Shown here in pieces: positions 1 to 64,000 of a stretch of DNA of 64,000 nt. The stretch is from an uncultured Prevotella sp. (GTDB lineage: Bacteria > Bacteroidota > Bacteroidia > Bacteroidales > Bacteroidaceae): assembly GCA_944320355.1 (NCBI GenBank), contig CALUHC010000035.1, positions 223,680 to 287,679 of the forward strand, given 5' to 3'. A program made the position numbers and the translations under genes. Below the pieces are notes generated by a model, which worked only from the letters and a program-made list of their open reading frames with translations, did not search any database and had not been told where the DNA came from. The first letter of the stretch is position 1. Each line of letters opens with the position of its first letter.

Positions 1-881
1 GGCACCGCGTCGTGCTTGAATATCAGCTCGATGGTGTTCACGCGCTGCTCCTTGTCCTTGTCAATGACCACGATAGGCTCGGCGTTGTCGGGCACAGGCT
101 CGGTGACAACGGGCGCGGGGTTCTCCGGCATTTCTATCGGACCGAAGAGCCGCTTTATCTCCGCCTCCACGTGGTCAACATCGACATCGCCGACAACGAT
201 GATGCCCTGGTTGTCGGGGCGGTACCACTTCTCATAGTAGGCGCGCAGGGCGTCGGGCTTGAAGTTGTCCACAACGCTCATCAGTCCGATGGGCATACGC
301 AGGCCGTACTTGCTGCCCGGGTAGAGCTTTGGCAGGCTGCGCTCGAACATCCGCATGATTGGGCTGGTGCGCAACCGCCACTCCTCGTGTATGACTCCGC
401 GCTCCTTGTCAATCTCGGTGGGGTCGAGAGCGAGCCCGTTGGCCCAGTCATAGAGTATGAGCAGGCACGAGTCGAGGGCCGCCTGGCGGTCGGTTGGCAC
501 GTTGGATATGTTGTACACCGTCTGGTCTATGGCGGTGTAGGCGTTGAGGTCGCGGCCGAACTTGACGCCGATGGACTCGCAGTAGCGTATGAGGTCGTTG
601 CCCTTGAAGTGCTCAGTGCCGTTGAAGCACATGTGCTCAAGGAAGTGCGCCAGTCCGCGCTGCTCCTCTTCCTCCTGCAGCGAGCCCACCTTCTGGGCTA
701 TGTAGAACTCCGCCCGGTTCTCAGGCCAGTTGTTGTAACGGATGTAATAGGTAAGCCCGTTGGGCAGCTTGCCTATGCGGACGGCGGTGTCTGCCGGTAT
801 CGCCGGCATGGGCATCTGCGCCCGGGCCGCCACTATGGCGACGAGCATCGCGGCAAATGCCAGAATTCTTCTTAGTCTCAT
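1..881 (-). CDS. M16 family zinc peptidase (partial)
   Basis: The gene starts at 881 and runs off the window at 1, so about 293 N-terminal residues are visible. Residues 1-21 form a signal peptide ending ARAQ, so the enzyme acts in the periplasm or outer membrane. The M16 inverted zinc motif HFLEH lies at residues 79-83 (H79, H83 ligands, E82 catalytic), followed by MCFNGT. A glutamate in VIHEEW near residue 166 fits the third ligand. This layout is that of pitrilysin/insulinase proteases, which degrade small proteins and peptides in a closed chamber. Bacteroidales members are usually over 900 residues, with the second M16 domain downstream, here outside the window. The substrate cannot be inferred. 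Confidence 0.9.
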   Translation of the reverse strand, partial: MRLRRILAFAAMLVAIVAARAQMPMPAIPADTAVRIGKLPNGLTYYIRYNNWPENRAEFYIAQKVGSLQEEEEQRGLAHFLEHMCFNGTEHFKGNDLIRYCESIGVKFGRDLNAYTAIDQTVYNISNVPTDRQAALDSCLLILYDWANGLALDPTEIDKERGVIHEEWRLRTSPIMRMFERSLPKLYPGSKYGLRMPIGLMSVVDNFKPDALRAYYEKWYRPDNQGIIVVGDVDVDHVEAEIKRLFGPIEMPENPAPVVTEPVPDNAEPIVVIDKDKEQRVNTIELIFKHDAV

Positions 882-940
882 ATATAAATTAATGTTTGAT
901 GGTTATGCTTTTTTATGGGTGATGGGCGTGGTGTATGCTT

Positions 941-1137
941 TGGAGTTGCAGGAGTTCAGGAGTTGCAGGAGTTCAGACATTACCTCAGTAGCCGGGAAAC
1001 TGGAGGCAGGAGCGCAGCCGCTACCTCAGAAGCACGGTACGTCGCGCAGCCTTTTTACCTTTTTACTCCTTTACTTTTTTACCTTTCAGAGCCCTCGCGC
1101 AGCCATTTCTCAATTCTTAATTTTCAATTCTTAACTC
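941..1137. repeat. GGAGTT-word and pyrimidine-tract repeat region
   Basis: The gap between the M16 gene and the DUF4294 gene is filled with tandem words of the GCAGGAGTTCAG type (941-985). These are followed by CTTTTTACC/CTCCTTTACT tracts up to the stop codon of the downstream gene. The same word types recur at 18010-18212. No clean hairpin arms are visible here, so this looks like a decayed member of the long-hairpin family described at 4594 and 59102. Confidence 0.5.
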
Positions 1138-1782
1138 TCAGATCTGCCCTGCCTCCACCATCAGCACGACGCGCTCGGTGAGTCGGTCGGTGCCATCGGG
1201 GTCGTACTCCTTGCGCAGGCTGGCCCCGAATATTGCCGAGAAGGCCTGCCAGAAGCCGGCGCGCATGGGGCCGAGGAACGCCTTGACGATGTCGTATGAC
1301 GACGAGTTGCACTCGCGGTATATCAGCTTTATGAGCAGCTTGCCCTGCGAGTATGTGAGCTTTTTCATCTTCGGCTTGTACTCTTCGATGATGCCTTTCT
1401 CCACGCGCTTCATGTGTTCTTCGCGCGCTTTCTGCGTGGGCAGCGTCTCAAGGTACTCATACGTCTCAAGGATTATCTTGTTGGCTTCCTTCGCTATGGG
1501 CAGCACCTTCTTCACGTTGCGCACCAGGCGCATGTAGGCCGCGGCCTGGCGGTTGTTCTTGAAGGCCAGCTTGGGGTACACATAGACATTGTTCATCTCC
1601 ATGTACAGTATGCTGTCGCCGCCCTCCATGACCTTGCCCACCTTCACCATTGGCACGAACGCGGGGCTGTCCATGGCCTCCAGCAGGTCGTCGGTGGTCT
1701 TCCGCCCGCCGCCGTCCTTGGTCTGCGCCGCCGCCGGGAGCATGGCCCCGGCCAGCATCATCGTTATCAGCGTCTGTCGCAT
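1138..1782 (-). CDS. DUF4294 family exported protein
   Basis: This is a 214-residue protein with a signal peptide (residues 1-20, ending AAAQ). The family core follows: an N-terminal stretch ILYMEMNNVYVYP, then a helical, basic region and the conserved YRECNSSSYDIVKAFLG segment near the C-terminus. DUF4294 is a Bacteroidetes-restricted family of unknown function, and nothing in the sequence suggests catalysis. A TACTTTTG box (1791-1798, minus strand) sits just upstream of the start, so either the leader is very short or translation starts slightly downstream. It could share transcription with the M16 peptidase, although a 256-bp repeat-rich gap separates them. Confidence 0.85.
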   Translation of the reverse strand: MRQTLITMMLAGAMLPAAAQTKDGGGRKTTDDLLEAMDSPAFVPMVKVGKVMEGGDSILYMEMNNVYVYPKLAFKNNRQAAAYMRLVRNVKKVLPIAKEANKIILETYEYLETLPTQKAREEHMKRVEKGIIEEYKPKMKKLTYSQGKLLIKLIYRECNSSSYDIVKAFLGPMRAGFWQAFSAIFGASLRKEYDPDGTDRLTERVVLMVEAGQI

Positions 1783-1948
1783 AGCATCAGCAAAAGTAGC
1801 TATATTTTTCGGATTAACGCTCGTTTCATAGCTTTTTTTATCCTTTGCGGGAGTGTATGTTACTGCAAGTTAATGAAAAGGGCGGCAGGCTCGGCACGGA
1901 ACGGCATGAAGAAATTCAGCTCCGACGAAATCTAAACGGTTCCTTTAT

Positions 1949-1979
1949 TTTGCAGTTCAGCCAAATTGCGTTATCTTTG
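1949..1979 (+). promoter_or_regulatory. Bacteroidetes-type promoter of the lipoprotein gene
   Basis: TTTG at 1949-1952 and TATCTTTG at 1972-1979 are spaced by 19 bp, an exact fit to the Bacteroidetes primary sigma factor consensus. The start codon follows 32 bp downstream, at 2012. Confidence 0.8.
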
Positions 1980-2011
1980 CAGACGTTTGTTTAATTTAAA
2001 ATCACAAGAAA

Positions 2012-2593
2012 ATGAAATTCTTTTTGAAATCCGTATCGATGTTCGCGCTATTGGTCGGCGCGTCAATGTTTGTTTCCTGCTCGAACGATGACGCCGAGAA
2101 CGGCGGGGACGATGGCTCAGGCACAAACGCCACACCCGTGGCAGCCTACAACATCCAGGCCACCACAGACCTGCTGGCCTTGGCCGACGTGGTGGTGACA
2201 TACTGGAACGAGAACGGCGAGCAAGCCAAAGACACCCTCGACGAAACGTCATGGACCATGGCGTTCTTCGTCACGAAGTCGCAGCAGATAGGATATTCTG
2301 TAAGCGTAACGGCAAAGGAGGACTTCGACAACCTGCTCACGAAAGACAGTTACGACCTGCGCATCTCATATTCAGCCATGTCGGGTCACAGGCGCGATGA
2401 CGGCTCGATGGAAAGCTACAAAAACACCGGCACATCTACAAACGGGCATCAGGCTGTCCCGAAGGCAAAAGTGGCAGAATACATCGCGAGCAAATACTTC
2501 CAGAATTCTTACTCGGCTTCCTACAGCCATTCCACCGACTCGTTCACCAACTGGCAATCCTCAGCGGAGGAGACGGACCAGGCTGGGAATTGA
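2012..2593 (+). CDS. Putative lipoprotein of unknown function
   Basis: This is a 193-residue protein with a type II signal peptide. A hydrophobic segment ends in MFVSC, with the lipidated cysteine at residue 23, followed by an acidic, glycine-rich linker (SNDDAENGGDDGSG) of the kind that sends Bacteroidetes lipoproteins to the surface. The rest is a soluble domain rich in Ser, Thr and Tyr that I do not recognise. It has its own well-formed promoter and is followed by an AAACG-N3-CGTTT repeat array, so it is probably transcribed alone. Confidence 0.75.
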   Translation: MKFFLKSVSMFALLVGASMFVSCSNDDAENGGDDGSGTNATPVAAYNIQATTDLLALADVVVTYWNENGEQAKDTLDETSWTMAFFVTKSQQIGYSVSVTAKEDFDNLLTKDSYDLRISYSAMSGHRRDDGSMESYKNTGTSTNGHQAVPKAKVAEYIASKYFQNSYSASYSHSTDSFTNWQSSAEETDQAGN

Positions 2594-2659
2594 GCTTCGG
2601 CGCATTGACAATACTTGCAAATGCGCAATTAAAAACAGCCGCGCCGGCCTTTGTTTCCG

Positions 2660-2760
2660 GCTTGTGCCGTTTCGCCATGCGATATGTGCCGTTTTGGATT
2701 GCGAAACGGCACATATCGCAGTATGGAACGCGCCGTTTCGCAATCCAAAACGGCGCGTTT
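2660..2760. repeat. 22-nt-pitch array, 5 units (family B)
   Basis: Five 13-mers start at 2660, 2682, 2704, 2726 and 2748, exactly 22 nt apart. The last two (GAACGCGCCGTTT, AAACGGCGCGTTT) pair as a hairpin; units 2 and 3 pair likewise around TGTGCC/GGCACA. On the minus strand the flanking sequence contains a GTTGATGTTCAA element similar to the flank of other copies. Confidence 0.85.
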
Positions 2761-2895
2761 CATAACACATTGAACATCAACCTGTTATCCCAACCGGCGC
2801 GTCCGCCGGCCTTTAACATAAAAATGTTAACGCCAAATCGGCCATCATGGGCACAGGCCTTTCGGCCTCATGCATGGCAATTAATGCCGCCTTTT

Positions 2896-2927
2896 CTTGC
2901 ACCGCACGATAATTTGCGCTACCTTTG
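2896..2927 (+). promoter_or_regulatory. cysS promoter with conserved start region
   Basis: The -7 box TACCTTTG lies at 2920-2927, and a CTTG at 2896-2899 with a 20-bp gap fits a weak -33 box. The DNA just after the -7 box (CATAGGATAAGCCGCAC) matches the start region of the promoters at 8308 and 46110. Confidence 0.7.
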
Positions 2928-3072
2928 CATAGGATAAGCCGCACCATGGAAGCAGGAAGGGACGGGCGCCGGCAGTCTGAGAACCAGCCGCAGTGCCTGC
3001 GCCACATTTTGCCCTGCGCCGCGCTGCGCCTTCCTTGCGCTTGGGAATCACAACAAAAACAGAGGATATATC

Positions 3073-4563
3073 ATGCAACAGAGACTCGTAATCTACAATA
3101 CACTGACGCGCTCGAAGCAGCCCTTCGAGCCGCTCCACGCGCCAAACGTGGGGATGTACGTATGCGGACCCACCGTATACGGCGACCCGCACCTGGGCCA
3201 CGCCCGCCCGGCCATCACGTTCGACATCGTGTTCCGCTACCTGCGCCACCTCGGCTACAAGGTGCGCTACGTGAGAAACATCACCGACGTTGGCCACCTG
3301 GAGCACGACGCCGACGAGGGCGACGACAAGATAGCGAAGAAAGCCCGCCTCGAACAGCTTGAGCCGATGGAGGTGGCGCAGTACTACACCAACCGCTACC
3401 ACGACGCCATGCGCGCCCTGGGCGTGCTGCCGCCCAGCATAGAGCCACACGCCAGCGGCCACATCATAGAGCAGGAGGAGCTGGTGCGCCAGATAATGGA
3501 CAACGGATACGCCTACGAGAGCAACGGCAGTGTGTACTTCGACGTGGAGAAATACAACCGTGACCACCGCTACGGCATACTCTCCGGGCGCAACCTCGAC
3601 GACGTGAAGGACGCCAGCCGCGAGCTCGACGGCGTGGGCGAGAAGCGCCACCAGGTGGACTTCGCACTGTGGAAGAAGGCCCAGCCGGAGCACATCATGC
3701 GCTGGCCAAGCCCCTGGAGCGACGGATTCCCGGGCTGGCACTGCGAGTGCACCGCCATGGGGAGGAAGTACCTCGGGGCGCATTTCGACATACACGGCGG
3801 CGGCATGGACCTCGTCTTCCCCCACCACGAGTGCGAGATAGCGCAGGCGGTGGCATCGCAGGGCGACCAGATGGTGCGCTACTGGATGCACAACAACATG
3901 ATAACCATCAACGGGCAGAAGATGGGCAAGAGCCTCGGCAACTTCATAACGCTCGAGCAGTTCTTCTCCGGCAACCACCCGAGCCTCCAGAAGGCATACT
4001 CGCCGATGACCATCCGCTTCTTCATCCTCAGCGCCCACTACCGCGGCACGGTCGACTTCTCAAACGAAGCCCTGCTGGCCAGCGAGAAAGGACTGGAGCG
4101 GCTGATGAACGGCATCAGCGACTTGGAGCGCGTGCCGGTGTCAGACAAGTGCGACACGGAGACCGAAGAGTTTGTCAACAGCCTGCGCCAGCGGTGCTAC
4201 GACGCCATGAACGACGACTTCGCCACGCCGCAGGTGATAAGCTATCTCTTCGAGGCCTGCGGCACAATCAACAAGCTCCTCGACCACAAGGCAGCCATCT
4301 GCGCCGCCTGCCTCGACGAGCTGAAGGCCACGATGCGCCTCTTCGCCTTCGACCTGCTGGGCCTCCGCGAGGAGAAAGGCGGCTCCGACGGCGCGCGCGA
4401 GGAAGCCTACGGCAAGGTTGTTGACATGGTGCTCGACCTCCGCGCCAAGGCCAAGGCCGCCAAGGACTGGGCCACCAGCGACCGCATACGCGACGAGCTG
4501 GCCGCCGCCGGCTTCGAGGTGAAGGACACCAAGGACGGCGTCACATGGCGGTTGAACAAGTAA
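3073..4563 (+). CDS. cysS: Cysteine--tRNA ligase
   Basis: This 496-residue class I aminoacyl-tRNA synthetase charges tRNA-Cys in the cytoplasm. The HIGH motif is HLGH (residues 40-43), directly after the zinc/cysteine-binding C31 in YVCGPTVYG. The remaining zinc ligands are visible as C224 in GWHCEC and H251/C254 in HHECE. The KMSKS loop reads KMGKS at 283-287. The C-terminal third is the helical anticodon-binding part. The length is standard, and the start at [11 protein letters not shown] agrees with the family. It has its own promoter about 145 bp upstream and is followed by a 60-bp-arm hairpin. Confidence 0.97.
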
Positions 4564-4593
4564 GCCATTTCCAAACCCAGGATTATACATAGC

Positions 4594-4755
4594 AGTAGTC
4601 AAGGAGCCTTGTATTAGGAGTTAAGGAGTCAGAAGGAGTAAAGGAGTTAAGACAATAGCTTTTGCGGGCGGTTTGTTCCATACGGCAAAGCATACGTCTT
4701 AACTCCTTTACTCCTTCTGACTCCTTAACTCCTAATACAAGACTCCTTGACTACT
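4594..4755. repeat. Long hairpin, 60-bp arms (family A)
   Basis: The left arm 4594-4653 and right arm 4696-4755 are reverse complements over 59 of 60 positions. They enclose a 42-nt loop beginning AATAGCTTTTGCGGG and ending GGCAAAGCATAC. The arms are built from GGAGTTAAGGAGT-type words. The loop is 37/42 identical to the loop of the hairpin at 59102-59221. The element fills the gap between the convergent cysS and capA-like genes, but has no terminal U-run of a classical terminator. Confidence 0.95.
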
Positions 4756-4777
4756 AAAATAATGCCAAACAGATGCA

Positions 4778-5833
4778 CTAAAACGCCACCTCCGGCACAC
4801 ATTTCCTTATCACAACAGGCACGGTGTCGGCCAGCAGAGTGTCGGCCGTCACTCTAAGCCGGGCCACAAGCCCACGGCTATTCAGCGGGCGGCCAAGGTC
4901 GAAGATGAAGTTGCCGAGACTGTAGAATACAGGGCGGTGGCGGTATGTCTCCACGCTCTGGGCCGTGTGCGAGTGATGCCCCACAACGGCATCCGCGCCT
5001 GCGTCTATCAGCCGCCGCGCCTCATGGCGCTGCCCGACAGTGGGCTTGAGCGTGTGCTCCACGCCCCAGTGCAGGCACACTATGACACAGGCCGCGGGCT
5101 GCCGGCGGCGTATGGCGCGCACGGAGTCGCACAGACGGTCAACGGAAGCCTCGCAGACCGACGGGCGGTCGGGCATATACACATAGTTCTCAGACATCAC
5201 CCGCAGCGAGGCGAGCACCCATACGGGGCGCGGTCCGCCGCCAATCATCACAGGCCGGCAGGCCTCTGCGTCGTTGCGCCCGTAGCCAATGGCCGTCATT
5301 CCGGCCTCCGTTATATTATAATATGCGTCAGACAGCCCCTCGCGGCCTTGGTCAATGCTGTGGTTGTTGGCCATGTTGAGGTGGGTGATGCCGTGGCGGC
5401 GCAGCGCGGGAAGCACCGCCGGGTCGGCCCGGAAAACGAACCTCTTGTTGAGAGGGGCATCAACCGATGTCGCCGGACACTCAAGGTTGGCCACCACAGC
5501 GTCGGCCGTGGCAAACAGAGAGTCGACCGAAGGCGAGAACAAACGGTCAGGGCCGGCATACCTTATCAGCCTGCCCACATCGCGCCCGAGCATCACGTCG
5601 CCAGTGAAAAGGATGGTGAGGGTGTCTTTGGGAGGGCAGGGAGCAATGGAAGAGCCGGGGGTGCTGAGAGCTATGGGAGCAATGAGAGGGCAGGGAGTTG
5701 CTGGAGAGCTGAGCCAAGATGGCGGCCCTTTCACTTCAGCTCTCCCGCAACTCCCTGCCCTCTCATTGCTCCCAGCTCCAATAAAAGCTCCTGCCAGGAC
5801 TGCCGCAAGCAGCAAAACAATCAGCCCGCGCAT
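4778..5833 (-). CDS. CapA family protein with hairpin DNA in its linker
   Basis: This 351-residue protein is of the CapA/PgsA metallophosphatase-like family, associated with polyglutamate and capsule synthesis. After an N-terminal hydrophobic anchor (residues 3-20), the domain from about residue 72 shows the family motifs GDVMLGRDV, NLECP, NMANNHSIDQG, LHWGVEH, GHHSH and YSLGNFIFD. Residues of about 21-67, between anchor and domain, are a low-complexity stretch rich in Pro, Ser and Ala. It is encoded by an inverted repeat (arms 5675-5712 and 5736-5773, 37/38 complementary), so a repeat element appears to have been accepted in frame. The gene starts 4 nt after the DUF3160 gene stop and is probably cotranscribed with it. 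The function in this host is not determinable. Confidence 0.85.
   Translation of the reverse strand: MRGLIVLLLAAVLAGAFIGAGSNERAGSCGRAEVKGPPSWLSSPATPCPLIAPIALSTPGSSIAPCPPKDTLTILFTGDVMLGRDVGRLIRYAGPDRLFSPSVDSLFATADAVVANLECPATSVDAPLNKRFVFRADPAVLPALRRHGITHLNMANNHSIDQGREGLSDAYYNITEAGMTAIGYGRNDAEACRPVMIGGGPRPVWVLASLRVMSENYVYMPDRPSVCEASVDRLCDSVRAIRRRQPAACVIVCLHWGVEHTLKPTVGQRHEARRLIDAGADAVVGHHSHTAQSVETYRHRPVFYSLGNFIFDLGRPLNSRGLVARLRVTADTLLADTVPVVIRKCVPEVAF
5675..5773. repeat. Hairpin element inside the capA-like gene
   Basis: Two 38-bp arms (5675-5712, 5736-5773) match with one mismatch around a 23-nt loop, wholly inside coding sequence. The word content (GGGAGTTG, GGGAGCAATG) resembles the intergenic long-hairpin family. 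No stop codon arises in the reading frame used. Confidence 0.9.
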
Positions 5834-5837
5834 AGGC

Positions 5838-8216
5838 TCAGCACCCCGAACTGTAGAATATCAGCTCGTTGTCGGCAGGCACCGGGTCGGTGAGTATCAC
5901 CTCATCCATCCACGACGGCACGCCCCGGCGCGGCTCCTTCTCCAGCATCTGCTGCCATTCCTCGTCCGTAAGGCGGGTGCCGAGGGGCATGGGGAACTCG
6001 CGATATGAGAAGACCGCGCCCCGCGTGAGGTGCAACATGCCGTTTATCTCCACCACAACGAATATGTCGTCAACATATCCCGTGGCGGCGTGGAGCACAC
6101 TTTTGTTCGGGTTGTTTGAGCCGTTGGCCGTGTAAACGTCGGCCACCACGGCCACCGAGCGGTCCGGTCCCTGCACGTCTTCCCACACCATGCCGTCCTG
6201 CCGTGCCTTGTCCTTCATTATGTCGAGCGTCAGCCACTCGTATGTGCTGCCTATTTTCTCTATGCTCTTGAACTCCTCCGGCGTGACCCTTCGGCCCGCC
6301 AGCTCCTTCTGCGCGATGCGCAGCAGGAAGGCGGTCTGCTCCTCCACCTGGTCGGTGAGGCTCTTTATGCGCGGCGAGAGGAAGCCGTAGTAGCTGAGAA
6401 CGGAGCGCAGGCGGCGCACCAGTTCGAGCGACTTGGCCCAATAGGCGACGTTGGGCTCTACGTAACCCACCACCACCGGGTCGGGTATTGCGCCGCCGCA
6501 CTCGGCCGCCATGGGCTGTTTGGCGTAGAGGGTGATGTCGTGGCGCGTCTCGGCCCACGCCGCCAGGGCCGCGTTGAGACTCTTCTTGGCCCACTGCGGC
6601 GTGCGCATGAAGTAAGGCAGGCGCGTGTCCGTGCAGCCGGTCATGGCCGCAAGGGCCTTCAGGCGCAGGTTTGTCGCGCTCGAATCGGCCGTCATCCGCG
6701 GCATCAGCCGTGCCACAGCGTCGAGCCGCGCGGCGTATTCCGGCCACTGGCGGGCGGCCTCCAGCTCGTCAATGAGTATGCTGCGGGCCGCGGCGGAGCC
6801 AAGGGCGGCCATCACGTCGAGCCCCGTGGGGCAGCCGCGCAGCGTCTGCGGCTTGGTCTGCACGTCGACAAGCTCCTGCAAGACCTCGCTGTCATAGACA
6901 TAACGCTGCGGCATCAGGCATATCTTCTCGGCGCACGAGAGCTGCTCCTTGGGCCTGATGCGGGCCGCGGCGCGGCTCTTCTTCAACAGAGATTGCTGCA
7001 GGCGGGCCAGCAGAGCGTCGTCGCGCATCAGCCGCCCGGTGTTGTACTTGCCGCGTTTCAGCTCGCCGGCCAGGTCGAGCAGCGACAATCCGTCGGCCCG
7101 CCCCACCATGAATGCCATCACCTTGTCTATCGACATCAACGCGCCGCGCGCCCCGACGCTGCCGTTGAGCGCGTCGGCCAGCCGCACGGCGCGGCGCAGC
7201 TGCACCTTGTCGTCTATGCAGAATGGGGCCGACTGCAGCCACATCATGGAGCGGAAATACCTCTGCTGCAGCTCGCTGGCCGTGTAGTAGCCGCGCGGAC
7301 GGAACAGGCTGTACATGAACTTCACGTCGGTGAAGCCGAGGAAGGGCGACAGCGCGTCGTCGGCCTGCGTTATCCTGGCCACCTCGTCGGCCACGGCCTG
7401 CCCGTATTCCGGCGGAGCCTGCAGCCCGTCCATGCCCATCAGGCGGCCATATACGGCCACCCACGCCATGCACCAGCGGGCCGTCTCGCGGCCGTTGTCG
7501 CTCGTTGACCGCGCCAGCGACTGCTCCAGCTGTCCGTAGAGCTGCCTCATCACCGACATGAAGCTCACGGACAGTGAGGCCTTCTCCATCTCCTGCATGA
7601 TGTTGGAGTAGTATATGTGCATCAGTTGCAGGTGCAGATCGGTGGTGACGAAGCTCGGAAAGTCGTGGTAGTCGTTGTTCTCGTAGCAGTGGAACAGCTG
7701 TATGTTCTGCCTCGGCACTATGGCGAAGCCGTCGCGAGCCAGCCGCGCGTAGAGCGGTTCGGACACCTCTTCCAGCTGGAAGCCGTTCACGATGTTCCTC
7801 ACGTTGACGCGCTCGCCCTCGCCGGCCTTGAAGTTCTGCGCCTTCAGCTCGGCCTCGCGGGCTTTTATCTTGTCTATGAATGTCAGTTCGGCCTTGGTAT
7901 ATTTGATGGGCTTGTCGTAGAGTGAGCCATCCAGCCGCTCCCACAGCAGGCTGTCATACCACGACGTGTGGTTGAAGACGGCGCGCAGGGCGTAGTCCGT
8001 GAAGCAGTATCCCTGGCGGGCGGCGAAGGCGTTGCGCAGTATGCGCAGGTCTTGCAGGCTCAGCCCGGATATGTCCATGCCGGTGTCTATGTGGCTGCCC
8101 AGAGCCTCGACATCTATCTTGCTGCCCACGGGCACGAACGGCGCCGCACCGCTCACCGCCACAGGCAGTGCTGCGGCTGCGGCCATGACAAAGAAAAGAA
8201 TATGTTTTTTCATCAT
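5838..8216 (-). CDS. DUF3160 domain protein
   Basis: This is a large exported protein of about 792 residues. Starting at 8216 (or 8213) gives MMKKHILFF followed by an Ala-rich signal peptide; an in-frame ATG at 8255 would add an unlikely polar extension. The body matches DUF3160, with the characteristic stretches FAIVPRQNIQLFHCYENND and PSFVTTDLHLQLMHIYYS. DUF3160 proteins are common in Bacteroidetes and have no proven function. CapA follows with a 4-nt gap, so the two form a transcription unit driven by the promoter at 8308-8339. The shared signal peptide/anchor character points to joint work at the cell envelope; that is inference. Confidence 0.85.
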   Translation of the reverse strand: MMKKHILFFVMAAAAALPVAVSGAAPFVPVGSKIDVEALGSHIDTGMDISGLSLQDLRILRNAFAARQGYCFTDYALRAVFNHTSWYDSLLWERLDGSLYDKPIKYTKAELTFIDKIKAREAELKAQNFKAGEGERVNVRNIVNGFQLEEVSEPLYARLARDGFAIVPRQNIQLFHCYENNDYHDFPSFVTTDLHLQLMHIYYSNIMQEMEKASLSVSFMSVMRQLYGQLEQSLARSTSDNGRETARWCMAWVAVYGRLMGMDGLQAPPEYGQAVADEVARITQADDALSPFLGFTDVKFMYSLFRPRGYYTASELQQRYFRSMMWLQSAPFCIDDKVQLRRAVRLADALNGSVGARGALMSIDKVMAFMVGRADGLSLLDLAGELKRGKYNTGRLMRDDALLARLQQSLLKKSRAAARIRPKEQLSCAEKICLMPQRYVYDSEVLQELVDVQTKPQTLRGCPTGLDVMAALGSAAARSILIDELEAARQWPEYAARLDAVARLMPRMTADSSATNLRLKALAAMTGCTDTRLPYFMRTPQWAKKSLNAALAAWAETRHDITLYAKQPMAAECGGAIPDPVVVGYVEPNVAYWAKSLELVRRLRSVLSYYGFLSPRIKSLTDQVEEQTAFLLRIAQKELAGRRVTPEEFKSIEKIGSTYEWLTLDIMKDKARQDGMVWEDVQGPDRSVAVVADVYTANGSNNPNKSVLHAATGYVDDIFVVVEINGMLHLTRGAVFSYREFPMPLGTRLTDEEWQQMLEKEPRRGVPSWMDEVILTDPVPADNELIFYSSGC

Positions 8217-8307
8217 CTGACACAGGTTTTTAGTCCGGTTAAAAGATAACGCCAACGAGCGGAAAGCGAACTTGCCCGCAATTTCCAGAGTGCGACTTTA
8301 TCTTATG

Positions 8308-8339
8308 CAAAGATAGCCATTTATACTTGCACGGCCAAA
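8308..8339 (-). promoter_or_regulatory. Promoter of the DUF3160-capA unit
   Basis: On the minus strand TTTG (8339-8336) and TATCTTTG (8315-8308) are spaced by 20 bp. The transcript start region CATAAGATAAAGTCGCACTC, a short hairpin region and a CTCGTTGGCGTTATCTTTT segment follow. This whole 75-bp module closely resembles the one upstream of the malY-like gene (46040-46117). Confidence 0.85.
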
Positions 8340-8410
8340 GGCCTGCCGCAAAAAAACGCGCCCTGGCCGCAGGCCGTGGCCTGCGGTTTAACTTCTTTTA
8401 CTTCTTTCGG

Positions 8411-8442
8411 TTTCCCCGTATAGCATTTTCTTCATAATTTTG
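8411..8442 (+). promoter_or_regulatory. Promoter of the first sulfatase-fold gene
   Basis: The -7 box TAATTTTG lies at 8435-8442, with TTTC at 8411-8414 as a 3/4 match to the -33 box (20-bp spacing). Transcription would begin near 8449, which argues for the ATG at 8473 over the one at 8440. Confidence 0.6.
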
Positions 8443-8472
8443 CAGCGTTTTTCAATTTATGCACCCAATGAT

Positions 8473-10320
8473 ATGAAACAACGCTTTGTCTGGCTCATCA
8501 AGCTGTACATAATGTATATAGCCATCTTCGTGACGCAGAAGGTGGCGTTCTTCTATATCGACAGGCCGGCCGACGCGCACCACACGCTGTCCGACTGCCT
8601 CGCTTCGGTGGGCCACGGGCTGCTGCTCGACGTGCCGGTGGCGGGCTATCTCATCGCCCTGCCGCTGCTCGCCACTATGGCCACGGCGTGGTGGCCGCGC
8701 GCGGTGAGGCTCAGGGCGTGGGCCACGGCCTACCTTGCCGTGGTGGCCCTGGCGGCTTCGGTCATGTTCATGGTAGACCTCTCGCTCTATCCTTTCTGGC
8801 ATTTCAAGCTCGACGCCACCATATTCTATTACATGGACTCGCCGCGCGACGCGCTGGCCAGCGTCTCCGCGGGCTACGTCGCGCTGCGCCTGGCCGTCAT
8901 AGCGGCCTATACGGCACTGCTGCTGTGGTGCCTGCGCGCCGTCACCCCGCGCCTGCTGCGCCCCATAGGGCGGCTGAGGCACAGGCTGGCCTATACGCTC
9001 ACGGCCATAGTGGTCACCGTCCCGCTGGTCATCTCCATCCGCGGCGGGCTGGGAGAGAGCACGGCCAACATAGGCAAGGTGTACTTCTCTGACGACGAAT
9101 ACCTGAACCACGCGGCCATAAACCCGTGCTTCAGCCTGCTGGCATCGCTCGGCAAGGCCGAGAACTACGGCGAGGAGTTCAACTACTTCGCCGAGGACGA
9201 GCGCAAGAGCCTGTTCGAGGGCCTCTACCCGCAGACCGAGACGGACACCGTGAGCCTGCTCAACACCACGCGCCCCAACGTGCTCGTCATCCTCATGGAG
9301 GGCTTCGGCGGCCAGTTTGTCGAGGCCGTCAGCGGGCGCAAGCACATAGCCCCGTGCTACAACAGGCTGGCGCGGGAGGGCATCATCTTCACAAACTGCT
9401 ACTCCAACAGCTTCCGCACCGACCGCGGCACGGTGTCGTCGCTCAGCGGCTACCCCAGCTTCCCCACGCAGTCGGTGATGAAGCTGCCCATGAAGAGCCG
9501 CACGCTGCCATGCATTGCCGCCTCGCTCAACGCCGAGGGCTACCACAGCAGCTTCCTCTACGGCGGCGACATAAACTTCACTAATATGCAGAGCTACCTG
9601 CGCACGGGCGGCTATGCCTCGATAACGAGCGACGTAGACTTCAGCGCCTCGGAGCGCAAGGACAACCCCTGGGGCGTCAACGACGACGTGACCTTCAGCC
9701 GGCTGCTCGGCATGATAGCCGCCGAGAAGGCCGAGCCGTGGCACATCTGCTTCCTCACGCTGAGCAGCCACGAGCCTTGGCAGGTGCCCTACAGCCGCCT
9801 GGACGAGAAGATTCCCAACGCCTTCGCCTACACCGACCACTGCCTCGGGGCCTTCGTTGACAGCCTGAGGCGCACCCCGGCGTGGCAGAACCTGCTCATA
9901 GTCTGCCTGCCCGACCACGGATACCAGTACCCCGGCAACATAACCAGCGAGCAGCACCACCACAACACCATGCTCTGGACGGGCGGCGCGGTGAGGCAGC
10001 ACCGCGTGGTGACCACGCTGATGAACCAGAGCGACATGGCCGCCACGCTGCTCGGGCAGCTGCGCATACCCCACACGGAATACACGTTCAGCCGCGACGT
10101 GCTCAGCACCGGCTACACCTACCCCTTCGCTTTCTTCACATCGAAGGAGAACATTGGCTTCGCCGACAGCACCGGCCACACCGTCTACGACATCATTGGC
10201 GACAAGGTGGCCGAAGACTCCACCGCCGCCGGCCACGACCCCGCCGCCGCAACGGCCGCGCGGGTGAGCCGCAGCAAGGCCATACTGCAATCGTTCTACG
10301 ACGACCTCGGCCGCCGCTGA
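8473..10320 (+). CDS. LTA synthase family (sulfatase-fold) membrane enzyme
   Basis: This 615-residue protein has five predicted transmembrane helices in the first 200 residues and a large extracytoplasmic alkaline-phosphatase-superfamily domain after about residue 265. Metal-site and nucleophile motifs are visible: NVLVILMEGFGG, then FRTDRGT with the likely Thr nucleophile, later LSSHEPW and PDHGYQYPGN. The family transfers phospho-alcohol groups (glycerol phosphate or phosphoethanolamine) from lipids to envelope glycans. Gram-negative Bacteroidales lack lipoteichoic acid, so a phosphoglycerol or phosphoethanolamine transferase acting on surface polysaccharide or lipid is the better guess. 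A paralogue lies at 38934-40919. Confidence 0.85.
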   Translation: MKQRFVWLIKLYIMYIAIFVTQKVAFFYIDRPADAHHTLSDCLASVGHGLLLDVPVAGYLIALPLLATMATAWWPRAVRLRAWATAYLAVVALAASVMFMVDLSLYPFWHFKLDATIFYYMDSPRDALASVSAGYVALRLAVIAAYTALLLWCLRAVTPRLLRPIGRLRHRLAYTLTAIVVTVPLVISIRGGLGESTANIGKVYFSDDEYLNHAAINPCFSLLASLGKAENYGEEFNYFAEDERKSLFEGLYPQTETDTVSLLNTTRPNVLVILMEGFGGQFVEAVSGRKHIAPCYNRLAREGIIFTNCYSNSFRTDRGTVSSLSGYPSFPTQSVMKLPMKSRTLPCIAASLNAEGYHSSFLYGGDINFTNMQSYLRTGGYASITSDVDFSASERKDNPWGVNDDVTFSRLLGMIAAEKAEPWHICFLTLSSHEPWQVPYSRLDEKIPNAFAYTDHCLGAFVDSLRRTPAWQNLLIVCLPDHGYQYPGNITSEQHHHNTMLWTGGAVRQHRVVTTLMNQSDMAATLLGQLRIPHTEYTFSRDVLSTGYTYPFAFFTSKENIGFADSTGHTVYDIIGDKVAEDSTAAGHDPAAATAARVSRSKAILQSFYDDLGRR

Positions 10321-10567
10321 CACCGCGCCTGCCGCCCCGACAGCGCGCCAAAACGTTAACAAACGCTAACGAAAAGCCGGGGCAGGCACATGACTTTTTC
10401 TGAAACATTGACAAACGGAAATCGCAAAACAGAGCGTGAAACGGCCTCCGGCAACGCCGGGAGACCGTTTTTTTTGCGCCCGCCGAAGCCCGCCGCAACG
10501 CGAAACGGGCCGAAACGCCACCACCCCAACGCCTCGCAACAGCCGGAACGCACCCGAACGCAACGCG

Positions 10568-10646
10568 AAACGGCACATACAGGATGGCAAAACGGCACGT
10601 TTCAGAAAGCAAAACGGCACGTCTTGCAGCCCAAAACGGCACATTT
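10568..10646. repeat. 22-nt-pitch array, 4 units (family B)
   Basis: The 13-mers start at 10568, 10590, 10612 and 10634, all in the same direction (AAACGGCAC...). This copy is unusual because no unit is inverted, so only weak hairpins can form; only the exact 22-nt pitch is kept. Confidence 0.85.
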
Positions 10647-11044
10647 CGCAACGCCAAAAGGGGCAAGCAATTGCACAACGCGACCATACCGGCCGGCAAG
10701 CCACTGGCGCACAGCCGTTTGCGATTGCACATCCGTGGCTGCCGTATTTGCGGCCAAGAGCCCTTAATTTTGCGCAGACGGCCTTCTCGCGAGCCTTTCA
10801 CGCCCTCCGCCCCACCCGATGCGCCTCCATCGCTTTCAGTTTTTTTAACCTTAACCGGCCATTAAAGGCCAAAACGATTTCGCTCTGCCAGCGGGCAGAC
10901 TGGCTGCCGACTCTGTGAGACAAGCAACGGGCCACGCCTGGAGAAAGCGGCCGGCAAGACGCCGACAGGGAGACAAGAGAGTTTGGAGAGGCCGACACAA
11001 ACGCGGAAGCAAACGCCGTCGGCCAACATTTTTCCGCACTTTGT

Positions 11045-11076
11045 CTTGCTTTTCACCCCTTTTTGCCGTATCTTTG
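11045..11076 (+). promoter_or_regulatory. Promoter of the TlpA-like gene
   Basis: TATCTTTG at 11069-11076 has CTTG at 11045-11048 as a 3/4 -33 box with a 20-bp gap. The start codon is 75 bp downstream. Confidence 0.65.
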
Positions 11077-11151
11077 TGGAACGGGAGGAGAGGCCAGCGC
11101 GCCCCTGCCAGGCTTCCCGCAACCACAAAGACAAGACAAAGGAGAACGTAA

Positions 11152-12249
11152 ATGAAAGCAAGAAAGACCATTGCCGCGGCACTGCTCGCCGCGGCGGCCG
11201 TGGCGGCCAAAGGCCAGGACACCACCTACACCATAAGCGGCGCAGCCCCGGAGGGCGCGCGCATGATGTACCTCTATGCCGAAGACGACGACAGGGTGGA
11301 CAGCACCGCCGTGGACAACGGCAGATTCGGCTTCAGCGGCAAGCGCCCGCTCAACGCACTGCTCGCACTGACCGACGGGCACTACGGCTGGCACCTGTTC
11401 AACGACGGCACGCCCGTGGACATAGACCTGAGGCGCATGACCGTCAAGGCGTCGCCGCTCAACGGGCGGCTCTTTGCCGCCGGACGCTCGATGGACAGCA
11501 TCGACACGCGCGGAATGGCACTCTACAAGGAGTACGAGCGGGCTGCCGCCGACCGCAGCGAGGCCGGGCGCAAGCGCACGGCGGAGCTGTCAAGACAGTT
11601 CGCCGCGCTTGGCGACTCGATGGCGAGCACAGCCCTGCGCATCATCCACAGCAACAGGGACAACCTCATCCCAGTGTCACTGATCAGCCAGATGGCGCGA
11701 ACCTTCGACTACGAGACGCTGCGCGGCGTGCTCGACCCGGCCGCACCCTACTACAACCACCCCGCCCTGGCACGGGCAAAGGCCCTGCTGGGTGACGCCG
11801 AGCGCACGCTGGGCAACCGCCGACCCGGCCTGCAGTTCACCGACACCACGCTGCCCGACACGGCGGGCGTGGCGCGGCGGCTGAGCGAGTGGTGCGGCAA
11901 GGGCGGCTACGTGCTCATAGACTTCTGGGCCAGCTGGTGCGGCCCGTGCCGCATGGAAATGCCAAACGTGGTGGAAAACTACCGCAAGTATCGCGACAGG
12001 GGGTTCCAAGTGGTGGGCATATCGCTCGACAACAACGCCCGGGCGTGGCGCAAGGCCATAGCCGACATGCAAATGGAGTGGCCACAGCTGAGCGACCTGA
12101 AGGGCTGGCAGTCGGCAGCCGCCACGCTATACAGCGTGCGCTCCATCCCCGCCAGCATACTGATAGACGGCTCGGGAAAGATAGTCGCCACCGACCTGCG
12201 AGGCTCGCGGCTCGGCAAAAAACTGGAGGAAATCTACGGAAAGCAGTGA
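11152..12249 (+). CDS. TlpA-like thiol:disulfide oxidoreductase
   Basis: This 365-residue exported protein has a signal peptide (1-22), an N-terminal DUF4369-like beta domain (about 25-110), a helical linker, and a C-terminal TlpA/AhpC-type thioredoxin domain from about 225. The redox motif WCGPC has cysteines at 263 and 266. A SIPAS cis-proline segment near 332 completes the active site. It most likely reduces disulfides of periplasmic proteins. The domain order is that of Bacteroidales DUF4369-TlpA proteins. It has its own promoter and is followed by a hairpin repeat. Confidence 0.9.
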   Translation: MKARKTIAAALLAAAAVAAKGQDTTYTISGAAPEGARMMYLYAEDDDRVDSTAVDNGRFGFSGKRPLNALLALTDGHYGWHLFNDGTPVDIDLRRMTVKASPLNGRLFAAGRSMDSIDTRGMALYKEYERAAADRSEAGRKRTAELSRQFAALGDSMASTALRIIHSNRDNLIPVSLISQMARTFDYETLRGVLDPAAPYYNHPALARAKALLGDAERTLGNRRPGLQFTDTTLPDTAGVARRLSEWCGKGGYVLIDFWASWCGPCRMEMPNVVENYRKYRDRGFQVVGISLDNNARAWRKAIADMQMEWPQLSDLKGWQSAAATLYSVRSIPASILIDGSGKIVATDLRGSRLGKKLEEIYGKQ

Positions 12250-12279
12250 AACAGGAAGCAAAAAGACAAGAAGGTAAGA

Positions 12280-12441
12280 ATGAAGAGTTAGGAATTAAGA
12301 GTGAAGAGGTTAAGAAGTAAGAGTGAAGAGGTAAGAAGTAAGAGTTAAGAAAAATAGCTTTGACAACGGTCGGCACACTCCATCTGGCTTAAGGCTGGCA
12401 AAGCTATTTTTCTTAACTCTTAATTCTTACCTCTTAACTCA
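12280..12441. repeat. Hairpin repeat between TlpA and EFR1 genes (family A)
   Basis: A perfect 24-bp inverted repeat (12339-12362 with 12399-12422) contains AAAATAGCTTTG, the loop-border word of this family. It is flanked by more GTTAAGAGGTAAGAA words that extend the pairing loosely. The right arm covers the last codons and the stop codon of the EFR1 gene (LRGKN-stop), so the element defines the end of that protein. Confidence 0.85.
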
Positions 12442-13235
12442 AAGCCTTCCGGGAAAAAGGTTTCAGGCTCACGCCGGGCCGAGAACATGGCAGTGAACTT
12501 GGCCTTCACCTCATCGTAGAGCGCACCGGAGTACCTGCGGGCGTGCGACGGGCAGGCCACTATGCAGCGGCCGCACGAGATGCAGGCCGCACCGTCGGTG
12601 AGGTAAGGGCGGTCGGCGGGTATGGCGCCAGCCGGGCACTGCCCCGCGCACACCCCGCAACGGCTGCACTCATCCACAGAGGCGGCGGGATGCAGCGGCA
12701 GGCCGCCTGGCTCCTTGTACGGCCTGTGGCCCTTAACGGCCGGCGGCAGCACGCCCCCGAAACCGCGAGCAGACGCGATGAGCCTCGCGCAACCGTCGCC
12801 GAAGGCCGCCGCGCGGTTCATGTCATCACCGTCGGGGCGGCCTGCGCCCATGTCCGGAAAGATGGAGTGGCGGCCAATGAAGGCACCCGCCGCCACGACG
12901 CTGAAGCCACCGTCGCCCAGGATGTCGCAGAGTTCGAGCAGCGCGTCGTCATAGTCGCGGTTGCCATACACGCACACCGCCACCGCAGGCACGCCGTCGC
13001 CTCGCACGACCGAGAGCCGCTCGCGCGCCAACGCCGGCACCCGGCCGGCATAGACGGGCACCGCCGCAACGAGCACATCGCCACCGCCTACAGTCAGCGG
13101 GCCGCAACCGGCGCTGCCGTTGGTTATGTCGTGCTCGGCAACACTGCCGCCAAGCCGCGCCGACACCTGCCGGGCTATGGCGCGGGTAGTGTAAGTAGCA
13201 CTGAAAAAGGCTACGTGGACATTTCTTATTTCCAT
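12420..13235 (-). CDS. EFR1-type ferredoxin (flavodoxin fold plus 2[4Fe-4S])
   Basis: Starting at 13235 (MEIRNVHVAFFSATYTT) gives 271 residues. The upstream in-frame extension is rejected because it runs through untypical sequence. The N-terminal half is flavodoxin-like, with an FMN phosphate loop region ATYTTRAIARQV. The C-terminal third carries two 4Fe-4S motifs, CSRCGVCAGQCP and CISCGRCIVACP. EFR1 proteins are small electron carriers; partners are unknown. The C-terminal tail LRGKN is encoded by the arm of a repeat element. Confidence 0.88.
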   Translation of the reverse strand: MEIRNVHVAFFSATYTTRAIARQVSARLGGSVAEHDITNGSAGCGPLTVGGGDVLVAAVPVYAGRVPALARERLSVVRGDGVPAVAVCVYGNRDYDDALLELCDILGDGGFSVVAAGAFIGRHSIFPDMGAGRPDGDDMNRAAAFGDGCARLIASARGFGGVLPPAVKGHRPYKEPGGLPLHPAASVDECSRCGVCAGQCPAGAIPADRPYLTDGAACISCGRCIVACPSHARRYSGALYDEVKAKFTAMFSARREPETFFPEGFELRGKN

Positions 13236-13572
13236 ATATATGTTTGTTGGTTTGCTATTCAACACACGTTCCGCGGCAGTGCCGCCGCCCCGCGACGGCG
13301 ACGGCCCCAAAGAGCCGCCGGCGCGCCGGAATGGCATGGCCGGCGCACGCCGATACGCCATTACAAAGGTAGTGATTTGTTGGAAAAAACAAATCCGACA
13401 GGCAGACAAAATCGCCCGAAAAGCCATCCAGATATGCACAAATGGCATATAAGTGTGCATTTTCAGACGGTTTTTGCCCAAATTATTTGCATAAGTGGAT
13501 AAAAATTACTTACTTTGCAGCCGAATTTTTTGAGATTGGAAATCAATATTAACATTTTAAAAGTTATTAATC
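13236..13572. other. Intergenic region before acpP
   Basis: The divergent gap of 337 bp contains only the acpP promoter (13486-13517) and a GC-rich self-complementary stretch near 13315-13360. No gene or repeat of the dispersed families is seen. Confidence 0.55.
13486..13517 (+). promoter_or_regulatory. acpP promoter
   Basis: TTTG at 13486-13489 and TTACTTTG at 13510-13517 have a 20-bp gap. The -7 box differs from TAnnTTTG only at the second base. The start codon is 55 bp downstream. Confidence 0.65.
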
Positions 13573-13809
13573 ATGTCAGAAATTGAATCTAAAGTAAAGG
13601 CAATCATCGTGGACAAACTTGGTGTTGACGAGGCAGAAGTAAAGCCGGAGGCAAGTTTCACTAACGATCTTGGTGCAGACTCTTTGGACACCGTTGAGCT
13701 TATCATGGAGTTCGAGAAGGAGTTCGGCGTTTCCATCCCCGACGACAAGGCCGAGAAGATTACCACCGTTGGTGATGCCGTTGCCTACATTGAGGAGAAC
13801 GCAAAATAA
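13573..13809 (+). CDS. acpP: Acyl carrier protein
   Basis: This 78-residue acidic helical protein carries growing acyl chains in type II fatty acid synthesis. The phosphopantetheine site is S37 within GADSLDTVE. Length and sequence are standard. It lies 116 bp upstream of fabF, so acpP, fabF and rnc form the widely conserved gene order and probably one transcript from the promoter at 13486. Confidence 0.98.
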
Positions 13810-13925
13810 ATTTCTTACACCAATCCGGGGAATTGGGAAATGGACAGCCACGGTTGCCGACGCTCCACTTGGGCCGGCAGGGCGATGGTTTCCATTTCCG
13901 AATTCTCCTTTTTCAATTTTAAAAC

Positions 13926-15194
13926 ATGGAACTGAAAAGAGTAGTTGTAACGGGACTCGGGGCTGTTACCCCTGTCGGCAACACTCCCGAGGAGACCTGG
14001 AACAACATGGTCAACGGAGTGAGCGGCGCGGCTCCCATTACATTATTTGACGCTTCCAAGTTCAAGACCCAGTTTGCCTGCGAGGTGAAGAACCTCAATG
14101 TCAACGAATACATAGACCGCAAGGAGGCCCGCAAGATGGATCGCTACACCCAGCTGGCCTTCATCTCTGCCATACAGGCAGTGAAAGACAGCGGCATGGA
14201 CTTGGAGAGCGTGGACAAGAACCGCGTCGGGGTGATCTTCGGCGTGGGCATCGGAGGAATAAAGACCTTCGAAGACGAGGTTGGGTACTACGGGGCGCAC
14301 AAGGAAGACGGCCCGAAGTTCAACCCGTTCTTCATCCCCAAGATGATAGCCGACATAGCCGCAGGCCAGATTTCGATACACTTCGGATTCCACGGGCCCA
14401 ACTATGCCACCACATCGGCGTGCGCATCGTCGACCAACGCGCTTGCCGACGCATTCAACCAGCTGCGCCTCGGCAAGGCAGATGTAATCGTTGCCGGAGG
14501 CGCCGAGGCCGCCATCTGCGCCTGCGGCGTTGGCGGATTCAACGCCATGCACGCCCTCTCCACACGCAATGACGACCCCGAGCACGCCTCGCGCCCCTTC
14601 AGCGCCAGCCGCGACGGCTTCATAATGGGCGAGGGAGCAGGCTGCCTCATACTTGAGGAGCTGGAACACGCCAAGGCGCGCGGAGCCAAGATTTACGCCG
14701 AGATGGTGGGCGAGGGAGCGAGCGCCGACGCATACCACATCACGGCATCCCACCCCGAGGGGCTCGGAGCCAAGCTCGTGATGGAGAACGCGCTGGCCGA
14801 CGCCGGGCTGAGACCTGAGGACATAGACTACATCAACGTGCACGGCACATCCACACCCGTGGGCGACGTGTCGGAGGCCAAGGCCATAAAGCAGGTGTTC
14901 GGCGACGCCGCCTACAAGCTGAACATCAGCTCCACCAAGTCGATGACGGGCCACCTGCTCGGCGCGGCAGGCGCCGTGGAGGCCATGGCGAGCGTGCTCG
15001 CAATAAAGAACGACATCGTTCCCCCGACCATCAACCACGAGGAGGGCGACAACGACCCCGACATTGACTACGAGCTTAACTTCACTTTCAACAAAGCACA
15101 GAAGCGCGTGGTGCGCGCCGCGATGAGCAACACGTTCGGGTTCGGCGGACACAACGCCTGCGTGATATTCAAGAAGTATGACGCTGAGCAATAA
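13926..15194 (+). CDS. fabF: Beta-ketoacyl-ACP synthase II
   Basis: This 422-residue condensing enzyme elongates acyl-ACP with malonyl-ACP. The catalytic triad is visible: C166 in TTSACASST, H306 in VHGTST, and H343 in TGHLLGAAGA. The length is normal for FabF. It sits between acpP and rnc and overlaps rnc by 17 bp, which suggests translational coupling. Confidence 0.97.
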   Translation: MELKRVVVTGLGAVTPVGNTPEETWNNMVNGVSGAAPITLFDASKFKTQFACEVKNLNVNEYIDRKEARKMDRYTQLAFISAIQAVKDSGMDLESVDKNRVGVIFGVGIGGIKTFEDEVGYYGAHKEDGPKFNPFFIPKMIADIAAGQISIHFGFHGPNYATTSACASSTNALADAFNQLRLGKADVIVAGGAEAAICACGVGGFNAMHALSTRNDDPEHASRPFSASRDGFIMGEGAGCLILEELEHAKARGAKIYAEMVGEGASADAYHITASHPEGLGAKLVMENALADAGLRPEDIDYINVHGTSTPVGDVSEAKAIKQVFGDAAYKLNISSTKSMTGHLLGAAGAVEAMASVLAIKNDIVPPTINHEEGDNDPDIDYELNFTFNKAQKRVVRAAMSNTFGFGGHNACVIFKKYDAEQ

Positions 15195-16236
15195 CTTGAT
15201 AGACAGAATAAAGCTCCCTTTCCGCAAGGACAAGGAGCTTTTTTCTTCGCTCTACGCCATATTGGGCTTCTATCCGCGCCACATTGAGTACTACAAGCTC
15301 GCGCTCATGCACAAGAGCGTGTCCAAGCGCAACGCCAAGGGCAAGCCGCTGAACAACGAGAGGCTTGAGTTCCTGGGCGACGCGATACTCGACGCCGTGG
15401 TGGGAGACATCGTCTACCGCCACTTCGAGGGCAAGCGCGAGGGCTTCCTGACCAACACGAGGAGCAAGCTCGTGCAGCGCGAGACGCTGAACCGCCTCGC
15501 CCAGGAGATGGGCATCGACCAGCTCATACTCACGTCGACGCGCTCCTGCTCGCACAACAGCTACATGGGGGGCAACGCCTTCGAGGCTCTCGTGGGCGCG
15601 ATATACCTCGACCGGGGCTACAACTCGTGCATGAGGTTCATGCAGAGGCGCATACTGTCGCAACTGATAAATATAGACAAGGTGGCATACAAGGAGGTGA
15701 ACTTCAAGAGCAAGCTCATAGAGTGGAGCCAGAAGAACCGCGTCAAGCTCGAATTCGCCCTCGCGAGCCAGGGCAAGGAGGAGAAAGGCAGCCCCGTGTT
15801 CGTGTACAAGGCCGTGCTTGAGGGCCTTGAGGCCGGCACAGGCAAGGGTTACTCAAAGAAAGAAAGCCAGCAGCTGGCGTCGAAGGAGGCACTGCAGAAA
15901 CTCCGACGCGAGCCGCAATTCATCGACGCCGTGTTCGCCGCCAAGGGCAACAGGACAAAGATGGAGGAGGAACCGGTGTCGAACGTGCCGTCCACAGAGG
16001 TGAAGGACGACTTCATAATACCCCGGAACACCGCGCCGCAACCAAGGCGCGAGACCCGCGCCAAGGAGAACTGGCGGGAGGACATGAAGCAACCCGAGAC
16101 GAAGAAACAGGCAGAGGAAAAGGCAGGCGACGACGAGTTCGACCTGTCGGACATCACGGCCACGCCAAAGGAAATGTCGAAAGAAGACATAATAGCCATG
16201 GCCGAGGCAGCCGCATTTGCCGGGAACGAAAGCTGA
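15178..16236 (+). CDS. rnc: Ribonuclease III with a C-terminal extension
   Basis: This 352-residue double-strand-specific endoribonuclease processes rRNA and structured RNAs. The catalytic signature NNERLEFLGDAILDAVV lies near residue 60. The second acidic site is in the GNAFEALVGAIYLDRG segment, and a dsRNA-binding domain follows to about residue 245 (KGYSKKESQQLASKEAL). The last 100 or so residues are a charged, low-complexity tail rich in Lys, Glu and Pro that ordinary RNase III lacks. The start lies inside the end of fabF (17-bp overlap). Confidence 0.95.
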   Translation: MTLSNNLIDRIKLPFRKDKELFSSLYAILGFYPRHIEYYKLALMHKSVSKRNAKGKPLNNERLEFLGDAILDAVVGDIVYRHFEGKREGFLTNTRSKLVQRETLNRLAQEMGIDQLILTSTRSCSHNSYMGGNAFEALVGAIYLDRGYNSCMRFMQRRILSQLINIDKVAYKEVNFKSKLIEWSQKNRVKLEFALASQGKEEKGSPVFVYKAVLEGLEAGTGKGYSKKESQQLASKEALQKLRREPQFIDAVFAAKGNRTKMEEEPVSNVPSTEVKDDFIIPRNTAPQPRRETRAKENWREDMKQPETKKQAEEKAGDDEFDLSDITATPKEMSKEDIIAMAEAAAFAGNES

Positions 16237-16345
16237 CGCGCAGCCGGAACCCAGCCGCCGGAACCAAAACAGGCAGGCTGCGGGACACAGGCGTGAACGC
16301 ACGCACTAACACATTGTAAATCAACGACATACATATTGCTTTGCG

Positions 16346-16424
16346 AAACGTGCCGTTTCGCCCTCTGAAACGACCCGTTTCAGGCGGCGAAACGGCACGT
16401 TTCGCGTCATAAAACGGCACGTTT
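16346..16424. repeat. 22-nt-pitch array, 4 units (family B)
   Basis: Units start at 16346, 16368, 16390 and 16412, with central triplets TGC, ACC, GCA and GCA. The array lies in the gap between the convergent rnc and MATE genes. An ATTGTAAATCAACG flank and TTGC lie immediately before the first unit, as in other copies. Confidence 0.9.
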
Positions 16425-16518
16425 CGCAAAGCCGAACACAAAGCACCGGTTTCCGATGCGCCCCCGCAGACCGGACAACCGCCAGCCGACCACCTCACGC
16501 CGGCATAGCCGTCACCGC

Positions 16519-17892
16519 TCAACGAGGCGCGCCGGCCGCCACCCTCGCCGCCTCCTCCCTGCGCCGCAGGTGGCGGTAGAGCAGCACCATGCATGGCACG
16601 AGAAACACATCGGCGGCCACCCAAGCCACAGGGTCGCCGTAGCACACGCCGAGAAACGCCAGCGCAGGCACCAGCCAGAGGCTCACCCCGCAGCGCGCCA
16701 CCATCTCCATCACGCCCGAGAGCATGGACAGCGAGCTGTAGCCCAGGCCCTGGATGCTGTAGCGCAGCACCGTGAGCAGCCCCAGGGCGGGATAGAAGTA
16801 GTTGGATATGCGCATATACATGGCGGCGTTGCTGATGATTTCCGTCTCGCCGGCACTGACGAACAGCATCATCATCTCCTCGGCGAAAGGCAGTATCAGG
16901 GCCAGCGTGATGAGGAAATACACGGCCGTTATCTTCATGGCCGAGCGCACCCCGAGCGCCACCCGGGCCACCTTGTGCGCCCCGATGTTCTGCCCGCAGT
17001 ATGTGGCCATGGCCACGCCGATGTTCTCGAAGACGCAGGTGAAGAGGTACTTGACGCGCATCGAGGCCGTGAAGGCGGCCACATATACCGTGCCGAGGGC
17101 GTTGTTGGCACTCTGCAGCATGATGCTGCCAATGGCCGTTATGGAGAACTGCAGCCCCATGGGCAGCCCGCTGGCCAGCAGCGTGGCGGCCTTCTTGTGG
17201 TCGTAGGCGCGCTCGTCGGCACGGGGGATGAGCACGTCCATCTTGCGCTTTATGTATGTGTAGCACATATATCCCGACGCGGCCTGCGACAGCATCGTGG
17301 CCAGGCCCACGCCCTCCACGCCGAGCCGCATCCCGATGATGAACAGGAAGTCGAGCAGGATGTTCACAATCGACGAGAAGATGAGGAAGTAGAATGGCTG
17401 CTTGGAGTTGCCCAGGGCGCGAATGAAGCCAGCCAGCAGGTTGTAGGTGATGGTGAACGGTATGGCCGCGAACTGCAATATAAGAAAGGTGTAGGCATCG
17501 CCGAAAATCTCTTTCGGCGTGTTCACCATCCGCAATATGGGCGAGCAGAGGGCGCAGGTGGCCATGGTTATCACCACGGCGATGACCGCCGCTATGCGCA
17601 CGGCGTTGGCAACGTAGCGGCGCATGGCCGCAAAGTCCTTGGCACCGAAGGCCTGCGCCACAGGAATGGCGAAGCCGCTGCACGCCCCGTTGCAGAATCC
17701 CATGATGAGGAACATTATCGACGCCGACGCGCCCACGGCCGCAAGGGCTCCCACACCCACAAAGCGGCCCACAATGGCAGCGTCGATTATGAGGTACATC
17801 TGCTGCAGGATGTAGCCGCACACCAGCGGAACAGCAAACTTGAGTATGTCGCGCGTGGGCGACCCCGTGGTCATGTCATTGATGTTAGCCAT
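16519..17892 (-). CDS. MATE family efflux transporter
   Basis: This 457-residue membrane protein has twelve predicted helices in two similar halves, the MatE layout. The N-terminus reads GSPTRDILKFAVPLVCGYILQ, typical of DinF/NorM-like Bacteroidales exporters that extrude cations or drugs in exchange for Na+ or H+. The substrate is unknown. The gene stands alone: a factor-independent terminator lies between it and the upstream GT2 gene. Confidence 0.9.
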   Translation of the reverse strand: MANINDMTTGSPTRDILKFAVPLVCGYILQQMYLIIDAAIVGRFVGVGALAAVGASASIMFLIMGFCNGACSGFAIPVAQAFGAKDFAAMRRYVANAVRIAAVIAVVITMATCALCSPILRMVNTPKEIFGDAYTFLILQFAAIPFTITYNLLAGFIRALGNSKQPFYFLIFSSIVNILLDFLFIIGMRLGVEGVGLATMLSQAASGYMCYTYIKRKMDVLIPRADERAYDHKKAATLLASGLPMGLQFSITAIGSIMLQSANNALGTVYVAAFTASMRVKYLFTCVFENIGVAMATYCGQNIGAHKVARVALGVRSAMKITAVYFLITLALILPFAEEMMMLFVSAGETEIISNAAMYMRISNYFYPALGLLTVLRYSIQGLGYSSLSMLSGVMEMVARCGVSLWLVPALAFLGVCYGDPVAWVAADVFLVPCMVLLYRHLRRREEAARVAAGAPR

Positions 17893-17976
17893 AGCTTCCG
17901 TTATCCTAAAAACCGCGCAAAGTTACTTCCTTTTGCCGAAGCTGGCCGCCTGCCGCGCGTTAAAGATGTTGAAAGA

Positions 17977-18008
17977 AAAACCATCGCCTGCAGGCAGGCG
18001 ATGGTTTT
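17977..18008 (-). terminator. Factor-independent terminator after the GT2 gene
   Basis: A 10-bp GC-rich stem (17981-17990 with 17995-18004) and 4-nt loop is flanked by A4/T4. On the minus strand it is followed by TTTTTCTTTC. It would end the transcript of the deacetylase-GT2 unit before the MATE gene. Confidence 0.75.
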
Positions 18009-18009
18009 C

Positions 18010-18212
18010 GGGAGACAGGAGGCGGGAGACAGGAGTGCAGACGATAGCTTTGTAGTCAGGAGTTCAGTAGTTGCAGGAGTTCAGACAATAGCCTTTTGCG
18101 CAACTCTGCCACATTGCTTCCACTCGCTTTTTACCTTTTTACTTCTTTACCTTTTTACCTTTACTATTGGTTTTTTTACCTTTTCACCATTCTGCTTTTT
18201 TACCTTTAAAGG
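18010..18212. repeat. Repeat words downstream of the GT2 gene
   Basis: GGAGTTCAG and CTTTTTACC words flank two copies of the family A border word (GACGATAGCTTTG near 18033, GACAATAGCCTTTTGC near 18084), without intact arms. The pyrimidine tract continues through the stop of the GT2 gene and encodes its last residues. Confidence 0.55.
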
Positions 18213-19170
18213 GGCTGGGGTTGGTTTCTCCGAGCAGCGACTCCTTGATATTGTACAACGGACGGCGCTTCACCTCGGTGTAAATCTTGCCGATGTACGC
18301 ACCGACAACGCCGATGGAGATGAGCACCATGCCGCCAACGAACCACACACTGAGTATCAGCGACGACCAGCCCGGCACCGCCGTGCCTGCCACAAGGGCA
18401 TGGATGACATATATGCCTATGGCCAGACTGATGAGCAGGAAGGCCAGTCCGAGGTAGATGATGTAGTAGATTGGCTTGACGGAAAACGACGTGATGCCGT
18501 CCAAGGCGAGCGATAGCATACGGCCGAGCGTGTACTTGGAGTGGCCGGCCTGCCGCTCGCTGATCACGTCATCGACCGTGGCCGTGTCGAGACCGATGAG
18601 TGGTATGAGGCCGCGCAGGTAGAGGTTGCGCTCCTGGTAGCCCGCCAGCATGTCAAGGGCGCGGCGGCTCATCAGGCGGAAGTCGGCGTGATTGTATATG
18701 CTCTCCACGCCCATCTTGGCCTGCAGGCGGTAGAAGGCCGTGGCCGAGAGCCGCTTCAGCAGCGGGTCGGCGGTGCGTTTCACCTTCACGCCATACACTA
18801 TGTCGCGCCCGGACTCGCACTCGCTGACCATCTGCGGTATGGCCGCGAGGTCGTCTTGCAGGTCGGCGTCGATGGTGATCACCGCGTCTGCCCTGTCCTT
18901 GGCGGCCATCATGCCCGCCATTATGGCGTTCTGGTGGCCCACGTTGCGCGCCAGGCACAGCCCGCACACGCGGCTGTCGTCAGCGTGCAGGCGGCGTATT
19001 ATCTCCCATGTGCGGTCGCGGCTGCCGTCGTTTACAAAGAGAATGAAGCTGTCCGCGGACAGCTTCCCCTCGGCGGCCATGCCGCCGAGCAGGCCGAGCA
19101 GGCGGCGCGCCGATGCCTCCAGCACCTCTTCCTCGTTGTAACAGGGCGAAACTATGGCTAACTTTATCAT
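18184..19170 (-). CDS. GtrB/DPM1-like family 2 glycosyltransferase
   Basis: This 328-residue protein has a GT2 catalytic domain (VSPCYNEEEVLEASARR, FVNDGSRDRTW, TIDADLQDD) and two C-terminal transmembrane helices (about 225-300). This is the layout of enzymes that load a sugar onto undecaprenyl phosphate. The product would be flipped and used by a GT-C enzyme on the outer face; the GtrA and GT87 genes at 41-42.6 kb are plausible partners. It overlaps the deacetylase gene by 4 bp (ATGA), so the two are coupled. The last residues are encoded by repeat DNA. Confidence 0.9.
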   Translation of the reverse strand: MIKLAIVSPCYNEEEVLEASARRLLGLLGGMAAEGKLSADSFILFVNDGSRDRTWEIIRRLHADDSRVCGLCLARNVGHQNAIMAGMMAAKDRADAVITIDADLQDDLAAIPQMVSECESGRDIVYGVKVKRTADPLLKRLSATAFYRLQAKMGVESIYNHADFRLMSRRALDMLAGYQERNLYLRGLIPLIGLDTATVDDVISERQAGHSKYTLGRMLSLALDGITSFSVKPIYYIIYLGLAFLLISLAIGIYVIHALVAGTAVPGWSSLILSVWFVGGMVLISIGVVGAYIGKIYTEVKRRPLYNIKESLLGETNPSPFKGKKAEW

Positions 19171-19952
19171 CTTTTGCTCCGGTTTATGTCTGCAAACTCA
19201 GTGAAAGTGACGAAGGGCTGCCCCATTGACTTGAGCATCTTGATGAGCCGGTCGAGACGGCCCACCATGTCCATGCCGCTATGGTTGCGGATGATGAAGG
19301 GCATACGGAACTCCGGGTGCTCGCGCAGCTCGTAGAACTCCCACGGGTGGAAATAGGTCACGAAGTAGCCGTCGTGCCTCACGACGCGGCGCACCAGGGC
19401 GTGGTAGAGCCGCTCCGGCAGGTTGTGAAGCGCGAGCCAGAACAGCGGGAAGCGCAGCAGCGGGGTGACCGAGGCAGGTATCTGCATCACGCCGCCACGC
19501 ATGAACCATGTGCGCGGAGCGCTGAGGTGCATGTATCGGCCGGGGATGAAGGCTGGGTTGAGCGACGAGTTGTAGCGGTAGCCCGCGCGTTCTATCTCGC
19601 TGTCGCTCACGGGGAACATCCTCGGCTGGCGGTATCCGTAGACGGCGCGCCCCGTGACGCGCTCCACTATCTGCTTCGACCGCTCCACGTCCGACGGCTC
19701 CGGCCGCCAGTGGTCCACGCCGTGGCAGGCCACCTCGTGCCCCTCGGCCACTATGCGGGCCATCACCTCGGGGGCGCGCTCGGCGAAGTTGCCCGTGCAG
19801 AAGAACGTGGCCCGCACGCCGTTCTGCCTCAGGCAGTCGAGGATACGGTTCGTGCCGACGACGGAAACCTTCATCCCGTCGTCCAACGAGAAGTCAACGC
19901 CGTGCTCGCGCGGCACGTCGAACTCCTCGGTATCAAAGCTAAGCAGTATCAT
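19167..19952 (-). CDS. Polysaccharide deacetylase family protein
   Basis: Starting at 19952 (MILLSFDTEEFD) gives 261 residues; the longer frame begins upstream of the promoter and is rejected. The NodB-type fold is supported by the opening LSFDTEEFD, the ATFFCTGNFAE strand, the metal-binding CHGVDHW and the FHPWEFYE segment near the C-terminus, as in DUF3473-associated deacetylases. It would remove N-acetyl groups from an envelope glycan or its lipid-linked precursor. It is the first gene of a two-gene unit with the GtrB-like transferase. Confidence 0.88.
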   Translation of the reverse strand: MILLSFDTEEFDVPREHGVDFSLDDGMKVSVVGTNRILDCLRQNGVRATFFCTGNFAERAPEVMARIVAEGHEVACHGVDHWRPEPSDVERSKQIVERVTGRAVYGYRQPRMFPVSDSEIERAGYRYNSSLNPAFIPGRYMHLSAPRTWFMRGGVMQIPASVTPLLRFPLFWLALHNLPERLYHALVRRVVRHDGYFVTYFHPWEFYELREHPEFRMPFIIRNHSGMDMVGRLDRLIKMLKSMGQPFVTFTEFADINRSKR

Positions 19953-19987
19953 TGCTATCTCTATTGTAAACCAACTAAATAACGATG

Positions 19988-19995
19988 CAAAGATA
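19988..19995 (-). promoter_or_regulatory. -7 box of the deacetylase-GT2 unit
   Basis: TATCTTTG on the minus strand lies 36 bp upstream of the start at 19952. No clear -33 TTTG is present at 19-21 bp. A TACCTTTG on the opposite strand (20038-20045) likely serves the divergent glf gene. Confidence 0.55.
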
Positions 19996-20150
19996 CAAAA
20001 ATATTTCCTATTGCCGCTTTGTGCCAAAATTTATTAGTACCTTTGTCCGCAATACCCCTGCAACATAAAGCAAAAGCATATCAAAAAAAACGGCCAACGG
20101 CCAATTGGAGGGTTACATTCACACTGCAAACAAAACGATTACGGCAACCT

Positions 20151-21284
20151 ATGGCAGAAAACAAGTACGACTATCTCATAGTGGGCGCGGGTCTGTTCGG
20201 CTCGATGTTCGCCTGCAAGGCGCACCGGGCGGGCCGCCGGTGCCTCGTGATAGACCGCCGCGACCACACGGGCGGCAACCTGTATTGCGAGCACGTGGAA
20301 GGCATCAACGTGCATAAGTACGGGGCGCACATATTCCACACGTCGAACAAAGAGGTGTGGCGGTTCGTCAACTCGATAGTGGAGTTCAACCGATATACCA
20401 ACTCGCCCGTGGCCAACTACAAGGGACAGCTGTACAACCTGCCGTTCAACATGAACACGTTCTACCAGATGTGGGGCGCGGCCACGCCCGCCGAGGCCGC
20501 CGCCGAGATAGAGCGGCAGCGCGCCGAGGCCGTGGACGCGCTGCGCCGCGCGGGCATCGGCGAGCCGCGCAACGTGGAGGAGCAGGCACTCTGCCTCGTG
20601 GGCCGCGACATCTACGAGCGGCTCATCAAGGGATACACCGAGAAGCAGTGGGGCAGGCCGTGCACAGAGCTGCCCGCCTTCATCATAAAGAGGCTGCCGG
20701 TGAGGCTGGTCTTCGACAACAACTACTTCAACGACCGCTACCAGGGCATACCTATCGGGGGCTACAACCGCCTCATCGAGGGCCTGCTCGACGGCACGGA
20801 GGTGGTCACGGGGGCCGACTTCCTGGCCGACCGCGCGCACTGGGAGGCACAGGCCCGCCGCATCGTGTTCACCGGATGCATAGACGAGTACTATGGTTAC
20901 CGCCTCGGGCGGCTCGAATACCGCACGGTGAGCTTCGAGCACGAGGTCATGGACACGCCCAACCACCAGGGCAACGCCGTGGTGAACTACACCGAGCGCA
21001 GCGTGCCATACACGCGGGTGATAGAGCACAAGCACTTCGAGATGTTCGGCGACGAGGTATATCGCTGCCCCAAGACCGTGATATCGCGCGAGTACTCCAC
21101 CGAGTGGCGCGACGGCATGGAGCCATACTATCCCATAAACAACGCGCGCAACACCGCCCTATACCTTAAATATAAGGCGCTGGCCGACGCGGAGCCGCGC
21201 GTCATCTTCGGCGGACGGCTGGCCGAATACCGCTATTACGACATGGCGCCGATAGTGGAGCGCGTGCTCGCCATGGACGTGTGA
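20151..21284 (+). CDS. glf: UDP-galactopyranose mutase
   Basis: The start is placed at 20151 (MAENKYDYLIVGAG), giving 377 residues, the normal family length. The dinucleotide-binding motif VGAGLFGSMFA is followed by the FAD contact IDRRDHTGGN. Family segments YGAHIFHTSN, GYTEKQWG and the C-terminal YPINNARN are all present. It interconverts UDP-galactopyranose and UDP-galactofuranose, so this strain probably puts galactofuranose in a surface glycan. A GT2 gene follows after a family B array. Confidence 0.95.
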   Translation: MAENKYDYLIVGAGLFGSMFACKAHRAGRRCLVIDRRDHTGGNLYCEHVEGINVHKYGAHIFHTSNKEVWRFVNSIVEFNRYTNSPVANYKGQLYNLPFNMNTFYQMWGAATPAEAAAEIERQRAEAVDALRRAGIGEPRNVEEQALCLVGRDIYERLIKGYTEKQWGRPCTELPAFIIKRLPVRLVFDNNYFNDRYQGIPIGGYNRLIEGLLDGTEVVTGADFLADRAHWEAQARRIVFTGCIDEYYGYRLGRLEYRTVSFEHEVMDTPNHQGNAVVNYTERSVPYTRVIEHKHFEMFGDEVYRCPKTVISREYSTEWRDGMEPYYPINNARNTALYLKYKALADAEPRVIFGGRLAEYRYYDMAPIVERVLAMDV

Positions 21285-21592
21285 CGGCGCCGCCGCAGGC
21301 ACCATTGAAGACACTCCGGCACGTATCAAAAAACAAAGCCTGCCGTTTGGCCGTGCAAAACGTGCCGTTTCGCGCTCCAAAACGGCACGTTCCATCGCCC
21401 GAAACGACCCGTTTCAGAGGCCAAAACGGCACGTTTTGCAACCCCACTGATTATCAATGACTTACGGAGGCGGCGCAAGGCGCGCTGCGCCGGTCAAAAA
21501 ACAAAGTTCCCAAAACGCACCCGCACGCCCGGGCCACTGCCGGAAAGGCCGGCCGGCGGCGCGGGCGCAGGCACAAAACCAGCAGAAAGAAA
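21285..21592. other. glf-GT2 intergenic region
   Basis: This 308-bp gap is largely one extended repeat: a family B array (21358-21436), the flank ACTGATTATCAATGACTTAC after it, and CAAAAAACAAAG motifs on both sides (near 21327 and 21494). The same arrangement surrounds the arrays at 29504 and 42856. Confidence 0.7.
21358..21436. repeat. 22-nt-pitch array, 4 units (family B)
   Basis: Units start at 21358, 21380, 21402 and 21424. Units 1 and 2 are mutual inverted repeats (TGC and GCA centres). Confidence 0.9.
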
Positions 21593-22615
21593 ATGACGAA
21601 CGAGAGAGTGGTAACCATCGTTGTGCCGTCGTACAACATGGAAGGATACATACGCAAGAACCTCGACTCACTCATGGCCGCCCGCAACATTGGCCGCGCC
21701 GAGGTGATAGTGGTCAACGACGGCAGCACCGACCGCACGTCGGCCATAGCCCACGAGTACCAAGAGCGGATGCCCGGCGTGGTCCGCGTGATAGACAAGC
21801 CCAACGGGCACTATGGCTCGTGCATCAACGCCGCGCTGCGCGAGGCGCGGGGACGGTACTTCAGGATACTCGACGCTGACGACTGGATGGACAGCGCGGC
21901 GCTCGAGGAGTTCATAGACAAGCTCGGAGACGCCCCGGCCGACCTCGTGGTCACGCTACGCGTGGAGGTGAAGACGGGCAGCGACGGGCGGCAGAAGCAG
22001 ACCTGCCAGCCGTTGAAAGACATGGAGTACGGGCATACATACGACGCCACGCAGTTCGAGTTCAAGGCCCACTCCGAGCACGTGGAGTTCAACATGCACA
22101 GCATGACCTACCGCACTGACGTGCTCCGGGCCATCGGCCTCAGCCTGCCCTGCGGCATCTGCTACACCGACCTGCTGTACTGCTTCATGCCGCTCGACCG
22201 CATAGCCACGCTCGTGGCCTACGACCTGCGCCTGTACCACTACCTGACCACGCGCCCCGACAGCAGCACCAGCCGCCGCTCAATGCGCCGCAACATGACG
22301 CACATGGCCCAAGTGCTCGCCCTGATGCTCGCCCACATGGAGCGCAACCCCGCCCCCACGGCGGCCATACGGGCCAACCAGCTGCGCTTCGTCACCGAAG
22401 CCACGGGGATGCTGCTCAGCTGCCTGAGGGAGCAATGGCACGTTGGGCGCAAGGAGTACGCCACGCTCGCGGACATACAGGCCGGATGGAAACGGCAGGG
22501 AGTGACCGAAAGACTCTTCCACAAGTACTACTTCAGGCCGTGGATGGCCACCGGCTCGCGCCTCGCGCTCAACCTCTCGCTCGCCCTCTGGCACATACTG
22601 CACCCACTGAAATAA
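21593..22615 (+). CDS. Family 2 glycosyltransferase
   Basis: This 340-residue GT-A enzyme opens with VTIVVPSYNMEGYI and carries VVNDGSTDRT and the metal-binding LDADDWMD. No transmembrane helix is evident, so it works at the inner membrane surface on a lipid-linked glycan. The C-terminal region (after about 200) is helical and family-specific. Its place beside glf suggests a galactofuranosyl or related transferase, but the donor cannot be read from sequence. Confidence 0.88.
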   Translation: MTNERVVTIVVPSYNMEGYIRKNLDSLMAARNIGRAEVIVVNDGSTDRTSAIAHEYQERMPGVVRVIDKPNGHYGSCINAALREARGRYFRILDADDWMDSAALEEFIDKLGDAPADLVVTLRVEVKTGSDGRQKQTCQPLKDMEYGHTYDATQFEFKAHSEHVEFNMHSMTYRTDVLRAIGLSLPCGICYTDLLYCFMPLDRIATLVAYDLRLYHYLTTRPDSSTSRRSMRRNMTHMAQVLALMLAHMERNPAPTAAIRANQLRFVTEATGMLLSCLREQWHVGRKEYATLADIQAGWKRQGVTERLFHKYYFRPWMATGSRLALNLSLALWHILHPLK

Positions 22616-22689
22616 GCACACCGCGGCCGCACAAGCCGCCCGGATTAACTGCAAAATGATTGCACAGGGCAGAAAAAATCCGCCCAACC

Positions 22690-22721
22690 GTTGGCCAATC
22701 GAAAAAGTTTGCTTAGATTTG
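22690..22721 (+). promoter_or_regulatory. Promoter of the DUF4254-GT9 unit
   Basis: GTTG at 22690-22693 (3/4 of TTTG) and TAGATTTG at 22714-22721 are spaced by 20 bp. The transcript would carry a leader of about 120 nt before the start at 22847. Confidence 0.6.
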
Positions 22722-22846
22722 CAATATGATATGCCGCGCGCGGTAAACAAAGGACAAGTTCCATTTCCGCCCGCGCGCGGCATCGACACACAGCAAAAGA
22801 CAAACAAGAATGCCGCCCGGCGGCACAAAAATAAACCAACAAGGAG

Positions 22847-23455
22847 ATGTCATTCACAGAACATTGCAACTCAATCTTCGACAAGGTGATAGCCGACTAC
22901 CACTTGCTCGACAACGTTGACACACCTGTCCAGAACCCATACAGCAGGGACTCCATAGACCACAGCCTGTACACGAAGTGCTGGATAGACACGGTTCAAT
23001 GGCACCTGGAGGACCTCATACGCGACCCGCACATCGACCCTGACGAGGCGCTCGCGCTGAAACGGCGCATAGACCGCAGCAACCAGGACCGCACGGACCT
23101 CGTGGAGCACATCGACAGCTACTTCCGCCAGACCTACAGCGAGGTGAAGCCACTGCCCGACGCGCGGCTCAACACCGAGAGCCCGGCGTGGGCCATAGAC
23201 CGGCTCTCCATCCTTGCGCTCAAAATCTACCACATGAGGGAGGAGGCCGAGCGCGCCGACGCACCGGCAGAGCACCGCGCCCGCTGCGCGGCCAAGCTGC
23301 AAGTGCTGCTCGAACAGCGCGAAGACCTCTCGCTGGCCATAGACCAGCTGCTCGAGGACATCGCCGAAGGGCGCAAGTACATGAAGGTGTACAGGCAGAT
23401 GAAGATGTATAACGACCCGGCCACCAACCCCGTGCTATATGGCAAGAAAGGCTGA
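22847..23455 (+). CDS. DUF4254 family protein
   Basis: This 202-residue soluble, mostly helical protein has conserved stretches NPYSRDSIDHSLYTKCWID and DRLSILALKIYHM, which mark DUF4254. The family is restricted to Bacteroidetes and regularly sits immediately upstream of a GT9 heptosyltransferase-like gene, as here (81-bp gap). The function is unknown; an accessory role in LPS core or lipid-linked glycan assembly is inference from context. Confidence 0.85.
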   Translation: MSFTEHCNSIFDKVIADYHLLDNVDTPVQNPYSRDSIDHSLYTKCWIDTVQWHLEDLIRDPHIDPDEALALKRRIDRSNQDRTDLVEHIDSYFRQTYSEVKPLPDARLNTESPAWAIDRLSILALKIYHMREEAERADAPAEHRARCAAKLQVLLEQREDLSLAIDQLLEDIAEGRKYMKVYRQMKMYNDPATNPVLYGKKG

Positions 23456-23536
23456 CGGCCTGGCACGGACCGCACCCACGGCCGCCGGAACGGGGGCGAG
23501 GAGCGTGGCCGGCCACAACGAAAAGCAAGCTGAGGG

Positions 23537-24622
23537 ATGAAGAAAGAGCACATCCTCATAATAAGGTTCTCGTCGCTCGGCGACGTGGCCATGACCGTGC
23601 CTGTGGTCTATTCGCTGGCCAAGGCCTACCCGCAGGTGCGCATAACGGTGCTGAGCAGGGCCTACGCACGGGCTTTCTTCGAGGACCTGGCACCCAACGT
23701 GAGCTTCATGGAGGCCGACGTGAAGCGCGAGTACCACGGAGTGCGCGGGCTGAACGCCCTATACCGGCGGCTGACGGCCAAGAACTTCACTGCCGTGGCC
23801 GACTTCCACGACGTGCTGCGCTCGGAATACCTGCGCATGAGATTCACCATAGACCGCTACAAGGTGGCCCACGTGGACAAGCACCGCAAGCTGCGGCGCC
23901 TGCTCACGGCGCAGAACAGCAAGCGCGTGGTGCAGCTGCCGACGCCTTTCATGGGCTATGCCGACACGCTGGCGCGGCTGGGCTATCCCGTCACGCTGGG
24001 CTTCCGGTCCATCTTCCCGCCCGAAGGCGGCAACCTGAACCTGCTGCCCGCCATCATCGGGGCGAAGAAAAACTACGAGCAGTGGATAGGCATCGCCCCC
24101 TTTGCCGCCCACGCCGGCAAGGTATATCCGCCACGGCTGATGCTCCGCGTCATAGAGATGGTGGCCGAGAGGCATCCCAAGGCCCGGCTGTTCCTGTTCG
24201 GGCGTGGGCAGGAAGAGGAGAAAACATTTCCCGAGTGGTGCGCCGCCGAGCCCCGCTGCGTGCATGTGGCACGCCACCTTGAGGCCATGCAACAGGAGCT
24301 CATACTCATGAGCCACCTCGACCTGATGCTCTCGATGGACAGCGCGAATATGCACCTTGCCTCGGTGGTGGGCACACCGGTGGTCAGCGTGTGGGGAGCC
24401 ACGCACCCCGCGGCCGGGTTCATGGGATGGAACCAAACTCCCGACCGCGCCGTGCAGATAGACCTGCCGTGCCGCCCGTGCAGCATCTACGGCAACAAGC
24501 CATGCCTGCGCGGCGACTTTGCCTGCATGAAGAACATCCCGCCGGAGCAAATCGTGGAGCGGATGGAGTTCGTGCTGGCCAAGACGGGGCAGAAAACGGA
24601 ACGCGACAAAGACGGAGAGTGA
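23537..24622 (+). CDS. GT9 (heptosyltransferase-like) glycosyltransferase
   Basis: This 361-residue GT-B enzyme begins ILIIRFSSLGDVAMTVPVV, the classic GT9 opening. The C-terminal half contains SMDSANMHLASVVGTPVVS and WGATHP, the nucleotide-sugar binding site of RfaF/RfaQ relatives. It probably adds a sugar to the LPS inner core in the cytoplasm. It is cotranscribed with the DUF4254 gene, and rubredoxin follows only 38 bp downstream. Confidence 0.92.
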   Translation: MKKEHILIIRFSSLGDVAMTVPVVYSLAKAYPQVRITVLSRAYARAFFEDLAPNVSFMEADVKREYHGVRGLNALYRRLTAKNFTAVADFHDVLRSEYLRMRFTIDRYKVAHVDKHRKLRRLLTAQNSKRVVQLPTPFMGYADTLARLGYPVTLGFRSIFPPEGGNLNLLPAIIGAKKNYEQWIGIAPFAAHAGKVYPPRLMLRVIEMVAERHPKARLFLFGRGQEEEKTFPEWCAAEPRCVHVARHLEAMQQELILMSHLDLMLSMDSANMHLASVVGTPVVSVWGATHPAAGFMGWNQTPDRAVQIDLPCRPCSIYGNKPCLRGDFACMKNIPPEQIVERMEFVLAKTGQKTERDKDGE

Positions 24623-24660
24623 CAACAATTACATAAACACAATCTTAAAAAACAACATTT

Positions 24661-24825
24661 ATGAAGAAGTACATTTGCGAGACCTGCGGTTACATATACG
24701 ACCCCGCAGAAGGCGATCCCGATAGCAACATCGCCCCCGGAACAGCGTTTGAAGACCTGCCCGACGACTGGGTATGCCCACTTTGCGGCGTCGGCAAGGA
24801 AGACTTCAAGCCGGTTGACGAATAA
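24661..24825 (+). CDS. Rubredoxin
   Basis: This 54-residue electron carrier contains one iron bound by four cysteines, in [11 protein letters not shown] near the N-terminus and VCPLCGVG near the C-terminus. Length and spacing are typical. It serves oxygen or peroxide detoxification in anaerobes. It is 38 bp downstream of the GT9 gene and ends in a strong terminator, so it may be the last gene of that transcript. Confidence 0.96.
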
Positions 24826-24837
24826 ACACGCCCAAAG

Positions 24838-24872
24838 AAAGGCTGCGCAGCACACGATGCGCAGCCTTTTTT
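24838..24872 (+). terminator. Terminator after rubredoxin
   Basis: A 12-bp stem (24838-24849 with 24858-24869; core GGCTGCGCA) with an 8-nt loop ends in a run of six T. It lies 12 bp after the stop codon. Confidence 0.9.
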
Positions 24873-24938
24873 AGTCCCCTCCAACCTCTCCCTGTGGGGG
24901 AATCTGCCAAGCCAAAATAGGCTGTTAGAACCCTAAAA

Positions 24939-25128
24939 CCAAATCGGTCATTAGACCGCCAGGAATATATTTTTGTTACTTTTCAGGCCTTCCAAGTGCT
25001 TTCGCCCTGCCAGCGGCATCTTGTCTGCCGCTCTGTCTCGACGTAGCCCGCTACGCCTTCGACAAAGGCGACTGCCAATCTGCACGCCGGCAAGACGAAA
25101 GCACTTTGGACTATAATGACCGATTTGG
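24939..25128. repeat. MITE-like inverted element
   Basis: Perfect 15-bp outer arms CCAAATCGGTCATTA (24939-24953; inverted at 25114-25128) enclose a second pair of inverted arms (CCAAGTGCTTTCG at 24992; inverted at 25096). The interior (25002-25095) resembles about 10875-10965, sharing CTGCCAGCGG, CTCTGT and GCCGGCAAGACG. At 190 bp with no coding capacity, it could be a MITE or a structured RNA. Confidence 0.6.
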
Positions 25129-25264
25129 GCTAAACAATCTCATTCTGTCGCAGCGCGGACAGGCCGCCGTCCATGCGCTTTTTGACTCTTAACCCTTAAC
25201 TTTTACCTTTCTCCTTTGCTTGCATATATGCGACTAAAAACGGGCACTGCCTCCTTGACTTTCC

Positions 25265-25365
25265 GTATGTGCCGTTTCAGAACGTGAAACGGCTCGTTTT
25301 GCATTGCAATATGGCCCGTTTCGGGCGATGAAACGTGCCGTTCTGCAAGCCAGAACGGCACATTT
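25265..25365. repeat. 22-nt-pitch array, 5 units (family B)
   Basis: Units start at 25265, 25287, 25309, 25331 and 25353. Units 1, 3 and 5 are degenerate (GTATG, ATATG, GAACG instead of AAACG), but the pitch is exact. Confidence 0.85.
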
Positions 25366-25569
25366 TGCAAACCGTTGAGTATCAGCCGATTATCCAAGAC
25401 ATGGCTTATCGCTGCCTTTAACATAAAAATGTTAACGCCGGCACACGGCATCAAGCGCCAACATGACGCATGGGCTGTCTGCGGATAATCGTGTTTTCTA
25501 ATGTCCTTCAACTTCCCGAGCGGGATGAAACGGAGCGATAGCTCCACTAACCTCTTTAACTTCCAAGAC

Positions 25570-26112
25570 TCACTCCTGCCCGCCCAGCATCATCCTCTCG
25601 GCGAAGCGGTAGATTATTATGCCCGCCGTGACCGACACGTTCATGGAGTGCTTGGTGCCGAACTGAGGTATCTCAAGGCACCCGTCGCACAGGTCGATGA
25701 CCTCCTGGTGGACTCCCTTCACCTCGTTGCCCAGCACAACGGCGTAGCGCACCCCGCGCTCGGGGCTGAACTCGTGCAGCTTTGTGCTGCCCTCGGCCTG
25801 CTCCACGGCCAGCACGCGGCAGCCCCCGGCCCTCAGCCGGGCCACGGCCTCGGCGGCCGTGGGGCAGTAGTGCCACTCCACGCTGTCCTCCGCGCCGAGG
25901 GCTGTCTTGTGTATCTCGGTGGCAGGGGGCGTGGCGCTGATGCCGCAGAGCCACACCGCCTCTATGCGGAAAGCGTCGCCCGTGCGGAACACGCTGCCCA
26001 CATTGTACATCGACCGCACGTCATCGAGCACGACGGTGAGCGGCATCTTCTCCGCCTCCTTGAACTCATCGACCGTCAGCCGGCCCATCTCTATCGTCCT
26101 TAGCTTTCTCAT
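25570..26112 (-). CDS. SpoU/TrmH family RNA 2'-O-methyltransferase
   Basis: This 180-residue SPOUT-fold methyltransferase shows all three family motifs: NVGSVFRTGDAF, VVLGNEVKGV and IPQFGTKHSMNVSVTAGI. The last forms the trefoil-knot SAM pocket. The short form without an N-terminal substrate domain resembles TrmH or TrmL, so the target may be a tRNA, but this cannot be fixed from sequence. It is divergent in neighbourhood function from EamA and YjbQ but lies on the same strand, 10 bp after EamA ends. Confidence 0.92.
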   Translation of the reverse strand: MRKLRTIEMGRLTVDEFKEAEKMPLTVVLDDVRSMYNVGSVFRTGDAFRIEAVWLCGISATPPATEIHKTALGAEDSVEWHYCPTAAEAVARLRAGGCRVLAVEQAEGSTKLHEFSPERGVRYAVVLGNEVKGVHQEVIDLCDGCLEIPQFGTKHSMNVSVTAGIIIYRFAERMMLGGQE

Positions 26113-26122
26113 ACAGCCTCCG

Positions 26123-27037
26123 TCAACTCATGTCTTTATGCCTGCGGGCCACGGGAACGCGGCTCAGCAGCGGCCGCGCCACTATCAGCGTGACGGCCAC
26201 GAGAATCATGGCCGCGCCGAGAAGGATGCGCCCTGTCACCTGCTCGCCGAACACAACGGCACCTATCACCAGGGCCGTGACCGGCTCCAGCGCGCCGATG
26301 ATGGCGCTGTAGGTCGGCCCCACGTTCTTTATGGCTATGTTGATGAACAGTATCGGGATGATGGTCGGCACGAGGCCAATGCCCAGCACGTTGCCCAGGC
26401 AGGCGGCGGTCGGCGCGAGCGGGTGCAGGTTGGCGCCGAAGCCTGTGAGCGCGAAGAACAGCGCGGCACCCGCGGCGAGCACCCAGAACGTCATGCGGGC
26501 CGACGGGACGGTGCGCAATACGGAGTGGTCGACACCGACGATGTAGACGGCGTAGCACAGCGAAGACAGCGCCACGAGCGACAGCCCCACCGCGCTCAGC
26601 GCCGTCTGGCCGTCTCCCTTGTAGAGCATGGCAATGCCAGCCAGGGCCATGCCTATGCAACCGTATGTCAGCAACGACGCCCGCTCGTGGAAGAACAGCG
26701 CCATGATCACCGCCACGAGTATCGGGTAGATGAACAATATGGAGCAGGCTATGCCCGCGTCCATGTAGAGGAAGCTCTGGTATAGCGTCTGCGACGACAT
26801 GGCGAACACCACCCCGGCCAGCGCCAGCGTGCCCATCTCGCGGCGGCCCACCCTGAGGCTGCGCCCGGAGAGCAGCATAGCAGCCCCCAACACGAGCGCG
26901 GCTATGGCGAAACGGTAGAAGAGCACCGACTCCACGTCCATGCCCTGGGCGTAGAGGTTGAGCGAGAAGAGCGGGTTGGTGCCGTAGGCCACGGCGGCTA
27001 TTACGCCGCAGGCCGACCCTTTCAGCGTGCTATTCAT
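26123..27037 (-). CDS. EamA (DMT) family transporter
   Basis: This 304-residue protein has ten predicted helices arranged as two EamA repeats. GVIAAVAYGTNPLFS opens the first repeat, and SAIIGALEPVTALVIGAVVF near the C-terminus is the typical helix 9-10 region. The substrate of these metabolite exporters is unknown. It overlaps yjbQ by 8 bp and is followed by the methyltransferase after 10 bp, so the three form one operon. Confidence 0.9.
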   Translation of the reverse strand: MNSTLKGSACGVIAAVAYGTNPLFSLNLYAQGMDVESVLFYRFAIAALVLGAAMLLSGRSLRVGRREMGTLALAGVVFAMSSQTLYQSFLYMDAGIACSILFIYPILVAVIMALFFHERASLLTYGCIGMALAGIAMLYKGDGQTALSAVGLSLVALSSLCYAVYIVGVDHSVLRTVPSARMTFWVLAAGAALFFALTGFGANLHPLAPTAACLGNVLGIGLVPTIIPILFINIAIKNVGPTYSAIIGALEPVTALVIGAVVFGEQVTGRILLGAAMILVAVTLIVARPLLSRVPVARRHKDMS

Positions 27038-27461
27038 CGTCGCTTCCTTCCCCTATTATGGTGGCCACGAGCGTGCGCGGCCCGCCGCAGTCACGGTATT
27101 CGCACAGGTATATGCCCTGCCATGTGCCAAGGTTCAGCCTGCCCCCGGTGATGGGCAGGGTGAGGCTCACGCCCGTGAGCACCGACTTGGCGTGGCTCGG
27201 CATATCGTCGGGCCCCTCCATGGTATGCGTGTAGCAGGCCCTTCCCTCGGGCACCATGCCGTCAAAGATGGCGCGCAGGTCGCGGCGCACATCCGGGTCG
27301 GCGTTCTCGTTGACGCACAGTCCGCACGAAGTGTGCTTCACAAAGAGGTTGAGCAGCCCCGCGCGCGGCAGCGGCGGCAGCGCGGCCATGACCTCGCGCG
27401 TTATCAGGTGGAAGCCCCTCGGGCGGGCCGCGAGCCTTATTTCCGTTTGCAATGTCTTCAT
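27030..27461 (-). CDS. YjbQ/UPF0047 family protein
   Basis: The start at 27461 (MKTLQTEIRL) gives 143 residues, the usual length. The family signature FVKHTSCGLCVNENADPDV and the GTWQGIYLCEYRD segment are present, with conserved His and Cys. Relatives have weak thiamine-phosphate synthase activity in vitro; the physiological role is uncertain. It is the first gene of the yjbQ-eamA-methyltransferase operon. A TAATTTTG box lies at 27482-27489 on the minus strand. Confidence 0.9.
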   Translation of the reverse strand: MKTLQTEIRLAARPRGFHLITREVMAALPPLPRAGLLNLFVKHTSCGLCVNENADPDVRRDLRAIFDGMVPEGRACYTHTMEGPDDMPSHAKSVLTGVSLTLPITGGRLNLGTWQGIYLCEYRDCGGPRTLVATIIGEGSDDE

Positions 27462-27665
27462 CTCTTTTCTTTTTGCGGCTGCAAAATTAGTAAAATTCCG
27501 CAGCGCAGGCACCAACAATCGCAAGTTTTTTGGCCTCTGCGGCGGCATTGTGCTTGTTTAACAGCTTCTTAACACGGCTTAAACCGCAGGGTAACACCGC
27601 CGCGCTACCTTTACCGCGCCGCAGAAGGCAATAAGTAATGCCGTTGCGGCGTTATTATAAAATAT

Positions 27666-28784
27666 ATGAGAGTACTGTTCATTGTGCAGGGCGAGGGCCG
27701 CGGACACCTCACGCAGGCCATCACTATGGAAGCCCTGCTGCGCGCCTCGGGCCACGAGGTGGCAGAGGTATTGGTGGGCAAGAGCAACTCGCGCGAGCTG
27801 CCCGCCTTCTTCACCCGCGGCATCAAGGCCCCGGTGAGCCGCTTCGACAGCCCCAACTTCCTGCCCACGGCGGCCAACAAACGCAGCAGCCTGCCGCGCA
27901 GCGTGGCCTACAACGTGACGCGGTTGCCGGCGTTCGCACGCAGCGTGAGGATGCTACACAGGCGCATCTGCCGCGGCGACGTGGACCTTGTGGTCAACTT
28001 CTACGAGCTGCTCACGGGCATCACCTACTTCCTTTTCCGCCCCGCCGTGCCGCAGGTGAGCATAGGCCACCAGTACTTGTTCCTGCACCGCGACTTCAGC
28101 CTGCCCTCCGCCGACCGCGCCAGCCTCGCCCTTTTGCGCCTCTTCACCCGCGCCACGGCGCTCGGGGCCACGGCGCGGCTGGCCCTGTCGTTCCGCCCCA
28201 TGGCCGCCGACGCCGCCCGGCGCATCACCGTGGTGCCGCCGCTGCTGCGCCGCGAGGTGCTGGGCTTGAGGCCGGAGGCGGGCGGCCACATCCACGGATA
28301 CATGGTCAACGCCGGCTTCGCACGCAGCGTAAGTGAGTGGCACGCGGCCCATCCCGGCGTGCCGCTGCGCTTCTTCTGGGACAAGCGCGGCGCGGCCGAG
28401 GTGACGCGGGTTGACGACACGCTCGAGTTCCACCTCATAGACGACCGCAAGTTCCTGCGCTCGCTGGCCTCGTGCCGCGCCTACGCCACCACGGCGGGCT
28501 TCGAGTCGGTGTGCGAAGCCATGTACCTTGGCAAGCCCATCCTCATGGTTCCGGCGCACATAGAGCAGGACTGCAACGCCCACGACGCCTGCCGCTGCGG
28601 CGCGGGCATAGTGGCCGACGACTTCGACCTGGGCCGCCTGGCCGCCTTCGCCGCCTCTTACACACCCCCGGAGGGCTTCCGCAGCTGGGCCGAGAGCAGC
28701 GCGGCGCGCATAGTGCCGTGCCTTGAGAAGGCGGCTGAGACCGTGCCCGTATATCCCCTTTCGCTCGGAACGCTGTTCAAGTAG
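27666..28784 (+). CDS. MurG-like GT-B glycosyltransferase
   Basis: This 372-residue protein opens with VLFIVQGEGRGHLTQAI, the glycine-rich donor loop of the GT28/MJ1255 type. It has a C-terminal TTAGFESVCEAMYLGKP and a PAHIEQDCNAH nucleotide-sugar binding region. Such proteins are annotated as glycosyltransferase family proteins in many Bacteroidetes, and the acceptor is unknown. A TACCTTTA box at 27606-27613 may be its -7 element. Confidence 0.85.
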   Translation: MRVLFIVQGEGRGHLTQAITMEALLRASGHEVAEVLVGKSNSRELPAFFTRGIKAPVSRFDSPNFLPTAANKRSSLPRSVAYNVTRLPAFARSVRMLHRRICRGDVDLVVNFYELLTGITYFLFRPAVPQVSIGHQYLFLHRDFSLPSADRASLALLRLFTRATALGATARLALSFRPMAADAARRITVVPPLLRREVLGLRPEAGGHIHGYMVNAGFARSVSEWHAAHPGVPLRFFWDKRGAAEVTRVDDTLEFHLIDDRKFLRSLASCRAYATTAGFESVCEAMYLGKPILMVPAHIEQDCNAHDACRCGAGIVADDFDLGRLAAFAASYTPPEGFRSWAESSAARIVPCLEKAAETVPVYPLSLGTLFK

Positions 28785-28815
28785 CGCGCCAAAGCCCGCC
28801 CCACGCCCGGCAACG

Positions 28816-29364
28816 TCACGGCGCGGAGGCCCCGCCCATGATGCGCAGAGCCTCGCCAGCCTCGCGCTCGCGGGCCACATAGCGCACGAACTCCATGCCG
28901 AACGACCGCCACCGGTAGTCGGCCACGAGGCAGCGGCCGCTGCGCTCGGACTCGACAACGCGCAGCACGCCCTCGGAGGGCACGAAGCTGAAGTCAACGA
29001 CAGGCCGCCCCAGCCGCGAGCCGAGCCACAGAGGCCGCACGTGGCCGCGGTAGTTCTTGTAGACAAACACGCGGCGGCGCACCACCGGGTCGTAGCGCGT
29101 GCTCTTCTCCACGCCCACTATGGCATCGTCAGAGCCGTCGCCGTTGACATCGGCCACCTGGAAGCGGTACACCGGCCACGGCAGTTCCCACTTGCTGCCG
29201 CCTATGCGCAGCACGCTGAGCGTGTCGCTGACGCGCTCCATCACAAACGAACCGCACCCCGGCCCGCCTCCCGCCTGGGCCACGGCAGGCACAGCACGCG
29301 CCGCGAGACCCACTGTCACAGACAGCAAGACCGCCCACGGCGCACAACAACAACCATGCATCAT
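28816..29364 (-). CDS. Exported protein with an FG-GAP-like calcium motif
   Basis: Starting at 29364 (MMHGCC) gives about 182 residues; the longer frame runs into a family B array and is rejected. A signal peptide (about 1-27, ending AVAQ) is followed by FQVADVNGDGSDDAIVG, the calcium-binding loop of FG-GAP/VCBS beta-propeller repeats. Only one clear repeat is visible, too few for a full propeller. I do not recognise the family; it is probably periplasmic. ATG codons at 29373 and 29361 are alternative starts. Confidence 0.65.
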   Translation of the reverse strand: MMHGCCCAPWAVLLSVTVGLAARAVPAVAQAGGGPGCGSFVMERVSDTLSVLRIGGSKWELPWPVYRFQVADVNGDGSDDAIVGVEKSTRYDPVVRRRVFVYKNYRGHVRPLWLGSRLGRPVVDFSFVPSEGVLRVVESERSGRCLVADYRWRSFGMEFVRYVAREREAGEALRIMGGASAP

Positions 29365-29503
29365 ATTCCACATTATATTATATCTGAAACCCAACCGCAC
29401 ACCCGGCGACGGCACGCACCACCACCCTTGTTTTTTGATTTCCGGCGCGCGGCCCCACCGGCGCAACGGTCTTTGCAACTGCCTGATAATCAACAGCCTT
29501 GCG

Positions 29504-29582
29504 AAACATGCCGTTTTGGCCTCCAAAACGGCACGTTTCATCGCCAGAAACAGGCCGTTTCGCCGTGCAAAACGACCCGTTT
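29504..29582. repeat. 22-nt-pitch array, 4 units (family B)
   Basis: Units start at 29504, 29526, 29548 and 29570. The flank CTGATAATCAACAGCCTTGC precedes unit 1, matching the flank at 49981. CTTGTTTTTTGAT lies about 70 bp upstream, and GGCTTTGATTTTTGG follows unit 4. Confidence 0.9.
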
Positions 29583-29667
29583 CGCAAAGCCGTCCGGCAG
29601 GCTTTGATTTTTGGCACGCGCCGACCCGGTTTCCACATAGCCTGCCCACGCTCCGCCCGGGGTGTAG

Positions 29668-30417
29668 TCACAGCTCGAAGTGCTGGTAGTCCTTGACGCT
29701 GCGCCACGCCCCTCCCCAGCGGAATCCGGCGGCGGTGAACAGCCGGTAGGCCGCGTCGCTGCGGTCTATCTTGCAGGGAATGTCCGTGCGGCGGTCGCGG
29801 TCGAAAGCGTACTTGCGCCCGGTCGAAGGCTCCACGTGGAACGTTCCGTCGCGCCTGCGGCGCACGTATGGGTTGTAGAGCGGGTTTATGTCTATGGCCA
29901 GCCCCAGCCCGTGCTTCGACACCCGGCTGCGCGAGCCTGTCTGGAAGCGAAAGTTGAAGCACGAGGTGTTGTTGTCCCGCATGGCTGCCTCGTCGTCGCC
30001 GCCATACTCATCGATGAGCACCATGCGCCCAATGCGGTAGCCCCGCTCGTAGAGACGGCGGAAGATGTCCACCACCCGCGCCGCGATCGTGGCGTTGACC
30101 ACCATCTCCCCCATCTGCGCCCGCCCCTCGGCGTTGCGGTGGAGCAGCCTCAGGTAGCGCAGCTGGCTGCGCTTCAGTGGGCAGCCCTCGCGCCACGAGC
30201 GCCCCCTCATGCGGGCGAACGTCTCGTCGCTTATCCGCTCCGAGGCGAAACAACGGTCTAACCCGGCGGCGGCCACGGCCTCGTCGCTCACCACCTCGCC
30301 CGCCTTCCACACCCCGGGAAAACCGTCCGCCGCGCCGCCATCGGCCGCGCCGTCGGCGCGCGCCGCCACCACGGCCGCCCACAGGGCCGCCGCCACAAGC
30401 CAGAATCTCAGTCCCAT
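29668..30417 (-). CDS. M15 family D-Ala-D-Ala carboxypeptidase-like protein
   Basis: The start at 30417 (MGLRFWLVAAALW) gives 249 residues with a signal peptide (1-20). The zinc-site signature SKHGLGLAIDINPLYNPY and the C-terminal DYQHFEL supply the two histidines and aspartate of VanY/M15 peptidases. It likely trims peptidoglycan stem peptides or crosslinks in the periplasm. The upstream ORF extension overlaps the promoter region and is rejected. The gene is divergent from the nitroreductase. Confidence 0.88.
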   Translation of the reverse strand: MGLRFWLVAAALWAAVVAARADGAADGGAADGFPGVWKAGEVVSDEAVAAAGLDRCFASERISDETFARMRGRSWREGCPLKRSQLRYLRLLHRNAEGRAQMGEMVVNATIAARVVDIFRRLYERGYRIGRMVLIDEYGGDDEAAMRDNNTSCFNFRFQTGSRSRVSKHGLGLAIDINPLYNPYVRRRRDGTFHVEPSTGRKYAFDRDRRTDIPCKIDRSDAAYRLFTAAGFRWGGAWRSVKDYQHFEL

Positions 30418-30462
30418 ATCATCTTTTTTGGCCGTAAAGTTACGAAAAAAGTGCATCATCAA

Positions 30463-30494
30463 GTTGCCTTGTCGCCGAAAAAACAGTATATTTG
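30463..30494 (+). promoter_or_regulatory. Nitroreductase promoter and leader module
   Basis: GTTG at 30463-30466 and TATATTTG at 30487-30494 have a 20-bp gap. The sequence after it, CATAAGACAATCCGCA, then a GC hairpin and a CTCACGCTTGCACCATATTTG segment, has the same plan as the modules at 8308 and 46110. Confidence 0.7.
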
Positions 30495-30575
30495 CATAAG
30501 ACAATCCGCAAGCTAGGCCCTGGGGCAGACCCCAGCCCGCTCACGCTTGCACCATATTTGCAATGAAAAAGACAG

Positions 30576-31142
30576 ATGACTGACACAATGATGAACGAAG
30601 TGCTCGAATGCTTGGAGACGCGCCGCAGCGTGCGCGGATACAAGCCGGAGGCTGTCCCGGCTGACAGCCTGATAGAAAAAGTGGCCGAGGCGGGCACCTA
30701 CGCCCCCACGGGAAGGGGCGCGCAGTCGCCCGTGATAGTGGCCGTGACCGACAAGGAGACGCGCGACCGCCTGTCAAGGCTCAACGCCGAGGTGCTGGGA
30801 ACGCAGTCCGACCCGTTCTACGGCGCGCCCGTGGTGCTCGTGGTGCTGGCCGACCGCAGCCGCCCCACCTACCTCTACGACGGCTCTCTGGTCATGGGCA
30901 ACCTTATGAACGCCGCCCACGCCTTGGGCCTTGGCAGCTGCTGGATTCACCGCGCACGCGAGGTGTTCGGCTCGGAAGAAGGCAAGGCCATGCTCAGACA
31001 GTGGGGCATAGAGGGCGACTATGAGGGCATAGGCCACTGTGTGCTGGGCTATCCCGCCGACGGACAGCCCAAGGCGGCGCAGCCGCGCAAGCCCGATTAC
31101 GTGAAGTGGGTGAGGGGCAGCCGTGAGGCACAGGCCGAATGA
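30576..31142 (+). CDS. Nitroreductase family protein
   Basis: This FMN-dependent oxidoreductase is 188 residues from 30576, or 183 from the ATG at 30591 (MNEVLECLETRRSVRGYK), the more usual family start. Further motifs are YAPTGRGAQSP and LGLGSCWIHRA. It would reduce nitro compounds or quinones with NAD(P)H in the cytoplasm; the true substrate is unknown. The following HHH gene overlaps or abuts its end. Confidence 0.9.
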   Translation: MTDTMMNEVLECLETRRSVRGYKPEAVPADSLIEKVAEAGTYAPTGRGAQSPVIVAVTDKETRDRLSRLNAEVLGTQSDPFYGAPVVLVVLADRSRPTYLYDGSLVMGNLMNAAHALGLGSCWIHRAREVFGSEEGKAMLRQWGIEGDYEGIGHCVLGYPADGQPKAAQPRKPDYVKWVRGSREAQAE

Positions 31143-31164
31143 GGCACCGCCCGTGGCCCGAACC

Positions 31165-33210
31165 ATGCACGGAGGGATGCCGGCTGGCATCGGCGAGGCG
31201 GCGCGCCGCGCGGCCGTGACCGCGGCCCTGGCCCTTGCCGCGCTGTGCGCCGCAGGGCAACCAACGCCGCAGGGAGAGCGCGAGTGGGAACCATACCTCA
31301 ACGACATGGCGGCCATGGAGGACAGGACAGAGGCCGACTGGGAGCGGGCCTACGACATGATGTGCGACCTGGAGCGGAACCCAATAGACATAAACGCGGC
31401 CACACGCGATGAGCTAAGCCGCCTGCCGTTCCTCAGCGACGCGCAGGTGAGCGACATCCTTGAGTACATCTACCGCCACGGACCAATGGCCTCGCTCGCC
31501 GAGCTGCAGCTCATAGAGAGCCTGGACTACGCCCGCCGCCACCTGCTGCAGTGCTTCGCCTACGCCGGCAAAGGGCCGCAGGAGAGGCGACCTGCGCCGT
31601 ACAGGCTGCTGACCGGCGGCCGCCACGAGCTGACGGGAGCGGTGCGACTGCCCCTCTACGAGCGCAAGGGAGACCATGGCGGCTATCTCGGCTACAAGCA
31701 GAAGCACTGGCTGCGCTACACTTTCGACGCCGGCGACCTGCTCAGCGCGGGCTTCGCCGCGTCGCAAGACAGTGGGGAGCCTTTCTTCGCCGCCAAGAAC
31801 ACGCTGGGCTACGACTTCTACTCGTTCTACATACGCATCGGAAGGCTCGGCCCTTTCGAGACCATCATAGCCGGACGGTACACGGCATCGTTCGGCATGG
31901 GGCTTGTGGCAAACAACGGCTTCAGCCTCGGCAAGCTCTCGGCGCTGTCGTCGCTGGGACGCGCCTCGTCAGGACTGCGCCCCAGTGCGTCGCGCTCGGC
32001 GGCCAACTACCTGCAGGGAGTGGCCGCCACGGCGAGGATAGGGCGCGGCATGAGGCTGAGCCTGTTCGCCTCATACCGCCCACACGACGCCACGCTAAAC
32101 GACGAGGACGGCAGCGCGCGCACCATAGTGACCTCGGGATATCACCGCACGCCCACCGAGATGGAGAAGAAAAACAACACCCACTCGGCCACGGCTGGCC
32201 TGAACGTGAGCTTCGGCCGTGGCGGGTTCCATGCCGGGGCAACCGCTGTCTACACCCACTACGACCGACCGCTGCGCCCGGACAAGGCCGCGCCCTACCG
32301 CCGCCACTATCCCGAGGGCAGCGACTTCGCCAACGCAAGCGTGGACTACGGCTATGCGTCGCACACCGTGACGCTGCGCGGCGAGACCGCCGTCAACCGC
32401 CAGGGCAACGTGGCCACCATCAACGCCGTGAGCCTGTCGCCCTGCGGCGGCCTGGCCATCGTGGCCCTGCACAGGTTCTATTCCTGCCGCTACACGGCCC
32501 TGCTGGCCGACGCTTTCAGCGAAGGCGGGCACGTGCGGAACGAACACGGGGCGTACATCGGCGCCGACTGGAGGCCCACGGGCCGCCTGCGCCTCTACGC
32601 CTACTTCGACTACGCCCGCTTTGCGTGGCCGCGCTACCGAGTGTCGCTGCCCTCGCAAGCCTTCGACAACGCCATTGCAGCCTCTTACACCGCCGACCGC
32701 TGGCGCATCGACGCGCGCTATCGCGTGCGCCACCGGCAGCGCGACAACGCTGACAAGACCGCCCTGCGGGGCTACACCGACCGGCGGCTACGCCTCGCGC
32801 TGACCCTCGGCACCGACAAAGGGGCATGGAACAGCCGCACACAGGTGGACGCGGCACAGAGCCGGAGCGACGGCAACGACCTCGGACTGATGGTCAGCCA
32901 GAGCGCTGAGGCACGCTGGCGGTGGCTGCGCCTGTATGCCTTCGCGGCGTGGTTCGCCACCGACAGCTACGACAGCCGCCTCTACGCCTACGAGCGCGGG
33001 CCGCTGTACACATTCTCATTCCCTGCCTACTACGGGCGCGGAGTGCGCTACGCGCTGATGGCGAGCGCCGATATATGGCGCAACCTCACGCTGACAGCCA
33101 AGGCAGGCGTCACCGACTATCTTGACCGCAGCACCATAGGCAGCGGACTGCGCCGCATAGACGGCTCGTCGATGGCCGACATCGACGTGCAGCTGAGATG
33201 GAAGTTCTGA
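31165..33210 (+). CDS. HHH-domain outer membrane beta-barrel protein
   Basis: From the ATG at 31165 this is about 681 residues; an in-frame GTG at 31123 overlaps the nitroreductase and 31177 is also possible. A signal peptide is followed by a helix-hairpin-helix-like unit (INAATRDELSRLPFLSDAQ, about residues 80-130). From about residue 150 the protein is a long series of alternating amphipathic strands ending in W-K-F, the C-terminal Phe of outer membrane barrels. This is a known Bacteroidetes architecture with no assigned function. The HHH unit may contact DNA or simply be a periplasmic protein-binding fold. Confidence 0.8.
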   Translation: MHGGMPAGIGEAARRAAVTAALALAALCAAGQPTPQGEREWEPYLNDMAAMEDRTEADWERAYDMMCDLERNPIDINAATRDELSRLPFLSDAQVSDILEYIYRHGPMASLAELQLIESLDYARRHLLQCFAYAGKGPQERRPAPYRLLTGGRHELTGAVRLPLYERKGDHGGYLGYKQKHWLRYTFDAGDLLSAGFAASQDSGEPFFAAKNTLGYDFYSFYIRIGRLGPFETIIAGRYTASFGMGLVANNGFSLGKLSALSSLGRASSGLRPSASRSAANYLQGVAATARIGRGMRLSLFASYRPHDATLNDEDGSARTIVTSGYHRTPTEMEKKNNTHSATAGLNVSFGRGGFHAGATAVYTHYDRPLRPDKAAPYRRHYPEGSDFANASVDYGYASHTVTLRGETAVNRQGNVATINAVSLSPCGGLAIVALHRFYSCRYTALLADAFSEGGHVRNEHGAYIGADWRPTGRLRLYAYFDYARFAWPRYRVSLPSQAFDNAIAASYTADRWRIDARYRVRHRQRDNADKTALRGYTDRRLRLALTLGTDKGAWNSRTQVDAAQSRSDGNDLGLMVSQSAEARWRWLRLYAFAAWFATDSYDSRLYAYERGPLYTFSFPAYYGRGVRYALMASADIWRNLTLTAKAGVTDYLDRSTIGSGLRRIDGSSMADIDVQLRWKF

Positions 33211-33258
33211 CACGCAAGCGGCGGCACAGAAAAACACTCACGCACAAACTGATTTGCG

Positions 33259-33337
33259 AAACGTGCCGTTTCGTAGTGCAAAACGACCCGTTTCGGACGA
33301 TGAAACGTGCCGTTTTGGAAGCCAAAACGGCACGTTT
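33259..33337. repeat. 22-nt-pitch array, 4 units (family B)
   Basis: Units start at 33259, 33281, 33303 and 33325. Units 3 and 4 with their spacer form a perfect 16-bp stem and 3-nt loop (AAACGTGCCGTTTTGG, loop AAG). The array lies in the 305-bp gap between the HHH gene and pdxB; the rest of that gap holds the pdxB promoter. Confidence 0.92.
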
Positions 33338-33406
33338 TGCAACATGTTTAGTATCAATAAGTTACGCAACCAGTGCCACACCGTTCCGAAACGCCGTTCG
33401 CAATGG

Positions 33407-33439
33407 CTTGGCGGTATGGATTATTTTACGTACTTTTGC
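33407..33439 (+). promoter_or_regulatory. pdxB promoter
   Basis: CTTG at 33407-33410 and TACTTTTG at 33432-33439 are spaced by 21 bp. The start codon is 76 bp downstream. Confidence 0.65.
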
Positions 33440-33515
33440 CGCCAATTAACCGCAGGGCGGCGACTGCTCCACGGCCCGCACAGCGACCCGCCGCCCCGCC
33501 TGCGCACACACAACG

Positions 33516-34523
33516 ATGAAGATTGTAGTTGACGATAAGATACCATACATACGCGACGCGCTCGCAAGGATAACGCCCTGCGTGGTCTATAAGCGCGGAA
33601 CGGAAATATCGGCGGCCGACGTGCGCGATGCCGACGCGCTAATAGTGCGCACGCGGACGCGCTGCGACGAGCGGCTGCTCGCCGGCAGCAGCGTGAGGTT
33701 CATAGCCACGGCCACCATCGGGTTCGACCACATAGACACCGATTACCTTGCCCGCGCGGGCATAGCCTGGGCCAACTGCCCGGGCTGCAACGCAGGTTCG
33801 GTGGCCCAGTACGTGCGCTCCGCGCTGCTGTTGCTGGCCCGCGACTGCGGCCTCAGGCTGCATGGCGGCACGATAGGGGTGGTGGGCTGCGGCCACGTGG
33901 GCAGCCGTGTGTGCGCCGTGGCTCGCGAGTTGGGCCTGCGCGTGCTGGTGTGCGACCCGCCGCTGGGCAGCCCCGGCTTCGTGGGCATGGATGCAATAGA
34001 GCGCGAGGCCGACGTGATTACGTTCCATGTGCCGCTGACCGACGGCGGCACATACGCCACGCGCCATCTGGCCGACGCCGCCTTCTTCGGCCGGCTGGCC
34101 CGCCGCCCGTTCATATTGAACACAAGCCGCGGCCCGGTGGTGGACAACGCCGCGCTGAAGGCGGCGCTCGCTGAGGGTCGCGTGCGCCAAGCCGTCATAG
34201 ACACGTGGGAGAACGAGCCGCTGATAGACCGCGAACTGCTCGGCCGCGTATATATAGGCACGCCCCACATAGCGGGCTATTCGGCCGACGGCAAGGTGAA
34301 CGCCGACAACATGGCCATAGACGCGCTGTGCCGTTTCTTCGGCCTGCCCAACCCCGGACGCATCGTTCCGCCGCCGCTCCCGCCCGGTTTCACCTATACG
34401 GACGACCCGCTCCAGCTCTACAACCCGCTCTGCGACAGCCGCCGCCTGAAGGCCGACCCAGCGCTGTTCGAGGAGCTTAGGGGGAACTATCCGGTGAGGA
34501 GGGAGGAGGCTTTTGTACGGTAG
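33516..34523 (+). CDS. pdxB: Erythronate-4-phosphate dehydrogenase
   Basis: This 335-residue D-2-hydroxyacid dehydrogenase catalyses the second step of the DXP-independent pyridoxal phosphate pathway. Evidence is the opening VVDDKIPYIRDAL, the NAD-binding IGVVGCGHVGSRV, catalytic region NTSRGPVVDNAAL and IDTWENEP, the active-site TPHIAGYSADGK, and the PdxB dimerisation tail. The length is only slightly under the usual 350-380. Its last codons and stop lie inside the left arm of a hairpin repeat that begins at 34515. Confidence 0.93.
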   Translation: MKIVVDDKIPYIRDALARITPCVVYKRGTEISAADVRDADALIVRTRTRCDERLLAGSSVRFIATATIGFDHIDTDYLARAGIAWANCPGCNAGSVAQYVRSALLLLARDCGLRLHGGTIGVVGCGHVGSRVCAVARELGLRVLVCDPPLGSPGFVGMDAIEREADVITFHVPLTDGGTYATRHLADAAFFGRLARRPFILNTSRGPVVDNAALKAALAEGRVRQAVIDTWENEPLIDRELLGRVYIGTPHIAGYSADGKVNADNMAIDALCRFFGLPNPGRIVPPPLPPGFTYTDDPLQLYNPLCDSRRLKADPALFEELRGNYPVRREEAFVR

Positions 34524-34770
34524 TCGATGGGAGTAAACGGGAGTTAGCTTCCTTACGGTCGCCGGAGTTAACGGACAATAGCTTTACAAATAATATGGAA
34601 TAACGCATAACTCCCGTTAACTCCCATCGACTACCGTACAGAATCTTCCTCCAAACTATTGTCCGTTAACTCCCAAGCGGAACGCAGTGGAGCTATAACT
34701 CCCGTTAACTTCTATAGACTACCGTATCAATGGAACTATAACTCCTGCTAACTTCCATCGACTCCATTGA
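34515..34770. repeat. Composite hairpin repeat after pdxB (family A)
   Basis: The outer arms 34515-34546 and 34608-34639 are complementary at 31 of 32 positions. The loop contains GGACAATAGCTTT. Part of it (GGAGTTAACGGACAATAG, from 34564) can instead pair with an inverted copy at about 34652-34671. Additional TAACTCC words and AGCGGAACGCAGTGGAGC follow to 34770. The structure looks like two overlapping elements. Confidence 0.85.
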
Positions 34771-34785
34771 AAATCTCCCCGTCAT

Positions 34786-36387
34786 TCAAAATTCCTCCTC
34801 CCTCCTGAAGCTCACCCGCCGACCCGTTTCCGGATGCACGAACTCTATCCGCTCGGCGTGCAGGTACAGGCGTTCGGCGCGCCGTCCGTACAGGGCGTCG
34901 CCGAGGATGGGGGCGTTCAGCCCCAGGGGATGGGCGCAATGGACGCGCAACTGGTGCGTGCGGCCGGTTATGGGGTGCAGGAATACGCGCGTATGGTCGC
35001 CCTTCGAGCCTGCCACGCGATAGTATGTCACCGCCTCGCGGCCATGCACCTCATCTACCATCTGGCGCGGGCGGTCTGTCAGGTCGGGGCGCAGGGGCAG
35101 ACTGATGCGCCCCTCGGGGATGGGCAGACGCGGCGCGTCGAGCAGCGCCACGTAGCGCTTGCTCACGCCGCGCCCCTCAAACTGCGCCCGGAGCAGCCGC
35201 TGCGCCTGCACGGTCTTGGCCACAACGAGCAGTCCCGAGGTGTCCATGTCGAGCCGATGCACCATCAGCGGCGTGCATTCGCCAGCCCACCGCTCCGCCA
35301 GCAGGCTCTCCACGGAGGGGCGGTCGCCACGGCCCGGCACGCTGAGCAGGCCCGAAGGCTTCAAGACCACGGCCAGCGCAGCGTCCTCATAGACCACTTC
35401 CACGCGGCTGCCAGGGTCGCTGGCCAGCGGGTCGGGGTCAACATCGAGGCCCTGCATCATGTGTTTCAGTATAGGCAGGCACTTGCCACGGCAGGCCGGA
35501 TAGTAGTGCAGGTGGCGACGAAGCTCCGTGCGCGGCGACTCGCCCCACCAGAACTCGGCCATGCAGAGCGGCCTCAGGCCGTGGCGATAGGCATATTGCA
35601 GCAGCTTTGGGGCGCAGCATTCGCCAGCCCCCGAGGGCGGCGCGCCGCCCGTCTCGGCCTCGAATATGTCGTTGAGGTCGCGCTCCCTGCCGTTGGCATC
35701 GAGCATACGGAACTGCTCGAAGAGCCACCGCTGCAGCTCGTCAGACCGTCGGCGGCGCTCCTCCTTCAGCCCTTCGATGACGCGCAGGCGGCTGTCAGCG
35801 TCGCGCCGGGCCTCCTCTATGGCGGCCTCATGGCGTTTCTTCAGCCGCCGCAACTCCGCCTTCATGTACTGGCTCTCGCGGGTCAGGGCCTCGCTGTCGC
35901 TGCCGCCGGCTCTCAACTCATCGCGCCGCCGCTTGGCTTCGGCCATGGCGGCCTTGTGGAGTGCCACCTCCCGTTCGGCATCGGCGGTGACTTGCGCCAG
36001 CCGCTCCTTGGCTTCGCGCAGCGCGCCGTCGCCCTCCAGGGCCTCTATGCGGCGGTTTATGGCCGTTATCTCGGCCTCGCCCTCCCTGAAGCGCCCGCCC
36101 GGCTGCATCATGTCATACACCGCCGGAACGAAGAACGGCAGGTCGTTGCTGCCGCCGAGCAGGCCGGAGTAGGCCGCGAGATAGCCTATGGCGCCGTCGC
36201 CGTCGGCAGCCACGAGCACGCCGAACATCTTGCCGCGGTCGGCCTCCTCGCGCCATCCGGCCGACTGCATGATGTGCCGCTGCACCTCGGCGGCCGCCGC
36301 GAGGCACAGCGGGTGCGGCTCGTAGCAGAACGGGTATGTAAACCTCGGCGGCGGAGCAATGGCGGAACGGAGCGGGTGGAAGCGCAT
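34786..36387 (-). CDS. RluA-type pseudouridine synthase with a long N-terminal region
   Basis: The start at 36387 (MRFHPLRS) gives 533 residues. The extra 27 codons upstream read through repeat DNA and are rejected. The N-terminal 300 residues begin with FTYPFCYEPHPLCLAAAAE and contain a long coiled coil (about 130-215). The C-terminal third is the RluA catalytic domain, with HRLDMDTSGLLVVAKT (Asp nucleophile) and GRTHQLRVHCAHPLGL. It isomerises uridine in rRNA or tRNA. The N-terminal module is a recurring Bacteroidetes addition whose role is not known. Confidence 0.9.
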   Translation of the reverse strand: MRFHPLRSAIAPPPRFTYPFCYEPHPLCLAAAAEVQRHIMQSAGWREEADRGKMFGVLVAADGDGAIGYLAAYSGLLGGSNDLPFFVPAVYDMMQPGGRFREGEAEITAINRRIEALEGDGALREAKERLAQVTADAEREVALHKAAMAEAKRRRDELRAGGSDSEALTRESQYMKAELRRLKKRHEAAIEEARRDADSRLRVIEGLKEERRRRSDELQRWLFEQFRMLDANGRERDLNDIFEAETGGAPPSGAGECCAPKLLQYAYRHGLRPLCMAEFWWGESPRTELRRHLHYYPACRGKCLPILKHMMQGLDVDPDPLASDPGSRVEVVYEDAALAVVLKPSGLLSVPGRGDRPSVESLLAERWAGECTPLMVHRLDMDTSGLLVVAKTVQAQRLLRAQFEGRGVSKRYVALLDAPRLPIPEGRISLPLRPDLTDRPRQMVDEVHGREAVTYYRVAGSKGDHTRVFLHPITGRTHQLRVHCAHPLGLNAPILGDALYGRRAERLYLHAERIEFVHPETGRRVSFRREEEF

Positions 36388-36717
36388 TCTTGAGTTTTGA
36401 ATTACGAGTTTTGAGTTTTGAATTGTCGCTTTCGCGACTGTGAGTTTATGAATTATGATTATCCGCAAAGCTCCTAATCAAAGGAGTTAAGGAGTTAGAT
36501 GGAGTAAAGGAGTTAAGACAATAGCTTAGTGAAATCAATCAGTCTATGGGAGTATGGGATGTTTGCGGATATTCATTTTATGAATTACGAATTGCGTGGA
36601 GGGGCTTGTGGTGAGTTGGCACGGCCTTGCGCAGCCCATTATCAATTCTCCATTCTCCATTCTCAATTGCCATTCGGGCCAATTCTCCATTCTCAATTCT
36701 CCATTCCCAATTGCCAT
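36388..36717. repeat. Tandem word repeats between ZIP and pseudouridine synthase genes
   Basis: This 330-bp gap has no gene. It contains GAGTTTTGAATT words (36390-36425), a single-armed family A copy (GGAGTTAAGGAGTTAGATGGAGTAAAG then GACAATAGCTTAG, 36482-36530), and tandem CAATTCTCCATTCTC words (36643-36717) running to the stop of the ZIP gene. No intact hairpin is seen. Confidence 0.7.
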
Positions 36718-37500
36718 TCAGCCCAGCATCACGTCGAGAGTCATCATGAGGACGAAGCCGATGGCGAAGCCCACCGTGGCCAGATTGCTGTGCTCTCCCT
36801 GGCTGGCCTCGGGCACAAGTTCCTCTACCACCACGTAGAGCATGGCCCCGGCGGCAAACGAGAGCATATATGGCATGGCCGGAAGCAGCCACGCCGTGAG
36901 CAGCACCACGGCCAGGCCGCCTATCGGCTCCACCGCCCCGCTGAGGCTGCCTATGAGGAACGAGCGCATCCGGCTGTTGCCCTCGGCGCGCATCGGCATG
37001 GAAATTATGGCCCCCTCGGGTATGTTCTGTATGGCTATGCCAACCGACATGGCCAACGCTCCGGCCGCGCTTATGCCCACGTCGCCCGCCGACGCGCCCG
37101 CCAGCACCACGCCCACGGCCATGCCTTCGGGCAGGTTGTGGATGGTGACGGCCAGCATCAGCATGGCCGTTCGCGAAAGGTGGGAGCGCGGCCCCTCTGG
37201 CTTTGAGGTGCCAAGGTGCAGGTGGGGCGTCACGTAGTCTATGAGAAGGAGGAACGCCATGCCGCCCAGAAAGCCGATGGCGGCGGGCAACAGCTGCGCG
37301 GCGGGGGCAGCGTCGGGGCGGAACTCGAGCGCCGGTATGAGCAGCGACCACACCGACGCGGCCACCATCACGCCCGAGGCGAAACCCAGCAGCGTCTTGC
37401 TGAGACGCTGACTCATCTCGCCGCGCATGAAAAACACAAAGGCAGAGCCAACGACTGTGCCGAGAAAAGGTATCAGAAGGCCTATTGTCAATCCGTTCAT
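36718..37500 (-). CDS. ZIP family metal transporter
   Basis: This 260-residue membrane protein has eight predicted helices. The metal-binding helix IV motif HNLPEGMAVGV and the helix V IPEGAIISMPM segment identify the ZIP/ZupT type, which imports zinc and other divalent metals. A short His-containing loop (YVTPHLHLG) follows helix III. It overlaps the C10 protease gene by 4 bp (ATGA), so the two are coupled. Confidence 0.92.
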   Translation of the reverse strand: MNGLTIGLLIPFLGTVVGSAFVFFMRGEMSQRLSKTLLGFASGVMVAASVWSLLIPALEFRPDAAPAAQLLPAAIGFLGGMAFLLLIDYVTPHLHLGTSKPEGPRSHLSRTAMLMLAVTIHNLPEGMAVGVVLAGASAGDVGISAAGALAMSVGIAIQNIPEGAIISMPMRAEGNSRMRSFLIGSLSGAVEPIGGLAVVLLTAWLLPAMPYMLSFAAGAMLYVVVEELVPEASQGEHSNLATVGFAIGFVLMMTLDVMLG

Positions 37501-38846
37501 AATCGTGTTATCTTAGTTACGGCGGTGCCTTTCACCACGTCGCGCCCAATGTTGCGCAGCGTCTTTGGCACCGTCAGGGTGTGCAGTTTCTTGCAGTGTG
37601 CGAACGCTCCCGCGCCTATCTGCTCCGTGCCTTGCGGCACGCTGACCTCGGTGAGGCTGTTGCACGAGTTGAACGCGCTGGCCCCTATGGTGCGGAGCGA
37701 GCGCGGCAGGCTCACCCCCACAAGGTTGAAGCAGGCCGAGAAGGCGCCCCTCTTTATCTCGCTGACCATGGGCGGTATGTCGATGCGGTTCAGCTTGGAG
37801 CAGCCGGCGAAGGAATAGCGGCTTATCTCGGGCAGGGTGAGCGGCAGGGATATGTATGTAAGGTTGGCACAACCGTAGAAAGCAGAGTCGGGCATGGTCA
37901 GTATGACGGCCTCGCTGAGGTCTATCGAGCAGAGACAGCCGCGCCTGCCGGCGCTACCCTTGCCGCCCGCCATACTGCGGAGCAGGCGCAGGTCAGCCCC
38001 GTTTATTGTGCCGCTCAGCTTGAGGTGGCGCAGCGTGAGCCTGTCGGCCGCCGTTATCAACGACGCCAGCGAGCCGGGGCGGCGCAGGCGTATGGAGCGC
38101 ACGGCGGGGCGGTATGGCTCTGGCGCGATGTCAACGACCATGCGCTGGTCTGTGCGATAGCCTCCCAGTGTGTCTGGATCGTAGTATCCGTCGCGGCTGC
38201 CCGCCCATCCCCAGTTCACGTGGACGGTGGAGTCACGGCATCCGTCGATGATGAACACGTGGGCATCACGGCGAGTCCGCTCCGCCCTTACTATGACGGG
38301 GCGGCCCGCCTTCAGCTCCCCGTAGATGAGCTTCTTCCACTCCCGGCTGCCCTCCGCGCCGCCGAAGTCGCTGCGGTCGGCTATCTGCATATAGCGGCTG
38401 TAGCCGAAATACTTCTTCAGGGCCGTCACCACCTCGTTCAGTGTCGTTGAGCTTGCGCTGCGGCCATAGACCGTTCCCGCCGCCGTGCCGCAGTCGGCAA
38501 TGAGCCGCGCCACGGCATCCTGCCCGCCGGTTGACGTAGAGTCGCCCGCGCGGTCGGGCATCAGAGACCAGTCATAGCGCGCCCCAAGCAGCCCGCTGCG
38601 CTCCGGATAGGCGTAGCGGCGCATCACCTGGGCCATGACTATAGGCCCGCAGCCGGCCATGGCGTGGCGCACGGTGGTGTCGGCGCGCTCCCACGGGCAC
38701 AGTTTGTTGTAGGGGCTGCCCTGCCCCCATGCACTCTTCAGCAATGGTTTCACCTCGGTGGGGAACACAAACGCGCCCTGAGCCAAGGCCGTTGCCACAC
38801 AATACGCGGCGCACAACGCCGCCAACAGCATCTTTCTCATTGCCAT
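37497..38846 (-). CDS. C10 family cysteine protease fused to BspA-type LRRs
   Basis: This 449-residue exported protein has a signal peptide (about 1-22) and a streptopain-like domain, with catalytic C66 in AGCGPIVMAQVM, H196 in DAHVFIIDGC, and the NWGWAG segment at 211-216. From about residue 300 to the end it carries leucine-rich repeats of the BspA/LRR_5 kind (FYGCANLTYISLP, FAGCSKLNRIDIP). Unlike interpain or SpeB, there is no propeptide between the signal and the protease domain. It may degrade host or peer proteins, with the LRRs for binding. An alternative start is the third residue. Confidence 0.85.
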   Translation of the reverse strand: MAMRKMLLAALCAAYCVATALAQGAFVFPTEVKPLLKSAWGQGSPYNKLCPWERADTTVRHAMAGCGPIVMAQVMRRYAYPERSGLLGARYDWSLMPDRAGDSTSTGGQDAVARLIADCGTAAGTVYGRSASSTTLNEVVTALKKYFGYSRYMQIADRSDFGGAEGSREWKKLIYGELKAGRPVIVRAERTRRDAHVFIIDGCRDSTVHVNWGWAGSRDGYYDPDTLGGYRTDQRMVVDIAPEPYRPAVRSIRLRRPGSLASLITAADRLTLRHLKLSGTINGADLRLLRSMAGGKGSAGRRGCLCSIDLSEAVILTMPDSAFYGCANLTYISLPLTLPEISRYSFAGCSKLNRIDIPPMVSEIKRGAFSACFNLVGVSLPRSLRTIGASAFNSCNSLTEVSVPQGTEQIGAGAFAHCKKLHTLTVPKTLRNIGRDVVKGTAVTKITRL

Positions 38847-38933
38847 TTCTCCTTTTGCAAGTATCTATGCGGGTACTAGGCCCGCGCCCGGACCGACTGT
38901 CCGCAACCGCCTGTCATGCCGCAACAGCAGCCG

Positions 38934-40919
38934 TCACTTGCCGTCGCGCACCACGAGCGAGTTTGTGGTCATGCGCGTCATGTACGACTGTATGATGGCT
39001 TTCACCTCGCGTTCCAGCTCCGCCTGCTCCGCAACACGGCCCACAAGGTTGTGTTCCAGCAGCGTGTCTGTGCGAAAACGGTACACGGCCTTGGTCTTCT
39101 GCCCGTCGAACTGCAGCATATAGTCGCCCTTGATGTACTGGTATATGCCGTTGAGGTAGTTGACAGCCCACGTGTCCTGCGGCGCGGTGTTGAACAAGTC
39201 GCAGCCGAAAGCGACGTAAGGGCGGTCGTAACCGAGGTAACCCAGCACTGTGGGCATGATGTCTATCTGCTGCGCTATGGCGTTGCGCATACCCGGCTTC
39301 AGCTCGCCCGAGGGGTCGAAGAAGATGATGGGCGAGCAGAATCCGCCCAGATCTGTCTGGTAATACTTGTGGTCGGTGAGGTTGGTATGGTCTGACGTGA
39401 TTACGAACAGCGTGTTCTTGTACCACGGCTGCTGCCTGGCGGTGGCGAAGAAGCGTCGCAGCGCGTTGTCGGTATAGCGGATGCACTTGTGGATGACGAG
39501 GCCCTCCTCGGGGTAAACGTCCTTGTACTCGTCGGGGATGACGTAGGGATGGTGGGACGAGGCGGTGAACACAGCCGAGACGAACGGCTGGCGCAGCTCC
39601 GTCATCTTGAGCGCGAAGAACTGCAGGAAAGGCTCGTCCCAGATGGCCCATGTGCCGTCGAAGTCCTTGTCGCCGCCGAAACGGCTGTCCTCGTCATACT
39701 CCGTGCGGCCGTAATACCTGTCGAAGCCCGTTGTGCGTGCAAAGGCCTGGAAGCCCATCGAGCCGTTCTCCGCGCCGTGGAAGAAGGCCGAGCAGTAGCC
39801 CCAGCGGCCCAGCTCGCCGGCCAGCCCGCTCACGTCGTTCATCGACGAGGGCGTGAGGAAGAACGGTTCCACGAACATCGGGATGCCCGAGAGTATGCTC
39901 GGCATGCCGTCTATGCTCTTGCGGCCGTTGCAATATGAGTAGAGCCACGTGGCGCTGTGCTGCATGAGCGAGTCCACGAAGGGCGTGTAGCCCTTGTACG
40001 TGCCGCCGTCGAGCCACTTGTTGTAAGCCCCGATGTACTCGCGGCCGAAGCTCTCAACGATGAGCACCACAACGTTCTTGCGGCGCGCCACGGCGCTGTC
40101 CTGCGGCAGGTGCACGGGCGTGTAGATGGCATCAAGCTCCTCAGGCCGGTAGTAGTCGGGCACGGTGAATATCGTTTTGTTGAAAGTGCGTATGAGCGAG
40201 AACGGCGTGTTGAGCACCACGGCGGCCTCGAGCGGGCGGTCAACGTACTGGTTGGCGTTGCTGATGGTGATGGGGCGCACCGCCGTGGTGGCCCCGCCGC
40301 GCATACCGATGACCGTGAGCGGGATGTAGGCCAGCAGGAAGAACAGCTGCACACCGTAGTAGGTAAGGGCGGGCTTGAGCCTCAGCGGGCGGCGAACCGC
40401 GGCGGGCCGCTCGCCCGTGGGCACGAAGCAGAACCGCCACAAGCCCCATATCAGCACCGCGGCCAGCACCACCAGGTACCAGTGGCGCAGCAACTCGACG
40501 CCGAATATCGAGCCGAGATTGTTCTCAGAGGCAAACTCCGAGAACACCGTCACGGTAGTCCTCCGCCCCGTGTATTGGAAATATACCGAGTCGGCGAGGT
40601 TGGCCACGATGCACACGGCGTTGCAGACTATGAACACCCAGCGCGCCACCCGCTGCCACAGGTCGGTCTCCTTCAGGTGCAGCGGCAGCAGCATCAGCAA
40701 GGCGTAGAGGGCGTTGGTGTATAGTATGGCCGACGTGTCGAACATCCATCCGCCGCGCAGCATATCGAAAAACTTGCCCCACGTGAGGCTCGGGGCGAAC
40801 GTCTGCCAGTTCTCCAGCAGGAAAGCCATGCGGCAAACCTCGTAGACCACGTAGACCAACGCGAGGTTCAGGACGAGGCACAGAGGCCCGGAGTAAAGCG
40901 ATTTGCGTATCTTTGTCAT
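38934..40919 (-). CDS. LTA synthase family (sulfatase-fold) membrane enzyme, second copy
   Basis: This 661-residue protein has five predicted N-terminal helices and an outer catalytic domain: NVVVLIVESFGREYIG, then GRKSIDGMPSILSGIP with a Ser where the first copy has the Thr nucleophile, later VITSDHTN and HKYYQTD. This form is widespread in Bacteroidales and is expected to transfer a phospho-alcohol to an envelope lipid or glycan. It is distinct from the copy at 8473, so it is not a recent duplicate. It is followed upstream, on the same strand, by gtrA and the GT87 gene. Confidence 0.88.
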   Translation of the reverse strand: MTKIRKSLYSGPLCLVLNLALVYVVYEVCRMAFLLENWQTFAPSLTWGKFFDMLRGGWMFDTSAILYTNALYALLMLLPLHLKETDLWQRVARWVFIVCNAVCIVANLADSVYFQYTGRRTTVTVFSEFASENNLGSIFGVELLRHWYLVVLAAVLIWGLWRFCFVPTGERPAAVRRPLRLKPALTYYGVQLFFLLAYIPLTVIGMRGGATTAVRPITISNANQYVDRPLEAAVVLNTPFSLIRTFNKTIFTVPDYYRPEELDAIYTPVHLPQDSAVARRKNVVVLIVESFGREYIGAYNKWLDGGTYKGYTPFVDSLMQHSATWLYSYCNGRKSIDGMPSILSGIPMFVEPFFLTPSSMNDVSGLAGELGRWGYCSAFFHGAENGSMGFQAFARTTGFDRYYGRTEYDEDSRFGGDKDFDGTWAIWDEPFLQFFALKMTELRQPFVSAVFTASSHHPYVIPDEYKDVYPEEGLVIHKCIRYTDNALRRFFATARQQPWYKNTLFVITSDHTNLTDHKYYQTDLGGFCSPIIFFDPSGELKPGMRNAIAQQIDIMPTVLGYLGYDRPYVAFGCDLFNTAPQDTWAVNYLNGIYQYIKGDYMLQFDGQKTKAVYRFRTDTLLEHNLVGRVAEQAELEREVKAIIQSYMTRMTTNSLVVRDGK

Positions 40920-40924
40920 TTTGT

Positions 40925-41005
40925 TTTAATTTTTTTAGGAGTTAAAGGGAGTTATAATGAGTTATCGCTCCACTTCGTTACGCTAAGGAGTTAGCGGACA
41001 ATTGT
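40925..41005. repeat. Decayed family A repeat
   Basis: GGAGTTAAAGGGAGTTA and GAGTTAGCGGACAATTGTTTTGC words surround ATCGCTCCACTTCGTTACGCTAAG, the inverse of the GAAGTGAAACGGAGCGATA segment seen at 51605 and 25520. No complete arm pair remains. Confidence 0.6.
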
Positions 41006-41019
41006 TTTGCGTTCGGCGG

Positions 41020-41038
41020 CCTCCCCCACCGGGGGAGG
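41020..41038 (-). terminator. Possible terminator after gtrA
   Basis: CCTCCCCC and GGGGGAGG pair perfectly around a 3-nt loop, 15 bp past the gtrA stop. No T-run follows, so termination is uncertain. Confidence 0.35.
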
Positions 41039-41052
41039 TGGGAGGGGGCTCC

Positions 41053-41445
41053 TCACTTCTTCCTGTACACAAACCTCAGTATGAGGAAATTGGTGGGCAC
41101 GGCCACCATGAGCACCAGCACGGGAGCCACGAGACGGTGAACGCCCAGGGCCATGAAGATGTTGAAGAGCACTATGTGGATGGAGTAGTTGACCACATGG
41201 CTCGCGCCGAATCCAGCCGCCTTGCCCGCCGACACGTGCGAGCGGAAGGTGAAGAAGGTGGTCATGAAGAAGTTGCACACCAGGCTCACGAGGTAGCCTA
41301 TGGTGTAGTCGACCGTGAGCCACACGCCGCCGCGCAGGAAGAGCTGCAGCAGGTAGTACACGCCGTAGTGTATCCCGGCGGCCACTACTCCCACCATGCA
41401 GAACCTCATGAACTGCAAGAGCTTCTCGCGGTCAGGCCACTTCAT
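41053..41445 (-). CDS. GtrA family membrane protein
   Basis: This 130-residue protein has four predicted helices. GtrA-family features are the opening LLQFMRFCMVGVVAAGIHYGV and the FFMTTFFTFRS segment. GtrA proteins are thought to flip undecaprenyl-phosphate-linked sugars made by a GtrB-like enzyme; one is encoded at 18184. It overlaps the GT87 gene by 14 bp, so a lipid-linked sugar may be passed to that transferase. Confidence 0.9.
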   Translation of the reverse strand: MKWPDREKLLQFMRFCMVGVVAAGIHYGVYYLLQLFLRGGVWLTVDYTIGYLVSLVCNFFMTTFFTFRSHVSAGKAAGFGASHVVNYSIHIVLFNIFMALGVHRLVAPVLVLMVAVPTNFLILRFVYRKK

Positions 41446-42637
41446 GGCGCGATGGGGTTGGCGCGGCGGCGCGCGGGGCGTAGTCGCGGGTGTACATCTC
41501 GTATGTCAGCTTGAGCCATATCAGCACGCAGGGCAGCGCCTTGAGCGCGTATGGCTGCACATAGTGCTTGCGCAGGTAGGCCGGAAAGAGGTCGGAGGGC
41601 GACATTGACGTCAGGATGAAGGCGAACACCATCAGCCCGATGTCGAGCCGCGAGCGCTTCCACGGAGCGGTGACATACCACACGGCGGCTCCCATCAGGG
41701 CTATGATGTATGTCGACGACTCGCTGCCGGTGCTGAACAGCACCACAAACAGCAGCGTGGAGGCAAGGTAGGCCAGGCGGAAGGGGGCGCACGCCCACTG
41801 CCGCCGGCGCAGGTACGGACCGCAGAAAGCCAGCACGCCGGGCACGATGAGCCACAGGTCGGAGTACGACGGGCAGCGGCTTATCTTGCGCACAAGGCCG
41901 AGCAGCGACTGGTTGGTGCCGCCGCTGAACATATTGTCGGCGTTCTTCTCAGTCAGGCTGACCCACCACGCCTTGTATTCGCCCACCACGTAGTCCGGAC
42001 TGCTTATCAGCATGGGCAGCGCGAACATCACTGCGGCCCACACCGCGAGCCACACCACGAAGCGGCCCTTGTGGCGCGAGAAGAAGAAAAAGGCCAGGCC
42101 CACTATGCCGTAGAGCTTGACGAACGCGCCGAGCATGATGAGAAAGGCCGCCGTGCCTTCCCGCTCGCGCTCAATGCAGATGTAGGCGCCGATGATTATG
42201 GCGGCTATGGCTATGTTGAACTGGCTCATGAACAGGGCCGTGAGCAGCTCGTGGGCGCAAAACCACAACAGGAACAGCTGCTTGCCCCAGGCCACCGGCA
42301 GCTTCCTGACGGCCACATAGAGCGACAGCGAGAGAGCCACCTCCCAGAAGAGCAGCCCCAACGGGTGGGGCAGCACGGCGAAGGGAGCTATCACAAGGCT
42401 GAACAGCGGCCCGTAGTGATTGGTGTCCCAGTGCTCGGCGGGGTAAGCCTCGTAGAGCGGCAACCCCTGCCAGGCGTGCCAGAACACATACTTGAAGATG
42501 AGGAAGTTGTTGCACTTGTTTATCTTCAGCAGTGCGGCCACAACGGGCAACAGCAGCCACAGCCCCAGCAGTGTGCGCGGGTCGCTGAAGAAGGGGCGGG
42601 CAAAGAACCGTCGGGCAGCATCCATCGTCTTTTGCAT
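41432..42637 (-). CDS. GT87 (DUF2029) polytopic glycosyltransferase
   Basis: This 401-residue protein has about ten transmembrane helices. The first outer loop (EAYPAEHWDTNHYGPLFS) holds the Asp expected of GT-C enzymes, and the following YGPLFSLVIAP matches the DUF2029 pattern. Such enzymes use polyprenyl-phosphate sugars to glycosylate an acceptor on the periplasmic face. The coupling with gtrA supports this. A TACTTTTG box lies at 42657-42664 on the minus strand. Confidence 0.85.
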   Translation of the reverse strand: MQKTMDAARRFFARPFFSDPRTLLGLWLLLPVVAALLKINKCNNFLIFKYVFWHAWQGLPLYEAYPAEHWDTNHYGPLFSLVIAPFAVLPHPLGLLFWEVALSLSLYVAVRKLPVAWGKQLFLLWFCAHELLTALFMSQFNIAIAAIIIGAYICIEREREGTAAFLIMLGAFVKLYGIVGLAFFFFSRHKGRFVVWLAVWAAVMFALPMLISSPDYVVGEYKAWWVSLTEKNADNMFSGGTNQSLLGLVRKISRCPSYSDLWLIVPGVLAFCGPYLRRRQWACAPFRLAYLASTLLFVVLFSTGSESSTYIIALMGAAVWYVTAPWKRSRLDIGLMVFAFILTSMSPSDLFPAYLRKHYVQPYALKALPCVLIWLKLTYEMYTRDYAPRAAAPTPSRHEVA

Positions 42638-42855
42638 AGCAGTCGTAAATTTCGTGCAAAAGTAGCCATTTTTCCTGAAATGATGCCTTTATCTCAATAT
42701 TTTTGCATAGTTTTGTCTTGTGATTGAGCCATATTCGGCCTTTTGGCAGGCCACCACCCGCTGCGCGGGCACCGCCTACCGCCACCCGGCCACGATGCCC
42801 GCCGAGAGCCACCTCCGGGCGTATCAAAAGACAAAGGCTGCGGTTTCGGCTTGCA

Positions 42856-42934
42856 AGACGTGCCGTTTCACCGTGCGAAACGTACCGTTTCGCGACGCAA
42901 AACACGCCGTTTCGCAAGCCAAAACGGCACGTTT
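42856..42934. repeat. 22-nt-pitch array, 4 units (family B)
   Basis: Units start at 42856, 42878, 42900 and 42922. A CTGACTGTCAATGAGTTAC flank follows the last unit. Copies of CAAAGG/CTTTGT next to TTTTGA lie on both sides, near 42828 and 43000. Confidence 0.9.
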
Positions 42935-43114
42935 TGTAACCCCGCTGACTGTCAATGAGTTACAGAGGGCGCACGGGGCACTCCGACGTGTGTCAAAAAT
43001 CAAAGGTCAGCTCCGCCAGGGATGCGGTTCCGACCCCGGCACAGCGGCCGCACAGCAGCCGCCATACGCACCGGGTAAAAACGCATACAGACCTTTAAGA
43101 AAAAACAGAAATAT

Positions 43115-43320
43115 GAATGTCCGCATTTTGCCAAATTGGTATGGAAAGGCTTCCACTTGTCCCCTCCTTTTCCAAAGGAGGGGCAGGGGTGGTTTGCCAA
43201 ATAAGCTAATATACAAGGTGTTTAATCATAGGCTGTGCCATTGTTCTACAAACCACCCCCGCCCCTCCTTTGGAAAAGGAGGGGACAACGCGCTTCGAGG
43301 TTGGCAATTTGCGGGCATTC
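43115..43320. repeat. Nested palindrome with 38-bp arms
   Basis: Arms 43159-43196 and 43249-43286 are complementary at 37 of 38 positions. Each arm contains the smaller palindrome CCTCCTTTTCCAAAGGAGG. Outer flanks (GTCCGCATTTTGCCAA near 43120; TTGGCAATTTGCGGGCAT near 43302) extend the symmetry. The right end abuts the GT4 start codon. It resembles a non-autonomous mobile palindrome. Confidence 0.75.
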
Positions 43321-43336
43321 ATCAATAGAAAAGAAC

Positions 43337-44521
43337 ATGAAAATAGGTTTCGACGCTAAGCGGGCCGCGCAAAACCGCACCGGCCTTGGCAACTACAGCC
43401 GCTTCGTGGTGCGCACACTGTCCGAGCAGATGCCGCAGAACGACTATCACCTCTACGCCCCGCGCGAGAGCAGGACGCCATACATAGGCGAGATTCCCAC
43501 CCTGGGCGACCTTGGCCTGCACTTCCCCGAGAGGGCGGCGTGGCGGCTGCTGCCGTCGCTCTGGCGCTCGCGCGGCATACTGGCCGACCTGCGCCGCGAC
43601 GGCATAGAGCTGTACCACGGACTGAGCAACGAGCTGCCCTTCGGCATAAGCGGCACGGGCTGCCGCTCGGTGGTGACCATCCACGACCTCATCTTCGTAC
43701 ACTGCCCTGAATACTACCACCCCATAGACCGTCTGATATACAACTACAAGTTCGGCCGGGCCTGCCGCGAGGCCGACCGCGTGGTGGCCGTCAGCGAGTT
43801 CACCAAGCGCGAGGTGATGCGCTACTACGGCGTGGCGGAAGAGAAGATAGACGTGGTCTACCAAGGCTGCGACCCCGCCTTCGGCGCCCCGATAGCCCGG
43901 GGCACACTCGACGACGTGCGCCGCCGATACTCGCTGCCGCCGCGCTTCGTGCTCTACGTGGGCAGCATAGAGCGGCGCAAGAACCTTATGCTCGTGGCAC
44001 AGGCCGCGGCAGTGGCAGCCAAGAGGGCGCGGGGCGGCGGCGTGCCCGTGCCGGTGGTGGCCGTGGGGCGGCACACACCATACGAGGACGAGATACGCGC
44101 CTACCTGCACAAGGAGGGCATAGCCGAGGCGTTCCGCTTCGTCCATGGCGTTCCCTTTGCCGACCTGCCGTCGTTCTACCGGCTGGCCACGGCCTTTGTC
44201 TATCCCTCGCGCATAGAGGGATTCGGCATACCCATGCTCGAAGCCATCACGAGCGGCGTGCCAGCCATAGGCTGCACAGGCTCGTGCCTTGAGGAGGCCG
44301 GAGGCCCGGACTCGCTCTACGTGGACCCCGACGACGCGCCGGCCATGGCCGACGCCATAGAGACGGCCTGCGCCGACGGACCGCGCCGCAGCCGGATGAT
44401 AGACGGCGGGCGCGACTATGCCCTGCGCTTCAGCGACGAGCGGCTGGCCCGCGACCTCATGGAGACATATCGCCGGGCCATGGAGGGGCATAAAGCAGAG
44501 AATACCGCAAGGAGGAGTTAA
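43337..44521 (+). CDS. Family 4 (GT1/GT4-type) glycosyltransferase
   Basis: Starting at 43337 (MKIGFDAKRAAQNRTGLGNYSR) gives 394 residues; the upstream frame is repeat DNA. The GT-B retaining transferase signature is clear: LYVGSIERRKNL for the nucleotide site and ALEGFGIP-type sequence (RIEGFGIPMLEAI) for the E-x7-E motif. It probably adds mannose or a related hexose to an envelope glycan. It has only a short AT-rich leader after the palindrome, so transcription probably starts within or before that repeat. Confidence 0.92.
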   Translation: MKIGFDAKRAAQNRTGLGNYSRFVVRTLSEQMPQNDYHLYAPRESRTPYIGEIPTLGDLGLHFPERAAWRLLPSLWRSRGILADLRRDGIELYHGLSNELPFGISGTGCRSVVTIHDLIFVHCPEYYHPIDRLIYNYKFGRACREADRVVAVSEFTKREVMRYYGVAEEKIDVVYQGCDPAFGAPIARGTLDDVRRRYSLPPRFVLYVGSIERRKNLMLVAQAAAVAAKRARGGGVPVPVVAVGRHTPYEDEIRAYLHKEGIAEAFRFVHGVPFADLPSFYRLATAFVYPSRIEGFGIPMLEAITSGVPAIGCTGSCLEEAGGPDSLYVDPDDAPAMADAIETACADGPRRSRMIDGGRDYALRFSDERLARDLMETYRRAMEGHKAENTARRS

Positions 44522-44553
44522 CTGAAGTTTGGGGCTTCGCCCCGAAGTTAACA

Positions 44554-44609
44554 GAAGTTAGCGGACAAATGCTTTGCTACCAATCACAAAGCATTTGTCC
44601 GCTAACTTC
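44554..44609. repeat. Perfect 23-bp hairpin (family A)
   Basis: Arms 44554-44576 and 44587-44609 match fully around a 10-nt loop and contain GGACAAATGCTTTG, a variant of the GACAATAGCTTTTGC border word. GAAGTTAAC words flank it. Confidence 0.85.
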
Positions 44610-44641
44610 CGACGACCGGCAGGTCGCCCAACTCCGGTAAA

Positions 44642-44835
44642 GTAGCTGTTGGAAATTAATTATCATCAGGTTGTGCGCTGTTCCGGAGATGTTTTTCAAA
44701 GCCCGAAGAGGGAGTGTGGCGGGCCACATGACCGATGAGGCTTTGGAAAACAGCCCGGAACGGCGTGCAAGATGATGGTAAAGATAAGATGTCCATATAA
44801 AAACGAGTTGGTATCGGTTAATTTTCAACAGCTAC
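44642..44835. repeat. MITE-like inverted element
   Basis: Terminal arms of 20 bp (44642-44661 and 44816-44835) match at 17 positions (core GTAGCTGTTG). Two internal pairs also match (GTTCCGG/CCGGAAC; TTTTCAAAGCC/GGCTTTGGAAAA), so the whole 194 bp can fold on itself. There is no coding capacity. The word content differs from the element at 24939. Confidence 0.6.
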
Positions 44836-44846
44836 TTAACTCCTTT

Positions 44847-46025
44847 CTACTCCTTTTGTTTCATCATCTTCTCCATGACGGAGGCCATCCTTTCGAGCCC
44901 TTCCATCATGCGGCTGCGCGGGCAGGCTATGTTTATCCTTATGAAACCCTCGCCCGGAGCGCCATACAGCGTGCCGCTGTTCACCATCACGCGGCCCTCT
45001 CTGACAAGGCGTTCGGCAATCTCGTCGGACGTGAGACCGAGCCTGCGGCAGTCCACCCACACAAGGTATGTGCCTTCGAGCGGCGTGACGCGCAGGCCGG
45101 GCAGCCGCCCGGCGAAGAACCGGCACAGCTCCTCGTAGTTGCCCCAGAGGTAGCGGCAGAGCGCGTCGAGCCACGGCTCGCCCTCGCGGTAGGCGGCAAT
45201 GAGGCCCTCAACGCCGAAGGGATTCACGTCGCATACCTCGTTTATGTTTATGGCGCGGTCTATCCTGGCGCGCGTCTCCGGGTCGCTGGATATGATGTTT
45301 GCTATCTGCAGTCCGGCCGTGTTGAACGACTTGGAGGGCGAGTTGGCCACTATGGCGTTGCCCAGGCAGCGGCCTGACACGGCGGCGAAGGGCGTATAGC
45401 GGTTGCCGTTGTACGTCAGCTCGCAGTGAATCTCGTCCGAGAGCACCCTCACGCCGTGGCGCAGGCAGATGTCATTGAGCCGTTCCAGCTCGCCGGCCGT
45501 CCACACCCGTCCCGCCGGGTTGTGCGGGTTGCAGAGCACGAGCAGCTTGGCTCGCGGGTCGGCGGCCTTGCGCTCCAGGTCGGCGTAGTCCATTTCGTAG
45601 CGCCCGGCGGTGTTCAGGAGCGGGTTCTCAAGTATCTCGCAGCCGTTGTTGCGCACCGAAGAGAAGAAGCAGTTGTACACCGGCGTCTGCAGAATCACCC
45701 TGTCGCCCGGCTCGCACAGGGCCTTGACCACCACCGACACGGCGGGAACCACGCCCGAGGTGTACAGAATCCAGTCACGCTCCACGTGCCAGTTGTGCCT
45801 CCGGGCAAACCAGCCCATGACGGCGCGGTAGTAGTCCTCCGGCACCTTCACGTAGCCGAAGATGCCGTGCTCCACCCTGCGGCGCAGCGCGTCGATTACG
45901 GCCGGGGCCGTGCGGAAGTCCATGTCGGCCACCCACATCGGGATGACATCGTCTGCGGGAGCGGCGTCCCACTTTTCAGAATTGGTTCCCCTACGGGGAA
46001 TTAGCTCGTCGAAATTATAGTCCAT
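44847..46025 (-). CDS. MalY/PatB family cystathionine beta-lyase
   Basis: The start at 46025 (MDYNFDELIPRRGTNSEKWD) gives 392 residues, the typical length. This fold-type I PLP enzyme carries the Schiff-base lysine K232 in NSPSKSFNTAG, the CNPHNPAG loop, and D197 in LSDEIH. PatB/MalY enzymes cleave cystathionine or cysteine to homocysteine or pyruvate. The upstream ORF extension lies in the leader module and is rejected. The gene is alone, with a strong -7 box and conserved leader. Confidence 0.93.
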   Translation of the reverse strand: MDYNFDELIPRRGTNSEKWDAAPADDVIPMWVADMDFRTAPAVIDALRRRVEHGIFGYVKVPEDYYRAVMGWFARRHNWHVERDWILYTSGVVPAVSVVVKALCEPGDRVILQTPVYNCFFSSVRNNGCEILENPLLNTAGRYEMDYADLERKAADPRAKLLVLCNPHNPAGRVWTAGELERLNDICLRHGVRVLSDEIHCELTYNGNRYTPFAAVSGRCLGNAIVANSPSKSFNTAGLQIANIISSDPETRARIDRAININEVCDVNPFGVEGLIAAYREGEPWLDALCRYLWGNYEELCRFFAGRLPGLRVTPLEGTYLVWVDCRRLGLTSDEIAERLVREGRVMVNSGTLYGAPGEGFIRINIACPRSRMMEGLERMASVMEKMMKQKE

Positions 46026-46039
46026 AGTCGTTGTTTGAT

Positions 46040-46117
46040 TTTGCAAAGACAATGCAAACGAGCGGAATGGAAACTTGTTTCCACATTCCCGAGTGCAGCT
46101 TGTCTTATGCAAAGGTA
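46040..46117 (-). promoter_or_regulatory. malY-type promoter and conserved leader module
   Basis: TACCTTTG (46117-46110, minus strand) is followed by CATAAGACAAGCTGCACTC, a hairpin centred on GGAAACAAGTTTCC, and CCGCTCGTTTGCATTGTCTTTG. The same plan and much of the sequence occur upstream of the DUF3160 gene (8240-8315). No good -33 box is seen here. Confidence 0.75.
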
Positions 46118-46292
46118 ATGATTTCATTCCGAACACCGTGTATATCCTTTACTGATTAACAGGCGGCGGCATGACGGTGGCGCGGCAAGGCAAGGACTGT
46201 TTCTGCACATTTATTTGCTCAAATATGCGCCACGGGTGCAATAATCTCATATATTTATGGTAACTTTGCCGCCAAAACAACCTACAATACGA

Positions 46293-47804
<1,512 letters not shown>

Positions 47805-48069
47805 AGAGTGCAGAACTCAGAGTGATGAGTGCTGAGGTATGATTACTCCGAGTGCAGAGTTCTGAGTGACGAGTGACGAGGTATGATTACTTCTGGTGCA
47901 GAAGGCTGGGTGGTGGTTCACAAAGCTATTGTCCTATAACTCCTCAGCGAAGTGCAACGGAGCGGTAACTCCTTCTAACTTCCCTTAACTCCAGAAGACA
48001 ACTCTATCAACTCCTGATGACAACTCCTTTAACTCCTCAAAACAAAGTCTTTAATTTCCAAGCAAGATA
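47805..48069. repeat. Repeat region between miaB and the ABC exporter
   Basis: GAGTGCAGA and GAGGTATGATTAC words (47806-47892) repeat the miaB insertion theme. They are followed by CAAAGCTATTGTCC (inverse of the family A border word) and many TAACTCC words to 48050. GCGAAGTGCAACGGAGCGGTAA near 47955 matches the segment at 51605. No gene and no clear promoter are seen. Confidence 0.7.
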
Positions 48070-49899
48070 ATGAAAGAATTCCTACAAGTGATGCGACGCT
48101 TCCTGCCGCCATACAGGAGGTATCTGGCACAGTCGATAGTGTTCAACATACTTTCGGCCGCGCTGAACATATTCTCGTTTGCCGCGTTGATTCCCATACT
48201 TCAGATTCTCTTCGAGACCGGCGACGCCGAGGAAGCCACGTCGCTCATGGCTCTCGGAGACGGCAACGTGAAGGAAGTGCTGATGAACAACATGAACTTC
48301 TACGTCAACGGGCTGATAGCCGACATAGGGCCGAGCACCACCCTGCTCTGCATCGGACTGTTCCTGGCCTTCGCCACGTTCCTGAAGACAGGCTGCTACT
48401 TCCTCTCCTCGGCGGCCATAATACCGATGCGCACAGGCGTGGTGCGCGACATCCGCAACCAGCTCTACCGCAAGATAACGTCGCTGCCCCTCGGATTCTT
48501 CTCCGACGAGCGCAAGGGCGACATCATAGCACGCATGACCGGCGACGTGAACGAAGTGGAGAGCTCCATCATGTCGTCGCTCGATATGCTCTTCAAGAAC
48601 CCCATCCTCATCATCGCATACTTCGCGACGCTCATCTTCATCAGCTGGCAGCTCACGCTGTTCACGCTGGCCATCGTGCCGCTGATGGGCTGGGTGATGG
48701 GCAACGTGGGCCGCAAGCTGAAGCAGAACTCCAAGGAGGCGCAGGCACTGTGGAGCGACACGATGAGCCAGGTGGAGGAGACGCTCGGCGGACTGCGCAT
48801 CATCAAGGCCTTCTGCGCGGAGGAAAAGATGAACGCCCGCTTCGAGGACGTGAACAACAGACAGCGCGACAGCGTGATGAGAGTGAACCGCAGGCAGCAG
48901 CTCGCCCACCCCATGAGCGAGTTCCTCGGCACGGTGATGATTGTCATCGTGCTATGGTTCGGCGGCATTCTCGTGCTCAACCACTCCACACTCTCCGGCC
49001 CCACCTTTATATATTACCTCGTAATACTCTACAGCATCATCAATCCGCTGAAGGAATTCTCAAAGGCCGGCTACAACATCCCCAAGGGACTGGCCTCGAT
49101 GGAGCGCATAAACAAGATTCTCAAGGCCGAAGACACCATACACGAAGCCGAGAACCCTGTGCGCATAAAGGACTTCCGGCACAAAATCGAGTTCCGCGAC
49201 GTGTCGTTCAAGTACGACACCAAGTGGGTGCTGCGCCACATAAACCTGACCATAGAGAAGGGAAAGACCATAGCGCTCGTGGGCCAGAGCGGCGGCGGAA
49301 AGTCAACGCTGGTCGATCTCATACCGCGTTACTACGACGTGCAGGAGGGCGAAGTGCTCATAGACGGCATCAACGTGAAGGACCTCGGCATACATGACCT
49401 GCGCCAGCTCATAGGCAACGTGAACCAGGAGGCAATACTCTTCAACGACTCCTTCCGCAACAACATATCCTTCGGAGTCGAGAACGCCACGCAGCAACAG
49501 ATAGAGGAGGCAGCCCGCATAGCCAACGCCTACGACTTCATCATGGCCTCAGAGCACGGCTTCGACACCAACATAGGCGACCGCGGAGGCCGACTCTCGG
49601 GCGGGCAACGGCAACGCGTCAGCATAGCCCGCGCCATACTGAAGAACCCGCCGATACTTATCCTCGACGAGGCCACCTCGGCTCTCGACACGGAGAGCGA
49701 GCGACTGGTGCAGGACGCGCTCGAAAGGCTGATGAAGACGCGCACCACCGTGGCCATAGCCCACCGCCTGTCGACCATCAAGAGCGCCGACGAGATATAC
49801 GTGATACACGAGGGCGAGATAGTGGAACGCGGCACACACGAACAGCTGCTCGCCGCCGGGGGATACTACAAGAAGCTGAACGATATGCAGACATTATAG
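48070..49899 (+). CDS. MsbA-like ABC exporter
   Basis: This 609-residue half-transporter has six membrane helices in residues 1-330 and one ATPase domain. Walker A is GQSGGGKS (405-412), the signature LSGGQ is at 509-513, Walker B ILILDE is at 529-534, and the switch His follows in AIAHRLSTI. The single-chain fusion of membrane and ATPase parts fits lipid A-core flippases (MsbA) and related peptide or drug exporters; the lipid flippase role is the most likely. It appears to be monocistronic. Confidence 0.9.
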   Translation: MKEFLQVMRRFLPPYRRYLAQSIVFNILSAALNIFSFAALIPILQILFETGDAEEATSLMALGDGNVKEVLMNNMNFYVNGLIADIGPSTTLLCIGLFLAFATFLKTGCYFLSSAAIIPMRTGVVRDIRNQLYRKITSLPLGFFSDERKGDIIARMTGDVNEVESSIMSSLDMLFKNPILIIAYFATLIFISWQLTLFTLAIVPLMGWVMGNVGRKLKQNSKEAQALWSDTMSQVEETLGGLRIIKAFCAEEKMNARFEDVNNRQRDSVMRVNRRQQLAHPMSEFLGTVMIVIVLWFGGILVLNHSTLSGPTFIYYLVILYSIINPLKEFSKAGYNIPKGLASMERINKILKAEDTIHEAENPVRIKDFRHKIEFRDVSFKYDTKWVLRHINLTIEKGKTIALVGQSGGGKSTLVDLIPRYYDVQEGEVLIDGINVKDLGIHDLRQLIGNVNQEAILFNDSFRNNISFGVENATQQQIEEAARIANAYDFIMASEHGFDTNIGDRGGRLSGGQRQRVSIARAILKNPPILILDEATSALDTESERLVQDALERLMKTRTTVAIAHRLSTIKSADEIYVIHEGEIVERGTHEQLLAAGGYYKKLNDMQTL

Positions 49900-50000
49900 G
49901 CTCAGCACGTGCAGGGAAGCCATTTCAAGGCTGGGCATGACAGTTCCTGAGAATCACTTCCTGCCACATCTGTAACCCACTGATAATCAGTGGGGTTGCG

Positions 50001-50079
50001 AAACGGGTCGTTTTGGCTTCCAAAACGGCCCGTTTTGCATGGTGAAACGTGCCGTTTCAGACGACGAAACGGCACGTTT
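50001..50079. repeat. 22-nt-pitch array, 4 units (family B)
   Basis: Units start at 50001, 50023, 50045 and 50067. Unit 1 and unit 2 form a long hairpin through TTTTGG-CTT-CCAAAA. CTGATAATCAGTGGGGTTGC precedes unit 1. The array lies between the convergent ABC and MFS genes. Confidence 0.92.
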
Positions 50080-50120
50080 TGTAAAACGGCTCTGCACACC
50101 CTCGAACAAAAAGCGGCTGC

Positions 50121-51584
50121 TCATGTGCGCTCGCCACTGTGATATGGCAGCAGCAGAACCAGCAGGGCGGAGCCGAGGCATATCCATACCGTAAAGCCGG
50201 TGATGTCTTTCATGGCCACGAGGGTGGCCTGCAGGGTGAGCCTGCCCTTCATCACCGTAGAGGCAAGCCGCTCTGCCGCTAGTCCGTCGGCACCGCGGGC
50301 GCGCCCTGCCATGGCCGCCGTGCCGAAGTCTGTTGCCGCCTGCTGCTGATCGTAACGCACGTCGGCGGCCAGCCGGGTGACGTAGTTCTGCTGCCGCTCC
50401 TGCAGCCAGTTGCCGTAGGTGGCGTTGGCAACGGCCGGCGCGATGACGTTCCGCACGGCCACCATGAGGAAGAGCCACGTGGCGAAATAGCGCACCGGGA
50501 GCCGCTTTATGGCAAAGGCGCAGGTGACGGAATATAGAATGAGCAGCCCGGCATAGTGCGTTATGGTTGGGAAAACCGTGTCGGACTGCCGCCCCATGGT
50601 CTGGTAGCGGAAGTACATATAAACGTCGGCGCACATCATCAGCAGGAACCCGGCGGCGTAGATATAGCGGAAATGCACCCCCTTGAACACCATGACCAGG
50701 CACAGCGCGAGCCCCGCCAGGCAGCCGGGAATGGCCCAACACGACACGGCCGCGCTCTGCAGGTTGCCAGCCGGGGTTGACAGCTTGAGGTAGGACGTGA
50801 CGAACGACGTGGCCGAGTTGGCCAGTATCATGAGCAGGAACACGCCGATGGCCACCCACGTGTAGCGGTAGCGGAAGATGCCGAGGCGCAACAGAGGCTC
50901 GCGCCGCGTGCGCGTCTGCAACCACAGGAACAGTCCGCCCGACACCAACGCCACCGCAAGGACCATGCGCATGGCGCGGCTGCTGAACCAGTCGCTTGTC
51001 TTGCCATATATCAGCAGGTACGAAACACTGCCCATGGCCACGGCCAGCAGCAGCGCGTCGGCCACCATACCGCAGGACAGGGAGAAGCCTCCCGCAGGCT
51101 CGCGGGCAAACGTAAGCAGCACCAGCAGCAGGGCGGCGAGCAGCATTGCCACCACAAGCAGGTAGGAATACTGCCACCTGAACTCGTAGGCAACCCACGC
51201 CGTGGCGTAGTTGCTGAACTGAACTATGCAGAGTATATAGGTATATAGCACGGGCATGAGCACGGTGCGGGCGTGCCCGCCGGCATAAGCCGCCTTGCCG
51301 TCGGCAGGCTCGTTCAGGAACATATCGAGCGTATTGACCCCGAGCATGTACGGGGCTATCAGGAAAGTGGTGTTGAGCACCAGCGCGACCCGCGCCACCC
51401 CGATGCCGAAGCAGCACACGGCCAGCAGGGCGAACGACTCCGTCTGCGCGCAGACAAGGTTGAGAACCACCAGCGCGGCGAATCCCCAGAGATAGGCATT
51501 CCTTGCGTTGCGCCCGCAGAGGAACGGCAACATGAAGGGAAACACCACCGCCATGCCGGTGAAAGTGCACAGCGACAGAAACAT
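50121..51584 (-). CDS. MFS transporter, apparently lacking its first helix
   Basis: This 487-residue polytopic protein begins MFLSLCTFTGMAVVFPFMLPF, directly in a membrane helix. Similar Bacteroidales MFS proteins carry a further N-terminal segment of about 50 residues with helix 1, as I recall the family. The in-frame codons upstream hit a stop within three codons, and the upstream DNA is a repeat (51585-51660). The 5' end may therefore have been lost to the repeat. The remaining protein has about 12 helices. The adjacent divergent AraC regulator could control it. Confidence 0.75.
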   Translation of the reverse strand: MFLSLCTFTGMAVVFPFMLPFLCGRNARNAYLWGFAALVVLNLVCAQTESFALLAVCCFGIGVARVALVLNTTFLIAPYMLGVNTLDMFLNEPADGKAAYAGGHARTVLMPVLYTYILCIVQFSNYATAWVAYEFRWQYSYLLVVAMLLAALLLVLLTFAREPAGGFSLSCGMVADALLLAVAMGSVSYLLIYGKTSDWFSSRAMRMVLAVALVSGGLFLWLQTRTRREPLLRLGIFRYRYTWVAIGVFLLMILANSATSFVTSYLKLSTPAGNLQSAAVSCWAIPGCLAGLALCLVMVFKGVHFRYIYAAGFLLMMCADVYMYFRYQTMGRQSDTVFPTITHYAGLLILYSVTCAFAIKRLPVRYFATWLFLMVAVRNVIAPAVANATYGNWLQERQQNYVTRLAADVRYDQQQAATDFGTAAMAGRARGADGLAAERLASTVMKGRLTLQATLVAMKDITGFTVWICLGSALLVLLLPYHSGERT

Positions 51585-51660
51585 TGTCCTTTAACTTCTT
51601 AGCGAAGTGAAACGGAGCGATAACTTCGGCTAACTCCAATTAACTCCTAAGCAAAGAAAT
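51585..51660. repeat. TAACTCC-word repeat between MFS and AraC genes (family A)
   Basis: GTCCTTTAACTTCTTAGCG, then AAGTGAAACGGAGCGATAAC, then TAACTCC words and AAGCAAAG. It fills the whole 85-bp divergent intergenic space, leaving no recognisable TAnnTTTG promoter for either gene. Confidence 0.65.
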
Positions 51661-51669
51661 CTCGAAACT

Positions 51670-52524
51670 ATGCCCAACCAACCATACAGACTGCTCGCCG
51701 TTGACGAGCTGGCGGCCAACCACGGCACGGTGTCGCGCGGCAACGTGGGACTATTCCTCTGCCGCCGCGGAGAGGCCGACATACTGCTCGACAACCGCAG
51801 CTACCACATCATGGAGAACGTGATGTGCATCTACACGCCCTACACATACATCCGCGTGACGCGGCGAAGCCCCGGCCTCGACGGCATTTTGCTGGAGGCC
51901 GAGATGGAATCGTTCATGCCCATGCTCGCCGACATACCCGTAAAAGACCGCCTCGCCATACGAGCCAACCCGTGCATACAGCTCGACGATGGGCAGCGGC
52001 TGCAGCTCGAACAGGCCATCCGCGCCCTGCACACGCGCACAAGGCTGATGCTGCGCGAGGAGAGACCGCCGCAGGCACGGCTGCTCAGCCTGCTGGTGCA
52101 GACGCACATACACGCACTATGCCTCGAAGTGATGGAGATATACATGGACAGTTCGCCCGTGGAGGAACTGCCGCAGGGGCGCGACGAAAGGATATTCAAC
52201 AGCTTCCTGATGGAGGTTTTCCACCACTGCGCCAAGGAGCGGCAGGTCAGTTTCTATGCAGAAAGGCTGAACCTGTCGCCCGGCTACCTGTCGTCGGTAG
52301 TGAAACAGCGGTCGGGCCACACCGCCATGGAGTGGATAGAGACGGCCACCATGACGCAAATACGCCACCACCTCGGCTTCAGCCGCATGAGCATAAAGGA
52401 GATATCCTACCGCATGGGGTTCCCCGACCAGTCCACCTTCGGCCGCTATTTCAAGAAGCACTGCGGCCTGTCGCCATCCGAATTCAGAAAGACAGGAGTG
52501 AAGAAAGACAGCTCTGGCAAATGA
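51670..52524 (+). CDS. AraC family transcriptional regulator
   Basis: This 284-residue protein has an N-terminal cupin-like ligand-binding domain (about 1-160) and a C-terminal double helix-turn-helix. The DNA-binding part reads YAERLNLSPGYLSSVVKQ for the first helix pair and ISYRMGFPDQSTFGRYFKK for the second, followed by GLSPSEFRK. It is divergent from the MFS gene and may regulate it. The effector is unknown. Confidence 0.9.
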   Translation: MPNQPYRLLAVDELAANHGTVSRGNVGLFLCRRGEADILLDNRSYHIMENVMCIYTPYTYIRVTRRSPGLDGILLEAEMESFMPMLADIPVKDRLAIRANPCIQLDDGQRLQLEQAIRALHTRTRLMLREERPPQARLLSLLVQTHIHALCLEVMEIYMDSSPVEELPQGRDERIFNSFLMEVFHHCAKERQVSFYAERLNLSPGYLSSVVKQRSGHTAMEWIETATMTQIRHHLGFSRMSIKEISYRMGFPDQSTFGRYFKKHCGLSPSEFRKTGVKKDSSGK

Positions 52525-52589
52525 GACAAAGCCACATTGCCAGGCATCGCCCACATAATCTGTAACAATTTGGCAGCCAGAGAGTTGCT

Positions 52590-52689
52590 AAACGGGTCGT
52601 TTTGGAAGCCAAAACGACCCGTTACAATTGCAAATCTAAAGGTTTAGCATGATGAAACGTGCCGTTTCGCAATGCGAAACGGCACGTTT
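52590..52689. repeat. 22-nt-pitch array with one decayed unit (family B)
   Basis: Units start at 52590, 52612, 52655 and 52677. The 43-nt gap holds a degenerate copy (AAATCTAAAGGTTT near 52632). Units 3 and 4 form a perfect 16-bp stem with loop AAT. The array lies between the convergent AraC and pectate lyase genes. Confidence 0.9.
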
Positions 52690-52771
52690 TGTAAAACGGT
52701 ATGGCAGCAGCCGCCTTGCCAAGCAGGCAAGTCACCGTGGCCACACGCATTCTTTCCGTTGGAAAAGCAGC

Positions 52772-55762
52772 CTACAGCACCACCTTCACAGTGCTCACTG
52801 TGCCGTCGGCGTATGTGGTCTTCTCTATGAAGAGTCCGCTTGACGGCCTGCCGCCAAGGCGCATCCCCTGCAGGTTGTAGTACTCGCGGGCAGACACTTG
52901 CTTGCCTTCATGCCCGGCGCTCATGTCCTTTATGCCCGTCACGGCGTCGAGCTGCTCTATCACCCAGCGCAGGCGGGTGCGGTCGGCAGGCACGGCGAAC
53001 TTTATAGAACCTCCCTTGCCGTCGTCATCGGGAGTTCCTATCTGTATGAGGCGCGTGTTGTCTGGCGATACCTGTATGTAGAAAGCGTGCTTGCCGTTGT
53101 CCTCCTTTGCATAATAAGGATATACAGGCACGGGCTCTGTCGACAGCAAGCCGCCTATCTGTAGGTATGTGCCGGTCTTCTCGTTGCGTATGTAGACGCT
53201 GCCCCCGTCGGCCGGGGTGATGTTCCATCGCGCCTCGTCGGCACCGCCCACGGCGTCGGTCTGCCCGGCGTCTATATCGTCATCGCTAAGCCCCACGCGG
53301 AACACGAGCGAGTCTGTCACTCCGTCGGTGAACTTGACCGTGGACAAATAGCGGCGCTCTATGTCGGGAGTTGCAGTGGTGGCGCTTGAGTTGCTGATGG
53401 TGCCATAGCTGTAGATGTTGTAGAGCTTGGCAGGGTCGTAGCCCTCGAAGGTCATTATCTGCGTCTTCTTGAAGTCTGACACGGCAGTCTCCATGCTGCC
53501 CGCCGCCTCGTTCACCTCATCTTGTGTGGCCCCGCCCTGCGCGGCTCTGTCGGCCACGGCCTGCGCCTCGGCTATGGCGGCAGTCAGCGCCTCGTAAGCC
53601 TCTTGCGGATATCCGAGCGTGACGTTGCCTATGGTGGCCTCGTCGGCCAGCAGTTGTGCGGCGGCGATGGCGTTGTCGAGGCTGTTGGTGTAGACGCCTA
53701 TCAGGTCGGCGTCCACGCTTGAGAAGGTGTAAACCATGTCGGCGCGGGCTATGTCACCGTTGCTCCATATCCACTCGTCCTCGAAGTTCACGGGGCGGAG
53801 CTGCTGCCCCCTGTTCTGCGGACTGTTTATCCTGAACATGGCGGTCTGCGTCTGCATGCCCGACTGTGCCACAGTCTCGTTGGTGGAGAACACTATGTTG
53901 AACGGCGCGGCCTCGTCGACCGCCGTCACATATTTGTTGTCGCCATCGGCCACTGTGGTGGGGTTCAGATATTTCTTCGTGGCATAGTTGCGTATGAACA
54001 CCTGCGAGTCGTCGGCCGGGTCGACGGTTATCTCCCACAGCAGCTCGGGGTTGTTCCACACGAACTCGCCCGTAGAGCCGAGCTTTCCGTCGGCGTTGAA
54101 CTTCAGGTACTTCGGGTTTCCGGCGTATGTAGTGCCCGAGTTGTAGGCCACTGTGCCGTAGTTTATTATACGGTAGAGCTTGCCCTCCTCCGGCGTGAAC
54201 GCCGTTGTGCCTGCGGCAATGCCTCCGGCGGGCCTCATGTGCTCGTCGTTGACAGACACTACGGCCGAGTAGAGCGACTCCTCCTCGCCCTTGACGGCCT
54301 TCAGGCGGAAGTAGTACACCTTGCCTTCTGTCAGCCCGGTGATGGTGGCGGTGGTCTCCGTGCCGTCCACTTCGTCAACAACGGTGTAGCTCACGCCGTC
54401 TTCCGACTGCTCGATGACAATCTTCTCAGCCCCGTCTTCAGCGTTTGTCCACGCCAGCACCACCGTATTGGGGTCGCTGAGCGTGGCCTGCACACTCTGC
54501 GGATACATCAGGTAGTCGCTCTTGCGGGCCAGGCTGTTCACATAGTCCTCTATGTTTGTGTATCCGTTGCCGTCGGCATCGGCGTTGGCATCGGCGCTGC
54601 TCGGGTCGGTTCCGTTGGCGGTCTCCCACTCGTCGGGCATTCCGTCGCCGTCAGTGTCAACGGGTGCCGTGCCGCCGGACAGGTTGCCTATGCCGCCCAC
54701 TTCCTGCTCGTTGGCTATGAACGCGCCCTTTGTGCCGAGCGACGACAGGTGTTCTATTATGCGGCGGTCGTGCTGGTCTCTCACGCGCGATGCCCCCGCG
54801 TGCTCAAGCACGGCGTAATATGCCTCCTCTGCTGTCTCAAGGTTCATCGGGCCGTTGCACGTAAGGTTTGGCTGTTGCATGGGCGTTGCCCCGTTGTAGT
54901 CGGTTATCAGCCGCCCGTTGAGCTGCCCGTCGCGGTCATCGTCGGTATAGTTGCCCGTGCTGTACAGGTGGTCTGTCTCCGTCCAGTCGTCAAAATACTT
55001 GTTGGTGCCGGTGCTCGGGCCGGTGATGAAGTAGTTGTTCATCACATCCTGGTAGTTGTCCGCGGCCGAGTGTCCGCCTATAATTCCCATCGAGTAGTTG
55101 TAGACCACATTGTTATAATATTGCAGATAGCACTTCATCTTTGGATTTCGGCTCTTGTTGTTGGCCCAGAGGCAGTGCGATATGGTCCAGTTGCGCGTTC
55201 CGTCGGTTATCGCTCCGAAGCGTTGCGGCTCTATTCCCTCGCTGATGATGCAGTTTTGCCACGTTATGTTGTTTGCGTCCTTGATGTGAACGTTGTCCCA
55301 ACGGCCCCACGATATGGAGCAGTGGTCCATTATCACGTTCTCGCAGTTGTCCATGGTCAGCGTGCATTTGTCCTCAGGCATGCTGATGCTGCCTCTCATG
55401 CGGATGTAGCGCATGATGACGTTCTGGGCTTTCGACATGATGACGCGCCCGCCATAGATGGTTATCCCCTCGCCCGGCGCTGTCTGTCCGGCGATGGTTA
55501 TGTTGCTCGATATGGTCAGGTTGACGTTTGTCACGTCGATGACTCCGCCCACATCGAACACCACTATGCGGTTTGGTTTGCTCACCGCCTCGGCCAGCGA
55601 GCCCGGACCCGACGCTTTGAGATTGGTCACATGGACCACTTCGCCACCGCGTCCGCCAGTGGCGTATGCCCCAAAGCCTTCGGCTCCGGGGAAAGCCAGC
55701 TGCTGCGCCTGTGCCGATGCGCACAAGGCCAGAGCCGGAAGAAACAGTAAATGTTTGTTCAT
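52772..55762 (-). CDS. Multidomain PL1-like pectate lyase family protein
   Basis: This 996-residue exported protein has a signal peptide (1-19). The right-handed beta-helix (about 20-360) starts AFPGAEGFGAYATGGRGG, with later MRYIRMRG and MDHCSISWG. A calcium-binding DTDGDGMPDEWE linker (about 370-415) and a fibronectin III domain (about 425-510) follow. Next are two beta-trefoil-like modules flanking a helical FIVAR-like segment (about 690-760), and a C-terminal EYYNLQGMRL tail common in Prevotella secreted proteins. It probably cleaves pectin or another acidic plant polysaccharide, although no SusCD genes are near. It is the only glycan-degrading gene in the window. Confidence 0.88.
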   Translation of the reverse strand: MNKHLLFLPALALCASAQAQQLAFPGAEGFGAYATGGRGGEVVHVTNLKASGPGSLAEAVSKPNRIVVFDVGGVIDVTNVNLTISSNITIAGQTAPGEGITIYGGRVIMSKAQNVIMRYIRMRGSISMPEDKCTLTMDNCENVIMDHCSISWGRWDNVHIKDANNITWQNCIISEGIEPQRFGAITDGTRNWTISHCLWANNKSRNPKMKCYLQYYNNVVYNYSMGIIGGHSAADNYQDVMNNYFITGPSTGTNKYFDDWTETDHLYSTGNYTDDDRDGQLNGRLITDYNGATPMQQPNLTCNGPMNLETAEEAYYAVLEHAGASRVRDQHDRRIIEHLSSLGTKGAFIANEQEVGGIGNLSGGTAPVDTDGDGMPDEWETANGTDPSSADANADADGNGYTNIEDYVNSLARKSDYLMYPQSVQATLSDPNTVVLAWTNAEDGAEKIVIEQSEDGVSYTVVDEVDGTETTATITGLTEGKVYYFRLKAVKGEEESLYSAVVSVNDEHMRPAGGIAAGTTAFTPEEGKLYRIINYGTVAYNSGTTYAGNPKYLKFNADGKLGSTGEFVWNNPELLWEITVDPADDSQVFIRNYATKKYLNPTTVADGDNKYVTAVDEAAPFNIVFSTNETVAQSGMQTQTAMFRINSPQNRGQQLRPVNFEDEWIWSNGDIARADMVYTFSSVDADLIGVYTNSLDNAIAAAQLLADEATIGNVTLGYPQEAYEALTAAIAEAQAVADRAAQGGATQDEVNEAAGSMETAVSDFKKTQIMTFEGYDPAKLYNIYSYGTISNSSATTATPDIERRYLSTVKFTDGVTDSLVFRVGLSDDDIDAGQTDAVGGADEARWNITPADGGSVYIRNEKTGTYLQIGGLLSTEPVPVYPYYAKEDNGKHAFYIQVSPDNTRLIQIGTPDDDGKGGSIKFAVPADRTRLRWVIEQLDAVTGIKDMSAGHEGKQVSAREYYNLQGMRLGGRPSSGLFIEKTTYADGTVSTVKVVL

Positions 55763-55906
55763 AACAGTTGTATTTTAGTTATTGAGTACATCATGTTTAA
55801 TCAAGTTCGGCTGTATGTTGTTTGGCTGCAGTCGTATATCTTTTGACAACGTTGTATGTTCGTTGCAGTGTTTTGCCATTTGCTGATGACCAATGATGGG
55901 ATGTCG

Positions 55907-55961
55907 TTACGTAAGTGTTGTTTGCAGCCATTATACATTTTACGTAACGCAAATTACGTAA
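55907..55961. promoter_or_regulatory. Triple TTACGTAA palindrome, possible operator
   Basis: Three identical 8-bp palindromes occur within 55 bp, with centre-to-centre spacings of 33 and 14 bp. They lie about 80-130 bp upstream of the MFS -33 box and about 145-200 bp upstream of the pectate lyase start. They could bind a dimeric repressor or activator of either gene. Confidence 0.45.
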
Positions 55962-56038
55962 TAATAATCCGAAACACAAAATATTTTGGCATAAAAATGC
56001 GGTGCGGGCTGTGCTTTCGGCTGTTTGGCGTTCTTTTG

Positions 56039-56070
56039 TTTGGGATTGTTTGCCTTTATTTATAATTTTG
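56039..56070 (+). promoter_or_regulatory. MFS transporter promoter
   Basis: TTTG at 56039-56042 and TAATTTTG at 56063-56070 are spaced by 20 bp, an exact consensus fit. The start codon is 38 bp downstream. Confidence 0.75.
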
Positions 56071-56108
56071 CATGGCATTTGTATGCCGAGAATTGAAATC
56101 ATGTTCCT

Positions 56109-57530
56109 ATGGCAAGTGACAAAGAAAACACGTGCGATGAAGGCAGCACGAAGCCGCAACTTGTCGGAGACCTAAACTGGGACGGGCTGCGCAAGCCGCG
56201 CATCTATTACGCCATAGCGGCAACTTTCTGCGGCCTTTTCCTTTCCGTCCTCGACGGTTCTATATGCAACGTTGCCCTGCCGAGCATGGCCGCGCAGCTT
56301 GGTGTGCCTTCCGAGGACTCCATCTGGATAGTCAACGCCTTCCAATTGGCCGTGATGATGCTCCTGCTGCCGTTTGCCTCGCTGGGCGAGCTGTGGGGAT
56401 ACAAGCAGGTCTATGTACGAGGCATCGTCGTGTTCTCGCTCGGCTCGCTCTTCTGCGCGCTCTCGCCGTCGTTCGTAGCGCTTGTTCTGTCGCGCGTGGT
56501 GCAGGGAGTCGGGGCGGCGATGCTGATGAGTGTCAACACGTCGATGGTCAGGCTGATATATCCCAAGCGCCATCTCGGCGAGGGGGTTGGACTGAACGCC
56601 ACGGTGGTGGCCATAGCGTCGGTGGCCGGCCCGTCGCTCTCGGCGGCCATACTTGCCGTTGCCCCGTGGCCGTGGCTGTTTGCCATCAACGTGCCGATAG
56701 GCATACTCACTTTCTTCATGGCACGCAGATACCTGCCCGACAATCCGGTCCGTGTGTTGGGGCGCAGCTTCAACAAGCGCGAGGCCGCCCTCAACGCTGC
56801 CACTTTCGGCCTGTTCATAGGGTGCGTCGAGGCTCTGTCGCACGATGTCCCGCCGGTCACTGTAGGCTTCGGGGCGGCTGTCCTGGCGGTCGCGGCGGTG
56901 CTCTATGTGCGCATGGAGCGGAGCCGAGCGTTCCCCATGCTGCCGTTCGACTTGCTGAAGATACCCATTTTCACCACCTCCGTGCTCACGAGCGTAGTGT
57001 CGTTCACCGCCCAGATGCTTGTCATGGTGGCCATGCCGTTTCTCCTTGTGGGCACCTTCGGCTATGATGCCGTGGGCACCGGGCTGCTGATGACATCGTG
57101 GCCGCTGGCCATAATCTTCGTCGCGCCGCTGGCAGGATGGCTCGTAGGCAAGGTACATCCCGGCATATTGGGCGGCATAGGGTTGTCTATGATGGCCGCG
57201 GGTTGCTTCTTCTTGTCGTTCGTTCCTGCCGACACAGACCACTTTGGGCTTGTGTTGCGGCTCATGCTCTGCGGTGCCGGCTTTGGTTTTTTCCAGTCGC
57301 CCAACAACCATTTGCTGCTAAGCTCGGCTCCGCCGCAACGCTCGGGCAGCGCCAGCGGCATGCTGGCCACGGCCCGCCTCACCGGCCAGACCTTCGGCGC
57401 GGCTCTCGTTGCGCTGCTTTTCCACCTCTTCGGCACCACCGCTCCCCACGACGCAATGCTCCTTGCAGGGTGTCTCACTGTCTGCGCCGCCGTATGCTCG
57501 TGCATGAGACTGAAAGAAAAAATGGTATGA
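56109..57530 (+). CDS. DHA2-type MFS efflux transporter
   Basis: This 473-residue protein has about fourteen predicted helices after a polar N-terminus of 30 residues. Motif A-like GELWGYKQVYVRG follows helix 2, and helix 1 carries LSVLDGSICNVALPSM, the D1-type motif of the DHA2 (QacA/EmrB-like) drug:H+ antiporters. The substrate cannot be predicted. It has its own promoter, with a possible operator upstream, so it may be inducible. Confidence 0.9.
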   Translation: MASDKENTCDEGSTKPQLVGDLNWDGLRKPRIYYAIAATFCGLFLSVLDGSICNVALPSMAAQLGVPSEDSIWIVNAFQLAVMMLLLPFASLGELWGYKQVYVRGIVVFSLGSLFCALSPSFVALVLSRVVQGVGAAMLMSVNTSMVRLIYPKRHLGEGVGLNATVVAIASVAGPSLSAAILAVAPWPWLFAINVPIGILTFFMARRYLPDNPVRVLGRSFNKREAALNAATFGLFIGCVEALSHDVPPVTVGFGAAVLAVAAVLYVRMERSRAFPMLPFDLLKIPIFTTSVLTSVVSFTAQMLVMVAMPFLLVGTFGYDAVGTGLLMTSWPLAIIFVAPLAGWLVGKVHPGILGGIGLSMMAAGCFFLSFVPADTDHFGLVLRLMLCGAGFGFFQSPNNHLLLSSAPPQRSGSASGMLATARLTGQTFGAALVALLFHLFGTTAPHDAMLLAGCLTVCAAVCSCMRLKEKMV

Positions 57531-57587
57531 GCGCGGCACATGGCATGGTATGTATGCGGCCGCAAACGCTGAGCCTACGGCAGGGGA

Positions 57588-57776
57588 CTGTGTCAAAATG
57601 TAATTGAAAGGAGTTAACCGAAGTCAGGCTACCTGCCGGTCGTCGGAAGTTAGCGGACACGTGCTGCCAGAGCACAGCGAAAAATGGCTCGGAAACCAGC
57701 AACAAAACATACGTCTGTTAACTCCAGACAACTTCAGACGAAGCCCAAAACTCCAGTTAACTTCATTTTGACACAG
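57588..57776. repeat. Long imperfect inverted repeat (family A-like)
   Basis: Perfect 13-bp ends CTGTGTCAAAATG (57588-57600; inverted at 57764-57776) enclose GGAGTTAAC and TAACTCCAG words and GCGGACACGTGCTGCC, a divergent border word. The pairing between the ends is partial. The defined termini suggest a discrete 189-bp unit. Confidence 0.65.
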
Positions 57777-58048
57777 GCACACATTGCTGGCGTTGGCGTG
57801 TTTATTTTAAAAAGAAAAGAATGTGTTTTTCGGCGCAGACACAGGCTTGCGGTCACTCGGCCTGTCATGCTTTGTTGCCCGAGACGATGGTCGGCAGCCC
57901 GCATTTATAGTGGCCAATGCCCGCCAATCATGCAGGCTGGCGCAGTGAGTGGCTGCCAAGGCCAACTCCGGGTAATGCCGCGCGTTTTGCGGAACGCAGG
58001 CTTTCCTTTAACGTAAAATAAGCATCCACGCCCAAGTTGTGCCTCTCA

Positions 58049-58082
58049 GTTGCTGTTATGTTGAGGATTTTTATTAAGTTTG
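58049..58082 (+). promoter_or_regulatory. Aldo/keto reductase promoter
   Basis: TAAGTTTG at 58075-58082 has GTTG at 58049-58052 as a weak -33 box (22-bp gap). The start codon at 58112 follows by 29 bp. Confidence 0.5.
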
Positions 58083-58111
58083 CAGGGATAAACTTAAAGC
58101 AAACAACGATT

Positions 58112-59086
58112 ATGGGAAAATATGTTGCAGATGAAAAGCGATACGAGAACGGCATGGAGTACAACCGCTGCGGGCGCAGCGGAGTGCTGCTGCCCAAGGT
58201 GAGCCTCGGCTTCTGGCACAACTTCGGTGGCATAGACTACTACGAGTGCAGCCGCGGCATAGCCCGCTATGCCTTCGACCACGGCATAACGCACTTTGAC
58301 CTGGCCAACAACTACGGCCCGCCATACGGCTCGGCGGAACTGACTATGGGGCGGCTCATGGACGAGGACTTCCGCCCCTACCGCGACGAACTGTTCATAA
58401 GCACCAAGGCCGGATATGATATGTGGCCCGGGCCTTACGGCAACTGGGGCTCGCGCAAGTATCTCATGGCCAGTCTCGACCAGAGCCTCGGCCGCATGAA
58501 GATAGACTACGTGGACCTGTTCTACAGCCACCGCTACGACCCCGACACGCCGCTTGAGGAGACGCTGCAGGCTCTCGTCGACATAGTGCGCGCCGGCAAG
58601 GCTCTCTACATAGGCATATCGCGCTGGCCGCTCGACGCGCTGAAGTTCGCCGTGAAGTACCTGCGCGAGCGAGACACGCCACTGCTCATATACCAGGGGC
58701 GGCTCAACCTGCTCGACCGCGCGCCGCAGGAGCAGGGCATCACGGACTATTGCGCCAAGGAGGGCGTGGGCTTCATCTCCTTCTCACCGCTGGCGCAAGG
58801 CCTGCTCACCGACCGTTACCTGAACGGAATACCCGAAGACAGCCGCATGACGCGCGACCACTTCCTGAAGCGCAACGTGCTGACACCCGAGCTGCTCGAA
58901 CGCCTGCGCCGCTGGAACGGAATAGCCGAGAGCCGCGGCGAGACACTGGCCGAAATGGCCCTGGCATGGATTCTGCACCAAAAGGCAGTCACATCGGTGC
59001 TCATCGGAGCCAGCAGCGAGGCACAGTTGCAGAAAAACCTAAAATGCATCGACGCCGAGCCGTTCGCCGACGGGGAAGTTTTCTGA
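58112..59086 (+). CDS. Aldo/keto reductase (YghZ-like)
   Basis: Starting at 58112 (MGKYVADEKRYENGMEYNRCG) gives 324 residues; the upstream frame precedes the promoter. The TIM-barrel NADPH oxidoreductase shows its tetrad region: FDLANNYGPPYGSAE (Asp, Tyr), STKAGYDMW (Lys) and YSHRYDPDTPLEE (His). The C-terminal SVLIGASSEAQLQKN is the coenzyme-phosphate site. It resembles the glyceraldehyde-3-phosphate/methylglyoxal reductase group. It is followed by a family A hairpin. Confidence 0.92.
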   Translation: MGKYVADEKRYENGMEYNRCGRSGVLLPKVSLGFWHNFGGIDYYECSRGIARYAFDHGITHFDLANNYGPPYGSAELTMGRLMDEDFRPYRDELFISTKAGYDMWPGPYGNWGSRKYLMASLDQSLGRMKIDYVDLFYSHRYDPDTPLEETLQALVDIVRAGKALYIGISRWPLDALKFAVKYLRERDTPLLIYQGRLNLLDRAPQEQGITDYCAKEGVGFISFSPLAQGLLTDRYLNGIPEDSRMTRDHFLKRNVLTPELLERLRRWNGIAESRGETLAEMALAWILHQKAVTSVLIGASSEAQLQKNLKCIDAEPFADGEVF

Positions 59087-59101
59087 CAGGGAATCACATT
59101 T

Positions 59102-59221
59102 CGGTAGTTAAGGAGTCAGAGGGGGTCAAGGAGTCAAGACAATAGCTTTTGCGGGTGATTTGTCTCATTCGGCAAAGCATACGTCTTGACTCCTTGACCC
59201 CCTCTGACTCCTTAACTACCG
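59102..59221. repeat. Perfect 39-bp-arm hairpin (family A)
   Basis: Arms 59102-59140 and 59183-59221 are fully complementary (39/39). The 42-nt loop (59141-59182) differs from the loop at 4654-4695 at only five positions. The arms share their outer half with the 4594 copy but differ at several inner positions, always with a matching change in the other arm. Confidence 0.95.
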
Positions 59222-59630
59222 AAAAATCCCACCTTTCCACTTAATATCATTGTTGATAACCATGTTGAAAACCCTGTTGATAACTGTGTGGACAGCCGTG
59301 CCGGTTATCAACACAACACCCACCGGCCAACCGAAACCATGGATATAAACAGGCTTATCAAGCAGGTTTTATCAAGTTTTCAACAGTTTTCTGGCTGAAA
59401 AAGATATAAACTTATTAATTTTGCACCGTAGTGCGAAATTGTTGATAACTGCGAAATGCGCTCTGTGCCAGCATGAAACTATTAACAACAAGTATTAGCA
59501 ATGAAACACAATACGTTTATATCGGAATATGCAAGGAATAATGTGAAAAGTTTTCAACGTATCAACGGCATATCATACACTACATTTCATTTTTCAAATT
59601 AAAAACAAAAAAGATAATAATATTAATGCG
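59222..59630. other. Putative replication origin or DnaA-box cluster
   Basis: This AT-rich gap contains the 9-mer TGTTGATAA/TTATCAACA four times (59251, 59275, 59305, 59440), the relatives TTATCAAGC (59355) and TTATCAAGT (59369), and TGTGGACAG (59286). They differ from the DnaA consensus TTATCCACA by one or two bases. Very AT-rich stretches (59396-59422, 59581-59625) could be unwinding elements. A -7 box TAATTTTG (59416-59423) may serve nadA. Gene orientation does not diverge here and dnaA is not in the window, so origin status is a hypothesis. Confidence 0.5.
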
Positions 59631-60620
59631 ATGGTGAAAACGGAATGGACAGAAAAGGGATTCATAGACGAGCCGGCGCCCGCCGGCACTGACCTGAAGG
59701 CAGAGATAAGGCGGATGTGCCGCGAGAAGAACGCCATAATACTTGCGCACTACTACACGCGCGGCGAGATACAGGATGTGGCCGACTTCATAGGCGACTC
59801 GCTGGCCTTGGCGCGCAAGGCGGCCGAGACAGACGCGCGGATAATGGTGATGTGCGGTGTACACTTCATGGCCGAGACGTGCAAGCTGCTCAGTCCGGAG
59901 AAGACGGTGCTCGCCCCCGACCTCAACGCGGGATGCTCGCTGGCCGACTCGTGCCGCGCCGGCGACCTCAGGAAGTTCAAAGACGAGCACCCGGGACACA
60001 CCGTGGTGAGCTACGTCAACACCACGGCCGCCGTCAAGGCGCTCACGGACGTGGTGGTGACCAGTGGCAACGCGAAGAAGGTGATAGACCAGTTGCCCGA
60101 GGACGAAAAGATAATATTCGGCCCGGACTACAATCTCGGGGCCTACATAAACAGCGTGACCGGACGCCGGATGCTGCTCTGGAACGGCGGCTGCCACGTG
60201 CATGAGCGGTTCTCGGTGGACGAAATCATGCGCCTGAAGGCTGCCCATCCTGGCGCCGAGGTGCTGGCCCACCTTGAGTGCAAAGGTCCGGTGCTGGCTG
60301 CTGCCGACGTGGTAGGCTCCACGGCAGTGATGCTGAAGCACGTCAAGGAGAGCCCGTGCCGTGAGTTCATCGTGGCCACCGAGGCCGGTATTTTGCACGA
60401 GATGCGCCGTGCCTGCCCCGACAAGACATTCCTGCCCGTGCCTCCAGAGGTGAGCGAGGGCGGCGCAGGGTGCTCGTGCAATGAGTGCGACTACATGAAA
60501 ATGAACACGCTGCTGAAGGTGTACAACACCCTCAAGTATGGCTGGCCGAGCGTGGAGGTAGACCCGGATATTGCCGCCGACGCGCTCAAACCCATAGAGC
60601 GGATGCTCCGCATGAGCTGA
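59631..60620 (+). CDS. nadA: Quinolinate synthase
   Basis: This 329-residue enzyme condenses iminoaspartate with dihydroxyacetone phosphate to make quinolinate for NAD synthesis. The [4Fe-4S] ligands are likely C102 (NAGCSLADSC), C188 (NGGCHVHERF) and one of C281/C283/C286 (CSCNECDYMKMNTL). The length and the AHYYTRGEIQDVADFIGDS segment are typical of NadA. No nadB or nadC is adjacent. A family B array follows. Confidence 0.96.
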   Translation: MVKTEWTEKGFIDEPAPAGTDLKAEIRRMCREKNAIILAHYYTRGEIQDVADFIGDSLALARKAAETDARIMVMCGVHFMAETCKLLSPEKTVLAPDLNAGCSLADSCRAGDLRKFKDEHPGHTVVSYVNTTAAVKALTDVVVTSGNAKKVIDQLPEDEKIIFGPDYNLGAYINSVTGRRMLLWNGGCHVHERFSVDEIMRLKAAHPGAEVLAHLECKGPVLAAADVVGSTAVMLKHVKESPCREFIVATEAGILHEMRRACPDKTFLPVPPEVSEGGAGCSCNECDYMKMNTLLKVYNTLKYGWPSVEVDPDIAADALKPIERMLRMS

Positions 60621-60696
60621 CAGTAGGCCCCAGCCGCTGGCTACTATTTTTGGACTGGCGTCCTGCGACTTGCAGAACAAGGCGTATTGCAAGCCA

Positions 60697-60731
60697 AAAC
60701 GCGCCGTTTCACAGTGCGAAACGGCGCGTTT
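60697..60731. repeat. 22-nt-pitch array, 2 units (family B)
   Basis: Units start at 60697 (AAACGCGCCGTTT) and 60719 (AAACGGCGCGTTT), an inverted pair that makes one hairpin. Flank TTGCAACTCATTGTAAATG follows. Confidence 0.85.
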
Positions 60732-60760
60732 TGCAACTCATTGTAAATGAAAACAAACAT

Positions 60761-60955
60761 TTATCTCTTTTGGCCAGAGATGGCATCAAGGACCATCTTG
60801 CCTACTTTTCTTTCAAGACCTTGTTTGGTGGTGGGTATTCCGGTCTTTCGGCTAATCTTTTGTTTGGCGGCAGATATGCCAATAGCTCTTTTCCAAGAGA
60901 AACTAAGGAGATGTTTTGATTTTATAAACTGCCGTCTTAATCCACGTATTTTCAT
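60761..60955 (-). CDS. Small basic hypothetical protein
   Basis: From the ATG at 60955 this gives 64 residues (MKIRGLRRQFIKSKH... ending GQKR), with 15 or more Lys/Arg and no cysteine. The phrase GIPTTKQGLERKVGK gives it the look of a real protein rather than noise, and it lies in AT-rich DNA. I do not recognise a family, and it has no clear promoter. An in-frame ATG at 61012 is possible. Confidence 0.35.
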   Translation of the reverse strand: MKIRGLRRQFIKSKHLLSFSWKRAIGISAAKQKISRKTGIPTTKQGLERKVGKMVLDAISGQKR

Positions 60956-61064
60956 AAAATCCAATGTACTAATGTGTGACAAATGAACGCTATCAATCCC
61001 TAAAGAGGGCATACATAATGTTCATGCACAGATATAGGAAGCCTCAGCGAAAGACTCCGGTTAG

Positions 61065-61412
61065 CTACTCCAGTCTTCTATATTCCTTTGGGGTGATGCC
61101 TACGGTGCGCTTAAACAAACGGAAAAAGTACGGAACGTCATTGAATCCGCTGAGAAAGCACACCTGCTGTATAGGCAGGTCCTTGCGCCGCAACAGGTTT
61201 TTGGCCACGTCGATGCGCCGTGTGTTCACAGCCTCTATGAGTGTCGTGCCGGTGTGACGGCGGAAGAACGTGCACACGGCGGAGCGGTTCATGCCGGCGT
61301 GGGCGGCAATGTCGCCCACGCTGATGTTGCGGTTGTTGTTGCATTTTATCTCAAATAAATTGGGAACAACAATAGACCAACATTTTGCAGTTTCAACCTG
61401 TTTTCGCCATAA
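61065..61412 (-). pseudogene. AraC regulator remnant (DNA-binding domain only)
   Basis: The intact 84-codon frame from 61319 encodes an AraC/XylS double helix-turn-helix (VGDIAAHAGMNRSAVCTFF, then CFLSGFNDVPYFFRLFK and ITPKEYRR). The frame stays open upstream to a stop at 61413-61415 with protein-like sequence (VPNLFEIKCNNNRNIS), but no usable start codon and no sensor domain. A normal AraC protein has 150-200 more residues before this point. The break lies about 60 bp from the tRNA fragment. The gene was probably cut by integration or later deletion. Confidence 0.7.
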
Positions 61413-61436
61413 TCAAACACCTGTAAAAGCAAATAA

Positions 61437-61469
61437 AAACTCCCGTAAGTCATTGACTTACGGGAGTTT
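61437..61469 (-). terminator. Terminator downstream of the tRNA fragment
   Basis: A perfect 16-bp stem (61437-61452 with 61454-61469; core ACTCCCGTAAGTCA) with a 1-nt formal loop is followed on the minus strand by TTTTTATTTG. It is the expected terminator of the original tRNA gene. Confidence 0.85.
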
Positions 61470-61474
61470 ATCGG

Positions 61475-61520
61475 TGGGCCATCCAGGGCTTGAACCTGGG
61501 ACCTCCAGATTATGAGGCTA
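61475..61520 (-). tRNA. 3' fragment of a tRNA with CAU anticodon (att site)
   Basis: Reading the minus strand: CTCATAA anticodon loop with CAT (61514-61512), TCTGG half stem, variable loop, T arm CCAGG-TTCAAGC-CCTGG, acceptor ATGGCCC, discriminator A, then CCG. The 5' half is missing: the sequence before the loop (GTAGC) does not pair with TCTGG, and no D arm or GGGCCAT acceptor strand precedes it. Such a displaced 3' end is the classic left-over attachment site of an integrative element. The anticodon fits elongator Met or Ile2. The intact gene should be at the far end of the element. Confidence 0.85.
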
Positions 61521-61644
61521 CCAGAACTTTTGCTTGAAACTACTGTATGTCAGCCTATTAATAATCTCTTAAAAAGCCAATAGAACAACTATTGACCAAC
61601 AATGGCTAAGTTTATACTAAGCCAATGAATGCACTTATGGAGTG

Positions 61645-62091
61645 CTAAGTTTCTGCTTTATGCTTCATAACAGTTTTGATTATATGGTTTAATGATTCTC
61701 CTCCTAGTATGGCAGACTTGTCCAAACTCTTGTCAAGAAGGAAAAGAAAAGAAAAAGTACATCCCTCATACTCAAATCCAAACATGAATACTTTGCATAC
61801 TCTCAACTTGTTATCCTTGCATCTTCCCACTTTCTTCCCCACATAATGAAACACATCATTACTGCTGATGGAATCCACATATTCAGGAAGAAAGGGTTGC
61901 AAGTTGTCATAAGCAGGCTTTGTATTCACTTCTTTTATATTATTCTTTGGAAGTGAATACATCTGCCTCACTCCCAAATTGAAGAAAGCCAAGAATGCAG
62001 GACTGATAAAGTTGTGTTTCATTCTCTTGTCAAGAAGTAATGTAAAGCCTATGCCTTTGATTTGGATGAAGATTTCATCTTTCTCTGTCAT
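61645..62091 (-). CDS. Retropepsin-fold-like protein lacking the catalytic motif
   Basis: This 148-residue protein has no signal peptide. It overlaps the upstream aspartyl protease-like gene by 17 bp and parallels it: FTLLLDKRMKHNFISPAF sits where that protein has FLIDTGSTHNTLFDF, and ILGGESLNHI corresponds to VLGTQFLMEN. The DTGS triad is replaced by DKRM, so this copy cannot be a normal aspartic protease. It may be a pseudo-protease partner. Relation to a known family is my inference from this alignment. Confidence 0.6.
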   Translation of the reverse strand: MTEKDEIFIQIKGIGFTLLLDKRMKHNFISPAFLAFFNLGVRQMYSLPKNNIKEVNTKPAYDNLQPFLPEYVDSISSNDVFHYVGKKVGRCKDNKLRVCKVFMFGFEYEGCTFSFLFLLDKSLDKSAILGGESLNHIIKTVMKHKAET

Positions 62092-62491
62092 GTGTCACAA
62101 TTAGCCTGTCAAAATCAACAATCCATTTATTCTCCATAAGAAATTGAGTGCCTAATACTCCGTGAATCTGTACACCTGTTTCTTCTTGTACTTGCATTAT
62201 TGCATCAGTAGCATCAAGCACAGAAAAGGTGGATGTGTAATCAATCCCCTCAAAGTTGAATGTAGCTTCTATAACAGGCGTTTCCTTGTAATGTCCCTCA
62301 ATCCCCATTGTCCTACAAGTACTATCAAGTAATTTAAACTCATTTTTGAAGTGTTCATACACAAAGTCAAAAAGGGTGTTATGTGTAGAACCTGTATCTA
62401 TAAGAAAGCACAAGTTCTTTAGTTTGCCTGATGTTACTATCAGTGGCAAGCCTATTTTTTCTAAACCTAATGCGAGTGGAAATTCCATCAT
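62075..62491 (-). CDS. Retropepsin-like aspartyl protease family protein
   Basis: This 138-residue cytoplasmic protein has the aspartyl protease motif in FLIDTGSTHN (residues 29-38). The later hydrophobic-Gly motif HGVLGTQFLMENKWIVDFD completes the single-domain retroviral-type fold, which would act as a dimer. It lies between the lipoprotein gene and its degenerate paralogue. The substrate and whether it is active are unknown. Confidence 0.75.
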   Translation of the reverse strand: MMEFPLALGLEKIGLPLIVTSGKLKNLCFLIDTGSTHNTLFDFVYEHFKNEFKLLDSTCRTMGIEGHYKETPVIEATFNFEGIDYTSTFSVLDATDAIMQVQEETGVQIHGVLGTQFLMENKWIVDFDRLIVTHDRER

Positions 62492-62974
62492 TTAATTGAT
62501 TCTTTTGAAAGTTAAAGTTCGGGTGATTATAATTTCTCCTTCTCCTACATTTAACCATTTAGCAGAATCTCTTAATATCATTTCTGTATCAGATAATTCT
62601 AACACATCATAGGTTGCAGGAGATTTTGAAGCATCTGAGAATCCCATTAGCAATTTCATCTGATTCTTGTCAAATACAAAGGTTTGATAGTCTGTAGGTT
62701 TTTCTTCTTTATTATACCATTGAAAATCACCATCAACATTACCAGTCACTTTAACGCCTCCATTTTCTACAAACTCCCAAACATAAGCCCCATAACTTAT
62801 TTCAACTTCATTATGTTCCTCTTTTTCTAAATCTGTATATACCGCATCCTCTATTAAAGTTGTGGCATTCCAAGTTCCAATTACAGACAGACAGCTTCCT
62901 TCATCTTCATTGCTGCAACTAACTATAAATATGCAGCAAAGCAGCATAATAATAGTGGAAAAATTCCTATTCAT
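62492..62974 (-). CDS. Lipocalin-like lipoprotein
   Basis: This 160-residue protein has a type II signal peptide (lipobox FIVSC, Cys at 20) and an early GTWNATTL motif typical of the lipocalin-like domain in Bacteroidetes lipoproteins. Beta-strand-rich sequence follows to LTFKRIN. The mature N-terminus SNEDEGS is acidic. It ends at the base before the next gene's last codon region begins (62491), so it is cotranscribed with the protease-like genes. Confidence 0.7.
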   Translation of the reverse strand: MNRNFSTIIMLLCCIFIVSCSNEDEGSCLSVIGTWNATTLIEDAVYTDLEKEEHNEVEISYGAYVWEFVENGGVKVTGNVDGDFQWYNKEEKPTDYQTFVFDKNQMKLLMGFSDASKSPATYDVLELSDTEMILRDSAKWLNVGEGEIIITRTLTFKRIN

Positions 62975-62989
62975 TGTATATGTTTTTAG

Positions 62990-63856
62990 CTATTCAATAT
63001 TCCAATAGTTACTCTCATCACCTTCAAAAGCATCAAGTCTTTGGTCTTCCCAATCTTCTCTATCTTCCCATGAAGAATTAGAAGTGTTGTCATTTTGATA
63101 ATTCCTCCATGAAAGATATTTTCTATAAAATTCAGTCATAGGTGTAATATTCGACCTAACAACTTCAATATGTTGCCCTTCTGATATTGTAATACTGTCT
63201 AAACATCTATTCATTCGGCAATCTAAATGTTTAAGTTTTAAATTTGCTCCTACATATAAATCATTATGTAAATCATTACGGGCACAATCCAAATAGGTGA
63301 GTTCTTTATTCTCGTATAACTGAAGTTCATATAGTTTATTCTCAGAACAATCTACAAATTGGAGTTCTTTCAAACTGCGCAATTCCAGTTCTTCTAATAA
63401 ACATCTGCGAACTCTTAGCAAAGTAAGTTTTTTGTTCTCCCATAAATCTATTTCTCTTAATGGATTAAATCCACAAGAAAGAATTTCTAAATCTATATTT
63501 TGAGAACAATCCAATTCAACTATATTACAATTTCCACAATATAAGGTGATAAGAAGGGGATTGTCTTTTATGTTAAGGGTGTATATGGGATTGTTATAAC
63601 AACTTAAATGCTTTAGTTTTCTATTTTTTGAAATATCAATATTTTCAATCCCATTCCTTGAACAATCAAGTACTTCCAAATTGGATAGATACTCTATTCC
63701 TGCAATAGACTTGATACCTTTTTGAGGGCAAAGAACTTTAGTGATAGTTAATGCTTCTGTAAGTGATATTTCACCATCACCATCTTTGTCAAAGGCATCT
63801 ATAAGATACTTCTTAAAGACTTTATCCGGAAAATTGATAATTTTTAAATCTACCAT
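62990..63856 (-). CDS. EF-hand plus leucine-rich-repeat protein
   Basis: This 288-residue protein has no signal peptide. An EF-hand calcium loop, DKDGDGEISLTE, lies at about residues 24-35. From about residue 50 to 225 it carries irregular LRRs of about 20-22 residues (LEVLDCSRNGIENIDIS, LKHLSCYNNPIYTLNI, LTYLDCARNDLHNDLYV). The C-terminus is acidic and rich in Asn, Asp and Trp. LRR proteins of this cysteine-rich style occur in Bacteroidetes accessory regions; binding to a protein partner is likely, but the target is unknown. It is the first visible gene of the four-gene set. Confidence 0.7.
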   Translation of the reverse strand: MVDLKIINFPDKVFKKYLIDAFDKDGDGEISLTEALTITKVLCPQKGIKSIAGIEYLSNLEVLDCSRNGIENIDISKNRKLKHLSCYNNPIYTLNIKDNPLLITLYCGNCNIVELDCSQNIDLEILSCGFNPLREIDLWENKKLTLLRVRRCLLEELELRSLKELQFVDCSENKLYELQLYENKELTYLDCARNDLHNDLYVGANLKLKHLDCRMNRCLDSITISEGQHIEVVRSNITPMTEFYRKYLSWRNYQNDNTSNSSWEDREDWEDQRLDAFEGDESNYWNIE

Positions 63857-64000
63857 CTATTGTCCTTTTTGTCCCATACCACAAAAAGAAAGGTGCAAGC
63901 CCAACCTTGATTGTCATTCTGAAGGTATCGCCAAACACCCATATCCATACAAACAAGGAAAGCTCACACCTTATGGCATGAGCATTCACTTACTTACATT
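63857..64000. other. Element sequence at window edge
   Basis: These 144 bases carry no complete gene. On the minus strand a short frame ends 1 bp before the LRR gene start, but it contains a stop 17 codons back and shows no known motif. It may contain the promoter, though no TAnnTTTG box is clear. Confidence 0.4.

Follow-up and report, generated by a model that had tools for sequence, protein, structure and literature searches.

The question raised by this locus is what holds a short intergenic palindrome, repeated in array after array, to a spacing of exactly 22 nucleotides while its sequence decays. The locus is a 64-kb stretch (here termed 'the window') of a Prevotella-like draft genome (2.48 Mb, 80% complete), in which a first-pass annotation had recognized eleven arrays of AAACG-N3-CGTTT and had offered two ideas to account for them: REP/BIME-like mobile palindromes, or a binding array for a nucleoid protein. 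On balance, we favor a reading that draws on both, in which the arrays would be BIME/RIB-like dispersed intergenic elements with, at their core, a helically phased protein-binding array of double-stranded DNA. No earlier description of such arrays in Prevotella was found in the open-access literature searched.

Inventory of the arrays

All eleven arrays are present at the positions originally given for them and all are in register (11/11); none lies inside a gene of the window under crude, independent gene calls. Matches to AAACGNNNCGTTT with at most one mismatch number 38 across the window, versus 1.7 expected and a maximum of 8 in 100 shuffles. No tRNA was found, the 31000-43000 segment of the window has no plasmid match, and nine of the ten scanned proteins that flank arrays have Pfam matches.

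The arrays are embedded in longer repeated elements, and the array is common to at least three unrelated families of flanks. Many elements also carry a flanking dyad (termed 'D'); of the 53 arrays scored for a D-like core, 38 have it 21 or 22 bp away from the centre of the closest unit. Two window elements belong to family II: a minus-strand array of five in-phase units with decayed outer ones, including the first (2660..2760), followed by a dyad (2761..2789, minus strand, centre 2775, 21 bp away from that of the closest unit) and by the outer palindrome of that family, TAACATAAAAATGTTAAC (2814..2835, strand not given); and a second minus-strand array of five units, again with the first decayed (25265..25365), with its dyad at 25366..25394 (minus strand, centre 25380, 21 bp). 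Three belong to family I. The array annotated at 21358 continues leftward by two decayed in-phase units to 21314, and thus has four good and two decayed units (21314..21436, minus strand; dyad 21438..21466, minus strand, centre 21452, 22 bp); the array annotated at 42856 likewise gains one decayed in-phase unit, at 42834, beside its four good ones (42834..42934, minus strand; dyad 42936..42964, minus strand, centre 42950, 22 bp), and is the only array in the window between divergent genes; the third has four units (29504..29582, plus strand; dyad 29474..29502, plus strand, centre 29488, 22 bp). A further four-unit array (50001..50079, plus strand; dyad 49971..49999, plus strand, centre 49985, 22 bp) has flanks that fall under the family I cut-off.

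The array at 10568..10646 (minus strand) has, as annotated, four units that all point the same way, and shares a flank type with three other arrays, possibly a fourth family. Two arrays of four units, at 16346..16424 (plus strand) and 33259..33337 (minus strand; dyad 33338..33366, minus strand, centre 33352, 21 bp), have flanks without a family assignment. Both of the 16-bp stems reported earlier, each with a 3-nt loop (33303-33337, within the last of these arrays, and 52655-52689), can be read directly in the sequence. The break of pitch in the array at 52590..52689 (no strand assigned) is genuine, its two pairs of units being separated by a 43-nt step from 52612 to 52655, one base short of 44. 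The final array (60675..60731, no strand assigned) has two good units, the first at 60697, and a decayed one at 60675.

An exact and conserved pitch

The first-pass annotation proposed a genome-wide count as its own refutation test; that count gave 287 exact adjacent AAACG-N3-CGTTT pairs at the 22-nt pitch, versus none for a reversed control, confirming that the observation is real and genome-wide. When 449 kb of the source genome were scanned for arrays of palindromes with any pitch from 15 to 35, 36 were found at 22 and none at any other value. Where the pitch was allowed to vary from 14 to 43, exactly 22 was the value for 584 of the 585 pairs found across 12 distinct genomes with the AAACG type, and for 22 of 22 pairs of a second palindrome, TTTGC-N3-GCAAA, in eight other genomes; the genomes of both tests had all been chosen by a 22-pitch match. 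The pitch is exact, and is held across species despite changed letters. It also outlasts decay, as had been suggested: 306 in-phase units have accumulated 344 substitutions over their 10 fixed positions, versus only about three breaks private to a single array (from a reading of 12 off-pitch pairs). Units inside one array vary in triplet and spacer yet stay in phase, and 59 of 68 arrays contain four or five of them.

Distribution across the genus

By exact pattern, the AAACG type occurs in 15 of 398 sampled genomes of the genus, and 12 unselected genomes (about 204 kb) yielded no arrays at any pitch; the arrays are therefore not general in Prevotella. The motif differs by lineage, with examples including AAACG-N3-CGTTT with a one-sided G, AAACGG-N-CCGTTT (P. 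lacticifex), AAACGATACGTTT and TTTGC-N3-GCAAA. P. lacticifex also has two further generic arrays, at a pitch of 18. Single-locus pattern matches in unrelated phyla, among the matches listed, were taken as chance. Duplicate genomes are counted once in the totals of 12 and 21 genomes given here; those with identical coordinates are G210 and G416, G300 and G420, G104 and G414, G343 and G422, G199 and G425, and G313 and G423, and G148 and G421, equal in size and counts, appear to be the same genome as well.

Position, flanks and the means of spread

The arrays are extragenic and lie mostly on the 3' side of genes: all 68 in 449 kb avoid called genes (crude calls), and 33 of the 38 in tandem contexts are closer to the upstream stop. 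Twelve lie between convergent genes, and another 12 between divergent ones. The elements appear to have spread by copying, because their flanks are shared. One vehicle for such copying would be a miniature inverted-repeat element (MITE) mobilized in trans by the transposase of an insertion sequence, with the array as its internal minisatellite. Porphyromonas gingivalis, host of the BrickBuilt MITE, is likewise a member of the Bacteroidales. BrickBuilt (PMC4596501) is, like the Prevotella arrays, intergenic and built of short tandem repeats (23 nt), in its case between a leader and a tail; it has 19 copies in ATCC 33277, made of direct repeats and 84-991 nt long, and its terminal inverted repeats resemble those of resident IS elements.

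Recurrent flank families are consistent with a MITE, as are further MITE-like repeats of the source genome (three examined), which have terminal inverted repeats, and positions that often differ between species: among 58 anchored spacers, two have an array in both species, six in one only and 50 in neither (Fisher p 0.036), a comparison biased by the choice of some loci because arrays were present. Looser anchoring gave four shared and seven unshared array places (15 rows merged), and two more spacers share arrays (L079 with L120, and L043 with L119). Against this, no terminal inverted repeats were recognized by eye in the consensus flanks and no target duplication was seen in the inspected sites, although orthologous spacers without an array exist, with junctions too diverged for a clean empty site or target duplication. 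Moreover, unlike BrickBuilt, the Prevotella arrays comprise hundreds of unit pairs, with palindromic units and a nearly constant unit number (4-5), and at least three unrelated flank families surround the same array. As a full explanation a MITE seems unlikely, if still a serious contender; it accounts for the spread of the elements but not for their pitch, and is therefore compatible with a phased binding array.

Architecture of the unit and the potential for folding

The arrays interleave two pseudo-palindromes that alternate in steps of 11 bp, AAACG-N3-CGTTT (the 'A-centre') and TTTYR-(S N3 S)-YRAAA (the 'B-centre'), and A/T tracts recur every 10-12 bp. Across 134 B-centre spacers of the source genome, partner positions are independent (p 0.69, 0.49 and 1.0, with Watson-Crick pairs near expectation) while neighbours within one half covary (p 3e-3 to 8e-8), a combination that points to half-sites read as double-stranded DNA. 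Covariation of partners does occur at positions 3 and 5 of the B-centre, but runs against complementarity. Partner covariation is also absent at the same three pairs in BRZ_QA (n=53) and BRZ_LE (n=35), smaller samples in which neighbour dependence is weak too (p 0.02 to 1). The A-centres of the source genome (n=136) combine one AAACGG half with one AAACG[TAC] half, such that both halves carry the G in 11 cases versus 38 expected, and neither does in two versus 29.

These observations bear upon the possibility that the arrays act as hairpins of RNA or single-stranded DNA (3'-UTR stabilizers or bidirectional terminators), with units paired in one long foldback. Their 3' location would suit such a role, and stretches of A-run, GC-hairpin and T-run can be seen by eye in the right flanks of both family I and family II. 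Compared with dinucleotide shuffles, folding is far better in four sequences drawn from three of the window's arrays (z -4.1 to -8.1), and neighbouring triplets in the source genome are complementary 40 times versus 25.6 expected. When units were permuted, none of 60 permutations was as stable as the native order for the 10 family II arrays, on both strands; the nine remaining five-unit arrays (third family and unassigned) also fold more stably than their permuted versions, with corresponding fractions of 0.02 on one strand and 0.18 on the other. Substitutions in family II favor changes that keep G-U pairs on one strand (13 versus 35), concentrated at few positions.

The 13 family I arrays, however, gain nothing in folding over permutation (0.62 and 0.52) and lack the G-U asymmetry (20 versus 27). 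At the level of the unit, base-pair covariation is absent in the source genome, both at the core pairs of the B-centre and at the A-centre, where compensatory changes stand at chance (14 versus 12.0 expected). In P. lacticifex partners covary, with complementary pairs under expectation at two of three pairs, (1,7) and (2,6), and above it at (0,8) (42 versus 32). Terminator-like sites between 10001 and 30000 are near expectation (25 versus 21.1, sd 4.9), and a fixed 22-nt pitch that persists through decay and a change of motif is not something that hairpins need. Overall, with the folding of family II in their favor, hairpins are a rather improbable explanation. No Rfam family was matched at its gathering cut-off; a permissive search gave 20 matches, all under gathering scores and nearly all of miRNA type at inverted repeats, two of which cover the array at 2660.

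A REP-like form with no RAYT found

In form, the first of the two original ideas is partly borne out: REP/BIME sequences are short, extragenic, high-copy palindromes, and here imperfect palindromes occur in both orientations in dispersed elements, with 287 exact pairs and none of 68 arrays inside called genes. Mechanistically, REPs are defined by a RAYT (Y1 transposase); classical spread by such an enzyme, which copy number, extragenic palindromes and mixed orientation would suggest, is nevertheless highly improbable here. No PF01797 match was found in the source genome (80% complete) or in nine other array-bearing genomes (91-99% complete), and an association is not supported, the gene being no commoner where arrays occur (8 of 21 distinct genomes, one of these below the family cut-off) than where both of these array types are absent (15 of 24). 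Position counts in the spacers reveal neither a GTAG nor a CGTC tag next to the palindromes, the bases that precede the 13-mer being mostly S-Y-R. The arrays resemble the GTAG and CGTC super-families of REPs (PMC3733652) as short imperfect extragenic palindromes of high copy number, and differ from them in lacking the tag and a detected RAYT and in their pitch-locked four or five units. A functionless minisatellite made by replication slippage, which near-identical direct repeats in some arrays of other species (loci of G310, G294 and G215) might suggest, is equally improbable, with units that differ in triplet and spacer but keep phase, a narrow range of unit number and an identical pitch that recurs with different sequences.

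A proposed phased binding array

The second original idea, a binding array, is the better supported of the two (a pitch that is exact through decay and change of motif, A/T tracts every 10-12 bp, half-site independence in the source genome), although no candidate protein for the array unit was found. With the 11-bp alternation, about 88-110 bp of DNA would present 8-10 half-sites on a single face, where a putative dimeric DNA-binding protein might fill them as a short filament. A protein of the IHF/HU family may bend the flank at the dyad that accompanies many arrays and resembles a site for that family. An IHF-like motif lies at 24 of 68 arrays; the figure is 65 of 4000 for intergenic points chosen at random, and two of 68 for the motif in the opposite orientation; in P. 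lacticifex it accompanies only four of 21. The source genome has four matches to HU/IHF-family genes, three of them above cut-off. Behind genes, such a complex could serve as a local chromosome-organizing or transcription-insulating node, as is thought for RIB/BIME in E. coli.

Like the Prevotella arrays, the RIB/BIME-1 elements of E. coli, for which Boccard and Prentki (1993) is cited, are palindromic repeats dispersed outside genes and on their 3' side, with an IHF-like site alongside that in Prevotella is a candidate one. The sequence between the REPs of BIME-1 interacts with IHF (PMC2817692). The elements of Prevotella differ in their fixed 22-bp multi-unit array with its 11-bp sub-period, in an unrelated unit sequence, in the lack of a detected RAYT and in IHF binding that is predicted.

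More tentatively, Prevotella may encode an unrecognized chromosome-organizing DNA-binding protein whose preference has changed by lineage while its geometry (11-bp half-steps, 22-bp pitch) stayed fixed, the arrays perhaps being docking sites carried by selfish or recruited repeats. If the pitch is selected, the arrays would be a very clean example from nature in which the geometry of DNA is retained as its letters change and, with the array as ready-made bait, would offer a direct way to a new nucleoid or insulator protein in a genus of the gut and rumen. In addition, a system that resembles BIMEs but has no evident RAYT would separate the function of a repeat from its means of spread. A parallel for the proposed filament exists in ParR/parC, where a small dimeric DNA-binding protein fills repeated half-sites about one helical turn apart; the half-sites are phased in both systems, but parC is one centromere on a plasmid, built of direct repeats, whereas the Prevotella arrays exist in hundreds of chromosomal copies and alternate in orientation.

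Copy number and constancy of pitch

At up to one mismatch, 38 copies of AAACG-N3-CGTTT lie in the window against 1.7 expected, and the 22-nt period that the first-pass annotation had described there extends across this genome (2.48 Mb in 42 contigs, 80% complete), where 287 exact adjacent pairs stand at 22-nt pitch and the reversed control gives 0. In a scan of named genomes, all multi-locus carriers among the matches listed were Prevotella (P. lacticifex JCM 34664, several uncultured Prevotella sp. assemblies and Marseilla massiliensis); those from other phyla were single-locus pattern matches only, and look like chance. P. lacticifex is itself a member of the window's genus group, and the window is therefore probably Prevotella-like.

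When any gap of 1 to 30 nt was allowed between palindromes (a pitch of 14-43), the pitch was 22 in 287 of 288 pairs in this genome, 89 of 89 in P. lacticifex, 110 of 110 in the related genome BRZ_QA, and 584 of 585 over 12 distinct genomes (ten from the genus group and two reached as named Prevotella sp.), all of which had entered through a 22-pitch pattern match that genomes with only other pitches would escape. TTTGC-N3-GCAAA, chosen as a control motif, proved to be a genuine relative: in 8 other genomes, which had likewise entered through a 22-pitch match, 22 of 22 pairs kept that pitch when the gap was left equally free. Runs of four palindromes were also sought without regard to motif, at pitches 15 to 35. 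In this genome, 449 kb returned 36 arrays at 22 and 0 at every other pitch; in P. lacticifex, 200 kb picked around arrays (loci L134-L143) returned 10 at 22 and 2, both generic palindrome arrays, at 18.

Across 306 in-phase units, 344 substitutions were counted at the 10 fixed positions. Twelve neighbour pairs were off pitch, and about three of these, read by eye, are breaks private to one array; breaks may be less scarce than this suggests, because the in-phase extension rule may overlook off-phase decayed units. Four arrays have the same step of 32 nt, and two of the four are named to the third flank family described below. The pitch belongs to the system as a whole and is kept while the letters change. 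The simplest account of the arrays would be phased protein half-sites, a candidate binding array, within a dispersed element resembling BIME and RIB elements.

Possible half-sites and hairpins

Unit number is narrow: among 68 arrays with at least two units, 27 have 4 and 32 have 5, where an in-phase unit counts if no more than 4 of its 10 positions are mismatched. Position counts show that two pseudo-palindromes interleave in the unit at a distance of 11 bp, AAACG-N3-CGTTT (the A-centre) and TTT-YR(S)-N3-(S)YR-AAA (the B-centre), with A/T triplets at fixed phases 10-12 bp apart. The A-centres of this genome (n=136) nearly always pair one AAACGG half with one AAACG[TAC] half: in 11, against an expected 38, both halves have the G, and in 2, against 29, neither has it. 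The P. lacticifex A-centre is symmetric, AAACGG-N-CCGTTT, in 101 of 104, and two other genomes, G135 and G221, have units that read AAACGATACGTTT or, as the reverse complement, AAACGTATCGTTT.

In 134 B-centre spacers of this genome, partners (0,8), (1,7) and (2,6) have the same mirror preference yet are independent (p 0.69, 0.49 and 1.0; 70, 83 and 52 complementary pairs against 66.8, 78.6 and 52.0 expected), adjacent positions within each half are interdependent (p 6e-4, 1e-4, 3e-3 and 8e-8), and positions (3,5) covary against complementarity (28 against 46.5). Neither BRZ_QA (53 spacers) nor a second related genome, BRZ_LE (35), shows covariation between partners at (0,8), (1,7) and (2,6), and neighbour dependence is also weak in both (lowest p 0.02 and 0.04). 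Partners do covary in P. lacticifex (76 spacers), complementary pairs falling below expectation at (1,7) and (2,6) and above it at (0,8). Compensatory double changes at A-centres of this genome number 14 against 12.0 expected. For this genome, the results together form the pattern that two independently read DNA half-sites would leave, and not that of a selected helix.

Counter to a half-site reading, whole arrays can fold as long hairpins: three arrays of the window supplied four sequences, and their z lies between -4.1 and -8.1. Compared with the same arrays with their unit blocks permuted, family II (a flank-defined group, 10 arrays) is more stable, a fraction of 0.00 of 60 permutations matching it on either strand. 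The remaining 5-unit arrays (9) fold better on one strand (0.02; 0.18 on the other) and the remaining 4-unit arrays (23) slightly better (0.12, 0.10); family I (13 arrays) gains nothing (0.62, 0.52). Shared ancestry within groups may contribute to this result.

The dispersed element

The putative half-site arrays are embedded in longer repeats. By flank score, 19 of 68 arrays belong to family I, 12 to family II and 12 to two further flank patterns; 23 were left unassigned, and two lie too near a stretch end to score. Nine of the twelve with further patterns seem to make up a single third family seen in both orientations, and the other three cluster apart with one more array as a possible fourth. 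Families I and II and many unassigned arrays carry an inverted motif, dyad D (idealised as GYAAC-N4-TTGAT-N-ATCAA-N4-GTTRC). Of 53 arrays with a scored D-like core, 38 have the centre of the dyad at 21 or 22 bp from their first A-centre, and this fixed distance is the evidence for it, because the score of the core by itself is permissive and passes 500 of 1260 random points. The outer half of the dyad matches the E. coli IHF consensus WATCARNNNNTTR, a string that appears together with IHF in the literature. Judged by this consensus, the IHF-like motif occurs at 24 of the 68 arrays and at 65 of 4000 intergenic points drawn at random; in the opposite orientation it occurs at 2 of 68, and in P. 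lacticifex at just 4 of 21. By eye, P. lacticifex and G352 relatives have a similar flank beside differently spelled arrays. Also by eye, elements seem bounded by species-specific direct repeats of about 15 nt, CTTTGWTTTTTGMYAC in the family I consensus flanks and GAAATATNTTTACA in the P. lacticifex loci L134-L143.

Array positions often differ between species at about 80% gene identity. Among 58 anchored spacers, 2 had shared arrays, 6 were one-sided and 50 had none; shared sites include C4:70453 of this genome with BRZ_LE and C6:62759 with BRZ_QA. The best-scoring copy pair in the sample has 548 bp in common at 86%. For array elements, neither target duplications nor inverted repeats at the termini were recognised. 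The suggestion that a REP-associated transposase might track the repeat was not supported: PF01797, the Y1 transposase (RAYT) domain, was not found in this 80% complete genome and showed no association over 45 distinct genomes (8 of 21 with arrays, 15 of 24 without).

Genomic position

By a crude gene calling that covered 449 kb and gave a coding fraction of 0.75, 0 of 68 arrays lie inside a gene, as had been noted for the window. Contexts (38 tandem, 12 convergent, 12 divergent and 6 at stretch ends) are roughly proportional to intergenic length. In tandem contexts the upstream stop is nearer in 33 of 38 (p 4e-6), array-to-gene distances being approximate because the caller overlooked one or more small genes, among them an open frame that lies near 24660, on the upstream side of array 25265. 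Family I and II elements are oriented against the genes in 16 of 20 tandem cases (p 0.01), and the third and fourth types in 1, with 4 oriented along them. The genes beside the arrays share no theme (sulfatase, RNase III, MatE transporter, UDP-galactopyranose mutase, glycosyltransferases, AraC-type regulator, NadA). In L192 (G352:C148:38001-58000), five TTTGC-type arrays follow one another at intervals of 3.6-4.0 kb, and every one of them stands behind a member of a series of related-looking large open frames; four of these frames start MKKH... and, by the look of the N-terminus, possibly encode secreted proteins.

Other repeats

The 449 kb contain 106 kb of intergenic DNA, of which about 22 kb, array elements included, lies in sequence with at least two other copies. 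A separate MITE-like dispersed repeat of about 200 bp lies at 24936-25139 of the window, with terminal inverted repeats AATCGGTCATTAGACCG / CGGTCTAATGACCGATT and related copies (89-97% identical) at L114:3149-3352, L116:18230-18430 and L112:12924-13121; its closeness to arrays is no test, because it surfaced from queries of arrays with 500 bases of flank. Another dispersed repeat, of about 210 bp, lies at 43112-43322, with 40-nt inverted arms (43157-43196 / 43249-43288) and copies 87-91% identical at L123:6234-6444 and L109:19641-19870. A third, at L118:14660-14870, is MITE-like with ends GAAGCTGTTTTGATTTTATCA / TGATAAAATCAAAACAGCTTC. Long near-perfect inverted repeats unrelated to arrays (arms 23-69 nt, 87-100% complementary) lie at window 4594-4755, 5674-5774, 12321-12440, 34502-34652, 44554-44609 and 59099-59224.
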